The notes beneath the pieces were generated by a model that saw only the letters and a program-made list of their open reading frames with translations, did no database searches and was not told the origin of the DNA. This document shows, piece by piece, positions 1-64,000 of a DNA stretch of 64,000 bases. The stretch lies in NCBI RefSeq assembly GCF_017916365.1, contig NZ_JAFMSU010000001.1, forward strand, positions 372,001 to 436,000, given 5' to 3'. The position numbers and the translations under genes are program-made. Origin of the DNA: Rufibacter roseolus. GTDB taxonomy: Bacteria > Bacteroidota > Bacteroidia > Cytophagales > Hymenobacteraceae. Each line of letters opens with the position of its first letter. Position 1 is the first letter of the stretch.

Positions 1-1
1 C

Positions 2-241
2 GCCGATGACAACAAAGAATACGCCTTCCACGGGGATTCCTACGTAGCCATCACCGAGTTCGGGGACAAGGTGAGAGCCCAGGTGCTGCTCAGCTACGGC
101 AACGCCACCCAACCCGGCAGCAAACACCGCGGCGACCAACTGCAACTGCTGTCAGAAAAGAAGCTTCGGCCCGCCTTGCTGGAGAAACAGGAGATCCTAA
201 AAAATATGGAGAAGCGGGAACAGTTGCAGATGAACCAGTGA
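2..241 (+). CDS. Penicillin acylase family protein, C-terminal end only
   Basis: An open frame enters from the left edge and ends at TGA 239-241, giving the last 79 residues of a protein. The fragment contains GDSYVAITEFGD, then LLSYGNATQPGS and HRGDQLQLLSEKKLRP. This resembles the extreme C-terminus of penicillin amidase/acyl-homoserine-lactone acylase (Ntn-hydrolase) proteins, where a conserved SYGxSxQPGSPHxxDQ segment follows the catalytic beta chain. These enzymes hydrolyse amide bonds in the periplasm. The catalytic Ser and the signal peptide lie outside the window, so substrate and completeness cannot be judged. It converges on the LytTR gene, with a strong hairpin between them. Confidence 0.75.
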   Translation, partial: ADDNKEYAFHGDSYVAITEFGDKVRAQVLLSYGNATQPGSKHRGDQLQLLSEKKLRPALLEKQEILKNMEKREQLQMNQ

Positions 242-256
242 CCAAGTCAGTACTTT

Positions 257-322
257 AAACTGCCTGTCTCTGTTTTGGGGCTGTTTTCATGGAAATGGCT
301 TCAAAACAGAGACAGGCAGTTT
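257..322. terminator. Bidirectional hairpin between acylase and LytTR gene
   Basis: A perfect 21-bp stem is formed by 257-277 and 302-322. Its loop is the centre of palindrome-family copy 1. It lies between two convergent genes and overlaps the stop of the minus-strand gene, so it probably ends transcription from both sides. There is no long T-run after the stem. Confidence 0.65.
272..307. repeat. Intergenic palindrome family, copy 1
   Basis: The left half is GTTTTGGGGCTGTTTTC and the right half GGAAATGGCTTCAAAAC, with a 2-base centre. It is nested inside the hairpin 257-322. The family is described in the findings. Confidence 0.6.
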
Positions 323-1172
323 ACAGGGCGTACTCCCGCATCCAAGCGTTGAACTCCGGGGTCCTTCTTCGGCTCACGAAGACTTCCTCTTTGAAGGCGG
401 GTTCCAGGGAAATGAGCAGGCGGCCGGTGCCGTCTGAGGAGAACCGCCGCACGGCGCTCATCTGGGCCAGCACCTGTCGGTTCAGCCGGAAGAAAACATC
501 CGGGGGGAGGGTGTTCTCAAAATGCTCCAGCGTCTCGTCTACCAGGTAATCTTTCCCATGAAAGGTGCGCAGGAAGGTGAGTTCTTTGGCTTTGTAGAAA
601 TAAGCGACCTCGGTGAGGGGCACGGGCACCTGGGATTTACCCTGCTGGGCCATGATGTTGCGGGTGGGCACCTCGGGTTTTGGTTCCGGGATGAGCGGCG
701 CCCGTTCCTGTTTCAGGTTCTGGAGTTTGGTTTCGTACTCTTGCTGCACCCGCAGCAGGGCATACAGCAAGTGAAGCCCCGTAAACATCAGGAAAGCCAC
801 CGGCACATCGGTCACGAACACCACCGTGACACTGAACACATCGGCGCGCTGCGCGGCCATGATGAACTCGTTGTAAACGAAGGAGATGAGCGTAACCAGC
901 AGCAGCGTAACCCCGATGCCCAGAAAGGCTTGCTGCAACAGGCGCTCAAAAGGTGCCGTGAGCCAGGAGTAGCGTTGGTCCAGCCGTTCAATGATCCAAC
1001 GGTTGTACTCCCAGAGCGCCCAGATGGATACCATGCAGACAGCCAGGTCCGCGTAGTAATCGGGGTTGCGCAATAGCTCAATCAGGGGCGCCGGCTCCCC
1101 CACGTGCCTGAACAGCAGCCCCAGGAAGGGCGCTACGGCCAATCTGGTTTTCAGGTCGGGGTAACGTGCCAT
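321..1172 (-). CDS. Membrane-anchored LytTR-domain transcriptional regulator
   Basis: The protein has 283 residues. The N-terminal half carries several hydrophobic segments, around residues 40-55, 85-105 and 115-140, followed by a charged, coiled-coil-like stretch (QQEYETKLQNLKQE). The last ~100 residues are a LytTR DNA-binding domain: VAYFYKAKELTFLRTFHGKD, then LEHFENTLPPDVFFRLNRQ and the RRFSSDGTGRLLISLE segment. LytTR domains bind promoter DNA. Here the domain is fused directly to a membrane module instead of a receiver domain, so the signal is probably sensed in or at the membrane; this is inferred from the architecture. No partner kinase is adjacent. It starts at ATG (1170-1172). Its target genes cannot be told from the sequence. 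Confidence 0.8.
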   Translation of the reverse strand: MARYPDLKTRLAVAPFLGLLFRHVGEPAPLIELLRNPDYYADLAVCMVSIWALWEYNRWIIERLDQRYSWLTAPFERLLQQAFLGIGVTLLLVTLISFVYNEFIMAAQRADVFSVTVVFVTDVPVAFLMFTGLHLLYALLRVQQEYETKLQNLKQERAPLIPEPKPEVPTRNIMAQQGKSQVPVPLTEVAYFYKAKELTFLRTFHGKDYLVDETLEHFENTLPPDVFFRLNRQVLAQMSAVRRFSSDGTGRLLISLEPAFKEEVFVSRRRTPEFNAWMREYAL

Positions 1173-1300
1173 GCTTGCGGAGATAGGGTGGATTGCCCTT
1201 TAAAGATAATCATCTGCCGGAGAGGACACCAACCCAAGCGGCTCTCTTTTTCACCCAAAAGTTTAAACACGTTTTGGGCCCGAATTCCCCAAAGAAGTAC

Positions 1301-1333
1301 AAAAGCCGATACTCCAAGGGAATATCGGCTTTT
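1301..1333. terminator. Hairpin terminator after the prolyl oligopeptidase gene
   Basis: AAAAGCCGATA at 1301-1311 pairs with TATCGGCTTTT at 1323-1333, with an 11-base loop. It sits just beyond the 3' end of the minus-strand peptidase gene. The A-run and T-run flanks would let it act on either strand. Confidence 0.75.
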
Positions 1334-1355
1334 AGCTATATTACAGACTGGGCTT

Positions 1356-3548
1356 CTATTGCGCCGCGTAAGGATTCACACCCATGTTGTAGTACACAAA
1401 CGACCACACATCAGCGGCCTCGGCGATCTGGGCGGTGGTGGATTTCCCGGCACCGTGCCCGGCTTTCACGTCTACCCTGATGAGGTACGGATTGGTCCCG
1501 GCACCTTTCTCCTGCAGCGTAGCAATGTACTTGAACGAGTGCGCCGGCACCACACGGTCATCGTGGTCGGCGGTGGTGACCAGGGTGGCCGGATAGTTTA
1601 CGCCTTCCTTGATGTTATGGATGGGCGAGAACTTCATCAGATTCTGGAACTGCGCGGGATCATCTGAGGAACCGTACTCCGGCACCCAGGCCCACCCGAT
1701 GGTGAATTTATGGAAGCGCAGCATGTCCATCACGCCCACGGCCGGCAAGGCCACCTTGAACAGATCGGGGCGCTGGTTTACCACGGCGCCAATGAGCAGA
1801 CCGCCGTTGGAACCGCCGGCAATGGCCAGCTTTTGTGAGGACGTGTATTTCTGCTTGATCAGGTACTCGGCGGCCCCTATGAAATCATCGAAGACGTTCT
1901 GCTTGTTGGGCGTCATGCCCGCTTTGTGCCAGGCCTCGCCGTACTCGCCGCCACCCCTGATGTTGGCCACCGCAAACACGCCGCCGTTCTCCAGCCACAC
2001 CATGCGGGCAATGCTGAAACCCGGGGTCATAGACGCATTGAAACCGCCGTAGGCGTACAGGTAGGTGGGGTTGTTGCCGTCCAGTACCAGACCCTTCTTG
2101 TGGGTGATGAACATGGGCACCTTGGTACCGTCCTTGCTGGTATAGAACACCTGCTTGGTCTCGTAGCCTTCCATATTCACGTCTACCTCAGACTTCCGGA
2201 ACAAGGTGGATTTGTTCGTGGCCACATCGTACTGGTAAATGGTGGTGGGGTAGGTGTAGGAGGTGAAGGAGTAGAAAACGGTTTTGTCTTCCTTTTTCCC
2301 CGTGAAACCATCGGCGGTGCCCAGGGTGGGCAGGGTCACATCATGCAGCCATTTGCCACTGGTGTCATGCACGCGCACCAGCGTGGCGGCATCCTTCATG
2401 TAGTTGAGAATTAAACGGCCGCCTACCAGTGAGGCGTAGTTCAGCACGTTCTCGGTCTCGTGCACTAGGGTTTTCCAATTAGTGGCCTGCGGCTTTTTGA
2501 GGTCTATTTCAATGAGCTTGTATTTGGGCGCGTTCTGGTTTGTGAGCACAATAAGCTTGTCGCCGATGTTCTCCACCACGCCAAACTCCTTGTCAAAGGT
2601 CTGGACCAGCGGCACAATGGGGCTGTTGGCTTTGGAGAGGTCCTTTACGTACAAAGAGTTGTTGCTGGTACCTTCTGAGGCGGTGAGCACGAGGTATTTC
2701 TCGTCCTCGGTGGTGCTGGCAAACAACAGGCGCAGCGGGTGCGCTTTGGCTTCCCAAATGAGTTGGTCCTGGCTCTGCGGCGTGCCTACCTTGTGGTAGT
2801 AGACTTTGTGGTACTCGTTCTTGTTGGCCATTTTGGAGCCTTCGGTGGGCTCTGCGTAGCGGCTATAGAAGAAACCGTCTTTGTGCCAGCTGGTACCCGA
2901 GAACTTGATCCAGTGCAGTTCATCAGACAGCTTTTTGCCCGTGGCCACGTCCAGCACGTAGGCATCGCGCCAATCAGAGCCGCCGGTAGAGGTGGTGTAC
3001 ACCGCGTACTTCCCATCTTTACTGAAATCAAGGCTACCCAGGGAGGTGGTGCCGTCCTCAGACAGTTTGTTAGGATCCAGGAACAATTCAGGGGTGCCGT
3101 TCAGGCCTTTCTGGCGGTAAAGCACACTCTGGTTCTGCAGTCCGTCGTTTTTATAGAAGTAATAGTAATCACCTTCGCGGAAAGGTGTCCCGTACTTGGG
3201 GTAGTTCCAAAGCTGCGTAAGCCGTTTCTGGATCTGCTCCCGGAACGGGATTTTGGAAAGGTAGTCAAAGGTGACGGCGTTCTGCTCTTTTACCCAGGCG
3301 GCCACATTCTGGGCTGTATCGGCTTCCAGCCAGTGGTACGGGTCTTGCACCTGGGTGCCGTGGTAGGTGTCTGTATGGTTTATCTTCTCGGTTTTGGGGT
3401 ACATAAGGTTAGTAGGTTTGGCTGCCGCGGTGGGCGCAGGTGCTTCGGCGCTCGCCTCAGCGGAGGGTGAAGCAGTGGGCGTGCTGGTTTTGCAGCCAGT
3501 CATCGCCGCCAGGGCAGCAACCCAGATAAACGTAAAGGACTTGTTCAT
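1356..3548 (-). CDS. Prolyl oligopeptidase family serine peptidase (S9A), lipoprotein
   Basis: The product has 730 residues counted from ATG 3546-3548. A GTG 21 bases upstream is possible, but the ATG places a lipoprotein signal directly at the N-terminus: MNKSFTFIW, then LAAMTGCK with the lipobox Cys near residue 20. An Ala/Pro/Ser-rich linker follows, then the S9A beta-propeller (about 50-440) and the alpha/beta-hydrolase domain. The catalytic triad is visible as Ser580 in GGSNGG, Asp663 in DHDDRVVP and His698 in AGHGAG. The family cleaves short peptides after proline. The signal suggests an envelope-anchored enzyme that processes peptides outside the cytoplasm. It forms a single-gene unit with its own terminator. 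The length is normal for the family. Confidence 0.93.
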   Translation of the reverse strand: MNKSFTFIWVAALAAMTGCKTSTPTASPSAEASAEAPAPTAAAKPTNLMYPKTEKINHTDTYHGTQVQDPYHWLEADTAQNVAAWVKEQNAVTFDYLSKIPFREQIQKRLTQLWNYPKYGTPFREGDYYYFYKNDGLQNQSVLYRQKGLNGTPELFLDPNKLSEDGTTSLGSLDFSKDGKYAVYTTSTGGSDWRDAYVLDVATGKKLSDELHWIKFSGTSWHKDGFFYSRYAEPTEGSKMANKNEYHKVYYHKVGTPQSQDQLIWEAKAHPLRLLFASTTEDEKYLVLTASEGTSNNSLYVKDLSKANSPIVPLVQTFDKEFGVVENIGDKLIVLTNQNAPKYKLIEIDLKKPQATNWKTLVHETENVLNYASLVGGRLILNYMKDAATLVRVHDTSGKWLHDVTLPTLGTADGFTGKKEDKTVFYSFTSYTYPTTIYQYDVATNKSTLFRKSEVDVNMEGYETKQVFYTSKDGTKVPMFITHKKGLVLDGNNPTYLYAYGGFNASMTPGFSIARMVWLENGGVFAVANIRGGGEYGEAWHKAGMTPNKQNVFDDFIGAAEYLIKQKYTSSQKLAIAGGSNGGLLIGAVVNQRPDLFKVALPAVGVMDMLRFHKFTIGWAWVPEYGSSDDPAQFQNLMKFSPIHNIKEGVNYPATLVTTADHDDRVVPAHSFKYIATLQEKGAGTNPYLIRVDVKAGHGAGKSTTAQIAEAADVWSFVYYNMGVNPYAAQ

Positions 3549-3569
3549 GTTTATGTGCGTTAGTTTCAC

Positions 3570-3915
3570 CAGTTAAAAATCAAAAAAGCGCGGGTTTATG
3601 GACAGCACTTTAAAGAAAACTTACCGGGCCATCCCAAATCTACAAAATGGAAGCCTCTTCAGGGTTATGTTTCGGGCTATAATCCGGAAAACGCTGAGAG
3701 CGTTTGAGCCTGAGAAGCCATACCCATGGGCTTGTAGCCAGCTATACTATATTAGAGAAAACATTCTTATATTCCCAATAAAGAATATTGGCGCGGCGCT
3801 GCACAGAACCAGAGACAAGCTGGCCCGGAGAGCAGCGGCGGGTTTGTCATTTACCTGCACAAACCTTTATCTTCAGGACTTTTGAGCGTTCAGACCCACA
3901 CACCTTACCACAGCC
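3570..3915. other. Intergenic region upstream of YCII gene, no gene seen
   Basis: These 346 bases separate two divergent genes. A 95-codon frame at 3598-3885 has no recognisable protein features. A possible Bacteroidetes-type promoter for the rightward gene is TTTG at 3843-3846 and TATCTTCA at 3868-3875, spaced 21 bases; the match to TAnnTTTG is only partial. AT-rich DNA near 3750-3790 may hold the leftward promoter. Nothing else was identified. Confidence 0.4.
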
Positions 3916-4413
3916 ATGCAATTAAAGCACATTCTTCTTTTGGCCGGACTCTTCTGGGGAGCTGCCTCTGCCCAGGCCCAAAACAAACCCGTTGCCAAAG
4001 AACCCGCCAAACATGCCGCGAAAGCCCCGGCCAGACAAGGAGCTAAAGAGGCCGCCAAACCTGCCGCCCAGGAACAGATGAAACCCGTGATCAAGGAGCC
4101 AGCCGAGGGCGAGATGAAGCTCTACTACATGGCTTTGCTGAGGAAAGGCCCCAACCGAACCCAAGATTCCTTGACTTCTATGAGGATACAGGACGCGCAC
4201 ATGGCGCACATCAACAAGCTGGCCGCCGAGGGCAAACTCACCCTGGCCGGCCCGTTCATGGATGACGGTGACCTGCGGGGTATTTTCATTTTCAACGTTC
4301 AGACCATGGAAGAAGCCAAAGCCCTCACCGAGGCTGACCCAGCCGTGAAAGCCGGTCGCCTGATCATGGAACTGCACCCGTGGTTTGCCCAAAAAGGAGC
4401 CAAACTCAAGTAG
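3916..4413 (+). CDS. Secreted YCII-domain protein with Ala/Lys/Pro linker
   Basis: The protein has 165 residues. Residues 1-22 form a Sec signal peptide ending in ASAQAQ. A low-complexity linker rich in Ala, Lys and Pro follows (about 23-65), then a YCII/ferredoxin-like domain from GEMKLYYMALLRKGP to the C-terminus, with AHMAHINKLAAEGKL and GPFMDDGDLRGIFIF. YCII domains are small dimeric alpha/beta folds, mostly of unknown biochemical role; some are dehydrochlorinase- or muconolactone-isomerase-like. Export of this domain to the periplasm is common in this phylum, but its substrate is unknown. The gene is monocistronic, with a terminator at 4539-4567. Confidence 0.8.
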   Translation: MQLKHILLLAGLFWGAASAQAQNKPVAKEPAKHAAKAPARQGAKEAAKPAAQEQMKPVIKEPAEGEMKLYYMALLRKGPNRTQDSLTSMRIQDAHMAHINKLAAEGKLTLAGPFMDDGDLRGIFIFNVQTMEEAKALTEADPAVKAGRLIMELHPWFAQKGAKLK

Positions 4414-4420
4414 AGAGTAG

Positions 4421-4455
4421 CTTTTTGACCCTTTTCAGAAAAAAAGCCCTGAAAC
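4421..4455. repeat. Intergenic palindrome family, copy 2
   Basis: The left half is CTTTTTGACCCTTTTC and the right half AAAAAAAGCCCTGAAAC, with centre AG. It begins 8 bases after the stop codon of the YCII gene. Confidence 0.55.
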
Positions 4456-4538
4456 AGAAAATAAATTTTTACAGCCGCACAATATGGACCAACCTACTTC
4501 CGTTTTAAGGGGGAAATAGTTGTTGTGTAACGTACCAG

Positions 4539-4567
4539 AAGGATCCGACTGACTTAGCCGGATCCTT
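4539..4567 (+). terminator. Hairpin terminator after the YCII gene
   Basis: AAGGATCCG (4539-4547) pairs perfectly with CGGATCCTT (4559-4567) and is followed by TTG. It is 126 bases past the stop codon, beyond palindrome copy 2. Confidence 0.65.
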
Positions 4568-4717
4568 TTGCGTTTTCAAGCCCCACCTTTTCACCCTTAC
4601 CGGCGGCAGAAATCAGCGTGCCGTTGCCCCTTCCTTCTGATGGTATTTACCCATTATGTTAAGTGAGAAAGCCCTTTCTTACCTCTACACTTCCCTGGCA
4701 AAGCAGTTCCCGTTTTG

Positions 4718-4752
4718 TTTACAGCCCGATTTTCTGAAAAGAGGCCAAAATC
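4718..4752. repeat. Intergenic palindrome family, copy 3
   Basis: The left half is TTTACAGCCCGATTTTC and the right half AAAAGAGGCCAAAATC. The outer arms pair only partly. This is the second copy in the same gap. Confidence 0.45.
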
Positions 4753-5011
4753 ACCAGACATCTTCCCCTGAGCCACAATAACTTACCTGCATTTCCCGTT
4801 TTCAACCCGAAGTAGTTTCTGTTTAGCTTTGAGGCATTTATCTGTACTGGGTAAGTGCCTCATTTTTTTACCGGCAGAAGCAATCGCACCCAACCGTGGC
4901 GGCCCTTTTATCCGTAGTGATATTGCATTGATGTCTCCAGACCAGTATCTTTCACAACCGGCGTTACCCTGCACTATCTTCCAACCAGCAGTCTCTATCC
5001 AAAGTCATCAT

Positions 5012-7162
5012 ATGAAGCATCGCTTTACCCGTCTTTTCTCTTGCTTACCTAAGAACCTTCTCTCTGTCATTCTGCTTGCTTTCGGCCTGCTGGGTACTTC
5101 TGCCGTGCAAGCCCAGGACGCGTGTCTGCTTATTCCGCTGTCACTGGAAGAGCGCACCCAGGCCGCCCAGGTGGTGGTGGAAGGAAAAGTGATAGGCCAG
5201 CGCTCTTTCTGGAATGAAGGGCACAAGAACATCTACACCGCCAACCAGGTGGAGATCTACAAAGTGTTCAAAGGCACTCCGGCGTCTACTACCGTGGAGA
5301 TTATCACCGAGGGTGGCCGCGTAGGCCTGGACCTGCACACGTACTCTGCCACCCTGCAGCTGAAAACAAACCAGCAGGGCGTTTTCTTTCTGCAGCCGGG
5401 AAAAGCCCAGAGCCGCTACACGGTTTTCGGGAGTATGCAGGGCTTTATCAGGTATCAGTTAGCAGAAGGCACGGCCAAGGACCCGTTTGCCCAATACGGC
5501 TCTATCCCGCTGGAACTGTACGGTTCGCTTTCGCGCCTCTCCGGCACTCCCATGCGCTCCGTAAAAGCCAACCCAGAACTGGAACTGGCCCTGAAACCAA
5601 AAGCCAGTACCCAGAACCAGCGCCGGGCTATTCCGCTTATCGCCAGTTTCAGCCCTTTGACCCTGCGGGCAGGCACCGGCGATGTGCTCACCATCAACGG
5701 CACCAACTTTGGGGCAACGAGAGGTAACGGCTATGTAGAGTTCCGCAACGCCGATGACGGCGGCAAGACCTTTATCCAGCCGCTGCCCACTGATTACGTG
5801 AGCTGGACCAACACCCAGATAAAAGTGAAAGTACCCTCGTACGGCATTGACGGCGGCACCGCCGGCACCGGCGATTTCAGGGTGGTGAACAGTGATCCCA
5901 ACACGGCTACCTCGGCCGCCCCTATCACCGTGATCTTCGCGTACTCCAACGTAAGCTACGAAGACGATGAACGCAACATCCCAGAGCAGAGCTACCAACC
6001 CCGCCTCATTGACCAAAACAACCTGGGTGGGTACACGTTCCGGTTCTCGGCCAACTTTGAGACCAATACCCCGGCGCTGTATGCCTTCAAGCGGTCCATG
6101 AACGAGTGGTCCTGCAACACTTTCGTGAACTGGATTACCGCCTCCAATGAGCCCGTGGCCAGCACCGCCGATGACAACATCAACTCGGTACGGTTCGCCA
6201 GCTCCGGCGAGTTGCCCGCCAACGTGCTGGGCAGAACCATTAGCCGGTACAAAGGCTGTATCTCGGGCACTACGGTGAATTTCTGGGTAGAGGAGATAGA
6301 CATGGAGTACTCTCCGCGAAGCGACTGGCAATACGGCCCTGATGCCTCCGGCAACGCTCAATTCGATTTCCCGTCGGTGCTGGTGCATGAGTTAGGGCAC
6401 GGGCATCAGCTAAGCCATCTTATTTTGCCCAGAGCCATCATGCACTACGCGGTGGCCCGGGGCCCGTCTTCCAGAACCCTCAACCAGATAAGTGATATAG
6501 ACGGTGGTAGGTTTGTAATGGCCCGCAGCACTACTTCCTTCCCCTGCAATGTGGACCCTATGGTTCCCAAGCCAGCTAACGCCTGCGCCATTCCAGTGGA
6601 GCTGATTGACCTCACAGGAGAACTCACCACGGAGGGCACGGTGCTGTTGCAATGGACCACCCAGCAGGAAAACGGCATCACGGCCTTCGCCATAGAAAGA
6701 AGCCCCGATGGGGAAAACTATACCACCATTGGCACCGTGAACGCCAGCGGCAGCTCCACTACCCCCCGGTCTTATGAGTTCGTAGACGCCAAGCCTTTCT
6801 CCCAACTCAACTATTATCGCCTGCGCCTGGTGAGGACGAACAATACCACTGAGTATTCTGATGTGGTGCAGGTGGCCGGCCCGGGCTTTGTGCGGCAACT
6901 GGCCCCTAACCCCGGCGGAAACCAGACCTCGCTATTCTTTAATGTCGCCCAAGACGAAAGGGTGCGACTGTCTATCTATGACGTAACTGGCCGGCTTTAC
7001 CGCAGCTTTGAGGTCACGGTAACCCCAGAAGCCAACCGCTATGACCTCACACTGTTCCCCGGAAACGATGACGACGAGGTACCTATCGTGCGCGGGCTGC
7101 TGCTCATCAGGTGGTCCACATCGCGCGAGAGCGGCACCTTAAGGTATTTGAAGCTAGACTAG
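5012..7162 (+). CDS. Secreted zinc metalloprotease with IPT/TIG domain and T9SS C-terminus
   Basis: The product has 716 residues from ATG 5012; the frame opens earlier, but only this start gives a signal peptide (hydrophobic residues 15-32, cut near AVQAQD). An IPT/TIG immunoglobulin-like domain starts near residue 208 (IASFSPLTLRAGTGDVLTIN). The metzincin-like site is HELGHGHQLSH, with His459, Glu460, His463 and His469, and a Met-turn IMHY with Met477. The third-ligand context reads Q-L-S instead of the usual G-x-x before the last His. The last ~110 residues (APNPGG, then LSIYDVTGRLYRSFEV) form a T9SS type A sorting domain, which in this phylum directs export through the outer membrane and attachment or release at the surface. 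It is probably a surface or secreted protease; the substrate is unknown. Confidence 0.85.
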   Translation: MKHRFTRLFSCLPKNLLSVILLAFGLLGTSAVQAQDACLLIPLSLEERTQAAQVVVEGKVIGQRSFWNEGHKNIYTANQVEIYKVFKGTPASTTVEIITEGGRVGLDLHTYSATLQLKTNQQGVFFLQPGKAQSRYTVFGSMQGFIRYQLAEGTAKDPFAQYGSIPLELYGSLSRLSGTPMRSVKANPELELALKPKASTQNQRRAIPLIASFSPLTLRAGTGDVLTINGTNFGATRGNGYVEFRNADDGGKTFIQPLPTDYVSWTNTQIKVKVPSYGIDGGTAGTGDFRVVNSDPNTATSAAPITVIFAYSNVSYEDDERNIPEQSYQPRLIDQNNLGGYTFRFSANFETNTPALYAFKRSMNEWSCNTFVNWITASNEPVASTADDNINSVRFASSGELPANVLGRTISRYKGCISGTTVNFWVEEIDMEYSPRSDWQYGPDASGNAQFDFPSVLVHELGHGHQLSHLILPRAIMHYAVARGPSSRTLNQISDIDGGRFVMARSTTSFPCNVDPMVPKPANACAIPVELIDLTGELTTEGTVLLQWTTQQENGITAFAIERSPDGENYTTIGTVNASGSSTTPRSYEFVDAKPFSQLNYYRLRLVRTNNTTEYSDVVQVAGPGFVRQLAPNPGGNQTSLFFNVAQDERVRLSIYDVTGRLYRSFEVTVTPEANRYDLTLFPGNDDDEVPIVRGLLLIRWSTSRESGTLRYLKLD

Positions 7163-7191
7163 CCACTTATTCGGCTAAGTTTCTTTAAAAG

Positions 7192-7233
7192 CAGGTGGGG
7201 TACGGAAACATTTGGCTTTCCGTACCCCACCTG
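7192..7233 (+). terminator. Strong hairpin terminator after the metalloprotease
   Basis: A perfect 17-bp stem is formed by 7192-7208 and 7217-7233 with an 8-base loop, followed by TTTTAGG. Its right edge touches palindrome copy 4. Confidence 0.8.
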
Positions 7234-7268
7234 TTTTAGGGCCGTTTTGAGGAAAACCACTCTGAAAC
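7233..7268. repeat. Intergenic palindrome family, copy 4
   Basis: The left half is GTTTTAGGGCCGTTTTG and the right half GGAAAACCACTCTGAAAC. It directly abuts the terminator stem, so the T-run of the terminator is the start of this element. Confidence 0.55.
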
Positions 7269-7295
7269 AGAGTTGCCACTTGGGGCAGTTTTGGC

Positions 7296-7326
7296 TTGCA
7301 TTGCACGTTGGGGAGGCGTAGTTTCG
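7296..7326 (+). promoter_or_regulatory. Candidate Bacteroidetes-type promoter for dgt
   Basis: TAGTTTCG at 7319-7326 matches the -7 consensus TAnnTTTG at all but one defined position. A TTG lies at 7296-7298, 20 bases upstream. The start codon is 18 bases downstream. This is pattern matching only. Confidence 0.3.
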
Positions 7327-7343
7327 GGGCTTAGAGTTTTGCC

Positions 7344-8711
7344 ATGCCACAGATGAATTGGGAGCGCCTGATCTCCAAGAAACGCTTTGACCTCCAGACC
7401 AAAGAACACGCCACCGATGAGTCGGTGCGCGGGGAATTCCAGCGCGATTATGACCGTTTGGTGTTCTCCACGCCGTTCCGGCGGCTGCAGAACAAAACGC
7501 AGGTCATGCCCATGCCTGAGAGTGATTTCGTGCACAACCGGCTTACCCACAGTCTGGAGACATCATGCGTGGGCCGGTCTCTGGGCCGCATGGTGGGCAA
7601 GGTACTGCTGGAGCGCCACCCGGCCATTCTGGAGACGCACCCCGGCATGCTGGAATCTGATTTCGGGGACATGGTGGCGGCCGCCTGCCTCACCCATGAC
7701 ATCGGGAATCCTCCTTTCGGGCATTCCGGCGAAGACGCCATCTCCGCTTTCTTCCGGAGTTCTGAGGCCGCTGGCTATCTGAAAGACTTGACTGCGGCCC
7801 AGATTTCTGACTTGCAGAATTTTGAAGGGAACGCCGCCGGCTTTCGAATCATCACGCACACCTACCCGGGCCAGAGCACCGGCACCTGCGGCATGCGCCT
7901 CACCTATAGCACCCTGGCCACTTTCACCAAATACCCGCGCCCTTCAGACGCCCTGGTGAAAGGCACCAAAAAAGCCAGCGAGAAAAAGTACGGTTTCTTC
8001 CAGGCCGAGCAGGCGCATTTCAGAAAGATTGCCGAGAAACTGGGCATGCTGCCGGCCGGCGAACACGCGTTCCACCGGCACCCCTTGGCGTTTCTGGTAG
8101 AAGCCGCCGATGACATCTGTTACCGCATCATTGACTTTGAGGACGGTTGCCGACTGGGTTTGATCCCTTTTGAGCAGGCCGCAGAACTGCTGCACCCGCT
8201 CCTGAACGAGCGCCCGGGCAAAACCCACAGCACCACCTTCCATGACTGGCGCGAGCAGCTGGGCGTCTGGCGGGCGGTGATCATCAACAACCTGATCTAT
8301 GAATGCGCCGGCATTTTCCTGGAGAACGAAGAAGCCATCCTGAACGGCACCTTTGACCAGTCTTTGATCAACCTGGTGCAGCAGAAAGCAGCGCTGGACG
8401 AGATCAAGAAAATCTCCATAGACCGCATCTACCGCCACCGCCCGGTGCTGGAGATTGAGGCGGCCGGGTTCGAGGTGCTGGGCGGATTGCTGGAAGCTTT
8501 CCTGAAAGCCGTTTTCGAGCCGTTTTCCGGAAAACACCGCAAATACCTGGATTTGGTGCCCGACCAGTTCCTTGGCCCACAACGCCAGCTCTCCCAGGAC
8601 AACTACGAGAAGATTCTCAACATCACCGACTTCATCTCAGGCCTCACCGACAGCAGCGCCATCAGCCTGTTCCGGAAGATCAAAGGGATTGACTTGCCCA
8701 GAATGTATTAG
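7344..8711 (+). CDS. dgt: Deoxyguanosinetriphosphate triphosphohydrolase (dGTPase)
   Basis: The enzyme has 455 residues and hydrolyses dGTP (or other dNTPs in some members) to the deoxynucleoside and triphosphate, adjusting nucleotide pools in the cytoplasm. The N-terminus MNWERLISKKRF, then DYDRLVFSTPFRRLQNKTQV, is typical of the bacterial enzymes. The HD-domain metal site is visible: His69 in RLTHSLET, His118-Asp119 in THDIGNPPFGHSGE, and a later Asp in EAADDICYRIID. The length fits the short bacterial dGTPase class. Start: ATG 7344, 18 bases after a possible promoter. The gene is monocistronic. Around 8511-8545 the coding DNA happens to resemble the intergenic palindrome, but the residues look normal for the family. 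Confidence 0.93.
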   Translation: MPQMNWERLISKKRFDLQTKEHATDESVRGEFQRDYDRLVFSTPFRRLQNKTQVMPMPESDFVHNRLTHSLETSCVGRSLGRMVGKVLLERHPAILETHPGMLESDFGDMVAAACLTHDIGNPPFGHSGEDAISAFFRSSEAAGYLKDLTAAQISDLQNFEGNAAGFRIITHTYPGQSTGTCGMRLTYSTLATFTKYPRPSDALVKGTKKASEKKYGFFQAEQAHFRKIAEKLGMLPAGEHAFHRHPLAFLVEAADDICYRIIDFEDGCRLGLIPFEQAAELLHPLLNERPGKTHSTTFHDWREQLGVWRAVIINNLIYECAGIFLENEEAILNGTFDQSLINLVQQKAALDEIKKISIDRIYRHRPVLEIEAAGFEVLGGLLEAFLKAVFEPFSGKHRKYLDLVPDQFLGPQRQLSQDNYEKILNITDFISGLTDSSAISLFRKIKGIDLPRMY

Positions 8712-8787
8712 GGAATTGTTGATTGCTGATTGTTGATTGCTAACTATTCTTTGCTCACTGTTCTTTGCAGGACACTCACCCCCACAT

Positions 8788-8877
8788 TGTCATCTTGGAA
8801 AGATCTTGTGGGCGAGCTAGACAAGCGCTTGAGTAAAGGCTATTACTGCTTGCTCACAAGATCCTTTCAGGATGACA
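8788..8877. repeat. Large imperfect inverted repeat (REP/MITE-like)
   Basis: The left arm, 8788-8816, begins TGTCATCTTGGAAAGATC. The right arm, 8851-8877, is its near reverse complement (CACAAGATCCTTTCAGGATG). The loop is about 34 bases. A third arm of the same family occurs near 31378-31409, so the element is dispersed. No transposase is near either place. Confidence 0.7.
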
Positions 8878-8950
8878 AGAGAGAGAGAGAAGAGCTTAGG
8901 GTAGATGAAGATGCTTCTGGTATTCGACAAGTCGATTTGACCTAATTATT

Positions 8951-8968
8951 CAAAAACAGCCTATAAAC
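8951..8968. repeat. Intergenic palindrome family, copy 5 (right half)
   Basis: Only the right half is clear: CAAAAACAGCCTATAAAC. It overlaps the outer edge of the terminator at 8965-9005. Confidence 0.4.
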
Positions 8969-9005
8969 AAAAAGGCCACTGCTTTACGCAGTGGCCTTTT
9001 TGTTT
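8965..9005. terminator. Bidirectional terminator between dgt and the thioredoxin gene
   Basis: An 18-bp perfect stem (8965-8982 with 8988-9005) encloses a 5-base loop. A-rich left and T-rich right flanks make it work on both strands, as expected between convergent genes. Confidence 0.85.
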
Positions 9006-9024
9006 ATCTACCTAATCTTCTCGG

Positions 9025-10932
9025 TTATTTCACGCTGGTCAACATCTCGGGGCGGAGAAGGTCAATCATCATGCTGATTTCCTGCACAGCTTTGTCACTG
9101 TTGCCGGAGAAACCCACACTTTTGAACCGGATGTTGCCGTTGGCGTCCAGGATGAATTTGGTGGGGATACCCTGGACTTTATAGGCATCTATCATCTTGT
9201 TTTCCTCGTCTAGCAGCACCTGGAACGAGTAATTCTTCTTGCTGATGAAATCTGAGGCGGTTTTCTTTTTGTCTTTCCCGCTCTCCCAGGAGTTCACAAA
9301 CACAAACGCCACTTTGCTGTTGTCTTTGAACTTGTTCACCGCCTGCTGCATGCTCGGGAAAGAGGATACGCAGGGGCCACACCAGGTTGCCCAGAAATCC
9401 ACCACTACGGTCTTTCCTTTGAGCGAGGCCAGGGACACGACATTGCCGCTGAGGTCGCGCAGTTCAAAGGCGGGCGCGGATTCCAGGATCATTTTCCGCT
9501 TCAGATCAGTGCGGAGCTTTTCTATGGCGGGAGCTTCCACTTTGGCCAGATAGGCTTCAAACCCGGAATCGGCGTTCTGCAGTTGGGTATAAATGTCTTT
9601 GAGGTAGCCTTTTACTTTGGCGGTGCCGTTGCCACTAGCCACCATCTCCTCCATGATTTTCTGGGCTTTGGCTTTGTTCCCGCCAGAGGCAAGGACCTCA
9701 GCATAACTCTCGGTGATATCGGGGCTGTTGCCGCGGGTGTACTTGTAGCCCTCCGCCAGGTATTTCTCGGCGGTGGCTTTATCGCCTTCTTTGAGGAGGA
9801 TGGCGCCGTAGGTATCGGCCACCTGGCCTAGGGTATATTCGCGGCTCTTCTGCCAGTCAGTGGCGGCATAGAGGTCTGGCTTAGGCTCAGTGGGTTGCTG
9901 AACTTCTTTTTGGGCCAGTTCATAGCCTTTCTGGGCCAGGGCTTTGGCTTTGGCCAGGTCTTCGCCTTTCTCATACAGACGCCAGGCCGCCGAGTTGTAC
10001 AAGGTGGAGGTAGCTACTACGGGGTATTTCGTTAACAAAGCATCGAACTCGGGCCAGTTGCCTGCCTCGGCGTATTCCAGCGCGATGCCGTTCAACAGAC
10101 TCGTAACACGCTCGTGGGTTGGGTACTCCTTCACGAAAGCCAGGGCCAGTTCTTTCTTTTTGGCGGGGTCTTCCGTGTTGTAATACTCCATCAGGCGCTG
10201 GATTTGCACAAACTCGCCGTTAGGCTCCAGGGCGCGGGCCTGCTGGGCGAAAGCCTCTACTTTGTCTTTCTTCTCTAGGCGGTTGTAGTAGTTGGCCAGG
10301 AAACCCAGTTCTTTGGCAGTGAGGTTGGGCTCTTTAGACAAGTCTTCCAGTTCCTGCAGCACTTTTTGTTTATACTCTTCCCCTTTGTAGGTAAAATGTT
10401 GGGCGTAGGTTCTGGTCTGGGTCATTTCCCGCTTTTGGGCCGGGTACAAGGCCGCTTCCTGGCTTAAAAGATCCAGCGCCTTAGGGCCATCGTTTTCAAT
10501 GCCCACCATGCCGCCCCACTCTGCGTAGGCCGCGGCCAGACCGTACATTGCACCTTGCACCGGCTGCTTTTTGGCAGTATAGAAGTAGAAGGGATAGCCT
10601 TTGCCATTGTTGCGGTCATAGGTCTCCTCTTCCCTGAAAAGCAGCACCGCGCCGTCTACCCCAGGTTCAGGCGTAAACCTGCCTTCCCAGCCGGCTTTGA
10701 CTTTCTTGAGTTCTATCTCATGCACCTTGGGTTTGTTCTGGTCATAGGCGTACACCAGTGCCGTAACACTAGCGGCTTTCTCCAGGACAGTACCAGCCGG
10801 GTTATAGGTGAATCGCACTTCCTGGCCTGCTTTGGGTTGCGCCTGTTTCAGGGTGAGGGAGCCAGTGGGGGTTTGGGCCTGAGCCAGCGGAAGCCAGCAC
10901 AAGACCAGCAGTAGCAGTAGTAGATTCTTCAT
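9025..10932 (-). CDS. TlpA-like thioredoxin-domain protein with repeat region
   Basis: The protein has 635 residues. It has a Sec signal peptide (MKNLLLLLLVLCWLPLAQAQ), an N-terminal beta-rich region, and a long helical middle part (about 150-450) that looks like TPR-type repeats (paired helices, EYAEAGNWPEF, AAWRLYEKGEDLAKAKALAQ). The C-terminal thioredoxin domain carries VVDFWATWCGPC with Cys518 and Cys521 and the cis-Pro loop QGIPTKFI. TlpA/ResA-type domains reduce or rearrange disulphides in the periplasm. The helical part could hold a client or partner. The CxxC pair is intact, so redox activity is likely; the substrate is unknown. It forms a single-gene unit ending at a bidirectional terminator. 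Confidence 0.85.
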   Translation of the reverse strand: MKNLLLLLLVLCWLPLAQAQTPTGSLTLKQAQPKAGQEVRFTYNPAGTVLEKAASVTALVYAYDQNKPKVHEIELKKVKAGWEGRFTPEPGVDGAVLLFREEETYDRNNGKGYPFYFYTAKKQPVQGAMYGLAAAYAEWGGMVGIENDGPKALDLLSQEAALYPAQKREMTQTRTYAQHFTYKGEEYKQKVLQELEDLSKEPNLTAKELGFLANYYNRLEKKDKVEAFAQQARALEPNGEFVQIQRLMEYYNTEDPAKKKELALAFVKEYPTHERVTSLLNGIALEYAEAGNWPEFDALLTKYPVVATSTLYNSAAWRLYEKGEDLAKAKALAQKGYELAQKEVQQPTEPKPDLYAATDWQKSREYTLGQVADTYGAILLKEGDKATAEKYLAEGYKYTRGNSPDITESYAEVLASGGNKAKAQKIMEEMVASGNGTAKVKGYLKDIYTQLQNADSGFEAYLAKVEAPAIEKLRTDLKRKMILESAPAFELRDLSGNVVSLASLKGKTVVVDFWATWCGPCVSSFPSMQQAVNKFKDNSKVAFVFVNSWESGKDKKKTASDFISKKNYSFQVLLDEENKMIDAYKVQGIPTKFILDANGNIRFKSVGFSGNSDKAVQEISMMIDLLRPEMLTSVK

Positions 10933-11127
10933 GATTGTACCGTTAAACCAAGTGAACTCATCTCCCTAGCGGGAACAACTAGGGTAAATATGAAGAAATA
11001 ACTGTACTTAACCTAGGCCAACCTGAGGTTTAACAAAGGTTTAACTTTCTGGTTTTTAACCCCAAAACGCACTTAACGGCACGCTTGCAGCACATAGCAG
11101 GGAGAAATCGGCTGGGGCTGAAGACTT

Positions 11128-11958
11128 TTAGAAGATGATGGTTTTGTTGTTGCTCACGAAAACCTTCTCGGCGAACACCAGTTTGAGGGCCTGCGCTAGC
11201 ACAGTCTTCTCCACATCGCGGCCCGATTGGGCCATGTCACGGGCATCCTGGGTATGGTTCACCTGGATCACGTTCTGGGCAATGATGGGCCCCTCGTCAA
11301 GGTCACTGTTCACGAAATGGGCCGTGGCGCCTATGATCTTCACGCCCCGCTCATAAGCTTGCCGGTACGGGTTGGCCCCAATGAAAGCGGGCAAGAACGA
11401 GTGGTGGATGTTGATGATGCGGTTGGGAAACTGGGCCACAAAACCGGGACTCAGGACTCGCATGTATTTGGCCAGCACCACGTATTCGGGGGCGTAAGCG
11501 GCAATGACGTTGCTCATCTCCTGGTCATGCTCCTCGCGGGTCTTATTTTCATGCGATACGTGGTGGAACGGAATCCCGAACCGTGACACAAGCGAATCCA
11601 GTTCAGTGTAATTGCCTATCACCGCCCTGATGTTCGCGTTCAGATCGCCGTACTCGTGGCGCAGCAGCAGGTCACCCAGGCAGTGGTGCTCTTTGGTAAC
11701 CAGGATCACGATGTCCTTTTTGCGCTCCGGCTCCAGTCGGATGTGGGCTTCGGGTGGCAGCTCGGCTCTGAGTTCGGCCACCAGCGCATCGGGTTGCACC
11801 TGGCCGGCCAGTTCAGCGCGCATAAAGAAATGGTTTTGCTGCCGGTCTACAAACTCATCGTTGCTGGTGATGTTGAGGTTGTTGCGGAAGACAATCTGCG
11901 TGATGGTGAAGATGAGGCCTTTGCGGTCTGGGCAGTCAATGAGCAGGAAATTAACCAT
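11128..11958 (-). CDS. purU: Formyltetrahydrofolate deformylase
   Basis: The enzyme has 276 residues and hydrolyses 10-formyl-tetrahydrofolate to formate and tetrahydrofolate, balancing the one-carbon pool and supplying formate for purine synthesis. An N-terminal ACT domain (about 1-80: LLIDCPDRKGLIFTITQ) is followed by the formyltransferase fold. The active-site segment INIHHSFLPAFIGANPYRQA and the distal Asp in SDLDEGPIIAQ are present. The length is usual for PurU. Start: ATG 11956-11958. A palindrome copy lies 26 bases upstream. The gene stands alone. Confidence 0.95.
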   Translation of the reverse strand: MVNFLLIDCPDRKGLIFTITQIVFRNNLNITSNDEFVDRQQNHFFMRAELAGQVQPDALVAELRAELPPEAHIRLEPERKKDIVILVTKEHHCLGDLLLRHEYGDLNANIRAVIGNYTELDSLVSRFGIPFHHVSHENKTREEHDQEMSNVIAAYAPEYVVLAKYMRVLSPGFVAQFPNRIINIHHSFLPAFIGANPYRQAYERGVKIIGATAHFVNSDLDEGPIIAQNVIQVNHTQDARDMAQSGRDVEKTVLAQALKLVFAEKVFVSNNKTIIF

Positions 11959-11983
11959 GGGCTGAGAATTGGCAGGCAGGTTG

Positions 11984-12018
11984 TTCTAAGGCGATTTTTC
12001 AGAAAACAGCCTTAAAAG
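11984..12018. repeat. Intergenic palindrome family, copy 6
   Basis: The left half is TTCTAAGGCGATTTTTC and the right half AAAACAGCCTTAAAAG, centre AG. It lies between two same-strand genes, 36 bases past the end of the DUF2939 gene. Confidence 0.55.
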
Positions 12019-12054
12019 GAAAAAGAGATAAGAAAAGGATTTACACTCTTGGGG

Positions 12055-12729
12055 TTACAGGCGCAGTTTCATCTGGGGCAGGTTCTTGAACTGTTTGAAC
12101 GTCTCCAGCAGGCCCAACTGCTTCATCACCACGCCGGCGTTGGGCAGACCCACCACCTGCCAGTACCCGTCGCGGTCGCGCATCTTCACCTCCACAATCA
12201 CGGGGTTGGGTTGGGAAGGCACGCGCAGGTCAAGGCCCACCACGGCTACGGTATCGGTGCGGTTCACGTAGGAAATACCTTCCAGCCGGCCGTTAGACAG
12301 CGGGTTTTCCTTCAGAAGCTTCTGGATGGGAAGTACCGCCTGCAGCTGCTGCCACTCTTCCTCGGTTACGGTAGCGGGCCTGCCATCAAGGCCTTTCCGG
12401 TGGGCCACGTACTCCTCAATCCCGCCCCGGAGGGTCTGCAGTACTTCTTCTTTTTTAGAGGCCATGGCCATGCCCAGCGCCATCGCGGCCAGGGCCTGTT
12501 CTTTCTGGGGCAGCTCGGCCATGCCGGCCTGCACGGCTTGGTCTAGGAAACTGGCGGTGGTGCGGTCCACGTCCACGTATTTCTCCAGCGCCGCCAAATC
12601 GCGGTTGTCTACCGCTTTCTTTATCTGGTACAGGGAAAACTCGGGGCCTTGGGCGTAGCGTTTGTAGAGCCAGTAACCAACGGCGCTCACCAACACCAGA
12701 ATGGAGAGCCAAACCATGATTTTCTTCAT
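12055..12729 (-). CDS. DUF2939-like membrane-anchored protein
   Basis: The protein has 224 residues. A single N-terminal membrane segment (about 5-20, VWLSILVLVSAVGYWLY) is followed by a soluble region with YQIKKAVDNRDLAALEKYVD, the start typical of DUF2939 proteins, where a helical segment senses or packs near the membrane. The rest is alpha/beta with no catalytic motif seen. The function of the family is unknown. The gene is monocistronic: downstream lies palindrome copy 6, upstream a 237-base gap with copy 7. Confidence 0.7.
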   Translation of the reverse strand: MKKIMVWLSILVLVSAVGYWLYKRYAQGPEFSLYQIKKAVDNRDLAALEKYVDVDRTTASFLDQAVQAGMAELPQKEQALAAMALGMAMASKKEEVLQTLRGGIEEYVAHRKGLDGRPATVTEEEWQQLQAVLPIQKLLKENPLSNGRLEGISYVNRTDTVAVVGLDLRVPSQPNPVIVEVKMRDRDGYWQVVGLPNAGVVMKQLGLLETFKQFKNLPQMKLRL

Positions 12730-12879
12730 AGCATTATGTTCAGTCTGAATAGAAACCCTTTTTTTACGTAAAACCCAAGCGTTCGCCGTCGCAGCATGCC
12801 CTACGCCGCAAATTTTTCTTCCTCTGTTTTCCTGGGCTTTATGAAGATAGCACTTCCGGGTAAAGCGCCAAAAGAAAAC

Positions 12880-12933
12880 CGCCGATCCGTTTTACGCCAG
12901 TTTTCTAAAAATCAGGCGTAGAACGGATCGGCG
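12880..12933. repeat. Intergenic palindrome family, copy 7, with extended arms
   Basis: The inner halves are GTTTTACGCCAGTTTTC (12889-12905) and AAAAATCAGGCGTAGAAC (12907-12924). The outer arms CGCCGATCC and GGATCGGCG pair perfectly. Relative to the family consensus the GGGC/GCCC pair is changed to CGCC/GGCG on both sides, a compensating change. It probably serves as the terminator of the ZIP gene, which ends at 12967. Confidence 0.65.
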
Positions 12934-12966
12934 TTGTGCTTCTCTTAAGAATTACCGGCCGGATCT

Positions 12967-13749
12967 CTACAGCATGCCCGCTCCTATGGCGATCAAGGCC
13001 CCGGCGATGGTGGCCAGCAGTTTGCCGCGGTTGAACCTATGCTCTGGGCTGGTCTCAAACAGGATGGTGGTGGAAATATGCAGGAAGTTCCCCACCACCA
13101 AGCCCGAGAGCACGGTATAGGCTTCGCCGGAAAGCAGTTTCTCCAGAGCCACGTAATTGCTGAACAGCAAGCCCAACGGCGAGGCCACGGCAAACAACAG
13201 CAGATACATGAACGCCTTTTTGAAACTGTGCAGCTGCGCCACCAACACCGACATCAGGGCAATAGCCGCCGGGATGTGGTGCAGCGCAATGCCAGCCAGG
13301 ATGTGGTAGAAGTTGTCACTTACGTGGGCGTGGCTGTGCAGGTGCTCATGCGCCTGTTGGGCGGCCATGCGGCTCTGCACCATCACGCTGCCCTCCAGAA
13401 AGGAGTGGATGATGAGCGAAGTAAGTAACAGCACCGGCACCGTGCCGTGGTTATGGTGCCCGTTCCCCTGCGGATGCGCATGGATGTGACCGTGCTCCAC
13501 GCCGTGTGAGAACACCTCCAACACCAACTGCAGAAAGAAACCAGCCAGAATGTAGAACCCCACGCGGTGCGGGTCCTGGGTGCTGAGCAGGACATCGGGG
13601 AGAATGTGCAGGATGGTGAGCGCAAACAGGTACGCCCCGCTGAACGCCAGCAACAGCTTAAGCCAGCGCTGGTTGTCCTGGGGCAGGAAGCGCACAAGCC
13701 AGCCGGCGAGCAAAACAGTAAAGAATAGAACGGAGACCGCTACTACCAT
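12967..13749 (-). CDS. ZIP-family metal transporter
   Basis: The protein has 260 residues and seven to eight predicted membrane segments. A His-rich loop near residues 85-105 (SHGVEHGHIHAHPQGNGHH) and a second one around 130-145 (QQAHEHLHSHAHV) are typical metal-binding loops. The transport helices carry IIHSFLEGSVM and HHIPAAIALMSVL, which correspond to the conserved HxxxEG and HHxPxxxA sites of ZIP proteins. It should import Zn2+ or another divalent metal across the inner membrane. It starts just 2 bases after the upstream methyltransferase gene ends, so the two are co-transcribed. A small metal-binding lipoprotein lies upstream. Confidence 0.85.
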   Translation of the reverse strand: MVVAVSVLFFTVLLAGWLVRFLPQDNQRWLKLLLAFSGAYLFALTILHILPDVLLSTQDPHRVGFYILAGFFLQLVLEVFSHGVEHGHIHAHPQGNGHHNHGTVPVLLLTSLIIHSFLEGSVMVQSRMAAQQAHEHLHSHAHVSDNFYHILAGIALHHIPAAIALMSVLVAQLHSFKKAFMYLLLFAVASPLGLLFSNYVALEKLLSGEAYTVLSGLVVGNFLHISTTILFETSPEHRFNRGKLLATIAGALIAIGAGML

Positions 13750-13751
13750 GG

Positions 13752-14489
13752 TTATTTCTTCAGGATGAAAATCATACGTTCGCTCTTCTCCGGATCATAC
13801 GGCCCCAGGTGATAATCCCCGAACACGTCTGCCAACCGGAGCTGGGCCATCTGGAAGTACTCCAGAAACTCCTGGTACTGGAGCGCCCGTACTCTTTCTA
13901 TAAATTCATGTGACTGGCCCTGGTCCTCAAACTTAATGGTCTTGATGATAAAGCCAGCCTCTACTCTACGGGTGATATGGAACACAATGCCGCCTACCTC
14001 CTTCGTCTCCCTGGCCACCAACCGGTTGATCACCCGCGGCGTATTCATGAAATCAATGATGAACTTGCCCCTGGGTTTGAGTGAGGCCGTGCTGGCCCTG
14101 AGCGCGATCACGTTCTCATAATCGGCGGCAAAATACCCAAAGCTGGTGAACAGGTTGAAGATGAAATCAAACGCCTCGGGTTTGAACACCTCGCGCATAT
14201 CATGCACATAGAAGTGGAGCTTCTCGTTCTCAAACTGCCTGGCATAGGCAATGCTGCGCTCAGAGAGGTCCAGCCCGGTCACCGTATAGCCTTTCTGGTT
14301 GAGGTAGACCGAGTGCCTTCCCTTGCCGCAAGCCAGGTCCATGAGCTGACAAGTGGGCTTGGGCCGAAGATGCCGCAGGAGGTTGTCCAGGAAGTCTTGG
14401 GCCTCGCGGGCATCGCGGTTCTTGTACAGGAGATGGTAATACGGAGAATCAAACCAGGTGTGAAACCAGTCTTCCGGGTGCTGTATCAT
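13752..14489 (-). CDS. Class I SAM-dependent methyltransferase
   Basis: The protein has 245 residues. Motif I reads LMDLACGKGRHSVYLNQKGY near residue 47, followed by TGLDLSERSIAYAR and the acidic motif FDFIFNLFTSFGYF. This is the Rossmann-type methyltransferase core; the N-terminus DWFHTWFDSPYYHLLYKNRD is typical of a conserved Bacteroidota subgroup. The substrate is unknown, probably a small molecule. It is the first gene of a two-gene unit with the ZIP transporter (2-base gap), but a functional link to metal uptake cannot be inferred from spacing alone. Confidence 0.85.
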   Translation of the reverse strand: MIQHPEDWFHTWFDSPYYHLLYKNRDAREAQDFLDNLLRHLRPKPTCQLMDLACGKGRHSVYLNQKGYTVTGLDLSERSIAYARQFENEKLHFYVHDMREVFKPEAFDFIFNLFTSFGYFAADYENVIALRASTASLKPRGKFIIDFMNTPRVINRLVARETKEVGGIVFHITRRVEAGFIIKTIKFEDQGQSHEFIERVRALQYQEFLEYFQMAQLRLADVFGDYHLGPYDPEKSERMIFILKK

Positions 14490-14537
14490 GCGGGTGCGGG
14501 GAAAAAAGCGGGCAGCACGTAGCTACAGGCCCAGGGC

Positions 14538-14822
14538 TTACAAGGTAGCGGTGCTGTCTGCCGAGGCCTGGTAGGCAGGGTTCTTCTCCAGGTCCATGTT
14601 GCACACCGGGCATTTGCCGGGCTCCATGCTGGCGCTGCCTTCACACTCCATGGGGCAGAGATAAGCCAGCTGCTGGCCTTGGGCAGCGGTGCTTTCTACG
14701 GCAGTGCCTTGCTGCGCGTCAGTAGTTGCGGCGGGTTCCTCCGTTTTGGGGGAGCCGTTGCAGGAAGAAACAGAAGCCAGGGTACCCAGCAAAAGGGCCC
14801 AGGCAAGGAAAGTCTTTCTCAT
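14538..14822 (-). CDS. Small lipoprotein with heavy-metal-binding domain
   Basis: The protein has 94 residues. The lipoprotein signal peptide ends in ASVSSCNGS, and a short Ala/Thr/Gln linker follows. The C-terminal motif YLCPMECEGSASMEPGKCPV, continuing CNMDLEKNP, is the heavy-metal-binding domain found in copper/zinc efflux lipoproteins (YxCPM plus GxCPxCxMxL). It probably binds Cu or Zn in the periplasm. It lies upstream of a ZIP transporter, which fits a metal-handling neighbourhood, though palindrome copy 8 separates it from the gene on its other side. Confidence 0.85.
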   Translation of the reverse strand: MRKTFLAWALLLGTLASVSSCNGSPKTEEPAATTDAQQGTAVESTAAQGQQLAYLCPMECEGSASMEPGKCPVCNMDLEKNPAYQASADSTATL

Positions 14823-14841
14823 AGAAATCAGAAGGTACGCC

Positions 14842-14891
14842 GAAGCCCGTTTTTGGTCTGTTTTGGGGAAAACAAGCCAAAAACGGGCTTC
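14842..14891. repeat. Intergenic palindrome family, copy 8, with extended arms
   Basis: The inner halves are GTTTTTGGTCTGTTTTG and GGAAAACAAGCCAAAAAC. The outer arms GAAGCCC (14842-14848) and GGGCTTC (14885-14891) pair perfectly. It lies 14 bases past the end of the next upstream minus-strand gene and likely terminates it. Confidence 0.65.
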
Positions 14892-14904
14892 TAGCTAAGG
14901 TTGA

Positions 14905-15216
14905 TTATTCGTGCAGGTCTTTTGCTTCGTTGTTTTCTACCGCGTTCTGCTGATTGCTTTTCTGGGTAGGAAGCGTGCCTTTCTGGGCACCTGGTTTGGT
15001 CTGGTTTTCGTGCTCGTCGTGGTTGATCAGGATATCTTCCCGGGTTTCCTCATCGTTGCGGGCGTTGTCAATGTTGGCGGTGTTGTTGCGCATTCCGGGA
15101 GGAACGCTGTCATCAGAAACTTTAACCTCAGGACGCAGGTCAGAAGGTTGGCTGCTGCAAGAAGCCAGCAAAAGCGCACCGGCCACGGCGAATACGGAAA
15201 GGGTATTTTTTATCAT
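14905..15216 (-). CDS. Small hydrophilic lipoprotein, function unknown
   Basis: The protein has 103 residues. The signal MIKNTLSVFAVAGALLLASC has a clear lipobox (LLASC). The mature part is hydrophilic and rich in Asn, Asp, Glu and Lys (NNTANIDNARNDEETRED), with no predicted fold or cysteine beyond the anchor. It is probably a disordered, envelope-tethered peptide. I do not recognise a family. It sits between the YcxB-like gene and the metal-binding lipoprotein, each with its own gap. Confidence 0.65.
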   Translation of the reverse strand: MIKNTLSVFAVAGALLLASCSSQPSDLRPEVKVSDDSVPPGMRNNTANIDNARNDEETREDILINHDEHENQTKPGAQKGTLPTQKSNQQNAVENNEAKDLHE

Positions 15217-15261
15217 CTTTAGGAAATTTAGGTCGTAAACGGGTTATCTGGTTTTAGACGC

Positions 15262-15861
15262 TTACGCGGGAATAAAGTTTTTGCGGCGCAACAGGCTTTC
15301 CATGAGCTTGATGTCATTGGGGCTGTTGAAAATCTTGAACGGCAGGTGCAGGAACACCGGCACGTTGAAATTCTTGGCTACCCAGCCTTTCCAGCCGGTA
15401 GGCAGCTGGTCGGCGGCAGGGCCTTTGAGGTACATCTGGTAGGCATCTTTGGTTTGCACCACGCGGTCAATCATTTCCCACTGCAGGGCCATGCCTTCCT
15501 TGTCATTGCGTTTCATCAAAATCTGGCGCTGGTCAATCTCAAACATCACCCGCTCAAACAGCACGTTGCTTTGCTCCATCTGGGTCACACCCATTACCTG
15601 CGCAGAACGCACCAGGATGTAGAGTACCGTCATGATCACGGCACCCGCAACCCACCACCATGAGAAGGCGAAAACGGCCGGCAAAGAGAACAGCACCAGC
15701 GGAATAAGTGCCCGCCACCATTCTTTTCTCCATACCTGCACCAGCGCCATCTTGGCGTAATCATTCTTGTCTAACTGATTTTTCTTTGTGCGGATGGCCA
15801 GGGGGTTGAAAGGCTGCTGCTGTTGTACCCGCTGTCCGCCGCGTTGATTTGGTTGTTGCAT
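15262..15861 (-). CDS. YcxB-like membrane protein
   Basis: The protein has 199 residues. A Gln/Asn-rich N-terminus (NQRGGQRVQQQQPF) precedes two membrane helices around residues 50-90 (LIPLVLFSLPAVFAFSWWWV). The C-terminal soluble domain (about 95-195) reads VMFEIDQRQILMKRNDKEGM, then WEMIDRVVQTKDAYQMYLKG, and ends near PFKIFNSPNDIKLMESLLRR, which resembles the YcxB-like domain. The biochemical role of the family is unknown. It is a single gene. Confidence 0.65.
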   Translation of the reverse strand: MQQPNQRGGQRVQQQQPFNPLAIRTKKNQLDKNDYAKMALVQVWRKEWWRALIPLVLFSLPAVFAFSWWWVAGAVIMTVLYILVRSAQVMGVTQMEQSNVLFERVMFEIDQRQILMKRNDKEGMALQWEMIDRVVQTKDAYQMYLKGPAADQLPTGWKGWVAKNFNVPVFLHLPFKIFNSPNDIKLMESLLRRKNFIPA

Positions 15862-16005
15862 AATTCTCTGGTATCACGTAGCAAGTATCATGTATCATGA
15901 TGTTCCACCTGCCAACCTGCTGCTTCCTACGCTTCTACCGTTATTGGTTTAATTATTCTCTTTTACTCTTTTCAAATCGTGCTATTTGCTACACGATACT
16001 TGCTT
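15862..16005. repeat. Inverted short repeat in the gap between YcxB-like gene and nadC
   Basis: The segment TAGCAAGTATCATGTATC (about 15878-15895) and the facing segment near 15985-16008 (TACACGATACTTGCTTCTAC) are imperfect inverted copies about 100 bases apart. A related word recurs at about 31448-31472. Their role is unknown. Confidence 0.4.
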
Positions 16006-16866
16006 CTACTTAAATGCCTTCAGACTCAGGTCCAGGCTGCGATTAGAGTGCGTTAAGGCGCCCACCGAGATGTAATTTACGCCCGTCTCGGCCACGGCTC
16101 TGATAGTTTCCTCCGTGATCCCGCCTGAGGCCTCGGTCTCAAAGCGGCCACCGATGAGTTCCACCGCTTCGCGCAGCAAAGATACTTCAAAGTTGTCCAG
16201 CATGATGCGGTCAATACCGCCGGTCTCCAGCGCCTGCCGCACCTCGGCCAGGTTACGGGTCTCCACTTCAATCTTCAACGGCTTACCCAGTTTCTCCAGG
16301 TAGCGGTGGGTGGCTTCAATGGCTTGTTTGATGCCCCCAGCATAGTCTACGTGGTTGTCCTTGAGCATGATCATGTCAAAGAGGCCAAATCGGTGGTTGA
16401 GGCCGCCGCCAATCAAAACCGCCCACTTTTCCATCATCCTGAAGTTAGGCGTGGTCTTGCGGGTGTCCAGCAATTTAGCGCCGGTGCCCTCAATCAGCTT
16501 GGCCAGGCTCTGCGTGTAAGTGGCAATACCGCTCATGCGCTGCATGCAGTTCAGGACCAGACGCTCGGCAGTTAAGATGGACTGGGCTTTGCCGTGCACG
16601 GTGAAGGCTACGTCACCATGGTTGATTTGGGCCCCGTCTTGTAAAAACACCTCCAAACGGAGCGTGGGGTCTACCTCATGGAAAATCTTCCAGGCCAGTT
16701 CCACCCCGGCCAGCACACCGCGGTCTTTCACCAGGAGCTTGGCCTGGTTCTGGGCACTCTCGGGAATGGAGGCCAATGACGAGTGGTCGCCATCGGCTAC
16801 GTCTTCCTGCAGGGCCTGCCGGATAAATGCCCTAATGCCTTCTTGGGTAAGGTAGGATGCTTTCAC
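16006..16866 (-). CDS. nadC: Nicotinate-nucleotide pyrophosphorylase (quinolinate phosphoribosyltransferase)
   Basis: The enzyme has 286 residues and converts quinolinate and PRPP to nicotinate mononucleotide, CO2 and PPi in de novo NAD synthesis. The QPRTase pattern is clear: EDVADGDHSSLASIP, RLVLNCMQRMSGIATYTQ, the DTRKTTPNFR substrate loop, LIGGGLNHRFGLFDMIMLKD and IEVETRNLAEVRQALE, then IMLDNF and ASGGI near the end. The start is GTG 16864-16866. It follows the DUF4783 gene, but a terminator lies between them. nadA and nadB are not in the window. Confidence 0.96.
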   Translation of the reverse strand: MKASYLTQEGIRAFIRQALQEDVADGDHSSLASIPESAQNQAKLLVKDRGVLAGVELAWKIFHEVDPTLRLEVFLQDGAQINHGDVAFTVHGKAQSILTAERLVLNCMQRMSGIATYTQSLAKLIEGTGAKLLDTRKTTPNFRMMEKWAVLIGGGLNHRFGLFDMIMLKDNHVDYAGGIKQAIEATHRYLEKLGKPLKIEVETRNLAEVRQALETGGIDRIMLDNFEVSLLREAVELIGGRFETEASGGITEETIRAVAETGVNYISVGALTHSNRSLDLSLKAFK

Positions 16867-16880
16867 GGTGCAAAAATAAA

Positions 16881-16908
16881 AAAAGGCACCGAACTATCGG
16901 TGCCTTTT
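16881..16908 (-). terminator. Hairpin terminator between DUF4783 gene and nadC
   Basis: AAAAGGCACCGA (16881-16892) pairs with TCGGTGCCTTTT (16897-16908) around a 4-base loop. Reading leftward, it follows the DUF4783 gene by 35 bases and ends 15 bases before the nadC start, so the nadC promoter would have to overlap it. Confidence 0.75.
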
Positions 16909-16943
16909 CTATGGATTGTCCTGTTAGGGGCAATTATATTCTG

Positions 16944-17345
16944 TTATTTAAACTCAATGGTGTCAATCTTATAGGCATCGCCGTATTTCTTCACCTTCAC
17001 CACCACGTTGTAGCGGCCGCCTTTGTGGTTGTATTTGCCTATGGCGTAGCGCTGGCCGTCTTCTGAACCACCTTGGTGGTCAAAGCTGAAACTCACCGGG
17101 GCATTCTTGCTGAAGAAATTGCGTACCACCATCTCGGCCTGACTCTGGCTGTAGCTGCCGTTGTCGCCGTCAATGTTCACGTCTACCTTGGAATTGAAGT
17201 AGCGAGCCAGTTCACGGGATGAACCGCTTTTAATCGCCGCCTGGATTCCACCCATCACATCAGATTGAGCTGCTACCCGTTCGGCGCCTACCAGCATTCC
17301 CAACAGCACCAAGGTCATCGCCATCAATCTCTTTAAATTTTTCAT
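16944..17345 (-). CDS. DUF4783 domain-containing secreted protein
   Basis: The protein has 133 residues. A signal peptide (about 1-26, ending in RVAAQS) is followed by a small cystatin/NTF2-like alpha-beta domain with IKSGSSRELARYFNSKVDVN, QSQAEMVVRNFFSKNAPV and a C-terminal strand pair (GKYNHKGGRYNVVVKVKKYG). This matches DUF4783, a Bacteroidota family of unknown role that commonly lies upstream of nadC. A link to NAD synthesis has not been shown. Start: ATG 17343-17345. Confidence 0.85.
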   Translation of the reverse strand: MKNLKRLMAMTLVLLGMLVGAERVAAQSDVMGGIQAAIKSGSSRELARYFNSKVDVNIDGDNGSYSQSQAEMVVRNFFSKNAPVSFSFDHQGGSEDGQRYAIGKYNHKGGRYNVVVKVKKYGDAYKIDTIEFK

Positions 17346-17487
17346 GTCTCGTTTTAAGCAGGTTTTACTACTCCAATGCCAAAACTATGCCAAAGGCTGA
17401 TTAGTTCACTGGCCTAAAGATACAGGAAATCTCCATAATCAAACGGCAGACGCTTCTTTTTCACCAGAGGCTTGTATCTTTACGCGC

Positions 17488-19023
17488 ATGAGCAAAAAGG
17501 TACTTTTGATGATTCTAGACGGATGGGGCCTGGGCACAGACCCTTCCGTATCGGCGATTGAGCACGCCAATACTCCTTTCATGGATTCTCTGTTCCACCG
17601 TTTTCCGCACGCGCGCCTGCAAGCCTCCGGTGAGGCCGTGGGGCTGCCTGAGGGCCAGATGGGGAACTCTGAAGTAGGCCACATGAACCTGGGTGCCGGC
17701 CGCGTGGTGTACCAGGACCTGGTGAAGGTGAATGTAGCCATCAGGGAGAAAACCCTGGGCCAGAACCCCATCCTGCAAGACGCTTTCAAGTTCGCCCGCG
17801 AGAACGGCAAACCGGTGCATTTCATAGGCCTGGTATCCGATGGCGGAGTCCATTCCCACATTGAGCACCTCAAGGCACTTTGCGGTCTGGCGCAGGAGCA
17901 AGGGGCTCCCAACGTATATGTTCACGCCTTCACCGATGGCCGTGACACCGACCCCAAAGGCGGTCTGGACTACCTCACTGATCTGCAGAACACCCTGGAC
18001 GCTACCGGTGGCAAGCTGGCTTCCATCATAGGAAGGTACTTCGCCATGGACCGCGACAACCGCTGGGAGCGCGTGAAACTGGCTTATGACCTGTTGGTGC
18101 ATGCCCAGGGCAGAGGCTCGGTGAACTGGCGCGAAGCCGTGCAGGAGTCTTATGACAACGGCGTCACCGATGAGTTCATCCAGCCCATTGTGTGCCTGAA
18201 CGAGAACGGCGAACCTACCGCCAAAATCCAGGAAGGCGACGTGGTCATCTGCTTCAACTTCAGAACTGACCGCGGCCGCGAGATCACGCAGGCCTTGACG
18301 CAGCGCGAGTTCCCTGAGCAGGACATGACACCGCTCAAACTCCGCTACTACACGCTCACCAACTATGACGATACGTTTGTAGGCGTTCACCCCATCTTCG
18401 ACAAAGACAACCTGGCCAACACGCTGGGCGAGGTACTGGCGAATGCCGGCAAAACCCAGATCCGCATTGCGGAGACCGAGAAATACCCGCACGTGACGTT
18501 CTTCTTCTCCGGTGGCCGTGAGCAGCCGTTTGAAGGCGAGAAGCGTTTATTATGCCCATCTCCTAAAGTGGCTACCTATGACCTGCAGCCCGAGATGAGC
18601 GCCTTTGACATCAGGGACGCCATTGTGCCGGAGATTGAAGGGGAGACCGTGGACTTCATCTGCCTCAACTTCGCTAACCCAGACATGGTGGGCCACACCG
18701 GCGTGTTTGAAGCGGCCGTGAAAGCCGTTGAGACCGTAGACCAGTGCACCGAGGCCGTAGTGACTGCGGCGCTTGCCCACGGCTATGCGTCCATCATCAT
18801 CGCTGACCACGGCAACGCCGATGTGATGCGCAACCCAGACGGCACGCCTAACACCGCCCACACCACCAATCTGGTGCCCGTGATCTTAGCCGACAACGAC
18901 TACAGAGGCGAACTGCAAGACGGCAAACTGGGCGATATCGCGCCTACCGTACTGGCTTTGTTGGGCATTCAGGCTCCCGCCGATATGAGCGGTACCTCGC
19001 TGCTGATTCCCAGCGTAGAATAG
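17488..19023 (+). CDS. gpmI: 2,3-bisphosphoglycerate-independent phosphoglycerate mutase
   Basis: The enzyme has 511 residues and interconverts 3- and 2-phosphoglycerate in glycolysis/gluconeogenesis, using two Mn2+ ions and a phosphoserine. The N-terminal metal site is LLMILDGWGLG. The catalytic Ser61 lies in MGNSEVGHMNLGAGR. Further conserved parts are HSHIEHLKAL, HAFTDGRDTDPKGG, ATGGKLASIIGRYFAMDRDN, NFRTDRGREITQAL and the second metal site IIIADHGNADVM with NTAHTTNLVPVIL. The length is as expected. It is divergent from DUF4783 and has its own terminator. Confidence 0.97.
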   Translation: MSKKVLLMILDGWGLGTDPSVSAIEHANTPFMDSLFHRFPHARLQASGEAVGLPEGQMGNSEVGHMNLGAGRVVYQDLVKVNVAIREKTLGQNPILQDAFKFARENGKPVHFIGLVSDGGVHSHIEHLKALCGLAQEQGAPNVYVHAFTDGRDTDPKGGLDYLTDLQNTLDATGGKLASIIGRYFAMDRDNRWERVKLAYDLLVHAQGRGSVNWREAVQESYDNGVTDEFIQPIVCLNENGEPTAKIQEGDVVICFNFRTDRGREITQALTQREFPEQDMTPLKLRYYTLTNYDDTFVGVHPIFDKDNLANTLGEVLANAGKTQIRIAETEKYPHVTFFFSGGREQPFEGEKRLLCPSPKVATYDLQPEMSAFDIRDAIVPEIEGETVDFICLNFANPDMVGHTGVFEAAVKAVETVDQCTEAVVTAALAHGYASIIIADHGNADVMRNPDGTPNTAHTTNLVPVILADNDYRGELQDGKLGDIAPTVLALLGIQAPADMSGTSLLIPSVE

Positions 19024-19041
19024 CCTTACCTTAAAATAAGA

Positions 19042-19082
19042 AACGGAGATAGCGAAGCACCTGCTGCTTTTCTATCTCCGTT
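19042..19082 (+). terminator. Hairpin terminator after gpmI
   Basis: AACGGAGATAG (19042-19052) pairs with CTATCTCCGTT (19072-19082), with a 19-base loop, followed by TTTC. It runs directly into palindrome copy 9. Confidence 0.75.
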
Positions 19083-19115
19083 TTTCATCTGTTTTGCGTA
19101 AAACAAGTCAAAAAC
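19081..19115. repeat. Intergenic palindrome family, copy 9
   Basis: The left half is TTTTTCATCTGTTTTG and the right half TAAAACAAGTCAAAAAC. The outer arms are weakly paired. It is attached to the gpmI terminator. Confidence 0.5.
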
Positions 19116-19144
19116 CATTTACAGCTTTCTCTTCCTCCCCGTCC

Positions 19145-19765
19145 ATGTTCAACGCTACTTCTCTTCGCTTCTGGTATAAAAAATCAACCTTGGTCCTGCT
19201 TTCGGCTTTAGTTCTGGGGGCAAGTGCCTGCCAGGACGAGGGAACCGTGGCCCCGGCGGTGAAGAGTACGCACCAGGCGTATGACCTGGTAGGTTTCCTG
19301 GACCGAGAGGCCTTGGCGCTGAACCAAAAGAAAGCCCAGGTGCGCAAAACCGTAGCGGAAGATGGTACCGTTAAAGAAACCAAGACCATCTCCTCCCTGA
19401 ACTGGACCGAGGAACTGGCACCCTTCGCCGATGCCGATATCAACAAACCCGCGCTCAAAGGACTGTTCACGGTAGAGACCTCCTCAGACGCCTTAGGTCA
19501 GCAGGTACGCCGCTACAAGGCCAAGGAAGATGCGAGCACCAACGTGCAGGAAGTCACCTACACCCTGGATGCCAAAGGCCAGTTGGTACAGCTAGACGCC
19601 ACCATTCTGCAGGACAACATGCTGTTCGGGACCAAAAAAGTACTGCACCTGGAGGCCCACTCTGGCACTGCGCCGCACTTGGTGCGTTACCACCTGGACG
19701 AGACACAGAAGCTGCTGCTGATGGGCGCCGAACGCTACAGTGTCACCGGAGAAGTGGCCCAATAG
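19145..19765 (+). CDS. Lipoprotein of unknown function
   Basis: The product has 206 residues from ATG 19145; an upstream in-frame start at 19094 would put 17 residues before the signal peptide. The signal ends in LVLGASACQDEG with a clear lipobox Cys. The mature part is mixed alpha/beta with regularly spaced strands (LNWTEELAPFADADINKPAL, VQEVTYTLDAKGQLVQLDAT, TKKVLHLEAHSG). It is probably an outer- or inner-membrane-anchored beta-rich domain. I do not recognise the family. It converges on the ABM gene with only 19 bases between, where no hairpin is visible. Confidence 0.7.
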   Translation: MFNATSLRFWYKKSTLVLLSALVLGASACQDEGTVAPAVKSTHQAYDLVGFLDREALALNQKKAQVRKTVAEDGTVKETKTISSLNWTEELAPFADADINKPALKGLFTVETSSDALGQQVRRYKAKEDASTNVQEVTYTLDAKGQLVQLDATILQDNMLFGTKKVLHLEAHSGTAPHLVRYHLDETQKLLLMGAERYSVTGEVAQ

Positions 19766-19784
19766 TCCCTTATCGTTTTAATTT

Positions 19785-20084
19785 TTATTCGCCCACCAGG
19801 GAGAAGTAGCGCACGCTCACGCTGCCCGGTACCAGTTTGGTGTCTTTGGGAATTCCCTTGTGCGAGTCATGGTACTGGTGGCTCTTGTACCAGGTTTTGA
19901 AGCTTTCCTCGTCTTGCCAATAGGTTTTAAGCCAGATTTCCTTGGGATTGTCCTGCGGAGACAGAACCTCCAGTTTCAGGAAACCCGGTGCATCGTCCAC
20001 CAGGTGCGGACGATTCCGGAAGGCTTCCTTCACGCTGGCTTCAGTGTCGTTGGCAATAGTAAATGTACTGATAGAAATAAACAT
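19785..20084 (-). CDS. ABM-domain protein, haem-degrading-monooxygenase-like
   Basis: The product has 99 residues from the inner ATG (MFISISTFTIAND); an ATG six codons upstream is also possible. The antibiotic-biosynthesis-monooxygenase fold is seen in ASVKEAFRNRPHLVDDAPGF, LEVLSPQDNPKEIWLKTYW and FKTWYKSHQYHDSHKG. The Trp and His in the last segment match the positions used by HmoA/IsdG-like haem monooxygenases. Other members of this fold act on quinones or have no known activity. It is divergent from the bacteriophytochrome, 168 bases away, which is interesting because phytochrome needs a haem-derived bilin. That link is speculative. Confidence 0.7.
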   Translation of the reverse strand: MFISISTFTIANDTEASVKEAFRNRPHLVDDAPGFLKLEVLSPQDNPKEIWLKTYWQDEESFKTWYKSHQYHDSHKGIPKDTKLVPGSVSVRYFSLVGE

Positions 20085-20252
20085 ATTTGTACGTATAAAC
20101 ACTGAATACTACCTTGTGGTAAGAAAGCGTTCAGATTAGTAAGGTGTCACAGCCGGTAAGTTAAGGAAATTTGTAACGTAATTGAACCTATCACCGTTAA
20201 CCGCATTTTCGCAGCTGGGCTTTCCCCTTAGCTCGGGGAAGCAAGAAGTAGC

Positions 20253-22487
20253 ATGCAAAATTATCACAACCACCAGGTAGACCTCTCTAACTGCGACAAA
20301 GAGCCCATCCATCTCATCGGCCGGATTCAACCGCACGGGTTCCTGCTGGTGTTAGACAAAGAGACGCTCACCATTGAGCAGGCCAGCCGCAACGTCGACC
20401 AGTTTCTCTCTCTAGGGCTGGAGGAACTCCTGGGCCAACCGCTTCATTCCCTGCTTTCTGCAGATGATGTGACTTTTGACTCTGCCTATACAGGTTCTCA
20501 GTTCCTCACATTAGGCAACCGCCCGTTTATTGGCCATTTTCACAAATCCGGCGGCAAACTGATCTTAGAGGGCGAGCCCAGCGCGCCGTACCCAGACGCT
20601 GAGAAACTGCGCCACAACACCATTCTGTGGCAGCTGCACAACCAACTCAACAGCCTGTACACCCTGGAGAACGTGGCTGAGGCCGTGGCTCACACCCTGC
20701 GCACCATTCTGGAATACGACCGCGTTGACATCACCCAGTTTGACCAGGAGTGGAACACCGATGTGATTGCCGAAAGCCGAGATGTGCGCCTGAACTCATT
20801 TATTGGGCACCATTTCCCGGCCTCTGATATTCCGGCCCCGGCCCGGGAGCTGTTGAAGCAGAAGCACGTGCGCCAGATCCCCAACGTGGACGCCGAGGCG
20901 GTAGAGATTTACCCGTACTTCAACCCCACCACCGGCCAACCTACCAATATCCTGTGTTCAGAGCTGCGTAATCCGTCTGAGATCCATTTGGAATACATCC
21001 GGAACACTGGCGTGGCGGCTACCATCTCGTTATCCATCCTGGTCAAGAACCAGCTTTGGGGCGTGATTGCCTGCCACAACGTGGAACCCACCTACATTGA
21101 CGTCTGGCGGCGGCAGCTCTGTGATCTGGTCGCGAAGACCTTCGGGAACGTGATTGCCTCTTTGCAGGAGAAACGGGACCAAGAGCAGTTCAACCGGTAT
21201 AGGCAAGTGGAGCGCACCCTGGTGCAGCGCCTGAACAGCGGCATGGACCTGGCCGAGGGACTGTTCAAACCGCAGCCTTCTTTACTGGACCTCACCGAGA
21301 GCCACGGCGCCGCCCTGCTGCTGGACAAATCTTTGACCACCTTCGGGCAGACCCCTTCTGCGGAAGCCATCCAGAGCCTGACGCGCTGGCTTTCTGAGCA
21401 TGTCTCTGAGGGGGTTTTCTGTACCCGCAATTTGTCTGCCGAGTGGCCCCAGGCCGAAACCTACCGTGAGGTGGCCAGCGGGCTGCTGGCGCTGGAGATC
21501 TCGCGCTACAACCAGGAGTACCTTCTGTTCTTCAAACCCGAGATCAGGGAAACCAGAATCTGGGCGGGCAACCCCGAGAAACCTGTTTTGGCCGGAAACC
21601 AACACATCCATCCGCGGAAATCCTTTGAGAAATGGGTGGAGGTGATCAAAGGCAAGTCGCAGCCCTGGAGTCTGAACGAGGTGGAAATCACCCAGGCTTT
21701 GTTGAAAGACCTCATCGCGATCAGGCTCCGCAACCAGACCGCCACGCTCCAGAAACTGAACCAGGAGTTATCGACCAACGCCGACCAGCTCCGCACCCGC
21801 AACGCCCAGCTGGAAGACTTCGCGTACATCATCTCGCATAACCTGCGCTCGCCGCTGGCCACCATCAAGAGCCTGCACCAGTACTACGCCGCCGAGCCCG
21901 GCGAGGAAAGCGCCGCCTACGCCATGGAGAAGGTGAACCAGGTGAGCGACAACATGTATGAGACCATCAGTGACCTGAACGTGATCCTGAAAACGCACCT
22001 GGTGCAGGATTTGCCGCAGGAAGAGGTGCAGTTAGCTGAGCTCATTGAAAAGGAAAAGCAGAACCTGGCCGCCGTCATCGCGCAGACCAATGCCCAGATC
22101 AACACGGAGCTGGAAGTGGCTACCATTTATATCCCCAAGCTGTACTTGGAGAGCATTCTGCACAACTTCATCTCTAACGCCCTAAAATACCGCTCTCCAG
22201 ACAGGCAGCCAGAGGTGAAGATCAGAAGCTGGCGCAATGGAGACACAGTTCATCTCTCGGTGGCAGACAACGGCCTGGGCATGGATCTGGAGCGGATAGG
22301 AGACAAGCTGTTCGGGCTCTACAAAGTCTTCCACGTCACCGACCAGTCAAAAGGCCTAGGACTGTATCTTACCAGGATGCAGGTAAAGGCCTTGGGCGGC
22401 ACTATTGATGTAGAGAGCGAACCGGGCAGCGGCACCACCTTCACCGTGAACTTCGGGCAGATTGACTACTCGCCAGCCACGCGCTAG
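20253..22487 (+). CDS. Bacteriophytochrome sensor histidine kinase
   Basis: The protein has 744 residues and is complete. It is a red/far-red light receptor coupled to a histidine kinase. The N-terminal PAS domain begins with SNCDKEPIHLIGRIQPHG; Cys14 aligns with the biliverdin-attachment Cys of bacterial phytochromes. The GAF domain has YDRVDITQFD, FPASDIPAPAR with Asp192, and EYIRNTGVAATISLS. The PHY domain includes the tongue motif PRKSF (454-458). The kinase has the H-box ISHNLRSPLATIK with His529, an N-box (NFISNALKYRS), DNGLGMD with Asp672 and a GLGLYLTRMQV G2 box. The photosensory residues look intact, so it should bind biliverdin and photoconvert. No haem oxygenase or response regulator gene is adjacent. 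Start: ATG 20253. Confidence 0.95.
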   Translation: MQNYHNHQVDLSNCDKEPIHLIGRIQPHGFLLVLDKETLTIEQASRNVDQFLSLGLEELLGQPLHSLLSADDVTFDSAYTGSQFLTLGNRPFIGHFHKSGGKLILEGEPSAPYPDAEKLRHNTILWQLHNQLNSLYTLENVAEAVAHTLRTILEYDRVDITQFDQEWNTDVIAESRDVRLNSFIGHHFPASDIPAPARELLKQKHVRQIPNVDAEAVEIYPYFNPTTGQPTNILCSELRNPSEIHLEYIRNTGVAATISLSILVKNQLWGVIACHNVEPTYIDVWRRQLCDLVAKTFGNVIASLQEKRDQEQFNRYRQVERTLVQRLNSGMDLAEGLFKPQPSLLDLTESHGAALLLDKSLTTFGQTPSAEAIQSLTRWLSEHVSEGVFCTRNLSAEWPQAETYREVASGLLALEISRYNQEYLLFFKPEIRETRIWAGNPEKPVLAGNQHIHPRKSFEKWVEVIKGKSQPWSLNEVEITQALLKDLIAIRLRNQTATLQKLNQELSTNADQLRTRNAQLEDFAYIISHNLRSPLATIKSLHQYYAAEPGEESAAYAMEKVNQVSDNMYETISDLNVILKTHLVQDLPQEEVQLAELIEKEKQNLAAVIAQTNAQINTELEVATIYIPKLYLESILHNFISNALKYRSPDRQPEVKIRSWRNGDTVHLSVADNGLGMDLERIGDKLFGLYKVFHVTDQSKGLGLYLTRMQVKALGGTIDVESEPGSGTTFTVNFGQIDYSPATR

Positions 22488-22522
22488 AGTACGGTTCAAC
22501 CTCTGATTTGCCTGTAAACATT

Positions 22523-22570
22523 AAAGCCGATTTGGGCCTGTTTCCTGAAAAACAGGCCCAAATCGGCTTT
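22523..22570. repeat. Intergenic palindrome family, copy 10, perfect 21-bp arms
   Basis: The arms 22523-22543 and 22550-22570 are perfect reverse complements around the centre CCTGAA. The core keeps the family pattern (GGGCCTGTTT and AAACAGGCCC) inside gene-specific outer arms. It lies between the convergent phytochrome and yjbQ genes and very likely terminates both. Confidence 0.8.
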
Positions 22571-22585
22571 CGGCTTTTATGCTAA

Positions 22586-23008
22586 TTACTTGCCCTGCAG
22601 GGTGACCACCACGGTGCGTTTGCCGCCGTGGTTGCGGTGCTCGCAGAGGTAGATGCCTTGCCAAGTGCCTACATTCAGGCGGCCGTTGGTGATGGGCACC
22701 GTCACGGAGGCGCCCATGAGGGAAGCCTTGATGTGCGCAGGCATGTCATCGGGGCCTTCCAGGGTGTGGCGGTAGTAGGGCGCGTTCTCCGGAACCATGC
22801 GGTTGAAGTGCTGCTCAAAATCGTGGCGCACGGTGGGGTCCGCGTTCTCGTTGATAGATAGGCTGGCCGAGGTGTGCTGGATGAAAATGTGCGCCAGGCC
22901 TACCTCTATCTCCTCCAGTTCGGGCAACTGGGCTTCCAGCAGATCGGTGATGAGGTGAAAGCCGCGTTTCACGGCGGGCAGGCGGAGGGTTTTCTGGAAC
23001 CACTTCAT
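22586..23008 (-). CDS. YjbQ family protein (secondary thiamine-phosphate synthase-like)
   Basis: The protein has 140 residues. The conserved YjbQ/UPF0047 features are all present: GFHLITDLLE, GLAHIFIQHTSASLSINENA, DPTVRHDFE, GPDDMPAHIKASLMGASVTV and the C-terminal GTWQGIYLCEHRNHGGKR. Some members have weak thiamine-phosphate synthase activity, and the His and Asp residues form a metal-like site, but the true cellular role is unsettled. It starts 14 bases after the upstream gene ends, so it is the second gene of an operon with the beta-helix lipoprotein. Confidence 0.92.
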   Translation of the reverse strand: MKWFQKTLRLPAVKRGFHLITDLLEAQLPELEEIEVGLAHIFIQHTSASLSINENADPTVRHDFEQHFNRMVPENAPYYRHTLEGPDDMPAHIKASLMGASVTVPITNGRLNVGTWQGIYLCEHRNHGGKRTVVVTLQGK

Positions 23009-23022
23009 ACAGGTAAGGTAAA

Positions 23023-24447
23023 TTATTGGTAGTCTACTTCCAAGGCCCCGGCATCGGGTTTCTGGGCATCGCGCGGTTTGTTCTCGTAGTCCACCGTAAT
23101 GCCGGGCACCGGCGTACCGGCGGCGTTAGCCGGCGACAGCTTGATGATCTGGAAATCGAACTTGGGTGCATCGCGGAACTGCGGGTCTACGTTGAGCTGG
23201 TTTCCGTTGCTGCCGAACTCGGCTCTGTAGGCCTGGGTTTTCAGGAACGAGTTTCGGATGGTTCTGCTGGAGCCACTGCCCATGTTTCCGAACTGCAGTT
23301 CCTCTTCCTGCCGGCCCCATAAGATGCTGTTGACCACGTTCACCACGTAACTGCCTTCTCTAACCAGCTTTCCCTCTACCTCATATTTCTCTTGGAACGT
23401 AAAAGAAGGCCCGAAGCGCACGAAGTCATTCGCGTAGTTGGCCAGCGTACTGAAGATAATGTCATAGCGGCCACCGCCCAGACCCGCCACCGCGTACTCG
23501 GCGCAATTGGTGATGATGCTGTTCTCCAGGCGCACATCGCCACCATGGCTTAGCACGCCTATTTCCAGCATGTTTTTCACAAAACTGTTCCGAAGCGTGA
23601 CCTGAGCCACCTGGTTCCTCTCGGCTTTGAGGTAAACGCCCGTGACCGCGTTCTTGATCTCGGCGAAATGGATCTCGTTGCTCTGGCTGGAAGGATGAAA
23701 CTCCAAACCCCGCCACTGGCCCGGCGCGTTGCGGTACTGCTCCTCCAGGCGTACCTGCTGGAACACCACGCGCTTCTGGGGCTCGCCTTCCACCTTGAGC
23801 GTGCCCAGCACCTTGACCCTGGCATTGCGGTGCAGATGGATTTGGCTGCCTTTCTGAATGGTGAGCGTCTGTCCGGCCGGTACCGTCACCGAGTCATAGA
23901 TCACGTGCGCTTTGGAGGCCGTCCAAACCTCGGCGGGAGCCGTGTGGTAGTTGTGCCGGTAGTAGGTGGCGTTCTGCCCGTAGGCCACCAGTTTCACTTT
24001 CTGCTGGTTTCCGTTCGTGAGGAACAGAATAGAGTCGTTCACCAGGAAAGGCTGCTCCTGCGCGTTGGGGTTGATGGTGGCTCTAACCAGCACCAGCAGG
24101 CTGTCCTCACCCCGAAGCTCCACGTCCTGCAGTTGCGGGCCCGGCCTTCCGTTCACAAACACCTGGAACGGCGAGGTTGCCAGTCCGCCCACTTTTATCT
24201 CCGAGATCCGGATGGCGTTCTTGTTTGGATTGTAGACTTTCAGGCGCCGGGTCACGCTGCCCACCTCGGTAAACACCGTGTCAAACAGCACCGTATCAGC
24301 CTCCAATCTGAGCAGGGCCCCGGCATCGGCGGTGATTTCCTCATCGCGGGGCGTGCAGGCGCTCATCCACCAGCCCACCGCACACACCAAGGCCAGGCTT
24401 TGCAGCCACAGGCGCCAGGAAGCAGAAAGGAACGAGGGAAGACGCAT
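23023..24447 (-). CDS. Lipoprotein with right-handed beta-helix repeats
   Basis: The protein has 474 residues. The signal peptide ends in VGWWMSACTPRD (lipobox Cys at about 31). An N-terminal Ig-like domain (LEADTVLFDTVFTEVGSVTR, KVYNPNKNAIRISEIKVGG) resembles choice-of-anchor/DUF1573-type folds. From about residue 180 there are short beta-strand repeats (IQKGSQIHLHRNARVKVLGT, LENSIITNCAEYAVAGLGGG, then VNVVNSILWG) typical of right-handed parallel beta-helices. It is probably a surface or periplasmic carbohydrate-binding or structural protein; no catalytic residues are evident. It is the first gene of the operon with yjbQ. Confidence 0.8.
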   Translation of the reverse strand: MRLPSFLSASWRLWLQSLALVCAVGWWMSACTPRDEEITADAGALLRLEADTVLFDTVFTEVGSVTRRLKVYNPNKNAIRISEIKVGGLATSPFQVFVNGRPGPQLQDVELRGEDSLLVLVRATINPNAQEQPFLVNDSILFLTNGNQQKVKLVAYGQNATYYRHNYHTAPAEVWTASKAHVIYDSVTVPAGQTLTIQKGSQIHLHRNARVKVLGTLKVEGEPQKRVVFQQVRLEEQYRNAPGQWRGLEFHPSSQSNEIHFAEIKNAVTGVYLKAERNQVAQVTLRNSFVKNMLEIGVLSHGGDVRLENSIITNCAEYAVAGLGGGRYDIIFSTLANYANDFVRFGPSFTFQEKYEVEGKLVREGSYVVNVVNSILWGRQEEELQFGNMGSGSSRTIRNSFLKTQAYRAEFGSNGNQLNVDPQFRDAPKFDFQIIKLSPANAAGTPVPGITVDYENKPRDAQKPDAGALEVDYQ

Positions 24448-24513
24448 GAAGCTAATGTGCTGATGATTTAATGTGCTGATGTGCTAATTTCTCTGCCTGT
24501 ACGTAGCCGGCCT

Positions 24514-24549
24514 GGTTTGAGGCTATTTTATGGAATTAAGGCCTGAAAC
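24514..24549. repeat. Intergenic palindrome family, copy 11
   Basis: The left half is GGTTTGAGGCTATTTTA and the right half GGAATTAAGGCCTGAAAC. An outer word ATTTCTCTG (24487-24495) is matched by CAGAGAAAT just to the right. It is flanked on the left by a word repeat, TTAATGTGCTGATGTGCTAA (24469-24488). Confidence 0.55.
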
Positions 24550-24561
24550 AGAGAAATAAAA

Positions 24562-24589
24562 AAAGCGCAGCTCTGTTGAACTGCGCTTT
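24562..24589 (-). terminator. Hairpin terminator after prfA
   Basis: AAAGCGCAG (24562-24570) pairs with CTGCGCTTT (24581-24589), with a run of A on the left that reads as U in the minus-strand transcript. It is 16 bases past the prfA stop. Confidence 0.8.
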
Positions 24590-24604
24590 CTGGTATGGGT
24601 TGGC

Positions 24605-25678
24605 TTAGGCCTGCACGCCTTCTTTCAAACGCTCAGCGTTCTCAGCAATACGAAGCTGCTCCACAAACTCGTCAATGTTACCGTCAACCACGCTTGGCAG
24701 GTTGTACACGGTTAACCCGATGCGGTGATCGGTAACGCGGCCCTGTGGGTAGTTATATGTTCTGATCTTGTCTGAACGGTCGCCGCCGCCTACCATGCTC
24801 TTGCGCTGGGCACCTTCTGCTTCGTTCTTCTTGGCCAGCTCTATCTCGTAAATACGGGACCGCAACACGGCCAAGGCTTTGTCAAAGTTCTTCAACTGTG
24901 ATTTCTGGTCCTGGCACTGGGCCACAATACCGGTAGGAATGTGCGTTAATCTTACCGCAGAATACGTGGTGTTCACCGACTGACCACCTGGTCCTGAAGA
25001 CATGAAAAGGTCTTTGCGGATATCGTTCATGTTCAGTTCGATGTCCAGGTCTTCTACCTCGGGCAATACTACCACTGATGCTACCGAAGTGTGGATACGA
25101 CCAGCGGTTTCAGTGGCGGGTACGCGCTGTACACGGTGCACGCCAGATTCAAATTTGAGCTTGCCGTACACGTCCTCGCCGGAGATGCCCACGATCACCT
25201 CTTTGTAACCGCCCGCGGTACCTTCCATCACGTCAATGACCTCCATTTTCCAGCCCTGCTTCTCCGCGAAACGGCTGTACATGCGGTACAGGTCACCAGC
25301 AAACAGAGAGGCCTCGTCGCCACCGGCTCCGGCCCGGATTTCCATGATGATGTCTTTGCTGTCATTGGGGTCTTTGGGGATGAGCATTTCCTTAATGACC
25401 TCTTCCATCTCGTCGCGCTGCGGCAGGAGTTCGTCCAGCTCTTCTTTGGCCATCTCCCGGAAATCCTCGTCTTTCTCCGTGGCAATGACTTCTTTGGTGT
25501 GTTCAATGTTGCTGAGCAGCAGCTTATAACGCTCATACTCGGCCACAATCTTCTCCAGGTCCTTGAACTCTTTGTTCAGGGCCTTATATCTTTTCAGGTC
25601 ACTGGCAACATCTGGTTGGATGAGTTGCTCATTAACCTCTTCAAACCGCTGTTTTATGGCTTCCAGTTTATCTAACAT
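24605..25678 (-). CDS. prfA: Peptide chain release factor 1
   Basis: The protein has 357 residues, the usual RF1 length. It recognises UAA and UAG in the ribosomal A site and triggers peptide release. The tripeptide that reads the stop codon is PAT (187-189, [13 protein letters not shown]), which identifies RF1 and not RF2. The catalytic GGQ is at 231-233 ([20 protein letters not shown]). The N-terminal coiled region and the [11 protein letters not shown] motif are present. It stands as a single gene with its own terminator. Start: ATG 25676-25678. Confidence 0.97.
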
Positions 25679-25740
25679 CTTCTGCTTTACTTAATTCAGG
25701 CCGCAAAGATACATAATTTCCGGCGCAATTGTTTGTGTGC

Positions 25741-25776
25741 GTTTAAGGCTTGTTTCAGGGAAAAGGGCCGTAAAAC
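25741..25776. repeat. Intergenic palindrome family, copy 12
   Basis: The left half is GTTTAAGGCTTGTTTC and the right half GGGAAAAGGGCCGTAAAAC. It is 26 bases beyond the end of the MG2/plug gene. Confidence 0.55.
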
Positions 25777-25801
25777 AAGGCGCTCTGCCTAAGCAGGTTC
25801 T

Positions 25802-28504
25802 TTACCGTACCTGCAAGGTCGCCAGCCCGCGCCCTATCTGTCCCCGGCCGGTGATCCCCTCCACTACCGCCTGGTACGTTGTAACAGCATCGGCGGCGAA
25901 AAAGGTCCACTCCGCAGTGCCTGAGGCATTGGTAGTGATGGTGGGAGCCCAGAAAATGGTGCTCCGCAGATCAGGCAGCTCGGTTTCGGCGGGGGCATCG
26001 TAGCGGGGCATGTAGAACTCCCGGGCGGTCTGGTACCGGACTCCCTTGTACGACGCCACACCTCTCCAGCGGGAGAAATCAGGCCTGGTGGAGCCCCCGC
26101 GTTTGAGCGAAACGGCAATCACGCCATTGCCGCCCTGGGAGCCGTAAACGGCGGAAGACGCGCCGGGCATCAGCACATCCACCCGGTCCACTTCACTCAT
26201 GGAAAGCGTCCTGATGAATTCAATTTCTATGGGCATACCGTCCAGCAGGAAAAGCGGCGTTCCGCCCCCGCGCATGGAAATCTGGTCTCCTGCCACGTAC
26301 ACTCCCGGAATACGGCCCTGCAGACTGGAAATAAGGTTCATGCCCGGTGGCAGGTCTGCCGCTTTGATGCTCCTATCTGGCATGCTGTAAAGGCCCCGGC
26401 TGAAATAGTCCTCTCCTTCTTTTTGTTTCCGGGCTCTGATGTTCACCGTGTTCAAGAGGATGCTTTTCCCGGATAACTGGTCTAGCTTGAGCTGCTCGCG
26501 GTTGCCCTGCAGGTATCTGGCGAGTTCCTGGGAGAAAGGTCCGGGCGGCGGGGCCAGCGGAGCCCTTGGTTTCACCAGCGTGAGCGGCAATCCTTTCTCC
26601 AGCATCACCTCCAGCGCGTTTTTGCCTTTGGCCGAGAGGGCCTTTACCACAATGCGGGCGCTGTCATCCAGGCCGGCCACCCCAAACATGAACCTGCCCT
26701 GCGCATCGGTTGTGTCTATGAGCATTCCGGCAATGTTGCCAAGTTCGAAGAGGTTCACCACGGCATTGGGCTCCGGCTTACCCGATGTTTTCAGTACTGT
26801 ACCCTTGACGGTGAGCGCCTGTTCAATGGGATGGGTAAGTTGGGGAGGTTTGTTCTGCAGCAGGTCTTGCCACACAAACCGGCGCCAGCCTTGGGTGAGC
26901 ATGAGGTTGTCCAGCGCCATGGCAGCCTCAGGGTCCTGTCCGGAGAAATAGTAGCCCGGCTGTTCAATGTGCCCGCGCAGGTCTGAGGTAAGCAGCAGGT
27001 TGGTGAGGATGTTGCCGCCGTTGGCTTCCGGCATGATCTTCTGCTGATCCGTGACGGCTAGCGAGAAGTTGCCCGCCACCGGATTGCCCGCCTCATCTTT
27101 GGCCTGCAGGCGCATGGTTACTTTCTCCCGGGGTTTATAGGTTGTTTTATCAGAAGTAAGGCTTAACTGCAGTTGCCGGCCTTGGTTCACGAAGATAAGG
27201 CGCTCAGCCAGCGGCTCGCCGGTATCTGAGAACAGGGTGATCTGGGAAACCCCATCCGGGAAGCTCTTTCTGGGCACTTCCACTACCACCAGGTCTTTGT
27301 CTGTGCTCCCCGATCCTTTAAAACACATCTCCCCGCGGCTCTGTCCCAGGAAATGGAGGTTTCTGGGTCGGTTCACGCCATCGGCGAAGCCCAGCAGGTA
27401 GACTTTCAGTTTGATGTTCTCAAGGTTGCTGTTGTCCACGGTCATCAGTATGCCCTGCTCTTTGGCGGCGGGCAAGGGATACACGGCGAAACTTCCGTTG
27501 GGCAGCGACAGGCGGGCCTCATACTTCATTCCTTTGAAAGGCATGAACCTGATGCGGCCCATCCCAAACTTCAGGCTTTCGAAATCGGTTACTTTCTTGC
27601 CGGTCTGGTCATATATAGCGCCGGCCACGTCTGTACCCAGGCCGGAGGCATCCACGGCTTTGAAACCCACTACGTTCCACATGCCCGCAATCAGGTTCCC
27701 GCCCTCGGGGAAGAACTGCAGATCCGGTTTGGTGTTGGGCAGGGGAATAGGAAAGCTTTTCTCGTACGGCTCCAGGCCTTCGGCTACCGTTAGCTGCAGT
27801 TTGGCGTTTTGGCGATCCTCCCCCTCAGGCAGGAACAGCGTAAACCGGGATATTCCCTGGGCGTTGGTCGCGCCTTTGCGTCTGGATGATGTTTTGCGTC
27901 CTGTTCGGGTAAGGTAAGTGAAGGGCGTGTTGGTCAGTGGCTCTCCCTGGTGGTTCTTCAGGGAAAGGCTTACCTGCACGGAGTCTCCATTGCTCTGCGG
28001 CTTCACCTCGAAAGCCATGGAAGGCACCACGTCCTCCATCCTGGGGTTGTAGATGGTGAGGTTCTGGTGGAAAAAGTACTCCTCATCAAAGTTCTGCATC
28101 CAGCTGGTGTAGGCCCGCAGCCGGTACTGTCCGGCCGGGATGGTATCAGGCAGGGCGAAATCACCATGGCCCAGCCCGTTCTGTACCTCCACCGCTACCC
28201 GGCTGTAAACAGAATCCTCGGGGTTGACCAACTCCACGTAAAGCACTTTGCTCAGTTGGCTGGGTGTGTGCACATTGGCATTCACCAGATAGGCCTTGAA
28301 CCAGGCATCCTCGCCGGCGGCATAGTAGGGCTTATCCAGGTGCAGATATACTTTCTCCTGCGGATATTCCTTCCCGAAACGCTGGAACCGGGCAATAATC
28401 TCTTCAAAACTGGTGAGCAAGGACGCGTTTTTGGGCCCAAATGCGAAAAGTGCGACTAAAACAAAAAGCAGCAGGCAGGGGATTAGTCTTATTCTTGGGG
28501 GCAT
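25802..28504 (-). CDS. MG2-domain protein with TonB-receptor-like plug, no barrel
   Basis: The protein has 900 residues. An N-terminal hydrophobic signal (about 5-22) is followed by an alpha-2-macroglobulin MG2-like domain (YPQEKVYLHLDKPYYAAGED, then IPAGQYRLRAYTSWMQNF) and further Ig-like domains. A TonB-dependent-receptor plug domain lies near 700-800: SSLQGRIPGVYVAGDQISMR, then PLFLLDGMPIEIEF and ASSAVYGSQGGNGVIAVSLK. It ends soon after in an MG-type strand region (SGTAEWTFFAADAVTTYQAV), with no room for a 22-strand barrel. This fusion is common in Cytophagales; its role is unknown, possibly with a separate TonB transporter or as a surface protein. It is a single gene. Confidence 0.8.
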   Translation of the reverse strand: MPPRIRLIPCLLLFVLVALFAFGPKNASLLTSFEEIIARFQRFGKEYPQEKVYLHLDKPYYAAGEDAWFKAYLVNANVHTPSQLSKVLYVELVNPEDSVYSRVAVEVQNGLGHGDFALPDTIPAGQYRLRAYTSWMQNFDEEYFFHQNLTIYNPRMEDVVPSMAFEVKPQSNGDSVQVSLSLKNHQGEPLTNTPFTYLTRTGRKTSSRRKGATNAQGISRFTLFLPEGEDRQNAKLQLTVAEGLEPYEKSFPIPLPNTKPDLQFFPEGGNLIAGMWNVVGFKAVDASGLGTDVAGAIYDQTGKKVTDFESLKFGMGRIRFMPFKGMKYEARLSLPNGSFAVYPLPAAKEQGILMTVDNSNLENIKLKVYLLGFADGVNRPRNLHFLGQSRGEMCFKGSGSTDKDLVVVEVPRKSFPDGVSQITLFSDTGEPLAERLIFVNQGRQLQLSLTSDKTTYKPREKVTMRLQAKDEAGNPVAGNFSLAVTDQQKIMPEANGGNILTNLLLTSDLRGHIEQPGYYFSGQDPEAAMALDNLMLTQGWRRFVWQDLLQNKPPQLTHPIEQALTVKGTVLKTSGKPEPNAVVNLFELGNIAGMLIDTTDAQGRFMFGVAGLDDSARIVVKALSAKGKNALEVMLEKGLPLTLVKPRAPLAPPPGPFSQELARYLQGNREQLKLDQLSGKSILLNTVNIRARKQKEGEDYFSRGLYSMPDRSIKAADLPPGMNLISSLQGRIPGVYVAGDQISMRGGGTPLFLLDGMPIEIEFIRTLSMSEVDRVDVLMPGASSAVYGSQGGNGVIAVSLKRGGSTRPDFSRWRGVASYKGVRYQTAREFYMPRYDAPAETELPDLRSTIFWAPTITTNASGTAEWTFFAADAVTTYQAVVEGITGRGQIGRGLATLQVR

Positions 28505-28645
28505 GTAAGGAATAAAGGATAATAGATTGAATAGGAATACCGGATATATTCCTAAATATAGCCAAATCCCTGATTACCCTGGCTACAAGACATAGCCCTT
28601 TTTATATACTTTATTTCTCCTGCCTCATACAGGTTATAGCCCACT

Positions 28646-28681
28646 GTTTACTGGCGCTTTTCCGTAAATCTACCCTAAAAC
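28646..28681. repeat. Intergenic palindrome family, copy 13
   Basis: The left half is GTTTACTGGCGCTTTTCC and the right half GTAAATCTACCCTAAAAC. It lies 25 bases beyond the 3' end of the M19 peptidase gene. Confidence 0.45.
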
Positions 28682-28705
28682 GCTTGGTACATTTCCTTCT
28701 TCGGA

Positions 28706-29695
28706 TCAACCCCACAGCCTTTCCAGAAACCGGAGCACGTTCCGGTAGCTAAGGTCCATTAACTGTTCCGGGGAAAACTCCTGCCTTAGCTCCGCCAAAA
28801 TAGACTGGTACCGCGCTGCCGTGCGATGTTCCTCATGATAATAAGATTCACCCAGCACACCGGATTCCTGGAAGAAATCAGCCCCGAAGGTCAGGGCCTG
28901 GGGCGCGTGCCTAAATCCGTAGCGGATATGTTCCAGCAGGGCCTCGGGGCGATCTGGGTGCACAAAGTTCTTCAGGAAATTCAGCCCGATGAGTCCCTGG
29001 CGATGCACTATCTCCTGCACCAGTTCCTGCGGCAGGTTGCGCGGATGGTCGCACACTTCCCGAAAGTTGGAATGGCTGGCCATAATGGGGATGTCCAGAT
29101 TCTGTTGGTCAATGAAGGAGAGGATATCATAAGCGGCCGCGTCTGAGGTGTGCGCCAGGTCCACGGCAATGCGCCGACCGTTGAGGTAAAGGAGCAGTTC
29201 CTCGCCATCCGGTTTCAGCCCGATACTAGGCGTGAGATTGCCGCCGCTGAACCGGTTCTCGTCCACGTGGCTCAGGCTGATATAAAGCATCGGCCCCGCC
29301 AGTTCTATGATTTCCTCCAGCCGCGAAAAGGCCAGCTCCAGAGGCTCTTCTTCCTCACACAGTCCCGAGGCGTTCTCAATGGCGGCCACCATGGCTACCT
29401 TATCGCCGTGCAGCACCTGGTTTTGGAGGTCTTTTGAGCAAATCGGGGCAAAAACGTCTTCTCGCCGGAGCAAATCGTCCCGGTACAGATGGGCCTGCTT
29501 CAGGGTGAAATCGGCACTGCCTGGCTCGGTGGGGGTGAAGAACGCCATGGTCTGCAGCCTTACGCGCCCGGCCTGCAGGTGCGGGATGGCGCAGCCAATG
29601 CGGTTCACGTCCATGGGCGTGGCTCCGGGAATCCAAGCCAAGTAGCCAGTGAGGTCACAGTGCAGGTCAATGATGGGCAGGCGGGAATCTTCCAA
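28706..29695 (-). CDS. Membrane dipeptidase (peptidase family M19)
   Basis: The enzyme has 329 residues and is a zinc dipeptidase of the renal-dipeptidase family. Ligands are visible in order: HCD in IIDLHCDLTGYLAW, Glu in VAAIENASGLCEEE, His in RIAVDLAHTSDAA, and His in IPIMASHSNFREVCDHPRNL. The family cleaves dipeptides including D-amino-acid forms and some cyclic or modified dipeptides. The N-terminus starts directly at the catalytic barrel and no signal peptide is seen, so it is probably cytoplasmic. The only start near the domain edge is TTG (29693-29695). It is divergent from the rRNA methyltransferase gene. Confidence 0.9.
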   Translation of the reverse strand: MEDSRLPIIDLHCDLTGYLAWIPGATPMDVNRIGCAIPHLQAGRVRLQTMAFFTPTEPGSADFTLKQAHLYRDDLLRREDVFAPICSKDLQNQVLHGDKVAMVAAIENASGLCEEEEPLELAFSRLEEIIELAGPMLYISLSHVDENRFSGGNLTPSIGLKPDGEELLLYLNGRRIAVDLAHTSDAAAYDILSFIDQQNLDIPIMASHSNFREVCDHPRNLPQELVQEIVHRQGLIGLNFLKNFVHPDRPEALLEHIRYGFRHAPQALTFGADFFQESGVLGESYYHEEHRTAARYQSILAELRQEFSPEQLMDLSYRNVLRFLERLWG

Positions 29696-29862
29696 ATTGT
29701 GAATAGATGAAGGCGCGATGGCGTGAATACGGGTTCAAAGGAATCTAACTAAGCCCCAGTTTACGAAGAACTGCCGGGCCGCAGCCCAAAAGCCGGATTT
29801 TTTCCCGAATTTTGCAAAACAAATATTATCGTGCGCTGCCACTGGCGCGTACTTCTCTCTTT

Positions 29863-31050
29863 ATGACAAATCTTCCTTCTATATTATTACACGCAGGCAA
29901 AGAACACTCCCTCAAACGCTTCCACCCTTGGGTTTTCTCGGGTGCTATCAAAAAAGTGGAGGGTGAGGTGCAGGAAGGCGACATCGTGGCCGTGTACACG
30001 AACCGACGCGAGTTCCTGGGCCTCGGACATTTCCAGCCGGGTTCTATTGCCGTGCGCATCTTCTCTTTTGAGGAGGTGGAACCTGATTACGCTTTCTGGA
30101 AAAGCCGCGTGCAGCGGGCCGTGGATTACCGGCGCGAGCAGGGTTTCCTGGATACACCAGACACCGATGTCTACCGCCTGGTCTTCGCCGAGGGCGACAA
30201 CCTGCCCGGCCTCATCATTGACGTGTACGGCAATACCGCTGTGCTGCAGGCGCACAACGTAGGCATGTTCCACGTGCGACAGCACATCGCGCAAGCGCTG
30301 ATGGAAGTCTATGACGGCAAACTAACTGCCGTATACGACAAGAGCGCCGAGACCCTGCCGGCCAAAGGTCCGGTGCAAGGCCAGAACGGCTACCTCATCG
30401 GAGAGACGCCCACGCCGCACGTGGTCACCGAGAACGGCAACAAGTTCCTGGTAGACTGGGTGACGGGTCAGAAAACCGGCTTCTTTATTGACCAGCGCGA
30501 GAACCGCCAACTCTTGGCGCATTACTCCAAAGGCAAAACCATCCTGAACACGTTCTGCTACACCGGGGGCTTCTCCATTTACGCGCTTAACGCTGGCGCC
30601 ACCGCTGTGCACTCCGTGGACGTCTCCAAAAAAGCTATCGAACTGACTGATCAGAACGCCGTCCTGAACAACGGCCAGGATCGCCATGAGGCCTATGCCG
30701 TAGATACCTTTGAGTTCCTGCGCGGCAAAGAAGGCCTCTACGACCTGATTGTGCTGGACCCTCCCGCCTTCGCGAAAAGCCAGAAGGTGCGCCATAACGC
30801 GCTCATGGGCTACAAACGCCTGAACGCCGAGGCCATCCAGAAGATTAAGCCCGGTGGTATCATCTTCACCTTCTCCTGCTCCGGCGTGGTAGACAAATAC
30901 CTTTTCGCCAGCACTGTCATGGCAGCCGCCATTGAGGCCGGCCGCAACGTGAAAGTCATGCACCATCTCTCCCAACCCGCTGACCACCCGGTAAGCATCT
31001 TCCACCCGGAGGGCGAGTACCTGAAGGGATTGGTGCTGTACGTGGAATAA
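29863..31050 (+). CDS. rlmI: Class I rRNA large-subunit methyltransferase, RlmI-like (PUA + SAM)
   Basis: The product has 395 residues from ATG 29863; an earlier in-frame start (29812) would add 17 residues with no family match. An N-terminal PUA domain (HSLKRFHPWVFSGAIKKVEG, then GDIVAVYTNRREFLGLGHF) is followed by a linker (RQGQ-type fold) and a Rossmann methyltransferase domain (LNTFCYTGGFSIYALNAGAT, then DLIVLDPPAFAKSQ). The DPPAFAK motif and the later FTFSCSGVVD segment (the SxS/C region) fit the RlmI family, which methylates C5 of a 23S rRNA cytosine. The exact target base cannot be read from the sequence. Confidence 0.85.
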   Translation: MTNLPSILLHAGKEHSLKRFHPWVFSGAIKKVEGEVQEGDIVAVYTNRREFLGLGHFQPGSIAVRIFSFEEVEPDYAFWKSRVQRAVDYRREQGFLDTPDTDVYRLVFAEGDNLPGLIIDVYGNTAVLQAHNVGMFHVRQHIAQALMEVYDGKLTAVYDKSAETLPAKGPVQGQNGYLIGETPTPHVVTENGNKFLVDWVTGQKTGFFIDQRENRQLLAHYSKGKTILNTFCYTGGFSIYALNAGATAVHSVDVSKKAIELTDQNAVLNNGQDRHEAYAVDTFEFLRGKEGLYDLIVLDPPAFAKSQKVRHNALMGYKRLNAEAIQKIKPGGIIFTFSCSGVVDKYLFASTVMAAAIEAGRNVKVMHHLSQPADHPVSIFHPEGEYLKGLVLYVE

Positions 31051-31084
31051 GGTCGTATCAGGAAACAAGCATCAAGTAGTACGA

Positions 31085-31119
31085 CTTTAGACTTGATTTC
31101 AGGAAAACAAGTTGAAAAC
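31085..31119. repeat. Intergenic palindrome family, copy 14
   Basis: The left half is CTTTAGACTTGATTTC and the right half GGAAAACAAGTTGAAAAC. Here the GGGC/GCCC arms are replaced by GACTTG and CAAGTT, again nearly complementary. It directly precedes the terminator. Confidence 0.55.
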
Positions 31120-31165
31120 AGGAAGGCCTCTGCAGCGAATAAACGGCAGAGGCCTTCCTCTTTTT
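31120..31165 (+). terminator. Strong hairpin terminator after rlmI
   Basis: A 14-bp perfect stem (31120-31133 and 31146-31159) is followed by CTTTTT. It starts exactly where palindrome copy 14 ends. Confidence 0.85.
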
Positions 31166-31263
31166 GTGACTAACCGGAACGGTAATCGGCGCAGACGCTC
31201 GCAGGACCTCCGGATGCTGCGAGGTCTCGGGAGCAGGCGGATTAGCTTAGGCTGACAGAAACT

Positions 31264-31284
31264 CCCCTCCTAATTTAGGAGGGG
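31264..31284. repeat. Short perfect palindrome in dispersed-repeat context
   Basis: CCCCTCCTAA and TTAGGAGGGG flank a single T. The DNA that follows (GGGTGGGGTGGTG) is similar in style to 56615-56631, so this is probably a scattered repeat and not a gene-specific hairpin. Confidence 0.5.
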
Positions 31285-31377
31285 TACCCGAAGGGTGGGG
31301 TGGTGAATGGACAAGCAGCGAAACAGTGACGTCAAGCAACTCAAATTAGGCTGCTGTGGCTTGCAAAGACGCCTTTC

Positions 31378-31409
31378 TAGTTCGCCCACAAGATCCTTTC
31401 AGGATGACA
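31378..31409. repeat. Single arm of the dispersed inverted repeat
   Basis: CCCACAAGATCCTTTCAGGA and the next five bases match both arms of the element at 8788-8877. The preceding CTAGTTCG matches CTAGCTCG, the reverse complement of the inner end of that element's left arm. Only one arm is present here. Confidence 0.65.
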
Positions 31410-31469
31410 ATAGAGAAAGTTGCGATGATGAGGAAGACAGCCCAGCATCGTGATACTTGATACGCGATA

Positions 31470-32885
31470 CTAAAAGCTTCCCAGCGTAAACAGCCCCTGT
31501 ACGTTCTCCGGTTTCAAAGCTTCATCCAGGCTCATTCTGATGCGCCATTCTTTGGGGTAGTGGTTGTTGACGCGGTTCTGCAGTTTCTTGCCCCAGCCTA
31601 AGGCTACGCCGTTGAACTGCACCAGCACCCAGCCGTTGGCGGAGTTCTCCAGGACCACGTCCTCGCGGTGCAGAAATTTGAGGGCAGTCGCTAAATCCAC
31701 CTCGGCGCGGGGGAAAGCATCTTCTGATACGTGTTGGGAAAGCGCCAGGGCGGGCAGAGGCTTGGCGTTGTTCTTCATGACCTCAGCCACCTCAATGCCG
31801 CCGTAGACCACGCGCAGGTTCTCGTAGAGTTGTTCCAGTTCCAGCATCCAGGCTTGAGGCAGGGCACGGAGGGTTTCCTTGTGCTTCACCAATTCCCAGT
31901 TTTGGGGCTCTTTCAGCCAATCCTGCACCAAACCTTTCTCCTGCTTGGAGGCGCTCACCAGGAACGGGCGCTTGCTTTTGCGGTAGGCCCGCGCCTCTTC
32001 GCCGCCGGTTTTGCGCACGGCGGCCAGGAAGAAGCCCTCGCCCTGGGTGCGGTGCGGGTAGAAGCGGTAGCCGTGCATGCCTTCCAACTCAGTTTCCGTG
32101 ATGCCCCAGTCAGGTTGTAGTTGCAGGGAAATGGATTCAGCGTCTTGTTGCTTGGCGAGCCAGGCCAGGTTCTCTTCGTTTTCCTCCAGATTGTAGGTAC
32201 AGGTGCTGTAGATGAGCACGCCGCCGGGCTTGAGGGCATCCCAGACATCCATGAGGATGCGGCGCTGACGCTCAGAGCAGAGTTTCACGTTGGCCTCAGA
32301 CCATTCGTTCACGGCATCGGGGTCTTTGCGGAACATGCCCTCGCCGGAGCAGGGGGCATCTACCACCATCACATCGAAGAAGCCGGTCAGCGCCCCGATG
32401 TGGCTGGGGTCATTGTTCGTGACGACCACGTTACCGGAGCCCCATTTCTGGATGTTCTCCGCGAGGATATTGGCCCTAGGTTTAATGACTTCGTTGGCCA
32501 CCAGCAGACTTTCCTCGGAGAGCAGCGAGGCGATGTGGGTGGATTTTCCGCCGGGGGCGCCGCACAGGTCCAGCACAGCCAAAGGCTCGCTTAGGTCCAC
32601 GCTCTGTTTTAAGGCCTGCTCCAGGAACATGGAACTGGCTTCCTGTACGTAGTAAGCACCGCCGTGGAACATGGGGTCTAAGGTAAAACTGGGCCGCACC
32701 GTCAGGTAGAAACCGGTCTCGGTCCAGGGCACCTGGGGCAAGCTGGTGGGCAGCGGCATCTTCGCGCGGTTCACCCGGATGCTCGTAGGTGAGGGCTGGT
32801 TCAGAGCATCGGTGAAGGCGGGATAGGCCTCGCCCAACTGCGTCTGCATGCGGGTCTGGAAAGGGGCAGGAAGTGCTAGGCTCAT
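31470..32885 (-). CDS. rsmF: rRNA cytosine-C5 methyltransferase, RsmF-like
   Basis: The protein has 471 residues and is a NOL1/NOP2/Sun-type RNA m5C methyltransferase. SAM-binding motif: LDLCGAPGGKSTHIASLLSE. The two catalytic-region cysteines are in VVDAPCSGEGMFRKD and IYSTCTYNLEENEENL. The first ~70 residues are the usual N-terminal RNA-binding segment (SIRVNRAKM). The C-terminal ~170 residues (after ARAYRKSKRPFLVSAS) form the extra domain seen in RsmF-type proteins, which modify 16S rRNA. The single gene converges on rlmI. Start: ATG 32883-32885. Target base is inferred from the family only. Confidence 0.9.
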   Translation of the reverse strand: MSLALPAPFQTRMQTQLGEAYPAFTDALNQPSPTSIRVNRAKMPLPTSLPQVPWTETGFYLTVRPSFTLDPMFHGGAYYVQEASSMFLEQALKQSVDLSEPLAVLDLCGAPGGKSTHIASLLSEESLLVANEVIKPRANILAENIQKWGSGNVVVTNNDPSHIGALTGFFDVMVVDAPCSGEGMFRKDPDAVNEWSEANVKLCSERQRRILMDVWDALKPGGVLIYSTCTYNLEENEENLAWLAKQQDAESISLQLQPDWGITETELEGMHGYRFYPHRTQGEGFFLAAVRKTGGEEARAYRKSKRPFLVSASKQEKGLVQDWLKEPQNWELVKHKETLRALPQAWMLELEQLYENLRVVYGGIEVAEVMKNNAKPLPALALSQHVSEDAFPRAEVDLATALKFLHREDVVLENSANGWVLVQFNGVALGWGKKLQNRVNNHYPKEWRIRMSLDEALKPENVQGLFTLGSF

Positions 32886-32936
32886 AAACTTAGGTGCCCG
32901 GGCTTAGGCCGAAGCTCCCGCAAAGATACTACTTCT

Positions 32937-32972
32937 GTTTTTGGCCTGTTTCCCTAAAAAGCGCGGGAAAGC
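32937..32972. repeat. Intergenic palindrome family, copy 15, degenerate
   Basis: The left half GTTTTTGGCCTGTTTCC is good; the right half AAAAAGCGCGGGAAAGC is degraded. It is 5 bases from the end of the next minus-strand gene. Confidence 0.4.
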
Positions 32973-32976
32973 AGAA

Positions 32977-34050
32977 TTAATCCGCGGCCAGGATGGGCTC
33001 GCGGCGCGTGGTGATTTTGGCCGGCTTGCGCACAGTGCGGCTCTGGTACACGGGATTGTCAATAAACGCCACCACTTTCAGGGTCAGGTCCAGGCCGGTG
33101 ATGGTGCTGGGGTTCTCGAAACCCAGGTACAGGTAGCCGTCATCGGTTTTGGGGGTCTGGTTGATCAGCACTTTGCCATAATCAGAGAGTACGTCTTTGC
33201 CGCTGGCCACTGTATAGGGCTTCCAGCCGTCTTCATCTTCCTTGAACAGGTAGGCGTTGTTCTTATTGAACAGATGGTAGCTGATGTACCCGCTGGACTT
33301 CACCTGCGGCAGCTGCGGCAACAGTCCCAACCCGAAAGCCACCAAGGGATTGCTGCCAGTCAGCAAAGCAGTAGCTCCTTTGGCCAGCGTCTTGCCGGTT
33401 TCCTGCAGCGCCTGCACCGATTCCTGCCCTACACCCACCCAGTACACCCAATGCTTGGTACCGGCTGGCAGCTTGAAACGCTCGGTGCTGCGGTTGTTGC
33501 TGGTGATATTCGTGAGCGACGCCAGCCGAAAGGTTTTGTCCACCACCGTCTCGGATTTGAGGTCGTTTTTCACCAGGACTTTCTCGGTGGTGGTGGTCCA
33601 GACGGTGTCTTTGACCGTGCGCCAGGCCACCAGCGTGTTGAAATTCTGTGTGGACTCGCTTTTAGGTATGCGGGTAAGCGTGAAATGGCTCTTGGTGCTG
33701 GTCTGCGACAGACTCTGCAGCGTAATGGTGTACACCGATTTCTGCGGCGCTGTGAGGCGCAGGTTGTTCAGTTTCTTCGTTTCCTCAATGCTGTACAGCG
33801 GCGAAGAGGAGAAATACTCCTGCACCGTTACCTTGTAGTTCGTCTTGGCTTTGTTCTCCAGGTCCAGCACCAGCACATCGCCAGCCTGGAAGGCGTACTG
33901 CAATTGCGTGGCTGGTTGCCCGGTGCCCGCTACCTGCAATTCCAGATCCGCGATCTTGATGGATTTGCCGCCTTGCGCCGATGCAGCGATTGAAAAAGTG
34001 ATAAGTAGCCCGCAGAAGGCCAACGCAGCACGAAGAAAAGTCCCAGACAT
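32977..34050 (-). CDS. Secreted protein of unknown function
   Basis: The product has 357 residues from the inner ATG 34048-34050; an upstream in-frame start adds 6 residues. The signal peptide covers about 1-26 (LRAALAFCGLLITFSIAASA). The mature part alternates polar beta-strand segments (ADLELQVAGTGQPATQLQYA, DVLVLDLENKAKTNYKVTVQ, YTITLQSLSQTSTKSHFTLT) and a central Ala/Gly-rich helix pair (GKTLAKGATALLTGSNPLVA). The C-terminal third looks like a beta-sandwich (GYLYLGFENPSTITGLDLTL). No catalytic motif and no family recognised. No lipobox or T9SS domain, so it is probably periplasmic. Confidence 0.7.
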   Translation of the reverse strand: MSGTFLRAALAFCGLLITFSIAASAQGGKSIKIADLELQVAGTGQPATQLQYAFQAGDVLVLDLENKAKTNYKVTVQEYFSSSPLYSIEETKKLNNLRLTAPQKSVYTITLQSLSQTSTKSHFTLTRIPKSESTQNFNTLVAWRTVKDTVWTTTTEKVLVKNDLKSETVVDKTFRLASLTNITSNNRSTERFKLPAGTKHWVYWVGVGQESVQALQETGKTLAKGATALLTGSNPLVAFGLGLLPQLPQVKSSGYISYHLFNKNNAYLFKEDEDGWKPYTVASGKDVLSDYGKVLINQTPKTDDGYLYLGFENPSTITGLDLTLKVVAFIDNPVYQSRTVRKPAKITTRREPILAAD

Positions 34051-34246
34051 ATAGTAAACAGAAGCCAAACCTGATTTGCGTGCAATTTACAAAAATCGCC
34101 TCATAATCAGCAGATAGGCTTCCGATACATATTTCCAGGCACGCCAGTTCCCGCCTGCTCCAGCTTCCGGGCTCGTCTATATTATATTAAGGGCTGCGCG
34201 CTCGTCAAATCAAAGCCAACGGCACCCGTTTAGGCTGAAGCGGTCG

Positions 34247-34702
34247 CTAATAACCACCCAGCGGCTCAATCCACATCTTGCGGGCGACCGCTTGGGCCGC
34301 GAAACCAGTGACAGACTCCCGGAACCGGCCCCTGAACTGCACCGCCACCTGCTGCCCGGTCTGCAGCTCGCTCAGGCTGATGGTCTTTCCGTCCAGGCCC
34401 ACAATCTGGGTAATAGGTGTCACCAGCACCACTGCCCGCCCAAAACGGGAGAACCGATCAGGGAAACCTTCCACCAGAATGAGCATCTGGCCCTGGTTGT
34501 ATTCCCGCTGGGTGATGGTGCCTCTTACGTCTACGCGCTGCGGCGAGAACCTAGGTCCAGCTGGAGTGGTATCTTCTTCAGCATTGGAGGTGGCGGTTGT
34601 ATTCTCAGTGCCGGCAGGAGCAGTGGTCTGGCAACTAGTCAAACAAAGGCCGGCAGTCAACAGAAAGAACAAATACAGCGTGAGGGTTTTTATCTTCTTC
34701 AT
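34247..34702 (-). CDS. Lipoprotein with small OB-like domain
   Basis: The product has 151 residues from ATG 34700-34702, which gives a lipoprotein signal (LFFLLTAGLCLTSCQTT); the longer frame (34747) has a poor N-terminus. A Thr/Ala/Glu-rich linker follows. The C-terminal ~90 residues (VDVRGTITQREYNQGQMLIL, VVLVTPITQIVGLDGKTISL, LQTGQQVAVQFRGRF) look like the small beta-barrel of DUF3221/DUF5666-type lipoproteins (GTI, then T-x-I, then L-x-x-G-x-x-V). Ligand unknown. It is divergent from radA. Confidence 0.65.
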   Translation of the reverse strand: MKKIKTLTLYLFFLLTAGLCLTSCQTTAPAGTENTTATSNAEEDTTPAGPRFSPQRVDVRGTITQREYNQGQMLILVEGFPDRFSRFGRAVVLVTPITQIVGLDGKTISLSELQTGQQVAVQFRGRFRESVTGFAAQAVARKMWIEPLGGY

Positions 34703-34776
34703 GGTCTTGTACTTAGCTAGAAATCTATGAACGAAAACCGCGCCCAAATGGCTGAACAGAAGAAAGGGATGCTGGT

Positions 34777-34812
34777 GTTTTTGGTTTATTTTTGGAAAAT
34801 ACGGCCCAAAAC
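34777..34812. repeat. Intergenic palindrome family, copy 16
   Basis: The left half is GTTTTTGGTTTATTTTT and the right half GGAAAATACGGCCCAAAAC. Unlike most copies it lies between two divergent genes (the lipoprotein and radA), with no 3' end nearby. This makes a pure terminator role less likely. Confidence 0.5.
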
Positions 34813-34908
34813 GGAGTAATTATAGGATAGAAGTTGTTATCTCTGTATCCGGTTAATCTACCGCGATTCCTTACCTTCGCCGTTTTCGCGGCGCGGAAAA
34901 TCAATTTT

Positions 34909-36288
34909 ATGGCTAAGATCAAAACAGCATATTTCTGCCAGAGCTGCGGCGCGCAGTCGGCTAAATGGATAGGCCGCTGCCCGGCCTGCGGCGAGTGGAA
35001 CACCTACGTAGAGGAAGTAGTGGCCCGCGAGGATGTGACGCCCACCTCCGCCTGGAAAGTGGGTACCAGCAGCCAGCAGGTGGCCAGCAAACCCAAACCC
35101 ATCGGGGAAATCACTTACTCTGAGCAGGCCCGCGTGGTCACCGAGGACGCTGAGCTGAACCGCGTGCTGGGCGGCGGCATTGTGCCCGGCTCTATGGTCC
35201 TCATCGGGGGCGAGCCCGGCATAGGAAAATCCACGCTCATGCTGCAGATTGCGTTGAGCCTGCGCAGCCAGCGCGTGCTCTATATCTCCGGCGAGGAAAG
35301 TGAGCAGCAGATCAAGATGCGCGCCGAGCGCCTGGGCACCAAACATCCCAACTGCTTCATCCTCACCGAGACCGGCACCCAGAACATCTTCAAGCAAATT
35401 GAACAGCTCCAACCCGATGTCCTGATCATTGACTCCATCCAGACGCTGCACTCGTCTTTTATTGAGAGCGGCGCGGGCAGCGTGGCCCAGGTGCGGGAAT
35501 GTACCGCCGAGCTGCTTAAGTTCGCGAAGGAAAGCGGCACGCCGGTGTTTCTCATCGGGCACATCACCAAGGAAGGTAACCTGGCCGGGCCCAAGATCCT
35601 GGAGCACATGGTAGACACCGTGTTGCAGTTTGAGGGCGACCGCCACATGACCTACCGCATCCTGCGCACCACCAAAAACCGCTTCGGGAGCACGTCTGAA
35701 CTGGGTATCTATGAGATGTTGGGCACGGGCCTGCGCGAGGTGAGCAACCCCTCTGAGATCCTGATCTCGCAACGCGAGGAGGCGTTCAGTGGCATCACCA
35801 TTGGGGGCACTATGGAAGGCAACCGGCCGCTTTTAATTGAGGTGCAGAGCCTGGTGACGCCGGCCACCTATGGCACGCCGCAACGCAGTACCACCGGCTA
35901 CGATGCCAAGCGCCTGAACATGCTCCTGGCCGTGCTGGAGAAGCGCGGGGGCTTCAAACTAGGCATGCAGGACGTCTTTCTGAACATCGCTGGTGGTTTG
36001 AAAGTGGAGGACCCCGCTTTGGACTTAGCCATTTGCGCCGCTCTGCTTTCTTCTTTTGAAGATGTGGCTATTCCGCACACCACCTGCTTTGCCGCCGAGG
36101 TGGGCTTAGGGGGCGAAGTACGCGCAGTGCACCGCATTGAGCAACGCATTTCTGAGGCTGAGAAATTGGGTTTTCAGGACATCTATATTTCCAAATACAA
36201 CAAGAAAGGGGTAGACCTGAGCCGGTTTAACATCAGAATTCACGCAGCCAGCAGGTTGGAGGAAGTCTTCAGTGGTTTATTTGGATAA
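34909..36288 (+). CDS. radA: DNA repair protein RadA
   Basis: The product has 459 residues from ATG 34909; the longer frame from 34834 adds 25 residues ahead of the zinc finger. RadA is a hexameric ATP-dependent branch-migration helicase that assists RecA. A C4 zinc finger uses Cys10, Cys13, Cys24 and Cys27 (FCQSCGAQ, GRCPACGEW). Walker A is GGEPGIGKST with Lys107. The RadA signature KNRFGST is present in RTTKNRFGSTSELGIYEM. The C-terminal Lon-protease-like domain ends in DPALDLAICAALLSS and a VGLGGEVRAV loop. All family landmarks are intact. Confidence 0.96.
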   Translation: MAKIKTAYFCQSCGAQSAKWIGRCPACGEWNTYVEEVVAREDVTPTSAWKVGTSSQQVASKPKPIGEITYSEQARVVTEDAELNRVLGGGIVPGSMVLIGGEPGIGKSTLMLQIALSLRSQRVLYISGEESEQQIKMRAERLGTKHPNCFILTETGTQNIFKQIEQLQPDVLIIDSIQTLHSSFIESGAGSVAQVRECTAELLKFAKESGTPVFLIGHITKEGNLAGPKILEHMVDTVLQFEGDRHMTYRILRTTKNRFGSTSELGIYEMLGTGLREVSNPSEILISQREEAFSGITIGGTMEGNRPLLIEVQSLVTPATYGTPQRSTTGYDAKRLNMLLAVLEKRGGFKLGMQDVFLNIAGGLKVEDPALDLAICAALLSSFEDVAIPHTTCFAAEVGLGGEVRAVHRIEQRISEAEKLGFQDIYISKYNKKGVDLSRFNIRIHAASRLEEVFSGLFG

Positions 36289-36375
36289 GCCAATCCTTTG
36301 AACTATTTTTATTTCCGGTGGCGTTAGAAAACCATTACTGAATCAAAGATTGTATCTTCTTTATTGATTTTCAAG

Positions 36376-37818
36376 ATGTCTTTCACCCCTCACAGATTAT
36401 TGACTTCTTTAGTGCTGAGCCTGGTGCTCTGCTTTAGCACTATTTCCGCTCACGCTTCTCAAGGCACGGTAACCATCACCGGTAAAATAAATGAGCCGGT
36501 AAGTGACAGCGTACTGCTGGAGCTTTACACCGTTCCGGCCTCCTACTCCGGCGAGTCGCACACAGTGGCCTTGTCCAAAAACGGCGAGTTCACCCTCACG
36601 GCCCCGGTTTATGAGCCCATGCTGGCTGAACTGGTGCACGGTCCCGAGTCCATCATGCTGTTCCTGCAGCCCGGCGATAACCTGGAGGTGCGCGCCGATG
36701 CGGAGGATTTTATTTCTACGGTGAAATTTAAAGGCCAGGGTTTTGACGAGAACAATTTCCTGCTGGAGTTTGAGCGCAAGTTTGAGGAGGAGGAAGACTA
36801 CCAGGTGCTGCCAGACAACATTCACAAGCGTGAAAAGGAGTTCCTGCTTTTCCTGGAGGAGCGCCGCGAGGACCAGATCAAGTTCCTGGAGAAATTCCTG
36901 AAAACCGCTAAAGTCTCTGAGGCATTCAAAGGCTACGCACGGGCGCAGATTGAATTCGGGTACGCCAATGACCGCCTTACCTACGTGGATGTGCGCAAAC
37001 GCGTGGGTGATCTGCCGCCCCAGCTTTCACCTAATTACTATGACTTTCTGAAGAAGGTAAACCTTAACGCCCCTGGCGCCATGAGAAACCAGGCTTACCT
37101 CGATTTCCTGAACAACTATTTCCAATACCGCGCCCTGGAGCAGAAACCGGCCAACCTGGAGCGCGACTACTACCCAGTCATGTACGGTTTGGTGAAGCAG
37201 GAGCTGCAGGGCACCGCCCGTGACATGATGATGGCGCGTATCCTTTCGCAGGCTTTCAGGTTCGGGTACGTGCCAGACGCTGATGCCATGTACTCCGATT
37301 TCCAGAAAGAGGCCAAGGACCAGAACTTCATTTCTTTTGTGCATGCGCAGTATAAGCAGTTCAGAAGGGTAGGACTGGGCAGCCCCGCCCCGGCGTTCAC
37401 CCTGCTTTCTTCTACCGGCGACAGTGTTTCCCTGAGCAGCTTCAAAGACAAGATCGTGTACCTGGGCTTCTGGCGCACACACTGTGGCATCTGCAACGTA
37501 GACCAGCAAGCATATAAATACTTTGCCCAGCAGTTAGCCGATAAAGACATTGTGCTGCTGCAGGTATCGGTGGGCGAAGACTTCAACGCCTGGAAGGCGG
37601 GCATCGCGCAGAAGAAACTGCCGGGCATCCACCTGTACGCGCCAGACCTCTCGGCCAAGATCCTGAAGGACTATGACGTGAAATCCTTCCCCGGTTATTT
37701 CATGATTGCCCCAGACGGCACCCTTATCAGCACCAACGCCCGCCGTCCCGGCCACGCTGAAGGTGCCCGTGACATTGCCGCCGCCGTGGACCAATACCGG
37801 AAGACCGCCAAGAAGTAG
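36376..37818 (+). CDS. TlpA-like thiol-disulphide oxidoreductase with DUF4369-like N-terminus
   Basis: The product has 480 residues from ATG 36376 (a TTG 12 bases upstream is also open). The signal peptide ends near STISAHASQG. Residues ~30-120 look like the beta-sandwich of DUF4369 proteins (TVTITGKINEPVSDSVLLEL, then IMLFLQPGDNLEVRADAEDF), followed by a long helical region and a C-terminal thioredoxin domain (APAFTLLSSTGDSVSLSSFK). The active site is HCGIC (Cys370, Cys373), not the common WCGPC; the cis-Pro loop KSFPGYFMI is present. It is probably a periplasmic thiol oxidoreductase; the unusual dipeptide suggests a different redox potential. Monocistronic. Confidence 0.85.
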   Translation: MSFTPHRLLTSLVLSLVLCFSTISAHASQGTVTITGKINEPVSDSVLLELYTVPASYSGESHTVALSKNGEFTLTAPVYEPMLAELVHGPESIMLFLQPGDNLEVRADAEDFISTVKFKGQGFDENNFLLEFERKFEEEEDYQVLPDNIHKREKEFLLFLEERREDQIKFLEKFLKTAKVSEAFKGYARAQIEFGYANDRLTYVDVRKRVGDLPPQLSPNYYDFLKKVNLNAPGAMRNQAYLDFLNNYFQYRALEQKPANLERDYYPVMYGLVKQELQGTARDMMMARILSQAFRFGYVPDADAMYSDFQKEAKDQNFISFVHAQYKQFRRVGLGSPAPAFTLLSSTGDSVSLSSFKDKIVYLGFWRTHCGICNVDQQAYKYFAQQLADKDIVLLQVSVGEDFNAWKAGIAQKKLPGIHLYAPDLSAKILKDYDVKSFPGYFMIAPDGTLISTNARRPGHAEGARDIAAAVDQYRKTAKK

Positions 37819-37951
37819 GGCATAGATTAACCCAAACTTTCTTACACCTTTCAAGATACTGGTCTCAGTATATCAAAGGAAACTAGCCACCGCTGCAGCA
37901 CACAGCCTCGCCTTTTTTGCCTACTTTTGCTTATTGAGCATGTTTAAAACA

Positions 37952-37988
37952 AAAACAGGTGCTATCTGCAGAAGGTGGCACCTGTTTT
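37952..37988 (+). terminator. Hairpin terminator after the TlpA-like gene
   Basis: AAAACAGGTGC (37952-37962) pairs with GCACCTGTTTT (37978-37988), loop of 15 bases. It ends only 16 bases before the next gene's start codon. Confidence 0.75.
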
Positions 37989-38004
37989 ATAAGCACCCAA
38001 TCAT

Positions 38005-39030
38005 TTGACCCGAGGCACGTTTCTGGATGGATTGAATTTAGCGTCTAAGCTTACCCCGCGCCGTTTCTGGAACGCGCTGCAGGTGGTGAGCAGCTACGCT
38101 TTGGCCCGCCTCACCAAGAAGCCTCGCCACTGGGGCGACCCGGTGAGCATCTCTTTTGAGCCTACCACCTCCTGCAACCTGCGCTGCCCCGAGTGCCCCA
38201 GCGGACTGCGGTCTTTTACCCGTCCTACGGGCATGCTCTCCAACGAACTTTTCAAGCAGACCATTGACCAGCTTCACAACCGGCTCCTGTACCTGCTGTT
38301 TTATTTCCAGGGCGAGCCCTACCTGCACCCCTCGTTCCTGGACCTGGTGAAATACGCCTCCGGCAAGGGTCTGTACACCGCCACTTCCACCAACGCCCAT
38401 TACCTCACCGAGGAAAATGCCCGCAAAACCGTGGAGTCTGGCCTGGACCGCCTCATCATCTCTCTGGACGGTACCACGCAGGACGTCTACAAACAGTATC
38501 GGGTAGGTGGCAAGCTGGACAAAGTGCTGGAAGGCACCAAGCGGCTGGTGAAGTACAAGCGCGAGCTCAAATCCAAGACCCCGTACCTCATTTTCCAGTT
38601 TCTGGTGGTGCGCCCCAACGAGCACCAGATTGAAGACGCCAAACAACTGGCCAAAGAACTGGGCGTGGACGATGTCTGGTTTAAGACCGCGCAGATTTAT
38701 GACTATGCCCAAGGCTCGCCGCTCATTCCTACCATAGACTATTACTCGCGCTACCAGGCGCAGCCCAACGGCACCTACACCCTCAAAAACAAGCTCATTG
38801 ACGGCTGCTGGAAGATGTGGCATTCCTGCGTCATCACCTGGGACGGCCTGGTGGTGCCCTGCTGCTTTGACAAAGACGCCCATTACCGGCTGGGCGACCT
38901 GCAGCAACAGAGTTTCAGACAGCTCTGGAAAAGCGATGGTTACCGTAAGTTCAGGGGTTCGCTGCTCAAGGGCCGGAGCCAGATAGAGATGTGCCGCAAC
39001 TGCTCTGAGGGTACCAGAGTCTGGGGCTAG
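38005..39030 (+). CDS. Radical SAM/SPASM domain protein
   Basis: The protein has 341 residues. The 4Fe-4S radical SAM motif is CNLRCPEC, with Cys57, Cys61 and Cys64. Downstream are LLYLLFYFQGEPYLHPSF and LDRLIISLDGTTQDVYKQYR, then a C-terminal SPASM-like cysteine set (DGCWKMWHSCVITWDGLVVP, CCFDKDAHYRLGD, MCRNCSEG) that should hold an extra cluster. The family modifies peptides, proteins or cofactors; no precursor peptide is visible nearby, so the target is unknown. No ATG exists between the upstream in-frame stop (37990) and the domain; the only plausible start is TTG 38005. It is followed 9 bases later by the mscS reading frame. Confidence 0.85.
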   Translation: MTRGTFLDGLNLASKLTPRRFWNALQVVSSYALARLTKKPRHWGDPVSISFEPTTSCNLRCPECPSGLRSFTRPTGMLSNELFKQTIDQLHNRLLYLLFYFQGEPYLHPSFLDLVKYASGKGLYTATSTNAHYLTEENARKTVESGLDRLIISLDGTTQDVYKQYRVGGKLDKVLEGTKRLVKYKRELKSKTPYLIFQFLVVRPNEHQIEDAKQLAKELGVDDVWFKTAQIYDYAQGSPLIPTIDYYSRYQAQPNGTYTLKNKLIDGCWKMWHSCVITWDGLVVPCCFDKDAHYRLGDLQQQSFRQLWKSDGYRKFRGSLLKGRSQIEMCRNCSEGTRVWG

Positions 39031-39138
39031 AAACCCTTCTTGCTTTCTTTAGCTGGATTGCCTTATATTCCGTATGAGGAATTTAGCCCCAAGGCTTGGC
39101 TTTGGGCAGAGTTTCAAGGTTATTCAATTCTCATCCCC

Positions 39139-40125
39139 GTGACTGAAATCAACGAAGCGTTTCAACTCCTTTGGCGCAAGCTGGAGATTTGGCTGAGGCA
39201 GATAGTGCTCATGCTGCCCAACCTGTTCCTGGCCATGCTGGTGCTGGTGCTTACCTTTATTGCCGCCCGGCTTTTAAGAAGAACCTCAGACAAACTGCTC
39301 ATCCGGTTCACCCATAGCAGCGCCCTCAACAACCTGGTGGGCACCACCGTGTACGTGAGTACGCTTACCCTGGGCATCTTCTTTACCCTGAGCATCCTGA
39401 AGTTGGACAAGACGGTGACCACCTTGCTGGCCGGTGCCGGTATCATTGGTTTGGCCCTGGGTTTCGCGTTCCAGGACATTGCCGCCAACTTCATCTCGGG
39501 GGTGATTATCGCGTTCAGGAAACCGTTTGTGGTGGGTGACGTGATTGACACCAATGACCATTTCGGGACCATTGAGCGGATCAACCTGCGTACCGTGGAC
39601 ATCAGGCGGCAGACCGGCGAGTTGGTGAAGGTGCCCAACCGCAAGGTGTTTGAGTCGGCGCTCACCAATTTCTCGCACTACGGCATCCGCCGGATTGACC
39701 TGAAGGTGGGCGTTTCCTACGCCGAGGACCTGGAACGGGTACAGCAGGTGGTGAAAGACGCCATGGTGGGTATCAGGAACATGATTGACAGCAAAGAAGT
39801 GGAGGTGGTGTACGAGGAGTTTGGGGGAAGCAGCATCAACTTTCTGGTGCGCTACTGGATCACCTACAAACGCCAGACAGATTTTGTGTACGCTAAGAGC
39901 GAGGCCATCATCAAGATCAAAAAGGCCTTTGACCAGCATAAAATAGAGATTCCGTTCCCAATCACCACGCTCAACTTCGGGGTGAAAGGCGGCAAAGACC
40001 TGTCTATTGAGATGAAGGAACCGGCCTCGCCGATAGACCATCCGGTGGAACTGAAGGTAACACCCAAAGACCCGGAACCTTCTGACGACGGAAACCAGAA
40101 CCAAAGCAAAACGGCCGGAGAATAG
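39139..40125 (+). CDS. mscS: Small-conductance mechanosensitive channel, MscS family
   Basis: The product has 328 residues from GTG 39139; a TTG at 39040 would add 33 residues of low-complexity N-terminus. Three membrane helices are seen (about 15-40, 60-80, 85-110). The pore helix is GAGIIGLALGFAFQDIAANF, with the Gly/Ala packing typical of MscS TM3, followed by the beta domain (VVGDVIDTNDHFGTIERINL) and the alpha/beta C-terminal domain. The channel opens on membrane tension and releases solutes during hypo-osmotic shock. The Pro/Asp/Glu-rich tail ends inside the terminator stem. Probably co-transcribed with the radical SAM gene. Confidence 0.88.
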   Translation: MTEINEAFQLLWRKLEIWLRQIVLMLPNLFLAMLVLVLTFIAARLLRRTSDKLLIRFTHSSALNNLVGTTVYVSTLTLGIFFTLSILKLDKTVTTLLAGAGIIGLALGFAFQDIAANFISGVIIAFRKPFVVGDVIDTNDHFGTIERINLRTVDIRRQTGELVKVPNRKVFESALTNFSHYGIRRIDLKVGVSYAEDLERVQQVVKDAMVGIRNMIDSKEVEVVYEEFGGSSINFLVRYWITYKRQTDFVYAKSEAIIKIKKAFDQHKIEIPFPITTLNFGVKGGKDLSIEMKEPASPIDHPVELKVTPKDPEPSDDGNQNQSKTAGE

Positions 40126-40145
40126 TCTCCGGCCGTTTTGCTTTG
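40102..40145. terminator. Perfect 20-bp hairpin over the mscS stop codon
   Basis: Positions 40102-40121 pair perfectly with 40126-40145. The 4-base loop is ATAG, and the mscS stop TAG is 40123-40125, so the last six codons of mscS form the left stem. It also lies 17 bases past the 3' end of the convergent minus-strand gene, so it can end both. Confidence 0.85.
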
Positions 40146-40161
40146 GGGTAAAAAGTAATGC

Positions 40162-40494
40162 CTACTTTTTGTCTATCTTCTTGCCCAGGTCTTCTACCTG
40201 TCTCAGGAAAGCATCCACGTTCTGGTCGGCGTAAGGGCCGTAGGAGTTGGAGATGGTTCCTTTGGTGCCGTCGGTGCACTCAAGGGCATAGAGAATGGCC
40301 ATATCATCTGGGTCAGTGTCGCCTTCAAAACGATAGAAATCCACAATCCTCACTTCTTCCACGCCATAGCTTTTATCGCCTTTCAGGTTTACGAGGCGGT
40401 TGTCTTCAGTCACTCTGAAGTCTTCTGTGAAGCCCTCCTGGTTGAGCTTCGCCTCTACTTTCACTTGGCTGGTTAATTGTTCTTTGTCTTGCAT
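40162..40494 (-). CDS. Small conserved protein, misannotation-prone (PRPP-synthetase-labelled family)
   Basis: The protein has 110 residues and is soluble. It has LNQEGFTEDFRVTEDNRLVN, then VEEVRIVDFYRFEGDTDPDD and AILYALECTDGTKGTISNSY with a GPYAD end. Similar short Bacteroidota proteins are sometimes labelled phosphoribosylpyrophosphate synthetase in databases, but at 110 residues it has neither the length nor the PRPP-binding motif of that enzyme. The real role is unknown. It may be a small dimeric stress or regulatory protein. It is convergent with mscS. Confidence 0.75.
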   Translation of the reverse strand: MQDKEQLTSQVKVEAKLNQEGFTEDFRVTEDNRLVNLKGDKSYGVEEVRIVDFYRFEGDTDPDDMAILYALECTDGTKGTISNSYGPYADQNVDAFLRQVEDLGKKIDKK

Positions 40495-40646
40495 AACCTG
40501 ATATCTTTAGATGTTTTCCGTATCAATTGGTGGTTTCTGGACTATACGTAAAAATCCGGTCTGGTTGCCAGCAATATTCAAAATAAATGATATTAGAGGC
40601 ACCTGAAGGCCATTTTTCCCTTTGGGGCACTTTGCCCTGGAAACCT

Positions 40647-40682
40647 GTTTTGGCATTGTTTTCAGAAAAATAGACCCTAAAC
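40647..40682. repeat. Intergenic palindrome family, copy 17
   Basis: The left half is GTTTTGGCATTGTTTTC and the right half AAAAATAGACCCTAAAC, centre AG. It is close to a separate terminator (40699-40728) of the small minus-strand gene. Confidence 0.55.
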
Positions 40683-40698
40683 AGAAAGCCATAAAAGC

Positions 40699-40728
40699 AG
40701 AAAGCCGCTCCTGCTGGAACGGCTTTCT
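40699..40728 (-). terminator. Hairpin terminator of the FeoB-associated-type small gene
   Basis: AGAAAGCCG (40699-40707) pairs with CGGCTTTCT (40720-40728) around a 12-base loop. It follows the 60-residue gene (minus strand) by 25 bases. Confidence 0.7.
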
Positions 40729-40753
40729 ATGGATATCGGTAAGAACAAGATTT

Positions 40754-40936
40754 TTATTTGAAGGCCTTTTTGGCTTCTATCTCCCCCTGGATCTTGGCCA
40801 GGTCAATGGTGGAGCAAGCCCCGCCGCAGCCTTTGGCGCAACCGGCCTCTTTGGAGAAAAAGCTCTTATAGCCCATCCGGAGGAGATAGCCTGCCGCCAG
40901 CAGAAAGATAAAGACGATGATGATTTCCTGTACCAT
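40754..40936 (-). CDS. FeoB-associated Cys-rich membrane protein
   Basis: The protein has 60 residues. A single N-terminal membrane helix (EIIIVFIFLLAAGYLLRMGY) is followed by a Cys-rich segment, CAKGCGGACSTIDLAKI. This matches the small FeoB-associated Cys-rich membrane proteins that accompany ferrous-iron transporters. No feoA or feoB gene is in the window, so its iron-transport partner, if any, is elsewhere. The cysteine set could bind iron or another metal. A terminator lies just downstream. Confidence 0.75.
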   Translation of the reverse strand: MVQEIIIVFIFLLAAGYLLRMGYKSFFSKEAGCAKGCGGACSTIDLAKIQGEIEAKKAFK

Positions 40937-41022
40937 AACATGTGGGTAACGCCGGCAAAGGTAGAAATAGTTTAAAGATTAGCTGGGAATTACCGGTTTC
41001 ACGGTTGAAACTACCTGTGCCA

Positions 41023-41057
41023 TTTTACGACCAATTCTTCAAAAACAGCCCGTAAAC
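41023..41057. repeat. Intergenic palindrome family, copy 18
   Basis: The left half is TTTTACGACCAATTCTTC and the right half AAAAACAGCCCGTAAAC. The outer TTTACG and CGTAAA still pair though they differ from the consensus. It lies 8 bases beyond the suhB 3' end. Confidence 0.45.
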
Positions 41058-41065
41058 GCAGGAAG

Positions 41066-41866
41066 CTATTCCTTCCAGAACGGCTCAATGAGTTGGAGCA
41101 TCTCCTGTTGCACCTTGGGGTTGTTGCTCACGCAGATTTCGCGCCCGAAGACGTAGTTCTTGCCGCCCCTGAAATCGGTGACCTGCCCGCCGGCTTCCTG
41201 CACCAGTAGGGCGCCGCCGGCCACATCGTAGGAGTTGATGTTGAACTCAAAGTAGCCTTCAAACTTGCCGCAGGCTACGTAAGCCAGGTCCAGCGCGGCA
41301 GAACCCAAGCGGCGCACGCCGTGGCAGCCCTGCATGAAAGAGCCCATCACCTGCAGGTATTTCTGCATGAGGTCAAAGCTGTAGTAGGGGAAACCAGTGG
41401 CGATGAGGGAATCTGCCAGGGAAGGAGCACCGGACACGGTGATATTGCGGTCGTTGCAGAAGGCCCCGCCACCCTTCACGGCATGGTAGCATTCATCGCG
41501 GGTGATGTCATAGACCACGCCAATCACCAACTCGTCCTTCTGCATCAAGGCGATGCTCACCGAGTACACCGGCAAACCATGGATGAAGTTGGTGGTGCCG
41601 TCCAGCGGATCGATGATCCAGTTGAACTCCTCACCTTTCTCCGTTTTGGTTTCCTCCTCGGTGATGAACCCAGCCTCGGGCAGGAGTTTTTCCAGCCCCG
41701 CCACCAGGCGCTCCTCGGCTTCTTTGTCAACGTAGGAGACCAGGTTGTTCAGGCCTTTGTGCTCCAGATCGGAGATATCGAAGTTGGCCGCCTCGTACAG
41801 AATGAACTTGCCTACTTCTTTGGTGAGCTGTACTACCTGGTCGCGGAGAGCGGATATGTCTTTCAT
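41066..41866 (-). CDS. suhB: Inositol monophosphatase family protein
   Basis: The protein has 266 residues. The metal-binding motifs are intact: EEETKTEKGEEFNWIIDPLD (Asp pair in IDPLDGTTNFIHG) and SYDVAGGALLVQEAGGQVTD near the C-terminus. The family dephosphorylates inositol-1-phosphate and similar sugars; in bacteria SuhB also helps rRNA antitermination, so the in vivo role here is open. It is the third gene of an operon with rsmI and lnt; only 4 bases separate it from lnt. No signal peptide. Confidence 0.93.
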   Translation of the reverse strand: MKDISALRDQVVQLTKEVGKFILYEAANFDISDLEHKGLNNLVSYVDKEAEERLVAGLEKLLPEAGFITEEETKTEKGEEFNWIIDPLDGTTNFIHGLPVYSVSIALMQKDELVIGVVYDITRDECYHAVKGGGAFCNDRNITVSGAPSLADSLIATGFPYYSFDLMQKYLQVMGSFMQGCHGVRRLGSAALDLAYVACGKFEGYFEFNINSYDVAGGALLVQEAGGQVTDFRGGKNYVFGREICVSNNPKVQQEMLQLIEPFWKE

Positions 41867-41870
41867 AGTT

Positions 41871-43541
41871 TTAGGTATGGGTCCGCTGCGCGGAATGCGT
41901 GTTGATTACGTTTTTAGGTGTCCGGCGGGTAAACCTAAGCACCACAGCCAACACCACCAGACCCAGCGCGAGCCATTGTGTGCCGTGTCCGATGAGCTCG
42001 CCGTGGCGGGTATAGAACGTCTGCTCCTGGTTGAACCTGATCTGGCCGCGCATGGCCGCCGGCACCCACCAACCCGATCTCTGCAGCAACTCGCCTTTCT
42101 GGTCTATGAACCCCGAGATACCCGTATTGGCTGAACGAGCCACGGCCCGTCTGGTTTCAATAGCCCGCAAAGAGGCATAGGCCAAATGCTGTTTGTAGCC
42201 CGGCGAGTCGCTCCACCAGGCATCGTTGGTGATGATGAAAATGGCACTGGCACCGTTGCGCACGTATTCGCTCACGTACTCGCCATAAATTGATTCATAG
42301 CAGACTACCGGCGCGCCCACCAACTTGGGGTCCTGGCTGTGCTGGAAGATGGCCCTTGTTTCCTGCGTGCCCATGTTCCCGGCAATGCCGCCCAAATCAA
42401 TGGCGAACATTTTCAAGGCTTTGAACACACCCGGATACGGGGTTTTCTCTACGCCCGGAACCAGCTTGGATTTGTGGTAGAACTCATGCTGCCCGCTTGG
42501 TTTGAAGTGCAACCCGGCATTGTAGACGTCGTAATAGCCGATCTGCTCATGAAACCTGGCTGTACTGCTTCTCTTTGTAGAATCCGGGTACAGCCGTGCC
42601 GAGGTGATGCCGGACACCAATTCCACGCCGGGGTGGCGGTTCAGGAAATCGCGCAGCGCATAACTCACCGGGCTCAGCCCGAAATTCTCTTCCCAGTTAA
42701 TGCCGTTGCTGATGGAGGTCTCAGGCCAGAGCACGAATTTGGTGTTGGGCGTGATCTGCTGCTCTGATAAGGTGATCAATCGGGCGAACTGCTGCTCAAA
42801 CGGGATATAGCCCTCGCCGCCCTCGAACTTCTCTTTGTAGGGGTCCACGTTGGGTTGCACCACCACGACCTCGGCCAGCTCGCCTTTCTCCTGGTACCGG
42901 CTCCCGATGAAGAAGGAGAGAAGCAGCGGCAAAATAAAGGTCAACGCCGGGGAAAGCCATTTGCTTTTCTTCTTCTCCGGCGAGGTCAGCGCGAAGAACA
43001 CCAACAGGTTCACCGCCCATACCCACACGGAGCCGCCCAGATAGCCGGTGTACTCGTACCACTGCACCCAACTGGGCAGCGAGGCAAAGCCGTTACCCAG
43101 CGTGAGCCAAGGCCAACTCAGGTCCCAGTTCAGGTGAAACTGCTCAAACGCGATCCAGTATATGGGCAAGCTCAGGTATCCGATGGCGCGGCCGGCGGCT
43201 CGTTTGGTCCAGAAGAAGGCCATCATGGGCATCATCATGAACAACGCATTGAACACCACGGCCGCAATGCCGCCGCCCAGCGTGGAGTAACTCACCCAAT
43301 AGGTGGTGAAGATGTTCCAAAGCAACAGCGTGAGATAGGCATATTTGAAGAACGTGCGCCCGCGTTTAGGGGCCGTTTTCTCAGAAATGGCCTTTTCCAG
43401 CAGCAGGAACGGCACCCAGCCTATAAACAAGACAAAGGCCAGTGGTTTCACCGGCCAACCCAACCACAGCAGAAAGGCGCTCAGAAACGCCAACAGCGGG
43501 AGGTAAAAACGATTATTTGTTTCCTTGGACAACAATGACAA
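41871..43541 (-). CDS. lnt: Apolipoprotein N-acyltransferase
   Basis: The protein has 556 residues. Six or more N-terminal membrane helices (to about residue 215) anchor a periplasmic nitrilase-like domain. The catalytic triad is Glu274 (LWPETSIS), Lys357 (YHKSKLVP) and Cys414 (PVVCYESIYGEY). The enzyme adds the N-acyl chain to lipoproteins, the last step of their maturation, which fits the many lipoproteins here. The start is TTG (43539-43541), inside the 3' end of rsmI (29-base overlap), with other TTG codons nearby. A copy-like palindrome relic is hidden in the coding DNA at 43364-43397. Second gene of rsmI-lnt-suhB. Confidence 0.93.
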   Translation of the reverse strand: MSLLSKETNNRFYLPLLAFLSAFLLWLGWPVKPLAFVLFIGWVPFLLLEKAISEKTAPKRGRTFFKYAYLTLLLWNIFTTYWVSYSTLGGGIAAVVFNALFMMMPMMAFFWTKRAAGRAIGYLSLPIYWIAFEQFHLNWDLSWPWLTLGNGFASLPSWVQWYEYTGYLGGSVWVWAVNLLVFFALTSPEKKKSKWLSPALTFILPLLLSFFIGSRYQEKGELAEVVVVQPNVDPYKEKFEGGEGYIPFEQQFARLITLSEQQITPNTKFVLWPETSISNGINWEENFGLSPVSYALRDFLNRHPGVELVSGITSARLYPDSTKRSSTARFHEQIGYYDVYNAGLHFKPSGQHEFYHKSKLVPGVEKTPYPGVFKALKMFAIDLGGIAGNMGTQETRAIFQHSQDPKLVGAPVVCYESIYGEYVSEYVRNGASAIFIITNDAWWSDSPGYKQHLAYASLRAIETRRAVARSANTGISGFIDQKGELLQRSGWWVPAAMRGQIRFNQEQTFYTRHGELIGHGTQWLALGLVVLAVVLRFTRRTPKNVINTHSAQRTHT

Positions 43542-44202
43542 ATTCTCCTTTGATTGCTTTGGTAGTAAACGTCTGCACCATCTGTTCTAAGGTGCCGTTA
43601 AGGGTTTCCTCAAACATTTTACTTATTTCGCGGCTCACCGAGACCATGCGTTCCCCCCCAAACACTTCTTTGAACTGCTCCAGCGTCTTCAAGACCCGGT
43701 GCGGAGACTCGTAGAAAATCATGGTGCGTTCTTCCTGGGCCAGGCTCTGCAAACGCGTCTGCCGGCCTTTCTTGATGGGCAGGAATCCTTCAAACGTGAA
43801 CCGATCTGTGCTGAAGCCTGATTTCACCAGGGCGGGCACAAACGCGGTAGGCCCGGGCAGACATTCTATCTTGATGCCTTCCTGCACGCAGGCGCGCACC
43901 AGCAGAAAACCAGGGTCAGAAATTCCGGGGGTGCCAGCATCTGAGACCATGGCCATCTTTTCGCCCTTCTTCAGGCGTTCCACCAGGTGTGCTACGGCTT
44001 TGTGCTCGTTGTGCAGGTGGTGGCTGTGCATGCGCTTGTCAATGCCCAGGTGATTCAACAATTTGCCGCTGGTGCGGGTATCCTCGGCGAGCACCACGTC
44101 CACCTCTTTCAGAATCCGGATCGCCCGCAGGGTGATGTCCTCCAGGTTCCCGATGGGCGTGGGCACTAAATACAGACTGGTCTCTTCTACGGGTTCGGCC
44201 AT
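43513..44202 (-). CDS. rsmI: 16S rRNA (cytidine-2'-O)-methyltransferase
   Basis: The protein has 229 residues. This is a tetrapyrrole-methylase-type enzyme that 2'-O-methylates C1402 of 16S rRNA. Motifs: LYLVPTPIGNLEDITLRAIR, then VLAEDTRTSGKLLNHLGI, and MAMVSDAGTPGISDPGFLLV, with the SAM-side ECLPGPTAFVPALVKSGF. The C-terminal domain is short (SVSREISKMFEETLNGTLEQ). Start: ATG 44200-44202. First gene of the operon; its 3' end overlaps the lnt start by 29 bases, which suggests translational coupling. Confidence 0.95.
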   Translation of the reverse strand: MAEPVEETSLYLVPTPIGNLEDITLRAIRILKEVDVVLAEDTRTSGKLLNHLGIDKRMHSHHLHNEHKAVAHLVERLKKGEKMAMVSDAGTPGISDPGFLLVRACVQEGIKIECLPGPTAFVPALVKSGFSTDRFTFEGFLPIKKGRQTRLQSLAQEERTMIFYESPHRVLKTLEQFKEVFGGERMVSVSREISKMFEETLNGTLEQMVQTFTTKAIKGEFVIVVQGNK

Positions 44203-44223
44203 AGCTCAAAGATACGGAAATTT

Positions 44224-44255
44224 GAGTTCTGAGTCCTGAGTCCTGAGTTCTGAGT
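44224..44255. repeat. Short direct word repeat upstream of rsmI
   Basis: GAGTTCTGAGTCCTGAGTCC and the following bases repeat GAGTTCTGAG/TCCTGAG units. A similar run occurs at 56263-56295 downstream of rpiB. It is probably a simple-repeat trace, not a regulatory site. Confidence 0.5.
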
Positions 44256-44264
44256 AAAATAGGC

Positions 44265-44300
44265 GTTTTAGGCCTATTTTCAGGGAAATGCTCCCGAATC
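44265..44300. repeat. Intergenic palindrome family, copy 19
   Basis: The left half is GTTTTAGGCCTATTTTC and the right half GGGAAATGCTCCCGAATC. It lies 5 bases past the 3' end of the pterin dehydratase gene. Confidence 0.5.
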
Positions 44301-44305
44301 AGGAA

Positions 44306-44551
44306 TTAGACTCCGTATCGCTCGGCCAGGGCACTGATGCGCTGGGCCAGCACGTGGTCACGGTTGGTGACGGTGTTGCCGGCGTCATGGGTGGTAAGCC
44401 TGATCTCCACTTTGTTGTAACTGTTGCTCCACCAGGGGTGATGGTTGATTTCCTCGGCCACTATGGCCACCTCGGTCATGAACGCGAAGGCTTCTTTGAA
44501 GTCGCGGAACTTGAAGCTGCGGGTAAGATGGTTGTCTTTTTCGGTCCACAT
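44306..44551 (-). CDS. phhB: 4a-hydroxytetrahydrobiopterin dehydratase (pterin carbinolamine dehydratase)
   Basis: The protein has 81 residues. It dehydrates the 4a-carbinolamine of pterin cofactors to recycle tetrahydropterin. Conserved parts: FKEAFAFMTEVAIVAEEINH, then HHPWWSNSYNKVEIRLTTHD and the C-terminal TNRDHVLAQRI. The histidines and the Trp-Trp pocket are present. No phenylalanine hydroxylase or other pterin enzyme is adjacent. Single gene; palindrome copy 19 follows. Confidence 0.93.
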   Translation of the reverse strand: MWTEKDNHLTRSFKFRDFKEAFAFMTEVAIVAEEINHHPWWSNSYNKVEIRLTTHDAGNTVTNRDHVLAQRISALAERYGV

Positions 44552-44758
44552 AGGTGCGTTTGCCGGCGGGGATAAAGAGCTACCTGCCTTGGTATTTCCT
44601 GCCTACCGGCGTCTCCGTGTTTTTACTCTCTTTTTATGAAAACGATGGTAAAACGTAGCTAACTCCAGACACTTCCTCGTATTTCTTAATCTGCTTCCCC
44701 GGCTAAGGCCCCGAACAGTAATGAATTAAACCATTAACAGACAAAAACTACTATAGAA
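44552..44758. other. Gap between phhB and the SDR gene
   Basis: These 207 bases separate divergent genes and should hold both promoters. No clear Bacteroidetes-type promoter pair could be fixed by eye and no palindrome copy is present. Confidence 0.35.
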
Positions 44759-45616
44759 ATGGCAACAGAATATCCGCAGGAAGTTCCAGATCAGCACCAG
44801 GAGCACCAACCCGGTCACGAACACCAGATGAAGCAAGAACCTATTGTAATCAGGGAGAACTATAAGGGCAGTGAGAAACTGAAGGGCAAAAAAGCTTTGA
44901 TTACCGGCGGAGACAGCGGCATTGGCCGCGCCGTGGCCGTCCATTTCGCGCGCGAGGGTGCCGATGTGGCCATTGTGTACCTTGATGAAGAGAAGGATGC
45001 GCAAGACACCCGCCAGATGGTAGAGGCCGAAGGAAAGAAATGCGTGCTCATCCCCGGCGATCTGCGTGACGAGAGTTTCTGCAAACAAGCCGTGGAGCGT
45101 GCGGTACAGGAACTAGGCGGCCTCAATATATTGGTGAACAACGCTGCCGAGCAGCACGAGAAAAACGACCTGCGCGAGATCACTCCTGAGCAACTGGAGA
45201 AAACTTTCAGGACCAACATCTTCGCCTACATCTACGTGGCCCAGGCGGCCTTGAACCACCTCAAAGAAGGGGACTGCATCATCAACACCACCTCTATCAC
45301 TTCTTACCGGGGCTCCAGTCACCTGATGGATTACGCCTCTACCAAAGGTGCTATTACTTCCTTTACCCGTTCGCTCTCCCAGAACCTGGCTGAAGAAGGC
45401 ATCAGGGTGAACGCCGTGGCTCCCGGCCCTATCTGGACCCCGCTAATTCCGGCTACCCTGGAAAAAGTAGGGGATTTTGGAAAAGACCAGCCAATGGGCC
45501 GCTTAGGGCAGCCCTCAGAAGTAGCGCCGGCGTATGTTTTCCTTGCCTCTGAAGACGGCTCTTACATTACCGGGCAGACCATTCACGTGAACGGCGGTGA
45601 GCAGATAGGTGGGTAA
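44759..45616 (+). CDS. SDR-family oxidoreductase with Gln/His-rich N-terminal extension
   Basis: The protein has 285 residues. The short-chain dehydrogenase core begins at about residue 40: LKGKKALITGGDSGIGRAVA (the TGxxxGxG NAD(P) motif), LNILVNNAAEQHEKND, then the catalytic Ser region INTTSITSYRGSSHLMDYAS with the YASTK pair. The N-terminal ~38 residues (QEVPDQHQEHQPGHEHQMKQ) match the subgroup that includes general stress protein 39 (YdaD/YhdF-type). The substrate, a sugar or aldehyde, is unknown. Two small hydrophilic proteins follow, which together look like a stress-response unit. Confidence 0.9.
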   Translation: MATEYPQEVPDQHQEHQPGHEHQMKQEPIVIRENYKGSEKLKGKKALITGGDSGIGRAVAVHFAREGADVAIVYLDEEKDAQDTRQMVEAEGKKCVLIPGDLRDESFCKQAVERAVQELGGLNILVNNAAEQHEKNDLREITPEQLEKTFRTNIFAYIYVAQAALNHLKEGDCIINTTSITSYRGSSHLMDYASTKGAITSFTRSLSQNLAEEGIRVNAVAPGPIWTPLIPATLEKVGDFGKDQPMGRLGQPSEVAPAYVFLASEDGSYITGQTIHVNGGEQIGG

Positions 45617-45682
45617 TTCTCTCAACCTTTCCACGTGGAAACAGTAAAAAGGGGAACTAGTACACTTTAACTACATACGCCT

Positions 45683-45970
45683 ATGGCTACTGACAATAAC
45701 GGCCACCCCAACGGACACGACCGTCCGGTACGGGTGATAGATGATACCGCCACCAACATGGAAGACATGATGGCGGGACATATCATACCAGGTGCTGATC
45801 CGCCTAAGAACGAGGCACAACGCGGTGGTTTCGGGAACCGCGACGGCAAAGAAGGCTATGGCTCTGACAGCTCAGACGGACCAACCGGCGTGAGCGTGAA
45901 CGAGGAAGCCGACAACAACGAGCCGCCTAAAGACAACATGCGGACCGACGGCGAAGGCCGCGGCACCTGA
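45683..45970 (+). CDS. Small hydrophilic, probably disordered protein (likely stress-related)
   Basis: The protein has 95 residues, rich in Asp, Asn, Gly and Glu and almost free of aromatic residues: NNGHPNGHDRPVRVIDDTAT, then EMMAGHIIPGADPPKNE-like and YGSDSSDGPTGVSVNEEADN. No signal peptide or membrane segment. Such proteins behave like hydrophilins or desiccation-protective peptides; that role is inferred from composition only. It lies 66 bases after the SDR gene and 50 bases before a second small hydrophilic gene. I do not recognise a named family. Confidence 0.65.
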   Translation: MATDNNGHPNGHDRPVRVIDDTATNMEDMMAGHIIPGADPPKNEAQRGGFGNRDGKEGYGSDSSDGPTGVSVNEEADNNEPPKDNMRTDGEGRGT

Positions 45971-46006
45971 TGCCGACCCAAAGCTTTTGATTGTTTAACT
46001 AAATAG

Positions 46007-46023
46007 AAAAGGAGGAACTCATG
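46007..46023 (+). promoter_or_regulatory. Strong Shine-Dalgarno site for the second hydrophilic gene
   Basis: AAAAGGAGGAACTCATG places a full AGGAGG 6 bases before the ATG at 46021. Most genes in this window lack such a site, so this one decides the start and suggests high translation. Confidence 0.7.
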
Positions 46024-46263
46024 CCATATAAGAGCAAGAACACCAGTCACGACTCAAAGTCACAGAAAGGTGAACCTACCGGTGAAGGCATCAGCAAAGC
46101 CGGTGCTAAAACCACTGGTGGCCCAGACGCGATTGATCGTAGCGAAGAAATAGCGGAAAGATTCCTGGATGAAAACGGCAATCCAGCCCCGGAGGCCATC
46201 ACCCATCCTAACCGCAATCTCCATAAACCAGACATCAACAAACCCAGCTACGGCGGATCTTGA
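46021..46263 (+). CDS. Small hydrophilic, probably disordered protein 2
   Basis: The protein has 80 residues, rich in Lys, Ser, Gly and Asp: MPYKSKNTSHDSKSQKGEPT, then GGPDAIDRSEEIAERFLDEN and THPNRNLHKPDINKPSYGGS. It has no signal, membrane segment or Cys. A short amphipathic stretch (IDRSEEIAERFLDENG) could fold. It has the best ribosome binding site in the window, followed by a strong terminator, so it closes the SDR transcription unit and is likely abundant. The function is unknown; a protective or stress role is inferred from composition and neighbours. Confidence 0.65.
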   Translation: MPYKSKNTSHDSKSQKGEPTGEGISKAGAKTTGGPDAIDRSEEIAERFLDENGNPAPEAITHPNRNLHKPDINKPSYGGS

Positions 46264-46283
46264 TGTATTCTTCACTTGAAGAG

Positions 46284-46316
46284 AAAAAGCACCTCCTGAA
46301 CGGGAGGTGCTTTTTT
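46284..46316 (+). terminator. Strong terminator of the SDR unit
   Basis: AAAAAGCACCTCC (46284-46296) pairs with GGAGGTGCTTTTT (46303-46315), a textbook GC stem with a T-run, 20 bases past the stop codon. Confidence 0.9.
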
Positions 46317-46321
46317 GTGCC

Positions 46322-46357
46322 GTTGTAAGGCAGTTTTAAGGAAAACAGGCGCTAAAT
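46322..46357. repeat. Intergenic palindrome family, copy 20
   Basis: The left half is GTTGTAAGGCAGTTTTA and the right half GAAAACAGGCGCTAAAT. It lies immediately after the SDR-unit terminator, so here termination does not need the palindrome. Confidence 0.5.
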
Positions 46358-46464
46358 ACCATTTCCATGAGTTTTACTTTCCGTTTATCATTCATCTTTT
46401 TAGCCCATCTGCTTTAACTAGACAAAGCCGATGGTAGGCATAACCACTTTCAAACTTTTGCTTC

Positions 46465-47160
46465 ATGGCCCGGTACGCGATCTCAGATATCCATGGTTGT
46501 CTTGTCACTTTCCGTAAGATGGTGGAAGAAGTAATCCGGTTGCAACCCCAGGACCATCTCTACCTCTTGGGAGACTACATCAATAAAGGCCCAGACAGCA
46601 AAGGCGTTTTGGACTATATCTTTTCGCTCCAGCGCCAAGGCTACAGACTTACCTGCATCAGGGGCAACCATGACCAACTCCTGTTAGATGCCGTTGACCA
46701 GGGAGAACACACTGTCTGGCTCACTCCCGAGGACAAACAGAAAACCCTGGAGAATTTTGGCGTAACCCAAATCAAAGACATTGGCTCAGAATACCTCTCC
46801 TTTATCAGGTCTCTGCCCCTTATGGTAGTGCTGGATGACTATGTATTGGTACACGCCGGCTTAGACTTCAGCCTTAACAACCCGCTACTTACCAATAATC
46901 ACCTCCTCATGAACACCAGGCAAATGCAACCCACCCTTGCCAAACTAGGCGGCCGCCGACTTCTCCACGGTCACCTTCCCGTCCCACAATCCACCATTGA
47001 AAAAGCGGTAGCAAAAAAAAGACCAGCTATTAACCTGGATGCCGGATGTGTATTCTACCGGAATACAGAATTTGGCAACCTTTGTGCGTTCAACTTAGAT
47101 AAAATAGGACTTTTTTTTCTACATAACCAAGAACAGCCTTACCAAATAAAAATTAAGTAG
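46465..47160 (+). CDS. Serine/threonine-type metallophosphoesterase
   Basis: The protein has 231 residues. All metal and substrate motifs of the PPP-type calcineurin fold are visible: ISDIHGCLVTF, LLGDYINKGPDSKGVLDYI, IRGNHDQLL, LVHAGLDF, and LLHGHLPVPQS. These resemble bacterial Ser/Thr protein phosphatase 1/ApaH-like enzymes. The target may be a phosphoprotein or a dinucleotide; the sequence alone does not decide. The last ~60 codons become AT-richer, matching the region downstream. No operon partner. Confidence 0.9.
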   Translation: MARYAISDIHGCLVTFRKMVEEVIRLQPQDHLYLLGDYINKGPDSKGVLDYIFSLQRQGYRLTCIRGNHDQLLLDAVDQGEHTVWLTPEDKQKTLENFGVTQIKDIGSEYLSFIRSLPLMVVLDDYVLVHAGLDFSLNNPLLTNNHLLMNTRQMQPTLAKLGGRRLLHGHLPVPQSTIEKAVAKKRPAINLDAGCVFYRNTEFGNLCAFNLDKIGLFFLHNQEQPYQIKIK

Positions 47161-47557
47161 TTTAGGATATTCCTTGCACTATATTTGAATTAATTAATAC
47201 ATAATTAAATTTATTATATTATTTATCAATTAATTAAATTATAATATCCTGTTGATTTCAGCATAAACCCCCTCTATCAATCAGAAACCCAATTTTGTGT
47301 TGAGTATGTTTCTGATTCACCGAAAGCCCATAGAATCCTATGACAAAAAAATTATAACGAATATTTAGACAATCTTAAACATTCTAGTAATTTTACCCGT
47401 AGTTCGCCAGCCCCAAGCGAGACAACATAGTACTTATACTTATATTTTAAGTAGCAATATTTAAATAAGAGAAAGAAAAGGAAGGCTAATAAGCGGGGCA
47501 GGCAAAAGCAATTTAAATAGGAATACAAATAAGTTTATCAATTATAAAGTAGCGTTT
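47161..47557. other. AT-rich leader of the first T9SS surface gene
   Basis: These 397 bases are strongly AT-rich (a run of ATTAAATTATAAT-type words at 47190-47250). TAAGTTTA near 47530 resembles the -7 element only partly. No palindrome-family copy, terminator or gene was found. The sharp change in composition starts near 47150. Confidence 0.5.
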
Positions 47558-50371
47558 ATGGAGAAAAATTTACTCAGAAGAAGTGCTTCAGGGGAAAACA
47601 GTGTAAGTAGGGTTTGGCTATTTTTAGTCTTGATGCTCTGCGGAATGGCGTCTGCATTACAGGTACAGGCGCAGGTAACAAGTTTACCTACTTCTCACAA
47701 CGGTCGTTGGGATAGATTAAATTCTAGTGCCCCTAAAGCCGGCTGGACTCACACTGGCTTAGCAACAGATGCTACTTACAACCTAGGGCCTGTTACTGAG
47801 GTAGACGGATCAAGTAGATCTGCTACCTTTGACACATCTGGCGATGTTTTATCAATAAACTTTTCTGGCATCACTACCCAATTGCCAGGCGAATTCAGTT
47901 TCTATCTTGGTTGGAGATATACCGGAACTGCCACTGCTCCTTCAACCTTTAGCGGCACTTTCTTTCTAGAAGAATCCTCCAATAATAGCACTTGGACTTC
48001 ACTGCAGGAATTTAATAGCTCCAATTTAACACGCGTAACTGCTACAAGTGGCGGAGGAGCGAAAGTAACCATCACTCCTAAAAGCGATACGCGCTACCTA
48101 AGATTCCGATTGGCGACACTGCCTGCATCCACCCAAGTACTTGTTGACCAGGTAAGTCTTACAGCATTACCAGATGCGCCGGAAATCAACGTATTAGCTG
48201 GCAGCACACAACAGGATGCCGGCTCAACCTATACATTTTCTCAACAGAATATTAATACCAGCAGCGCTCCAGTTACATTCACCATCCAAAACAACGGAAC
48301 CCTGCCTTTGTCAATCACCACTCCGTTGGTAGTAACGGGAACTAACCCTGATCAATTTCAGATCACGCAACAACCAACTTCCTCCTCCATTACAGCAGGC
48401 TCAACTACCACTTTCAAAGTGGTTTTCAAGCCAACTTCAGTACTCAGCAAAAATGCAGAGATCAGAATTGGCAATAATGATTCAAACGAAAACCCTTACA
48501 CCGTAAAGCTCCAAGGCAGTGGCATCCTGTTGGCTCCTACCATCACCAGTTTTGATCCTAAGGCCGGCCCTGTAGGCACCTTGGTGACCATTACCGGAGC
48601 TAATTTGGTAAATACACAGAATGTCTTATTCTCTGACAACACTACAGCTGGCAAAAGAGCTGCGTTCACCATTGTTGACAACAACAGCATAACCGCCACC
48701 GTACCGACAGGCGCCATAACGGGCAAAATTAAATTGACCAACAATGATGGGGCAAATGTTGCTGTGAGCTCTGAAGACTTTACAGTTTATCCTGCACCAA
48801 TAATTACCTCCTTCTCACCTACCACAGGTCCTGTTGGAACCGTGGTGACCGTGAAAGGCAGCAACTTCTCAGAAGGCGGCGGGATGAAGTTCACCGACGC
48901 CAACGGCAACCTCATCTACGCCGAGGACTACGTGTTCGTAAGCGAGACAGAAGCGACCGGCCGAGTTCCGCTTGGCGCTGTTACAGGGCCTATTGCAATG
49001 GAAGGGGATTATGAAACCACTAAAAGCACCACCAGTTTCACGGTGACTGCTCCCGCTCCGGTTATTACCTCCGTAAGCCCTAACTCAGGCTCTGTGGGTA
49101 CAGTAGTAACGGTAGAAGGCATTAACCTAAAGAATATCAAAAGTATAACATTTGGAGGAGTAACAGCCACCGAGTACGATGACTCTAATGATAACAGCTT
49201 GATCATAATTGTTCCAGCTGGAGCGATTTCAGGCCAGATGATTGTCACTACAGAGGGCGGCTCTGATGAGTCTAACTTCACCGTAATTACAACCGCACCG
49301 GTTATCACCTCCTTCTCGCCTGCCTCTGGCCCTGTTGGGACTGTGGTAACCGTGATAGGCAACAACTTCTCTGAGGGCGGCGGGCTCAAGTTCACCGACG
49401 CCAACGGCAACCTCATCTACGCCGAGGACTATGTGTTTGTGAGCGAGACCGAGGTGACTGGCCGGGTTCCGGCTGAAGCTGTAACAGGCGCAATTGCCGT
49501 TGAGAATGATACAGAAACTACCAGAAGCTCTACCAGCTTTACGGTAACTGTACCGGCTCCGGTTATCACCTCCGTGAGCCCGAACTCAGGATCCGTAGGA
49601 ACTGTGGTAGCGGTGACAGGAACAAATCTTACAAAGGTAATTTCTGTTACTTTCAATGGAACCGTTGCGGAATTTGATGAGACCCCAGAAGGACTTAACA
49701 CTGTTGTGCCCGCAGGCGCCACTAGTGGCCCGATGGTAGTGAAAACCGTTGGTGGAACAGATGAATCAAACTTCTTAGTACTTGAGCCAACTACCCTTCC
49801 TGTAGAATTGGTTAATTTTTCAGGAGAAAGCACTCCTAAAGGCGTGCTTCTAACCTGGTCAACCGCTTCAGAAAGAAACAATGAGTACTTTGAGGTACAG
49901 GCCAGCACTAACCCTACTAAAGAATTCAATACTATCCAAAAAGTAGAAAGCAAGGTAGTTAACAGCTCAACTGTTACATCATACGAAACTGCAGATCGAA
50001 ATCCAGCGAGAAATGCGGTAACTTATTATCGTTTGAAACAAGTTGACTTAGATGGCACTGTTGAATACAGCAAAACCATTGCCGTAGAAAACAAAAACTC
50101 TGCTCCGGCTTCTTCTTTAGCCGTTTACCCTAACCCTTTCAATGATAGCTTTAACCCTACCATTGAAATAACAACTGAAAAGGGAGGCAAGCTGACAGTA
50201 GCCTTATACTATGTAACAGGAAAGAAAGCTTTTGAGCAAGTCTTCACAGTAGAGAGCGGAGTATCTACCATGGAGCTACCTCTAAAAGATGCCTCCCTTA
50301 GCACGGGGATGTACATCTTGACTACAGAATTGAATGGCAAAATCACCACATCACGTGTTGTCAAGAATTAA
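47558..50371 (+). CDS. T9SS surface protein with five IPT/TIG domains
   Basis: The protein has 937 residues. Signal peptide to about residue 40 (SALQVQAQV). Residues ~55-205 form a jelly-roll-like domain (FSFYLGWRYTGTATAPSTFS), 210-320 a choice-of-anchor-D/ASPM-type Ig domain (ITAGSTTTFKVVFKPTS). Five IPT/TIG units start near 326, 413, 500, 581 and 666 (ITSFDPKAGPVGTLVTITGA; ITSVSPNSGSVGTVVTVEGI). A fibronectin-like unit (LLTWSTASERNNEYFEVQAS) precedes the T9SS type A sorting domain from ~850 (LAVYPNPFNDSF). It should be exported and attached to the surface as an adhesin-like or binding protein. The gene is AT-rich, except for two near-identical GC-rich blocks. No catalytic site. Confidence 0.85.
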   Translation: MEKNLLRRSASGENSVSRVWLFLVLMLCGMASALQVQAQVTSLPTSHNGRWDRLNSSAPKAGWTHTGLATDATYNLGPVTEVDGSSRSATFDTSGDVLSINFSGITTQLPGEFSFYLGWRYTGTATAPSTFSGTFFLEESSNNSTWTSLQEFNSSNLTRVTATSGGGAKVTITPKSDTRYLRFRLATLPASTQVLVDQVSLTALPDAPEINVLAGSTQQDAGSTYTFSQQNINTSSAPVTFTIQNNGTLPLSITTPLVVTGTNPDQFQITQQPTSSSITAGSTTTFKVVFKPTSVLSKNAEIRIGNNDSNENPYTVKLQGSGILLAPTITSFDPKAGPVGTLVTITGANLVNTQNVLFSDNTTAGKRAAFTIVDNNSITATVPTGAITGKIKLTNNDGANVAVSSEDFTVYPAPIITSFSPTTGPVGTVVTVKGSNFSEGGGMKFTDANGNLIYAEDYVFVSETEATGRVPLGAVTGPIAMEGDYETTKSTTSFTVTAPAPVITSVSPNSGSVGTVVTVEGINLKNIKSITFGGVTATEYDDSNDNSLIIIVPAGAISGQMIVTTEGGSDESNFTVITTAPVITSFSPASGPVGTVVTVIGNNFSEGGGLKFTDANGNLIYAEDYVFVSETEVTGRVPAEAVTGAIAVENDTETTRSSTSFTVTVPAPVITSVSPNSGSVGTVVAVTGTNLTKVISVTFNGTVAEFDETPEGLNTVVPAGATSGPMVVKTVGGTDESNFLVLEPTTLPVELVNFSGESTPKGVLLTWSTASERNNEYFEVQASTNPTKEFNTIQKVESKVVNSSTVTSYETADRNPARNAVTYYRLKQVDLDGTVEYSKTIAVENKNSAPASSLAVYPNPFNDSFNPTIEITTEKGGKLTVALYYVTGKKAFEQVFTVESGVSTMELPLKDASLSTGMYILTTELNGKITTSRVVKN
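48863..48965 (+). repeat. Duplicated GC-rich block, copy A, in IPT gene
   Basis: This block repeats at 49364-49466, exactly 501 bases (167 codons) downstream. A 44-base core (48887-48930) is identical, starting AAGTTCACCGACGCCAACGG. It encodes GLKFTDANGNLIYAEDYVFV-type residues in both. Confidence 0.85.
49364..49466 (+). repeat. Duplicated GC-rich block, copy B, in IPT gene
   Basis: Partner of 48863-48965. The codons are the GC-rich type of the rest of the chromosome, unlike the surrounding AT-rich codons of this gene. Differences are mostly third-position (for example TACGTG/TATGTG). Confidence 0.85.
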
Positions 50372-50376
50372 GTTGG

Positions 50377-50430
50377 ATTAAGGCATAAAAAAAGGGGAGA
50401 CAGTTGTCTCCCCTTTTTTTATGCCTTAAT
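50377..50430. terminator. 54-base perfect palindrome after the IPT gene
   Basis: Positions 50377-50402 are the exact reverse complement of 50405-50430, with only GT between. The inner stem AAAAAAAGGGGAGACA and TGTCTCCCCTTTTTTT is a terminator; the outer ATTAAGGCAT and ATGCCTTAAT make it longer. It is 6 bases past the stop codon. Confidence 0.9.
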
Positions 50431-50907
50431 CGCAGCTCTTTGTAACAAGAGACGACAAAGAGAACCCTTTGGTAAAATAATCACTCTAATCTTCAAAACC
50501 CCTCAGGCATAATGATCCGCTTCAAAGCCAAAAACATAACAAAGGCTTTTTGATTCATCTCCGACCATTAAACTTAAGGGAAGACACCACTTTATCAGGT
50601 ATTACTTCAAAGGCTTTATATATAAAAAGCAACATTATATTATATATAACCTACATAATGCTTGGATTTATATATTAATATTATATATTAGACCGTAAAA
50701 TTGACCTTTTATAACATTAAAAGGCTATTCTATAACAATAGCCAATATTTAACTATCATTAAAAATGAAGGACTGAAATCAGAAATTCCCTAAACTCTTT
50801 ACTTATACCAAACCAGTGGCTTTTGCCTTTTGAAAATGTAAAGTAGAATTGTTCTAAAACATGAACATACCTGACCTAACCTTAAATTCACCTCTAACCC
50901 TTTATTT
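50431..50907. other. AT-rich gap between two T9SS surface genes
   Basis: These 477 bases are AT-rich, with TATATTA-like runs near 50630-50695. No gene, palindrome-family copy or RNA gene was seen. The promoter of the next gene must lie here; TTGAAAATGTAAAG near 50832 is one weak candidate element. Confidence 0.5.
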
Positions 50908-53367
50908 ATGAAGCAAACTTTTACCAGTTTAAAGCAAGCAGTGTATCTCACACTAAGCTTGATTCTTGTTTGCGGAAACCTGATTGCCGCAAATATCAAC
51001 TCTACCCATTATCTGGGCCTGAGTAAACCTGCTAACGCGGCCTTCTCAAGGATTGCACAGGGAACATTATCCCTATCAAACCTTGCGCCTTTGGCGCAGA
51101 TCCTAACGCAGGTCGCATACAATGACACCACGGCAAGCGGTAAAACTTACTATTGGGTTCCTTTTGGCCTGAATAACAGAGGAAGCGGAGCATGGAGTGA
51201 GTTAGGCCATTGGGCTACAACAAGTGGCGGAAAAGAAAAGCATGAAACATTGCCAACGCCAGCAGATGACGTAGTTTTTGACCTCAACTCCTTTTTGTTT
51301 ACCGGGCAGAAGGTGACTGTTGACGTAGAAGCCAATGTTAAAAACATCTCCTGGGTAAATATCAGATTTACCACCTTTGAAGGCAGCACCTCTAGCTTAA
51401 ATGTGTATGGTTCTTTCCAGGCACACAACAACTTACTTATAGCAGGTCCGGCTGGGTTTACTATTACTTTCAAGTCAGACCAACCAGACACTCCTATCAA
51501 CTTCCTAAATAAATCTTTCCCAGCGGCATCTAAAATAAACTTTGATGGCCCAGGAGGATGGATTCTGCAGAACCAACTAAGCACAGCACAAGGAAGCAGC
51601 CTTACTTTAACCGCAGGCACGCTTAAAACAAACAATTTCAACATCGCCGTTAATACGTTCAGATCTGTTGGAGATAAAGCCCGAACATTGGAATTGGGCA
51701 CCTCTGTTATTAGCGGCCTCAGCACTTGGGACGTCTCTGGTTCTTTAACACTGAAAGCAGAAGAATCAAAGATTGTATTAGACGGTCTTGGATTACATAC
51801 CTTTAACGGAGGGGGTAAAGCTTACAGAGTTGTTACGCTTCATGGCCCAGAGTCTATTGTAACCAACAGCAACACCTTCAAGGAGCTTTCTTTGCCAATA
51901 AACCCAGATGTAACGGCTACTAATACCCTAAATCTGGAAAGTGGTCAGGTACAAACTATTGAAACTTTATCTACACCAGGCAGCGCGCCTTATACTACTA
52001 TCAAATCTTCCGTGGGAGGCAGTAAAGCCACTATCAACTTTACGTCTCTAGCCTTCTGTACAGATTACCTCATTCTGTCTGATGTACACGCAACAGGTCC
52101 GGGGAACTACTATGCAGGCTTAAACAGCGAAAACAAAGGGAATAATACAGGATGGCATTTTATTCCTTGCGCAACATCAGTTTATGCCCCCAAGACAACC
52201 GCTGATTATAACGAAGCATTTGCGAGTACCTCCACTGTTTCTGAAGGCTTGAACAAGTGGCTGGAGATAAAATACAATGGAGAACTTATTGGTGCAATCA
52301 AAGATGGAGGCAATATATTAGGTGAGGTAACCATTCAATTTGCCATCGATAGCAGCAGCAGTCGAACTTTGAAAGGGACCAATGGTGAAGACATCAAGGT
52401 AACTCCCAGAAACTGGAGAATTACCTCAACTAACCCTGTATTGGCAGACAAACCAGTGAGCATCCGCCTTTATGGCCTGCAAGATGAATTTGATGCTTTC
52501 AAAGCTGCAAACATTAGTGTAACAACCCTAAATGACTTAAACTTCACATCATACAGCAGCGTAGACAGCACTGAGAACTGTGATTTTACAGACAACCTAA
52601 GTGCAATTTCCACTACGACCCTAATCAGCAACCCTGCCTTTACCACTGCAGGTGATTATTTCACCGCTGAATTGATTGGCATCACAGATTTCACAGAACT
52701 CTACCTCCACAACGGCGAAGCCGCTATTGATTTCGTTGCCTCTAAACCCACACCTCCAGTTGTGGAAGAACCAGAAGAAGAGCCAGTAAAAGAAGATCCA
52801 ACTGCTACAGTAGAAGAAATGGACTTCACCGCCCATTGGAATGCAAAAACGGTAAAACTAAAGTGGATGGTCCCTGGCAGAACAACGGCTTCTTATGATG
52901 TAGAAAGAGCTTCCAGCCTGGAGAGCAAAGAGTTCAAGACCATCATCTCTAACGCCCCGAGACAGAACAGCGCCAACGCGGCAGTAGCGGTGTACCATGC
53001 AGAAGATTATACTCCGGCGGCCAGCCCAGCCAACTACTACCGCCTGAAGCGCACCAACGCAGACGCCACTGTTACTTACAGCCAGACGCTGAAAGTAGAC
53101 AACAAGGCTTACGCAACGGCCGTGCAGGCTTCTCCAAACCCGTTTACGGATAAAGTGAAACTAACCGTAAATGCCGAGAAAGCCGGAGAATTGAGCGTAA
53201 AACTCATGACTGAGCAAGGCAACGTTGCTTTGGAGAAGAAAATCAAAGTAGCCAAAGGCACTTCTGAGTCAGAATTGGTGATTGGCGCGAAAGTGAAAGC
53301 AGGGATTTACCTGCTGGTAACTGAGTTGAACGGCGAGCGTCTTTCTCAGCGCCTGATCAAACAGTAA
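50908..53367 (+). CDS. T9SS surface protein with beta-rich body
   Basis: The protein has 819 residues. Signal peptide about 1-28 (LTLSLILVCGNLIAAN). Residues ~80-430 form a beta-helix/G8-like region (GAWSELGHWATTSGGKEKHE, VTVDVEANVKNISWVNIRFT, LTLKAEESKIVLDGLGLHTF) resembling proteins that begin with SGxWSxxxHW. A Pro/Glu-rich linker (PPVVEEPEEEPVKED, ~617) precedes a fibronectin-like unit and the T9SS sorting domain from ~741 (VQASPNPFTDKVKL, ending GIYLLVTELNGERLSQRLIK). It is a probable surface adhesin or mechanically stable coat protein. The first two thirds are AT-rich; the last ~450 bases return to GC-rich codons. No catalytic site. Confidence 0.85.
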   Translation: MKQTFTSLKQAVYLTLSLILVCGNLIAANINSTHYLGLSKPANAAFSRIAQGTLSLSNLAPLAQILTQVAYNDTTASGKTYYWVPFGLNNRGSGAWSELGHWATTSGGKEKHETLPTPADDVVFDLNSFLFTGQKVTVDVEANVKNISWVNIRFTTFEGSTSSLNVYGSFQAHNNLLIAGPAGFTITFKSDQPDTPINFLNKSFPAASKINFDGPGGWILQNQLSTAQGSSLTLTAGTLKTNNFNIAVNTFRSVGDKARTLELGTSVISGLSTWDVSGSLTLKAEESKIVLDGLGLHTFNGGGKAYRVVTLHGPESIVTNSNTFKELSLPINPDVTATNTLNLESGQVQTIETLSTPGSAPYTTIKSSVGGSKATINFTSLAFCTDYLILSDVHATGPGNYYAGLNSENKGNNTGWHFIPCATSVYAPKTTADYNEAFASTSTVSEGLNKWLEIKYNGELIGAIKDGGNILGEVTIQFAIDSSSSRTLKGTNGEDIKVTPRNWRITSTNPVLADKPVSIRLYGLQDEFDAFKAANISVTTLNDLNFTSYSSVDSTENCDFTDNLSAISTTTLISNPAFTTAGDYFTAELIGITDFTELYLHNGEAAIDFVASKPTPPVVEEPEEEPVKEDPTATVEEMDFTAHWNAKTVKLKWMVPGRTTASYDVERASSLESKEFKTIISNAPRQNSANAAVAVYHAEDYTPAASPANYYRLKRTNADATVTYSQTLKVDNKAYATAVQASPNPFTDKVKLTVNAEKAGELSVKLMTEQGNVALEKKIKVAKGTSESELVIGAKVKAGIYLLVTELNGERLSQRLIKQ

Positions 53368-53394
53368 GCAGAACATCAATTTAATTAACTCAGG

Positions 53395-53421
53395 AAACCC
53401 TCAGGCAATGCCTGAGGGTTT
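53395..53421 (+). terminator. Hairpin terminator after the second T9SS gene
   Basis: AAACCCTCAGGC (53395-53406) pairs with GCCTGAGGGTTT (53410-53421) around AAT, followed by TTTTG. It runs straight into palindrome copy 21. Confidence 0.85.
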
Positions 53422-53453
53422 TTTGTTTGTTTTCCGGAAAACGGCTCTAAAAC
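53418..53453. repeat. Intergenic palindrome family, copy 21
   Basis: The left half is GTTTTTTGTTTGTTTTC and the right half GGAAAACGGCTCTAAAAC. The terminator's T-run is part of the left half, as with copy 4. It marks the return to the usual GC-rich chromosome. Confidence 0.55.
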
Positions 53454-53493
53454 TCAAAGACGGCTTTCTCTTGCGCCTGGAGAGGCTAAACCA

Positions 53494-53524
53494 TTGGTTA
53501 TTTGCTGCAATGGCCGTACTTTTG
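53494..53524 (+). promoter_or_regulatory. Candidate Bacteroidetes-type promoter for glyA
   Basis: TACTTTTG at 53517-53524 is an exact TAnnTTTG -7 element. A TTG at 53494-53496 lies 20 bases upstream. The start codon is 23 bases downstream. Confidence 0.45.
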
Positions 53525-53546
53525 GGCACCCACTAACAGAATTGAA

Positions 53547-54821
53547 ATGCAACGCGATTCCCAAATCTTTGATCTTATCCAGAAAGAGCACCAGCGCCAG
53601 CTGCACGGCATAGAACTCATCGCCTCGGAGAACTTTGTTTCAGACCAGGTGATGGAGGCCATGGGCAGTGTGCTGACGAATAAATATGCCGAGGGTCTGC
53701 CGGCCAAGCGCTACTACGGTGGCTGCGAGATTGTGGACCAGTCTGAGCAGTTAGCCATTGACCGCGCCAAGCAACTATTTGGGGCTGAGTGGGTAAACGT
53801 GCAGCCGCACTCCGGCGCGCAGGCTAACGCAGCCGTGATGCTGGCAGTGCTGAACCCCGGCGACAAGATCCTGGGCTTCGATTTATCGCATGGTGGACAC
53901 TTGACCCACGGCTCATTGGTGAACTTCTCAGGGAAACTGTACAAACCGTCGTTTTATGGCGTGGAGCCGGAGACCGGTGAGATTGACTGGACCAAGGTAA
54001 GGGAAGTAGCTGAGCGCGAGAAACCGAAACTGATCATCTGTGGCGCCTCGGCGTATTCCCGTGACTGGAACTACAAAGCTTTGCGCGAGGCCGCCGATGC
54101 GGTGGGCGCGCTGGTTCTGGCTGATATCTCACACCCGGCAGGTTTGATCGCCACTGGCCTGTTAAACGATCCGTTTGAATATTGCCACATTGTAACCACC
54201 ACCACCCACAAGACTTTGCGTGGGCCACGCGGCGGTATGATCATGATGCGGAAAGACTTCGAGAACCCATTCGGGCTGAAAACCCCTAAGGGCGAGCTGC
54301 GCATGATGTCTTCATTGCTGGACAGCGGCGTATTCCCGGGCACGCAGGGCGGACCGTTGGAGCACGTGATCGCGGCCAAGGCGGTGGCGTTCTTTGAGGC
54401 GCTTTCGCCTTCTTACAAAGAATACACGGCCCAGGTACAGCGCAACGCACAAGTATTGGCCAAATCATTCGTAGACCGCGGATACAAAATCATCTCCTCG
54501 GGCACCGATAACCACCTGATGCTGATTGACCTTCGTTCTAAGGACCTTACCGGAAAACTGGCCGAAAACACCCTGATCAAGGCCGACATCACCATCAACA
54601 AGAACATGGTGCCGTTTGACGATAAATCTCCTTTTGTGACCTCCGGAATCCGAATCGGCTCCGCCGCCGTAACTACCCGAGGACTGAAGGAACAAGACAT
54701 GGACCGCATTGTGGACTACATTGACCGCGTGCTCATGAACCATGACAACGAGACCATCCTGGCAGATACCAGAAAAGAAATCAACAATTGGATGCAACAA
54801 TTCCCGTTGTTCAGTTACTAA
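53547..54821 (+). CDS. glyA: Serine hydroxymethyltransferase
   Basis: The product has 424 residues from ATG 53547; the longer frame from 53502 would overlap the candidate promoter. It transfers a one-carbon unit from serine to tetrahydrofolate, yielding glycine and 5,10-methylene-THF, using PLP. PLP-binding Lys222 lies in [17 protein letters not shown]. Other landmarks: [46 protein letters not shown] and a C-terminal [16 protein letters not shown]. It supplies the same folate pool as purU. Single gene, with tatC 130 bases on. Confidence 0.97.
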
Positions 54822-54866
54822 GTAATCAGACACAGGTAGCAAGGCATTAGACACAAGACTTTTCGC

Positions 54867-54897
54867 GGGGTTTCTTGGAAAACGACCCATAAACCCC
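54867..54897. repeat. Intergenic palindrome family, copy 22
   Basis: The right half GGAAAACGACCCATAAAC is good; the left half is short. Outer GGGGTTT (54867-54873) and AAACCCC (54891-54897) pair perfectly. It lies 45 bases after the glyA stop. Confidence 0.45.
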
Positions 54898-54951
54898 GAC
54901 GAAACTTAGAGGGTTAACACTCCTGCCTATTTGTAAAACATTAAAATACCA

Positions 54952-55806
54952 ATGGCACAACGTTCCGGAGAGGTGGCAGCGCACAGCGGAGAAGAGCATG
55001 AAATGACCTTTTTGGACCACCTGGAGATTCTCAGGTGGCATTTGATCCGTTCGGCCGCGGCTGTGGTGGTGTTCACGGGCATTGCCATGGCCAACAAGGA
55101 GATTGTCTTCCATGACATTATCCTGGGTCCATCGCGTACCGATTTTTTCACTTACAGGAAACTCTGCGAGGTAGGCGCGGCCATCAGCTCGCCGGGCCTG
55201 TGCATCAACAAGCTGGATTTCACGCTGCAGAGCCGCGAGCTTTCCTCGCAGTTCACCATGCACCTCACCAGCTCGTTCGTGATTGGGTTGTTGCTGGGCT
55301 TCCCGTACCTGTTCTGGGAGATCTGGAGCTTCATTAAACCAGGTCTGTACCCCAATGAGCGCGAGAACTCCAGAGGAGCGGTGTTCTTCGTGTCATTCCT
55401 GTTTCTGCTAGGGTCCTTGTTTGGGTATTTCATTGTATCGCCGCTCTCCATCAACTTTTTGGCCTCTTACCAGGTAGACCCTAGTATTGCCAATGAGTTC
55501 GATTTATCGTCTTACATCTCTACGCTGGTTACGCTGGTGTTGTCCTGCGGAATCATGTTTGAGTTGCCCATGATTGTGTATTTCCTGTCACGGGCGGGTA
55601 TTGTGTCTCCGGAGCTCATGCGCATTTACCGCAAGCACGCCATTGTGGTGATCGCCTTCGTGGCGGCCATCTTGTCGCCGCCGGATGTGCTGAGTATGAC
55701 TTTGATGGGCATTCCGCTGCTGCTGCTCTACGAGGTGAGTATCAACATCTCCTGGTGGGTGCGCCGCCGCGATTTGGCAAAATTGAACCAACAAGCTACT
55801 TCTTAA
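54952..55806 (+). CDS. tatC: Sec-independent protein translocase subunit TatC
   Basis: The protein has 284 residues. Six membrane helices are visible. The N-terminal FLDHLEILRWHLIRS has the conserved DHLxELRxRL-type start; the FPYLFWEIWSFIKPGLYPNE segment is the TatC signature; a long cytoplasmic end (WWVRRRDLAKLNQ) closes the protein. TatC is the twin-arginine signal receptor in the inner membrane and exports folded proteins. tatA is not adjacent, as is common in this phylum. The next gene, rpiB, starts 12 bases later, so the two are probably co-transcribed. Confidence 0.95.
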   Translation: MAQRSGEVAAHSGEEHEMTFLDHLEILRWHLIRSAAAVVVFTGIAMANKEIVFHDIILGPSRTDFFTYRKLCEVGAAISSPGLCINKLDFTLQSRELSSQFTMHLTSSFVIGLLLGFPYLFWEIWSFIKPGLYPNERENSRGAVFFVSFLFLLGSLFGYFIVSPLSINFLASYQVDPSIANEFDLSSYISTLVTLVLSCGIMFELPMIVYFLSRAGIVSPELMRIYRKHAIVVIAFVAAILSPPDVLSMTLMGIPLLLLYEVSINISWWVRRRDLAKLNQQATS

Positions 55807-55818
55807 AGAAAGACTAAG

Positions 55819-56250
55819 ATGAAAATAGCACTAGGCGGCGACCACGCCGGATACCAATACAAAGGGATGGTGAAAGAGCAACTGGAGTCCCTGGGCCACG
55901 AAGTGAAAGACTTTGGACCATTCTCAGAGGCCTCCGTGGACTATCCAGATTACGTGCACCCGCTGTCTACAGCGGTAGAGAACAAAGAATACGAACTGGG
56001 CATCCTGCTCTGCGGCAGCGGCAACGGCGTAGCCATCACCGCGAACAAACACGCCGGCATCAGGGCGGCGCTATGCTGGCAAAGAGAGCTGGCCGAACTG
56101 GCTCGTTCCCACAACAATGCCAACGTACTGTGCGTGCCAGCCCGTTTCGTGAGCGAAGAAGTAGCCCGCGAGATGGTGGAAGCTTTTTTAACCACTCCGT
56201 TTGAAGGTGGCCGTCACCAGACCCGCGTAGACAAGATTGCCTGCGCCTAG
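55819..56250 (+). CDS. rpiB: Ribose 5-phosphate isomerase B
   Basis: The protein has 143 residues. It interconverts ribose 5-phosphate and ribulose 5-phosphate in the pentose phosphate pathway. Landmarks: MKIALGGDHAGYQYKGMVKE, VDYPDYVHPLSTAVENKEYE, the catalytic Cys in LCGSGNGVAITANKHAGIRA, and HNNANVLCVPARFVSEEVAR. Start: ATG 55819, 12 bases after tatC. It is followed by a repeat-rich gap. Confidence 0.96.
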   Translation: MKIALGGDHAGYQYKGMVKEQLESLGHEVKDFGPFSEASVDYPDYVHPLSTAVENKEYELGILLCGSGNGVAITANKHAGIRAALCWQRELAELARSHNNANVLCVPARFVSEEVAREMVEAFLTTPFEGGRHQTRVDKIACA

Positions 56251-56312
56251 CGGCGAAAGGCGAGTTCTGAGTATTGGGTTTAGAGTCCTCAGTCTGAAAG
56301 AATATATGAATT

Positions 56313-56340
56313 TGTAGGGGCGCCTCTTGTGGGCGCCCTT
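56313..56340 (+). repeat. Dispersed GTAGGG-TTGTGG element, forward copy
   Basis: GTAGGGGCGCC, then TCTTGTGGGCGCCCTT. Its own arms GGGCGCC and GGCGCCC pair. The same element is inverted at 56447-56473 with different arm bases (GGCAACCAC and GATTGTCC), again self-complementary. Confidence 0.6.
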
Positions 56341-56343
56341 GCT

Positions 56344-56378
56344 GTTTTAGGGCTATTTTCTAAAAAAAAGAGGCTTAG
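56344..56378. repeat. Intergenic palindrome family, copy 23
   Basis: The left half is GTTTTAGGGCTATTTTC and the right half AAAAAAAAGAGGCTTAG. The left half matches the consensus perfectly. Confidence 0.5.
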
Positions 56379-56446
56379 ATCACTAGAGGTCTCTTTTCGA
56401 CCAAATGAAATCAGCCTTCCAGCAGAATCTCACCAGAAACCGAAAA

Positions 56447-56473
56447 TGGCAACCACAAGGGATTGTCCCTACA
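56447..56473 (-). repeat. Dispersed GTAGGG-TTGTGG element, inverted copy
   Basis: Reads TGTAGGGACAATCCCTTGTG on the minus strand, continuing GTTGCCA. Partner of 56313-56340. Confidence 0.6.
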
Positions 56474-56647
56474 TCTGGTCTTTGACAGACGCTTCTACAA
56501 AGTCTCTCCCGTTGTTGGTGTTATCATCAACAACCTAGACAACGATTCAACCCACGCTGGGAAACTAGGAGTGAAGAACCCTACTACGCCAATCACCATG
56601 AGATTCTCTTCCTTGGAGGGGTAGGGGTGAGTTCCTGCTTCAAGCCA

Positions 56648-56672
56648 GATTCCCTGAAAATAGCCCTAAAAC
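56648..56672. repeat. Intergenic palindrome family, copy 24 (right half)
   Basis: Right half GAAAATAGCCCTAAAAC (56656-56672), 27 bases from the 3' end of the next minus-strand gene; the left half is lost. Confidence 0.45.
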
Positions 56673-56698
56673 AACAACCCAAATCCCGCACCAGGGAC

Positions 56699-58108
56699 TT
56701 ACTGCACCCGGCGGTAGAAGGGACCGTTCTCTACCTTTTCGTAGCGTTGGAACACCAGGGGCAGCTTGTATTGCAGCTCGGGCATGAGGTTCTGTTGGTC
56801 TATGATGTAGGCAGGAGGGTTCTGCCGGAGGTCCTGCAGGATGGTGAACAACGCATCATAGTGGCTCAGGCGCCCGAAGTAAGGTTTGGCCAGATCCCAG
56901 CGCAGGTAGGGAGAGCCTAGGCTGTTGTTCTGGTAATAGTTGAGATCAGGGCCTAAGACCAGGAGTTGCTGTCCTTTTACCTGCTGGTATTTGGGCGCTT
57001 CCTGCACCTGTACCAGCTCGGGCTGTAGACGGAGGGCGGGGTACACCAAGCCCAATGGGTTATAGCGCACGGCCACCACGGCGGCAACAACTACCAGGAA
57101 GAGGAGTTCGGCAATCCAGAGGCGGTTTCCCCACCAACTGAAGAGAAAGATGCCGAAGTAAGAGATGAGCGGCAACAGCAGCACCAGGCCTTTGGCTGAG
57201 GCATCATGGCCGTTCAACAGCACCAGCACCACCACAATGGTCCAGATGAGCATGATCTGCAGGAAGCGCGCCTGGTAGTTAGGTCCCAGCGTGACCAGCG
57301 GCAGACTCAGGAAAGACAACACCAAAATACCCAACGGAAGCGCCGCCACAGTCATGACTTGTCCCATAGGTAACCCAAAATCAAAGGAAAATTGCCAGGA
57401 CCAGGTCAGGCCCTGCTCCAGGAATGGGCCCAGGGAGTTCTGGTACAGGAAATAGGTGAGCACCACCGTGAACGGGAACACAAAGCCCGTGAGCATAAGC
57501 AAAGTGCTTCGGAAGGCCCCGGAGGCGAAGTAGATGATCGCGAAGAAGCCCAGCACCAAAAACCACACAAATGGCAGGTAACACAGCGCGGCTAGTCCCA
57601 GCATAAACCCGGCTTTGAACAGACGGCGGGCGTTGGCGGCCTCTTTGGAAATCGCTGTAAGGCTGTACACGGCCAGAATCACGAACGTATGCCCCAGCAG
57701 CAGCGGAGAAAGCACATCCAGCTCAAAGAAAATACTCCCGAACAGCATGTAGAGCAAGGCCGGCACGTAAGATTTATAAGGGTGTACCTGATTCCGGTTG
57801 AAGACATAGTTGAGCAGGAAAGCCTGGTAACCTATCAAGAAAGTGGCCAGGAGGCGGTGCATCAGATAAGAGCGCGGAGCTACCATGTCCAGAAACCAGT
57901 ACACGGCCGCTGAGAGCGGGGCCGTGGTGTCATAGACATCCTGGTAGAGGGTAAAACCGGCGTGCAGGCGCTCTCCCAGAAGCACATGGTGCAGCTCTGA
58001 GAGAGTAGCAGGGAGCCCAAAAATGAGCAATGGAAGCCGGATGAGGAGAAACAGCAGTACCAACACCACCCACCTGGACGGAAACAAACTGCGGAAGAAT
58101 CGTATCAA
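56699..58108 (-). CDS. Polytopic membrane protein, glycosyltransferase-like topology, unknown
   Basis: The protein has 469 residues with about ten to twelve membrane helices (LVLLFLLIRLPLLIFGLPAT; LLYMLFGSIFFELDVLSPLL; LWIAELLFLVVVAAVVAVRY) and a soluble C-terminal end (YLRWDLAKPYFGRLSHYDAL). The early loop LGERLHAGFTLYQDVYDTTA, with DVYDTTAP, sits where GT39/GT83-like integral glycosyltransferases have their acidic catalytic Asp, but a true GT motif cannot be confirmed by eye. The only usable start is TTG (58106-58108). Divergent from rbfA with 95 bases between. Function unknown, possibly cell-envelope polysaccharide or lipid modification. Confidence 0.65.
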   Translation of the reverse strand: MIRFFRSLFPSRWVVLVLLFLLIRLPLLIFGLPATLSELHHVLLGERLHAGFTLYQDVYDTTAPLSAAVYWFLDMVAPRSYLMHRLLATFLIGYQAFLLNYVFNRNQVHPYKSYVPALLYMLFGSIFFELDVLSPLLLGHTFVILAVYSLTAISKEAANARRLFKAGFMLGLAALCYLPFVWFLVLGFFAIIYFASGAFRSTLLMLTGFVFPFTVVLTYFLYQNSLGPFLEQGLTWSWQFSFDFGLPMGQVMTVAALPLGILVLSFLSLPLVTLGPNYQARFLQIMLIWTIVVVLVLLNGHDASAKGLVLLLPLISYFGIFLFSWWGNRLWIAELLFLVVVAAVVAVRYNPLGLVYPALRLQPELVQVQEAPKYQQVKGQQLLVLGPDLNYYQNNSLGSPYLRWDLAKPYFGRLSHYDALFTILQDLRQNPPAYIIDQQNLMPELQYKLPLVFQRYEKVENGPFYRRVQ

Positions 58109-58203
58109 GCAATGCGCGGCTTAGCCTTCGCTCTGACCTTGCGGCAAAGAGGAGGACGGTTTGTGGGGTAAAAATGTGAAATTAATACGATATTTGCGGA
58201 ACC

Positions 58204-58656
58204 ATGGAAAGTAAACGCCAACAAAAATTCGCCAGACTGATTCAGAAGGAGCTTGCTGAGATCTTCCAGCGCGATGTTTCCCACCTGTTTCAGAGCACCT
58301 ACATATCGGTGAGCGGGGTAGCCGTCTCCCCAGATCTGGGCGTGGCAAAAGTGCATCTGAGCCTGCTGCTCAACCCTAACGGGCGCAATCTGCTCAATGA
58401 GATAAAAGTACATACCAAGACCATCAGGCACGAACTGGCCAAGCGCATCAAGAACCAGGTGCGCGTGATCCCGGAGCTGATCTTTTACCTGGACGATACC
58501 GCCGAGTACGCCGCCAAAATGGACAAGATCATTTCTGAGCTGGATATCCCGTCCGAGTCAAAAGAAGACCCAACCAATCCCTTCCGCACCGAAGAAGACT
58601 ACTACCTATCTGACGAAGATGGCGAAGACGATGAGGAAGACGCCGACGGGCGCTAA
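58204..58656 (+). CDS. rbfA: Ribosome-binding factor A
   Basis: The protein has 150 residues. A small KH-type factor that binds the 16S 5' helix and helps 30S maturation and cold adaptation. Landmarks: MESKRQQKFARLIQKELAEI, ISVSGVAVSPDLGVAKVHLS and IKNQVRVIPELIFYLDDTAE. The C-terminal ~25 residues are very acidic (DEDGEDDEEDADGR), longer than in many relatives. Start: ATG 58204. Monocistronic, or co-transcribed with the methyltransferase that begins 39 bases later. Confidence 0.95.
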   Translation: MESKRQQKFARLIQKELAEIFQRDVSHLFQSTYISVSGVAVSPDLGVAKVHLSLLLNPNGRNLLNEIKVHTKTIRHELAKRIKNQVRVIPELIFYLDDTAEYAAKMDKIISELDIPSESKEDPTNPFRTEEDYYLSDEDGEDDEEDADGR

Positions 58657-58695
58657 TCCGTTACCCGTTCTCCAAGCCAGCTACTAAACCCACCC

Positions 58696-59505
58696 ATGCA
58701 GTACGATCCAATTAAACGCGTTCTGGGCGAGGCCTTCAACAAGACCCCTTTCCTGCGCAAGCTTTTTTACAACCTTTTAGACCTGCTTCTGCTGCGTACG
58801 TGGCACATTCATAAAGAGCTGCGGGCCTGGGCCAAAGGCAAACGCCAGCAGCCCGTACAGATCCTGGACGCCGGCTCAGGCTTCGGACAGTACAGCTACT
58901 ATCTCTCGGGTATGGGCGCCAACTGGCGCATCCTGGCCGTGGACGTGAAAGACGAGCAGATCGCGGATTGCAGCAACTTCTTCCAGAAGATAGGCCGCCA
59001 CAACGTGATGTTCCGGAAAGAGGACCTGGTTACCTACCGGGAGCCGCAGGCCTTTGACCTGGTGCTGAGCGTAGACGTGATGGAACACATCCTGGAAGAC
59101 GTGGAGGTGTTCAAAAACTTTCATGCCTCACTGCGGCCCGGCGGCATGGTGCTCATCTCCACCCCTTCTGACCAGGGCGGTTCAGATGTGCACGGCGATG
59201 ATGAGAGCTCCTTCATTGAGGAACACGTACGCGACGGCTACAACATCAAGGAAATCCAGGAGAAACTGAAGAGTGCCGGTTTCAGCCGCACCGAGGCGCA
59301 TTACTCTTACGGCGCACCCGGCAAAATCTCCTGGCGCCTGAGCATGAAGTACCCCATCCTGATGCTGGGGGCCAGCAAGCTGTTCTTCATCATCCTGCCG
59401 TTCTACTACCTGATTGTGTATCCGTTCTGCCTCTTGTTGAACTGGCTTGACACCAACGGCAAGCACCCTACCGGTACCGGCCTTATTGTGAAAGCCTGGA
59501 AATAG
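58696..59505 (+). CDS. Class I SAM-dependent methyltransferase with C-terminal membrane anchor
   Basis: The protein has 269 residues. Motif I is ILDAGSGFGQYSYYLSGMGA, motif II ILAVDVKDEQIADCSNFFQK, then the acidic core FDLVLSVDVMEHILEDVEVF and SLRPGGMVLISTPSDQ. This is a methyltransferase-11/23-type core. The C-terminus has one or two hydrophobic segments (LFFIILPFYYLIVYPFCLLL) that would attach it to the inner membrane, which suggests a lipid or quinone-like substrate; that is inference. 39 bases after rbfA. Confidence 0.85.
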   Translation: MQYDPIKRVLGEAFNKTPFLRKLFYNLLDLLLLRTWHIHKELRAWAKGKRQQPVQILDAGSGFGQYSYYLSGMGANWRILAVDVKDEQIADCSNFFQKIGRHNVMFRKEDLVTYREPQAFDLVLSVDVMEHILEDVEVFKNFHASLRPGGMVLISTPSDQGGSDVHGDDESSFIEEHVRDGYNIKEIQEKLKSAGFSRTEAHYSYGAPGKISWRLSMKYPILMLGASKLFFIILPFYYLIVYPFCLLLNWLDTNGKHPTGTGLIVKAWK

Positions 59506-59561
59506 CGGCAACAGGTAGTTAGCTGGCTTATTGGAAGATGCAAAGAAGAAGCCTTTCTATA

Positions 59562-59594
59562 TTGGAGCTTTTTTATGGAAAACGGCCCCAAAAC
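59562..59594. repeat. Intergenic palindrome family, copy 25
   Basis: The left half TTGGAGCTTTTTTAT is partly degraded; the right half GGAAAACGGCCCCAAAAC is good. 56 bases after the methyltransferase stop. Confidence 0.5.
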
Positions 59595-59679
59595 AGGCGC
59601 TGCCTTCCGGGCTTTGACAATCTGCCAAGAACTGCTAACTTCACCTGGATATCCCCGCTATTCCTTATAAACCTCCAAG

Positions 59680-60153
59680 ATGATTGAGTTAGTCAGGACA
59701 GATTCAACCAACCCGGATTTTGTAGAGCTTGTTTCCCTTTTAGACGCCGATCTTCACGTGCGGGACGGGGACGACCACTCGTTTTTTGCACAATTCAATA
59801 AAATCACGGCCATCAAACACGTAGTGGTGGCATACCTGCATGAGGTGCCGGTAGGTTGCGGGGCCATCAAAGCCTATTCCCAAGACACCGTGGAGGTGAA
59901 AAGGATGTTTGTGCTGCCTGAGTTCAGGGGGCAGGGCATTGCCGGGGAAATCCTGGCGGAACTGGAGCGCTGGGCCGCCGAGCTGGACTATTCAACGCTG
60001 ATCCTGGAGACCGGCAAAGCGCAGCCCGAGGCCATCAGGTTGTACACCAAGAGCAATTTCAAGGTCATCCCTAACTTTGGGCAATACGAGAACATAGAAA
60101 GCAGCGTTTGCATGCAGAAAGCCGTTCAGCGGCAACCCGTGAGGGAGCTGTAG
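59680..60153 (+). CDS. GNAT family N-acetyltransferase
   Basis: The protein has 157 residues. The acetyl-CoA loop reads VKRMFVLPEFRGQGIAGEIL (the R/Q-x-x-G-x-G/A pattern), followed by LILETGKAQPEAIRLYTKSN and the C-terminal FKVIPNFGQYENIESSVCMQ. It moves an acetyl group from acetyl-CoA to an amine; the substrate is unknown. It is a single gene. Its stop TAG (60151-60153) touches palindrome copy 26. Confidence 0.9.
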   Translation: MIELVRTDSTNPDFVELVSLLDADLHVRDGDDHSFFAQFNKITAIKHVVVAYLHEVPVGCGAIKAYSQDTVEVKRMFVLPEFRGQGIAGEILAELERWAAELDYSTLILETGKAQPEAIRLYTKSNFKVIPNFGQYENIESSVCMQKAVQRQPVREL

Positions 60154-60187
60154 TTTGGTCCTCTTTTTACAGAAATACCCCTGAAAC
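60153..60187. repeat. Intergenic palindrome family, copy 26
   Basis: The left half is GTTTGGTCCTCTTTTTAC and the right half GAAATACCCCTGAAAC. Its first base is the G of the GNAT stop codon. Confidence 0.45.
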
Positions 60188-60325
60188 GGCTACCAGGGGA
60201 GAAGAAAACATAACCCTTTTGCCCCAGAACAGTAAAGGTGACCTGAGTGATGGATGCGTTTAACCATTCTTTCCATCACTCCTTCACTTAATCACTCATT
60301 CACTAATCCACGCATTTACCCAAAG

Positions 60326-61549
60326 ATGAACGTTGCCCTTTTTATCGCCCGGCGGTACTTTTTCTCCAAGAAGAAGCGCAACATCATCAATATCATCTCC
60401 ATCATTGCCATGATTGGCGTGGGCGTGGGCACTATGGCGCTTATTGTGGTGCTCTCGGTGTTCAACGGTCTGGAAGACCTCATCCGCTCGCTGTACGGTA
60501 AGTTTGACCCCGAGATCAAGATCACGGCCGTGGAGGGTAAATCCTTTGAGACGAACGCCCAGTTCCTGGATAGAATCAGAAAGACGCCGGGTGTGGCCCT
60601 GCTCACCGAGGTAATTGAAGACAACGCCCTGCTCCGCTACAACGACCGCCAGATGGTGGTGAAGGTGAAAGGCGTCACAGATAATTTTTTCCAGCAGAAC
60701 CAGATTGACTCCGCTATTGTAGACGGCGACTATCACCTGAAACGCGGAAACCAGCAGTTTGCCTTAATTGGCCGCGGCGTGCAGTACCAGCTCTCCATCA
60801 GACCAGAGAACCCTTTTTCGCCGCTGCAGTTCCTGTATCCTAAGGCCGGCAAGAAAACCATCATCAACCCAGAGAACGCTTTCCGGCAGCTGGGCATCCA
60901 GGCGGGCGGCATCTTCGCTATTGAGCGGCAGTATGATGACCAATACGTTTTTGTGCCGCTGTCCTTCGCGGAGGAGCTGCTGAGTTACGGCAACAAGCGC
61001 ACCTCGCTGGAGATCAAAACCGATAACCTGGACAACATTGACCAGGTAAAGTCTGACTTGCAGAAACTGCTGGGCAAGGAATTCAACGTGCAAGACAGCG
61101 AAGAACAGCACGTGAGCCTGCTCAGGGCCGTGAAAGTGGAGAAGCTGTTTGTGTTTGTCACCTTCACGTTTGTGCTGCTAATTGCCTCCATTAACATCTT
61201 CTTCTCGCTCTCCATGCTGGTGCTGGACAAGCAGAAAGACATTGCCATCCTGGCCTCGCTGGGTGCCGACCCGGGCACCATTAGAAAGGTTTTCCTGCTG
61301 GAGGGCGCTATTGTAGCGTTTACCGGGGCCATTGTGGGCTTGGTAGTGGGCGGCACCATCTGCTGGCTGCAACAGACGTTCGGGTGGGTTTCCATGGGCA
61401 TGAGTACCTCGGTGGTGGAGGCGTACCCCGTGCTCATGCGCCCCACTGACTTCCTGCTTACCGCGGCGGCCATTATCCTCATCACGTTTCTGGTGTCTAT
61501 CCGGCCGGCCCGCCGCGCCGCCGCCCTCACCATTAGGGATAACCTTTGA
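60326..61549 (+). CDS. LolC/E-like ABC transporter permease (FtsX family)
   Basis: The product has 407 residues from ATG 60326 (MNVALFIARRYFFSKKKRNI); the frame from 60254 runs through repetitive DNA (CTTCACTTAATCACTCATTC) and would add 24 unlikely residues. N-terminal TM helix (IISIIAMIGVGVGTMALIVV), a ~215-residue periplasmic MacB-PCD-like domain, then three C-terminal helices (FVFVTFTFVLLIASINIFFS; GAIVAFTGAIVGLVVGGTIC). Such permeases pair with a LolD-type ATPase to release lipoproteins from the inner membrane; no ATPase is adjacent. It fits the lipoprotein-rich setting with lnt. Confidence 0.85.
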   Translation: MNVALFIARRYFFSKKKRNIINIISIIAMIGVGVGTMALIVVLSVFNGLEDLIRSLYGKFDPEIKITAVEGKSFETNAQFLDRIRKTPGVALLTEVIEDNALLRYNDRQMVVKVKGVTDNFFQQNQIDSAIVDGDYHLKRGNQQFALIGRGVQYQLSIRPENPFSPLQFLYPKAGKKTIINPENAFRQLGIQAGGIFAIERQYDDQYVFVPLSFAEELLSYGNKRTSLEIKTDNLDNIDQVKSDLQKLLGKEFNVQDSEEQHVSLLRAVKVEKLFVFVTFTFVLLIASINIFFSLSMLVLDKQKDIAILASLGADPGTIRKVFLLEGAIVAFTGAIVGLVVGGTICWLQQTFGWVSMGMSTSVVEAYPVLMRPTDFLLTAAAIILITFLVSIRPARRAAALTIRDNL

Positions 61550-61552
61550 TCG

Positions 61553-61587
61553 GTTTAGAGCCTCTTTTCTGAAAACAGCTCCTAAAC
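61553..61587. repeat. Intergenic palindrome family, copy 27
   Basis: The left half is GTTTAGAGCCTCTTTTC and the right half AAAACAGCTCCTAAAC. It starts 4 bases after the permease stop codon. GAGCC and GCTCC are both shifted from the consensus, with most pairs kept. Confidence 0.6.
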
Positions 61588-61633
61588 AAATGGGGCCAAT
61601 ACCCTGATTTCCTAACGTTTGTTACCTACATAA

Positions 61634-61656
61634 TTTTAAGAAAATGGCCCTAAAAT
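61634..61656. repeat. Intergenic palindrome family, copy 28 (right half)
   Basis: Right half GAAAATGGCCCTAAAAT (61640-61656); the left half is reduced to TTTTAA. A second copy in the same 215-base gap. Confidence 0.4.
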
Positions 61657-61764
61657 AGGATTGTCATTACTTAAAAGATGGTAATTTGCTAAAATTTCTG
61701 CCTTTTTCTGCGGGTAAAAAAAGATTTTGTTGTACTTTCAATATTGGGATTGGAAGCCTCTGCC

Positions 61765-64000
61765 ATGAAAGTATACACAACACAGCCGTTTCAAGTAATC
61801 TATTCTCTCTTTGAGCATGAATACCTGGGCTATTTGTTTGAGTCTTTCGTGGTGCAGGTCAACTCCAAGCGCCAGCTCACGCTCCAGCACCAGAACATCT
61901 CCAGCAAGAACGCCGATGAGTTCGCCGCCCGCCTGAACGACGTGGACTTTGAGTTGATTGAGCTCACCGACCAGATACAGCAGGATGCGGTGTTCAAGAG
62001 ATTCGCCCTGAAGAAAACCACTCTCTCTGATTTCTTCTTCAAGACCTACGACCCCGCCAAAGGCGACAAGCTCCTGCAGGAGAGCATAGACCATTACATC
62101 CAGAGCCGCATGGCGCGCATTCTGGAGCTCTTGCAGGACAAGATGGTGTTTGTGATGGGCAAGGACGGCGAGCCCACCTGGAAGCGCCTGAACATGGCCT
62201 CTGAGAAAGCCACCGTGCTGTTCCACTTCCGCCGCAACGACGACAACACCCACTATTTCCCCACCATCAAGTACAAAGGCGAGCGCCTGGAGTTTCAGTA
62301 CAAAGACGCGGTGCTGGTGTGCAAAGAGCCCGCCTGGCTTTTGCTCAACGATGTGCTTTACAGCTTTGAGAAACAGGTAGACGGCAAAAAGCTGCAGCCT
62401 TTCCTCAACAAGAAGTTCATTGTGGTGCCGCGCAACGTGGAGGAAAGCTATTACCGTAAATTTGTGGCCCCGCTGGTAGAACAGTTTGACGTCTACGCCA
62501 AGGGCTTCGATATAAAGTCTGAACGCTACGTGCCGCAGCCGCAGCTCCTGTTCTCTGAACTGGCGGTGGCCGAGCCTTCCCCGGCCTTGTTCGCCACTAC
62601 CGGCGAAGACGAGGAAGAAGAGGAAATCAAGAACCCTTCTGAGGGCGACAAGATCGTTTTTCAGCTCAGTTTCAAATACGGCACTTACACCGTAGGCACC
62701 CAGGAAGCGCGCAACATCAGCGTGAGCGTAGAGAAAACCCCAGACTCCTATGTGTTCCACCGCCTGCACCGTGACCTGGACCGGGAGAACGCCTTCCTGC
62801 GCGAGCTTTCCAGCCGCGGGCTGGAGGTACGGAACGGCAAAGCGGTCATGGACAAGCCCCAGGCCTTCGGGTGGCTGAACAACTACGCCAAAGACCTGGA
62901 AGAGCTGGGCTTTACGTTAAAGCAGAGCCAGTCTGAGAAGAATTACTTCATAGGCGAGACCAGCGTGAACGTGGGTATCAACGAGACCAATGACTGGTTC
63001 GATATCTACGGCACGGTGCGGTTCGGGCCGTACGAGATTCCGTTCATCAAGCTCCGGAACCACATTCTTACCAAGCGCCGCGAGTACAAGCTGCCCAATG
63101 GCCAGATCGCCATCATCCCCGAGGAATGGTTTACCCAGTACCTGGAGCTGTTTGCCTTCTCTGAGGGCGACGAGGAACTGAAACTGCGTAAGCACCACCT
63201 TTCCCTGGTGAGCGATTTGCAGAACGGCAACCTGGCCCACGTGACCATGAGCCGCAAACTGGAGAAACTCCGCGAGTTTGAAGCCGTGGAAGATAAGCCG
63301 CTGCCCGCCGGCTTCAAAGGTGAGCTGCGCCCGTACCAGAAAGCCGGCTACAACTGGCTGCATTTTGTACAGGATTACCATTTTGGGGGATGTCTGGCAG
63401 ATGACATGGGTCTGGGGAAAACCGTGCAGACGCTGGCTATGCTGCAGCACCGCAAGGAAAACGGCGCCCAGACGGCGTCTCTGCTGGTGATGCCTACCTC
63501 TTTGGTCTACAACTGGCTCGCCGAGGCTCAGAAGTTCACGCCCCAACTGCGCATTCTCACTTACACCGGCACCTACCGGAACAAAAGCGTGGCGCAGTTC
63601 AAACACTATGACCTTATTCTCACGTCTTACGGCATTGTGCGCCTGGACCACGAGATTCTGAAGAAATACATGTTTGACTACATCATCCTGGATGAGAGCC
63701 AAGCCATCAAAAACCCCAATTCTAACACGTCTATCAGCATTAGGGAGCTCAAGTCCAAACACCGCCTAATCCTGACGGGTACGCCCGTGGAGAACAGCAC
63801 CTTGGATCTGTGGAGCCAGATGTCGTTCATCAACCCCGGCTTGCTGGGTACCCAGAACTTCTTCAAGAAAGAATTCCTTCGGCCTATAGAGAAGCTGAAG
63901 GACGAGCACAAAACCCGGCGCCTGCATGCACTCATCAAGCCGTTTATCCTGCGCCGGCACAAAAGCCAGGTAGCCAAGGAACTGCCCGAGAAGATTGAGC
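61765..64000 (+). CDS. SNF2-family DEAD/DEAH-box helicase, 3' end outside window
   Basis: An open frame of 745 codons runs from ATG 61765 to the window edge with no stop. The N-terminal ~500 residues carry SWIM-protein-like and accessory regions (LQHQNISSKNADEFAARLND; LLFSELAVAEPSPALFATTG with an acidic EDEEEEE stretch). The SNF2 ATPase starts near 525: Walker A LADDMGLGKTVQTLA with Lys552, motif Ia VMPTSLVYNWLAEA, Walker B YIILDESQAIKN with Asp643, motif III LILTGTPVENS, and FILRRHKSQVAKELP. It is a DNA translocase that probably remodels DNA-bound proteins or transcription complexes. The second RecA lobe lies beyond 64000. Confidence 0.93.
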   Translation, partial: MKVYTTQPFQVIYSLFEHEYLGYLFESFVVQVNSKRQLTLQHQNISSKNADEFAARLNDVDFELIELTDQIQQDAVFKRFALKKTTLSDFFFKTYDPAKGDKLLQESIDHYIQSRMARILELLQDKMVFVMGKDGEPTWKRLNMASEKATVLFHFRRNDDNTHYFPTIKYKGERLEFQYKDAVLVCKEPAWLLLNDVLYSFEKQVDGKKLQPFLNKKFIVVPRNVEESYYRKFVAPLVEQFDVYAKGFDIKSERYVPQPQLLFSELAVAEPSPALFATTGEDEEEEEIKNPSEGDKIVFQLSFKYGTYTVGTQEARNISVSVEKTPDSYVFHRLHRDLDRENAFLRELSSRGLEVRNGKAVMDKPQAFGWLNNYAKDLEELGFTLKQSQSEKNYFIGETSVNVGINETNDWFDIYGTVRFGPYEIPFIKLRNHILTKRREYKLPNGQIAIIPEEWFTQYLELFAFSEGDEELKLRKHHLSLVSDLQNGNLAHVTMSRKLEKLREFEAVEDKPLPAGFKGELRPYQKAGYNWLHFVQDYHFGGCLADDMGLGKTVQTLAMLQHRKENGAQTASLLVMPTSLVYNWLAEAQKFTPQLRILTYTGTYRNKSVAQFKHYDLILTSYGIVRLDHEILKKYMFDYIILDESQAIKNPNSNTSISIRELKSKHRLILTGTPVENSTLDLWSQMSFINPGLLGTQNFFKKEFLRPIEKLKDEHKTRRLHALIKPFILRRHKSQVAKELPEKIE

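What the first reader, a model, noticed from the sequence alone, without database searches (positions are those of the whole stretch)
272..61656. A ~35-bp palindrome recurs at 28 intergenic sites (family not recognised)
Reading gap by gap, I found the same pattern: a left half like GTTTTAGGGCTGTTTTC, a 1-3 base centre, and a right half like GAAAACAGCCCTAAAAC. It is clear in both halves at 272, 4421, 4718, 7233, 11984, 12880, 14842, 19081, 22523, 24514, 25741, 28646, 31085, 34777, 40647, 44265, 46322, 53418, 56344, 59562, 60153 and 61553; degenerate at 32937 and 41023; half copies at 8951, 54867, 56648 and 61634. Inner TTTTC/GAAAA is nearly fixed, while the outer arm varies but often stays complementary (GGCC, CGCC, GACTTG, GGGCC). 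This covariation suggests a selected hairpin. It is almost always within about 100 bases of a 3' end, and absent inside tight operons. It could be a terminator class, a REP-like selfish element, an RNA 3'-end protector, or a protein binding site. I do not know of a named family matching it.
Basis: seen in the sequence. Interest (0 to 1): 0.85.

Follow-up and report, generated by a model that had tools for sequence, protein, structure and literature searches.

The report
Rufibacter-wide palindrome between genes
A 36-base two-fold-symmetric DNA sequence sits between genes about once every 2.5 kb in this Rufibacter-group genome, stays at the same places in related species while its spelling changes from species to species, and looks like a docking site for an unknown DNA-wrapping protein near the ends of genes.

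Summary
The element is 36 bp, GTTTTnGGsCTGTTTTC-NN-GAAAACAGsCCnAAAAC: 29 hits in the window, 0 in each of 10 shuffles, 0.39 per kb in 456 kb of the genome. A relaxed core pattern occurs 531-1710 times in all 16 genomes held of the genus (Rufibacter plus Sabulibacter) and near control level in the others searched. It is not visibly mobile: against R. hautae, 193 of 204 orthologous gaps agree on presence or absence, and the phased T/A tracts are what is mainly conserved. Whole genomes switch "dialect": one form has 824 copies in one species and 0-39 in the 15 others; another 658 versus 0-2. Usually one per gap; where a terminator was recognised, mostly after it. AT content oscillates every ~10 bp to about 60 bp either side. 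Covariation is mostly in outer arms and flanks and looks partly like fold-back template switching. Best reading: a DNA-level boundary site for an unidentified, two-fold-symmetric DNA-wrapping protein. RAYT-driven REP, terminator, RNA 3'-end protector and uptake sequence fit poorly; DNA gyrase is the closest analogue and remains possible.

The parts
272..307 (.). 36-bp dyad element, score 23.0
4420..4455 (.). 36-bp dyad element, score 22.0; the orthologous gap holds an element in 8 of the 8 congeners for which the gap could be mapped (of 12 tried)
4717..4752 (.). 36-bp dyad element, score 20.5 (second copy in the same gap)
7233..7268 (.). 36-bp dyad element, score 24.0; mapped gap in 12 of 12 congeners, 11 with score >=20, G015 17.0 (G008 gap is 2.1 kb)
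8935..8968 (.). weak copy (18.0) abutting a U-tract terminator hairpin at 8963-9007
11983..12018 (.). 36-bp dyad element, score 22.5; present in 12 of 12 congeners (19.5-23.5)
12889..12924 (.). 36-bp dyad element inside a longer locus-specific palindrome whose flanks covary between species; present in 11 of 12 congeners (two at only 18.0), none in G008
14849..14884 (.). 36-bp dyad element, score 25.0, inside gaagccc/gggcttc; present in 12 of 12 congeners
19080..19115 (.). 36-bp dyad element, score 21.5; present in 11 of 11 mapped congeners; one half little changed in most of them, the other changes
22529..22564 (.). 36-bp dyad element, score 22.5, convergent gap, extended palindrome
24514..24549 (.). 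36-bp dyad element, score 20.5
25741..25776 (.). 36-bp dyad element, score 22.5
28646..28681 (.). 36-bp dyad element, score 22.0
31084..31119 (.). dyad element, score 19.5
32937..32972 (.). dyad element, score 21.0
34777..34812 (.). 36-bp dyad element, score 22.0
40647..40682 (.). 36-bp dyad element, score 22.5 (inside a small, doubtful ORF 40622-40975)
41022..41057 (.). dyad element, score 20.0
44265..44300 (.). 36-bp dyad element, score 21.5
46322..46357 (.). 36-bp dyad element, score 21.0
53418..53453 (.). 36-bp dyad element, score 24.0, directly after a GC hairpin, so that its left T tract could serve as that hairpin's U tail
54859..54894 (.). dyad element, score 20.5 (reader: half copy)
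56344..56381 (.). dyad element with 4-bp centre, score 23.0
56637..56672 (.). dyad element, score 21.5 (reader: half copy)
59559..59594 (.). 36-bp dyad element, score 22.5
60152..60187 (.). dyad element, score 19.5, starts at the stop codon of the upstream ORF
61553..61587 (.). dyad element with 1-bp centre, score 22.0
61621..61656 (.). weak copy, score 18.5

Best explanation
A genus-specific double-stranded DNA site at the boundaries of transcription units, bound by a dedicated, abundant, two-fold-symmetric protein that bends or wraps about 120 bp. SHOWN: each site is two 17-bp half-sites that vary nearly independently in their inner part, each with two T tracts 11 bp apart and a G/C block between, joined head to head with a ~2-bp centre. 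The tract cores are more conserved than comparable T or A runs elsewhere, and flanking DNA is helically phased on average. There is usually one site per inter-gene gap, nearer the 3' end, mostly after a terminator where one is recognised, and less often in divergent gaps. Sites largely stay in place across the genus while the consensus changes genome by genome. INFERRED: a protein reads the tracts largely by minor-groove shape, its specificity drifts between species, and the sites follow. Also inferred: the bound site insulates neighbouring units in both directions (blocks read-through and/or absorbs or confines transcription-driven supercoiling), which would explain why one symmetric site is mostly enough even between convergent genes. 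The protein is not identified. Outer-arm complementarity and locus-specific extended stems are, in this reading, mainly a mutational by-product (fold-back template switching), not the function.
For: Genus-wide excess and restriction. 204 orthologous gaps: 89 neither, 104 both, 11 discordant, 3 of these with large deletions. At 63-72% mean protein identity the same gaps tend to carry it, each in its own dialect: pooled 33 both, 68 neither, 27 lacking only in G013, 4 only in G013. Dialects 824 vs 0-39 and 658 vs 0-2. Inner half-sites nearly independent. Inner arm without strand asymmetry. One per gap: own 113 gaps with 1, 18 with 2, none with 3 vs null 72/23/6.5; G004 104/14/1 vs 62/22/5.5. Gaps >=60 bp with a site: convergent 95/165, tandem 274/546, divergent 57/161. 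After terminator 42, before 15, overlapping 7. AT oscillation amplitude 0.0123 at 10 bp (offsets 25-75) vs null maximum 0.0058.
Against: No binding protein was found, so 'protein' is an inference. Outer arms and flanks do covary between orthologues, 22 double complementary changes occurred where 10.2 were expected, and all six inner pairs 8-13 are complementary in 61 sites where 39.8 are expected, so hairpin selection is not excluded. Outer positions 5-7 show G-U 113 vs A-C 80, a weak RNA-like signal; the stem-rich subset 47 vs 30 is not significant. Elements and U-tract terminators co-occur somewhat more than expected, pooled 97 vs 78 over 8 genus samples, and 15 of 64 sites lie before the terminator. 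165 of 380 tandem gaps >=100 bp lack a site, so it is not needed at every boundary. Own and G004 have a small excess of lone half-sites. The 21 sites with an indel were left out of the identity figures, and 61 of 179 sites were not covered by the alignment with 40-bp flanks. The phasing fades: at offsets 40-100 it only equals the null maximum (0.0054 vs 0.0053), and single genomes are noisy, own alone having 0.0118 at 8 bp. Gene calls are greedy ORFs, not curated.
Confidence: 0.5

Rival explanations
1. The protein is DNA gyrase itself: the elements are strong gyrase capture sites placed where positive supercoils pile up downstream of genes.
For: E. coli gyrase motif = 36-bp centre plus two 47-bp arms with 10.75-bp periodic GC, possibly read indirectly, gyrase enriched downstream of transcription units (PMC6379681, section 23 and passages); here a 36-bp centre with ~10-bp periodicity to ~62 bp from the axis. 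Order convergent > tandem > divergent fits. Some E. coli palindromes (BIME-2) are gyrase sites.
Against: Type II enzymes of three species share a -4G and -2A cleavage preference (PMC12324340, section 12); if the axes coincide, the -2 place here is a near-invariant T and the -4 place mostly T, A in G013. Gyrase motifs are degenerate, these tracts are near invariant. Within E. coli, downstream regions did not have better gyrase motif scores than the rest. GyrA of 12 genus members has only 10 diagnostic columns against 8 outgroups, so genus restriction and dialect switches are unexplained.
Confidence: 0.17
2. An RNA hairpin at the 3' end: a bidirectional terminator or an mRNA 3'-end stabiliser.
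For: Palindrome near 3' ends; outer-arm covariation in orthologues with locus-specific stems; weak G-U excess in the outer arm; mild positive association with U-tract terminators (pooled 97 vs 78).
Against: Not followed by a U tract; not a substitute for U-tract terminators (own 22 vs 24.0 expected together, G004 33 vs 26.9); after the terminator in 42 of 64 cases (how many of these use the element's own T tract as tail was not counted); inner arm mostly without covariation and without strand asymmetry; no Rfam match at gathering threshold in the window.
Confidence: 0.13
3. A REP- or MITE-like selfish palindrome moved by a transposase (for example a RAYT) and kept uniform by turnover.
For: High copy, extragenic, palindromic, uniform species-specific consensus; Y1_Tnp matches in 15 of 16 genus members; 13 such genus loci (about 42 kb) hold 22 elements, 0.52 per kb, against 0.20-0.50 per kb in the sampled stretches.
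Against: G007 has no Y1_Tnp match at E <= 0.001 yet has 752 core matches, while other genera with Y1 matches have the core only near control level; no duplicated 36-mers in the own, G004 or G001 samples; positions largely fixed between species and few clean gains or losses; at most two copies per gap in own. In G013 many 36-mers in the listing are identical, which a burst would also give.
Confidence: 0.1
4. A DNA uptake sequence: a self-recognition tag for natural transformation.
For: About a thousand copies with species dialects, as in Neisseriaceae (PMC3630211, search listing only); T tracts phased by a turn; a small excess of lone half-sites in coding DNA of own and G004 (17 vs 3 and 10 vs 3 at the top threshold).
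Against: The unit is the full dyad: 304 halves in full elements against 22 lone ones in own at that threshold, and none in coding DNA of the G014 and G013 samples; mostly in gaps (own 152 of 183); one per gap.
Confidence: 0.05

Closest known systems
REP / BIME palindromes of enterobacteria
   Same: Extragenic, palindromic, high copy, in intergenic regions; some BIMEs are gyrase sites (passages and listing).
   Different: No consistent Y1-transposase link, no clusters in own, positions largely fixed across species, T/A-tract core with near-independent inner half-sites, whole-genome dialects.
DNA gyrase binding motif (Mu SGS, Topo-Seq motif)
   Same: 36-bp centre plus helically phased arms of ~45 bp, two-fold symmetric, downstream of genes.
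   Different: Near-invariant T tracts, different bases at the shared cleavage-preference positions, restricted to one genus.
DNA uptake sequences of Neisseriaceae
   Same: High copy number, species dialects (listing only).
   Different: 36-bp dyad unit, mostly outside coding DNA, usually one per gap.
Quasi-palindromes shaped by template switching
   Same: Arm homogenisation and spacer inversion are the stated signatures (PMC8604942, abstract in search listing); signs of both are seen here.
   Different: Here superimposed on a conserved sequence family; explains the covariation, not the family.

Membership tests
REP elements (RAYT-associated) | Linked RAYT / Y1 transposase | tested here: not met
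   no Y1_Tnp match in G007, matches in genera without the element; 22 elements in 13 genus Y1 loci (0.52 per kb), only slightly above the 0.20-0.50 per kb of sampled stretches.
REP elements (RAYT-associated) | GTAG- or CGTC-type tag at one end (PMC3733652, title and abstract start in the listing) | tested here: not met
   Consensus ends are GTTTT and AAAAC.
REP elements (RAYT-associated) | Extragenic, high copy | tested here: met
MITE / mobile repeat | Presence/absence polymorphism with clean insertion | tested here: not met
   own vs G004 only: 11 of 204 gaps discordant; 3 with large deletions, 8 alignable weaker sites.
DNA gyrase site | 36-bp centre with ~10.5-bp phased arms to ~65 bp | tested here: met
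   (average over 595 sites) against PMC6379681.
DNA gyrase site | Shared type II cleavage preferences (-4G, -2A) | tested here: not met
   assuming the two axes coincide.
DNA gyrase site | Gyrase binding or cleavage in vivo | not testable with these tools
   Needs Topo-Seq or ChIP.
Intrinsic terminator | GC stem followed by a U tract | tested here: not met
   Element ends AAAAC; U-tract terminators occur beside it, mostly before it.
Conserved RNA hairpin | Compensatory change through the stem and G-U tolerance on the transcribed strand | tested here: inconclusive
   Outer arm yes, most of inner arm no; G-U 411 vs A-C 364 overall.
DNA uptake sequence | Functional single copies, many in coding DNA | tested here: not met
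   few lone half-sites, though more than the control in own and G004.
DNA uptake sequence | Sequence-specific uptake | not testable with these tools
   Needs a transformation assay.

The most novel reading that the evidence does not exclude
A bacterial insulator system: one genus evolved a dedicated DNA-wrapping protein and placed its two-fold-symmetric site in about half of its larger inter-gene gaps, and the protein's specificity has drifted so that many hundred sites per genome were rewritten in place, species by species.
Probability: 0.35. Interest if true: 0.92.

Novelty: new variant of a known kind. Interest (0 to 1): 0.76.

Why it matters
If the reading holds, bacteria can carry a genome-wide system of symmetric boundary sites between transcription units. 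It would be a ready case for how a DNA-binding specificity and many hundred targets change together, because sites can be aligned one by one between dialects. It also gives a clean test of what insulates neighbouring genes (read-through versus supercoiling). And it warns that covariation in intergenic palindromes can partly be a replication by-product and not proof of RNA structure.

Tried and rejected
RAYT link: rejected, see rivals. RNA hairpin throughout the arm: rejected for most of the inner arm. Terminator substitute: rejected. Uptake sequence: rejected. Similar dyads in five other genera of the family, 80 kb each: A-run/T-run pairs and low counts; no analogous family seen. GyrA change as cause: nothing striking. 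Synteny of contig starts for G013: no orthologues in three genomes and one doubtful in the fourth; replaced by gyrA-centred regions. Site-poor islands: 1 site in 1.9 kb of intergenic island DNA vs 2.16 per kb elsewhere; too little data. Weak hit 17351 (score 19.0): none in 5 of 12 congeners, at most 19.5 elsewhere, so scores near 19 include false sites. Centre inversion: clear for the tetramer (4 vs 0.43), not for the central two bases (3 vs 2.56). Literature: searches listed no title or abstract that describes this element; only open-licence PMC papers were searched and four were opened.
Full report
WHAT IS THERE. With a two-half-site score, all 22 'clear' sites and both 'degenerate' ones are recovered at 19.5 or more; two of the four 'half copies' are complete and two are weak. 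At score 20 or more the window has 29 hits and each of 10 dinucleotide shuffles has none. The unit is 36 bp: GTTTTnGGsCTGTTTTC, a centre of 2 bp in most cases, and the reverse complement. In 456 kb of contiguous own sequence there are 179 sites, mean spacing 2.5 kb, which extrapolates to about 2,200 in 5.5 Mb.

WHERE IT OCCURS. A strict pattern is found 59 times in the own genome with no reversed-control match, 10-820 times in all 16 genus members, and once each in 2 of the other 43 genomes; in an order-wide draw of 194 genomes, 7 besides the own one had 1-4. A looser, dialect-proof core (TTT-N9-TTT-N4-AAA-N9-AAA) gives 531-1710 per genome in all 16 genus members against 6-21 for the reversed control, and 1-46 against 1-36 in 28 other genomes. 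Among 395 genomes drawn from the phylum, of which only the own one is of this genus, the largest other count is 92 against 69. A few of the others exceed their control somewhat (for example 39 vs 17, 27 vs 7).

IT STAYS IN PLACE. G004 is collinear with the own contig over 400 kb. Of 179 own sites, 118 are covered by the alignment with 40-bp flanks, 96 of them intergenic. Of 82 intergenic 2-bp-centre sites among these, 61 have no indel inside and every one of the 61 still scores at least 18 in G004; 21 have an indel and were left out of the identity figures. Tract cores are 93-100% identical, positions 6-12 and 25-31 62-84%, the centre 51-67%; the end bases (0, 1, 36) are 87-90%. Intergenic DNA in general is 81% and the middle of other TTTT/AAAA runs 89%. 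Of 204 orthologous gaps, 89 have no site in either, 104 in both, 11 in one only; 3 of the 11 have a large deletion, the other 8 align to a weaker sequence. In the purU region the corresponding gap holds an element in 8 of 8 mapped congeners (gap of 4420/4717), 12 of 12 (7233, one at 17.0), 12 of 12 (11983), 11 of 12 (12889), 12 of 12 (14849) and 11 of 11 (19080); the weak hit 17351 is absent in 5 of 12. Around gyrA, at 63-72% mean protein identity between G013 and the others, pooled gap comparisons give 33 both, 68 neither, 27 lacking only in G013, 4 only in G013. These are not independent, because one gap is counted once per congener, and the threshold was 19 for G013 and 18 for the others.

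DIALECTS. G005 uses TTTAG...CTAAA: 824 strict copies there, 0-39 in the 15 others. G013 uses TCATTT...AAATGA: 658 copies there, 0-2 in the 15 others. At orthologous loci the G005 form sits where others have their own form (4 of 5 loci in both arms). So many hundred sites per genome appear to have changed in place and in concert, which is what a drifting recognition protein, or a homogenising process, would produce.

ANATOMY. Half-sites are nearly independent in their inner part: in own, G001, G006 and G013 the pairs 8-16 are about as complementary as their column make-up predicts, apart from single pairs (own 9/28 z 2.5, own 14/23 z 3.4 in one of two selections, G013 12/25 z 4.1-4.4), and a few are less complementary than expected. 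Lone half-sites are few: at the top threshold own has 304 halves in full elements and 22 lone ones against 5 in the control; G004 260, 19 and 5; the G014 and G013 samples 55 and 57, with 1 and 0 lone. Oriented by transcription, 309 tandem sites show G-U 411 vs A-C 364 mismatches; positions 8-17 254 vs 252; positions 5-7 113 vs 80. Outside the 36 bp, AT content peaks near 22.5, 30.5, 40.5, 51 and 62 bp from the axis (595 sites, both sides pooled); amplitude at 10 bp is 0.0123 in offsets 25-75 against a null maximum of 0.0058, only equals the null maximum in 40-100 and is below the null 95% level in 70-130; single genomes are noisy. T tracts one turn apart with a G/C block between, plus phased flanks, are what a bent or wrapped duplex looks like.

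POSITION. Own sites are intergenic in 152 of 183 cases, G001 60 of 83, G006 26 of 28, G013 22 of 29, by greedy ORF calls. One site per gap is the rule: own 113 gaps with one, 18 with two, none with three, against 72, 23 and 6.5 expected for random placement; G004 104, 14 and 1 against 62, 22 and 5.5; spacing CV 0.86 and 0.76 vs 1.22. In gaps of at least 60 bp: convergent 95/165, tandem 274/546, divergent 57/161; the divergent deficit against tandem holds for gaps of 100-400 bp, not for 60-99 (2 of 7) or above 400 bp (22/36 vs 55/90). Median distance is 43 bp from the upstream stop and 99 bp to the downstream start. Where a U-tract terminator is recognised in a tandem gap with an element, the element lies after it 42 times, before it 15 times, overlapping 7 times; some 'after' cases may use the element's own T tract as the tail, as at 53418, and I did not count these. 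Elements and terminators at 3' ends co-occur 97 times where 78 are expected over 8 genus samples (own 22 vs 24.0, G004 33 vs 26.9, G001 14 vs 8.5), so they do not replace each other.

COVARIATION. Across 5 orthologous loci in 11-12 species (59 rows, best-scoring element per gap), complementarity exceeds within-locus shuffles at 7, 6, 5, 2, 0, -1, -6 (0 of 500 shuffles each) and more weakly at 11, 9, 1, -3, -4, -5 and -7, and not at 3, 4, 8, 10, 12-16, -2, -8 or -9; shuffles do not correct for kinship. Between own and G004, 22 double complementary changes are seen where 10.2 are expected (maximum of 300 permutations 18), 17 of them at positions 2, 5, 6 and 7. Runs of ten or more pairs outward from position 7 occur 63 times where 7.9 are expected (655 sites); all six inner pairs 8-13 are complementary 61 times vs 39.8. 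The centre tetramer is exactly inverted in 4 of 50 changed pairs against 0.43 expected, the central two bases in 3 of 41 against 2.56. Arm homogenisation and spacer inversion are named as outcomes of template switching between inverted repeats (PMC8604942, abstract in listing), and PMC8794818 (title and abstract start in listing) says template switching can create and maintain hairpins. A fold-back primed by the inner arm would copy outward, which would explain why outer arm and flanks covary and the inner arm mostly does not. This is my inference; selection for a hairpin at some loci is not excluded.

WHAT IT WORKS LIKE. The closest physical match is DNA gyrase: the E. coli motif has a 36-bp centre and two 47-bp arms with 10.75-bp periodic GC, possibly read indirectly, and gyrase gathers downstream of transcribed units (PMC6379681: abstract, section 23 and passages seen). 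But the bases at the cleavage-preference positions shared by enzymes of three species are different here if the axes coincide (PMC12324340: abstract and section 12 read), GyrA looks ordinary, and gyrase would not explain genus restriction or dialects. I therefore prefer a dedicated, unidentified DNA-wrapping protein acting at gene boundaries, with gyrase as the first rival. RAYT-driven REP, terminator, 3'-end protector and uptake sequence each fail or strain at least one tested feature (membership table).

LIMITS. Genes are greedy ORF calls. Scores were set on the window's own consensus, which undercounts other dialects. Function is inferred from position and conservation only.

Noticed in passing
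L084 (G006:C1:4461261-4462088): The purU orthologue of G006 carries one internal TAG, and three congeners (G007, G013, G014) show no close purU orthologue, only matches at 30-36% identity.
   Followed up: no
window 8511-8546: A high-scoring dyad (23.0) lies inside the coding region 7344-8711, and a similar dyad appears in the fetched regions of four congeners (G003, G004, G011, G012); likely coding coincidence, possibly a real intragenic site.
   Followed up: partly
G013, L039-L041: The centre of the dyad is TG or CA in 19 of 22 tandem sites, so the element has a direction there, but the two directions are mixed relative to transcription.
   Followed up: partly
L107 and rows of G009: G009 has the fewest core matches (531) and some sites of the form GCTTA...TAAGC, perhaps another dialect or decay.
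   Followed up: no
G016, G020 samples: In these two genera the leading intergenic dyads are AAAAA paired with TTTTT at 25-33 bp, i.e. probably bidirectional intrinsic terminators.
   Followed up: no
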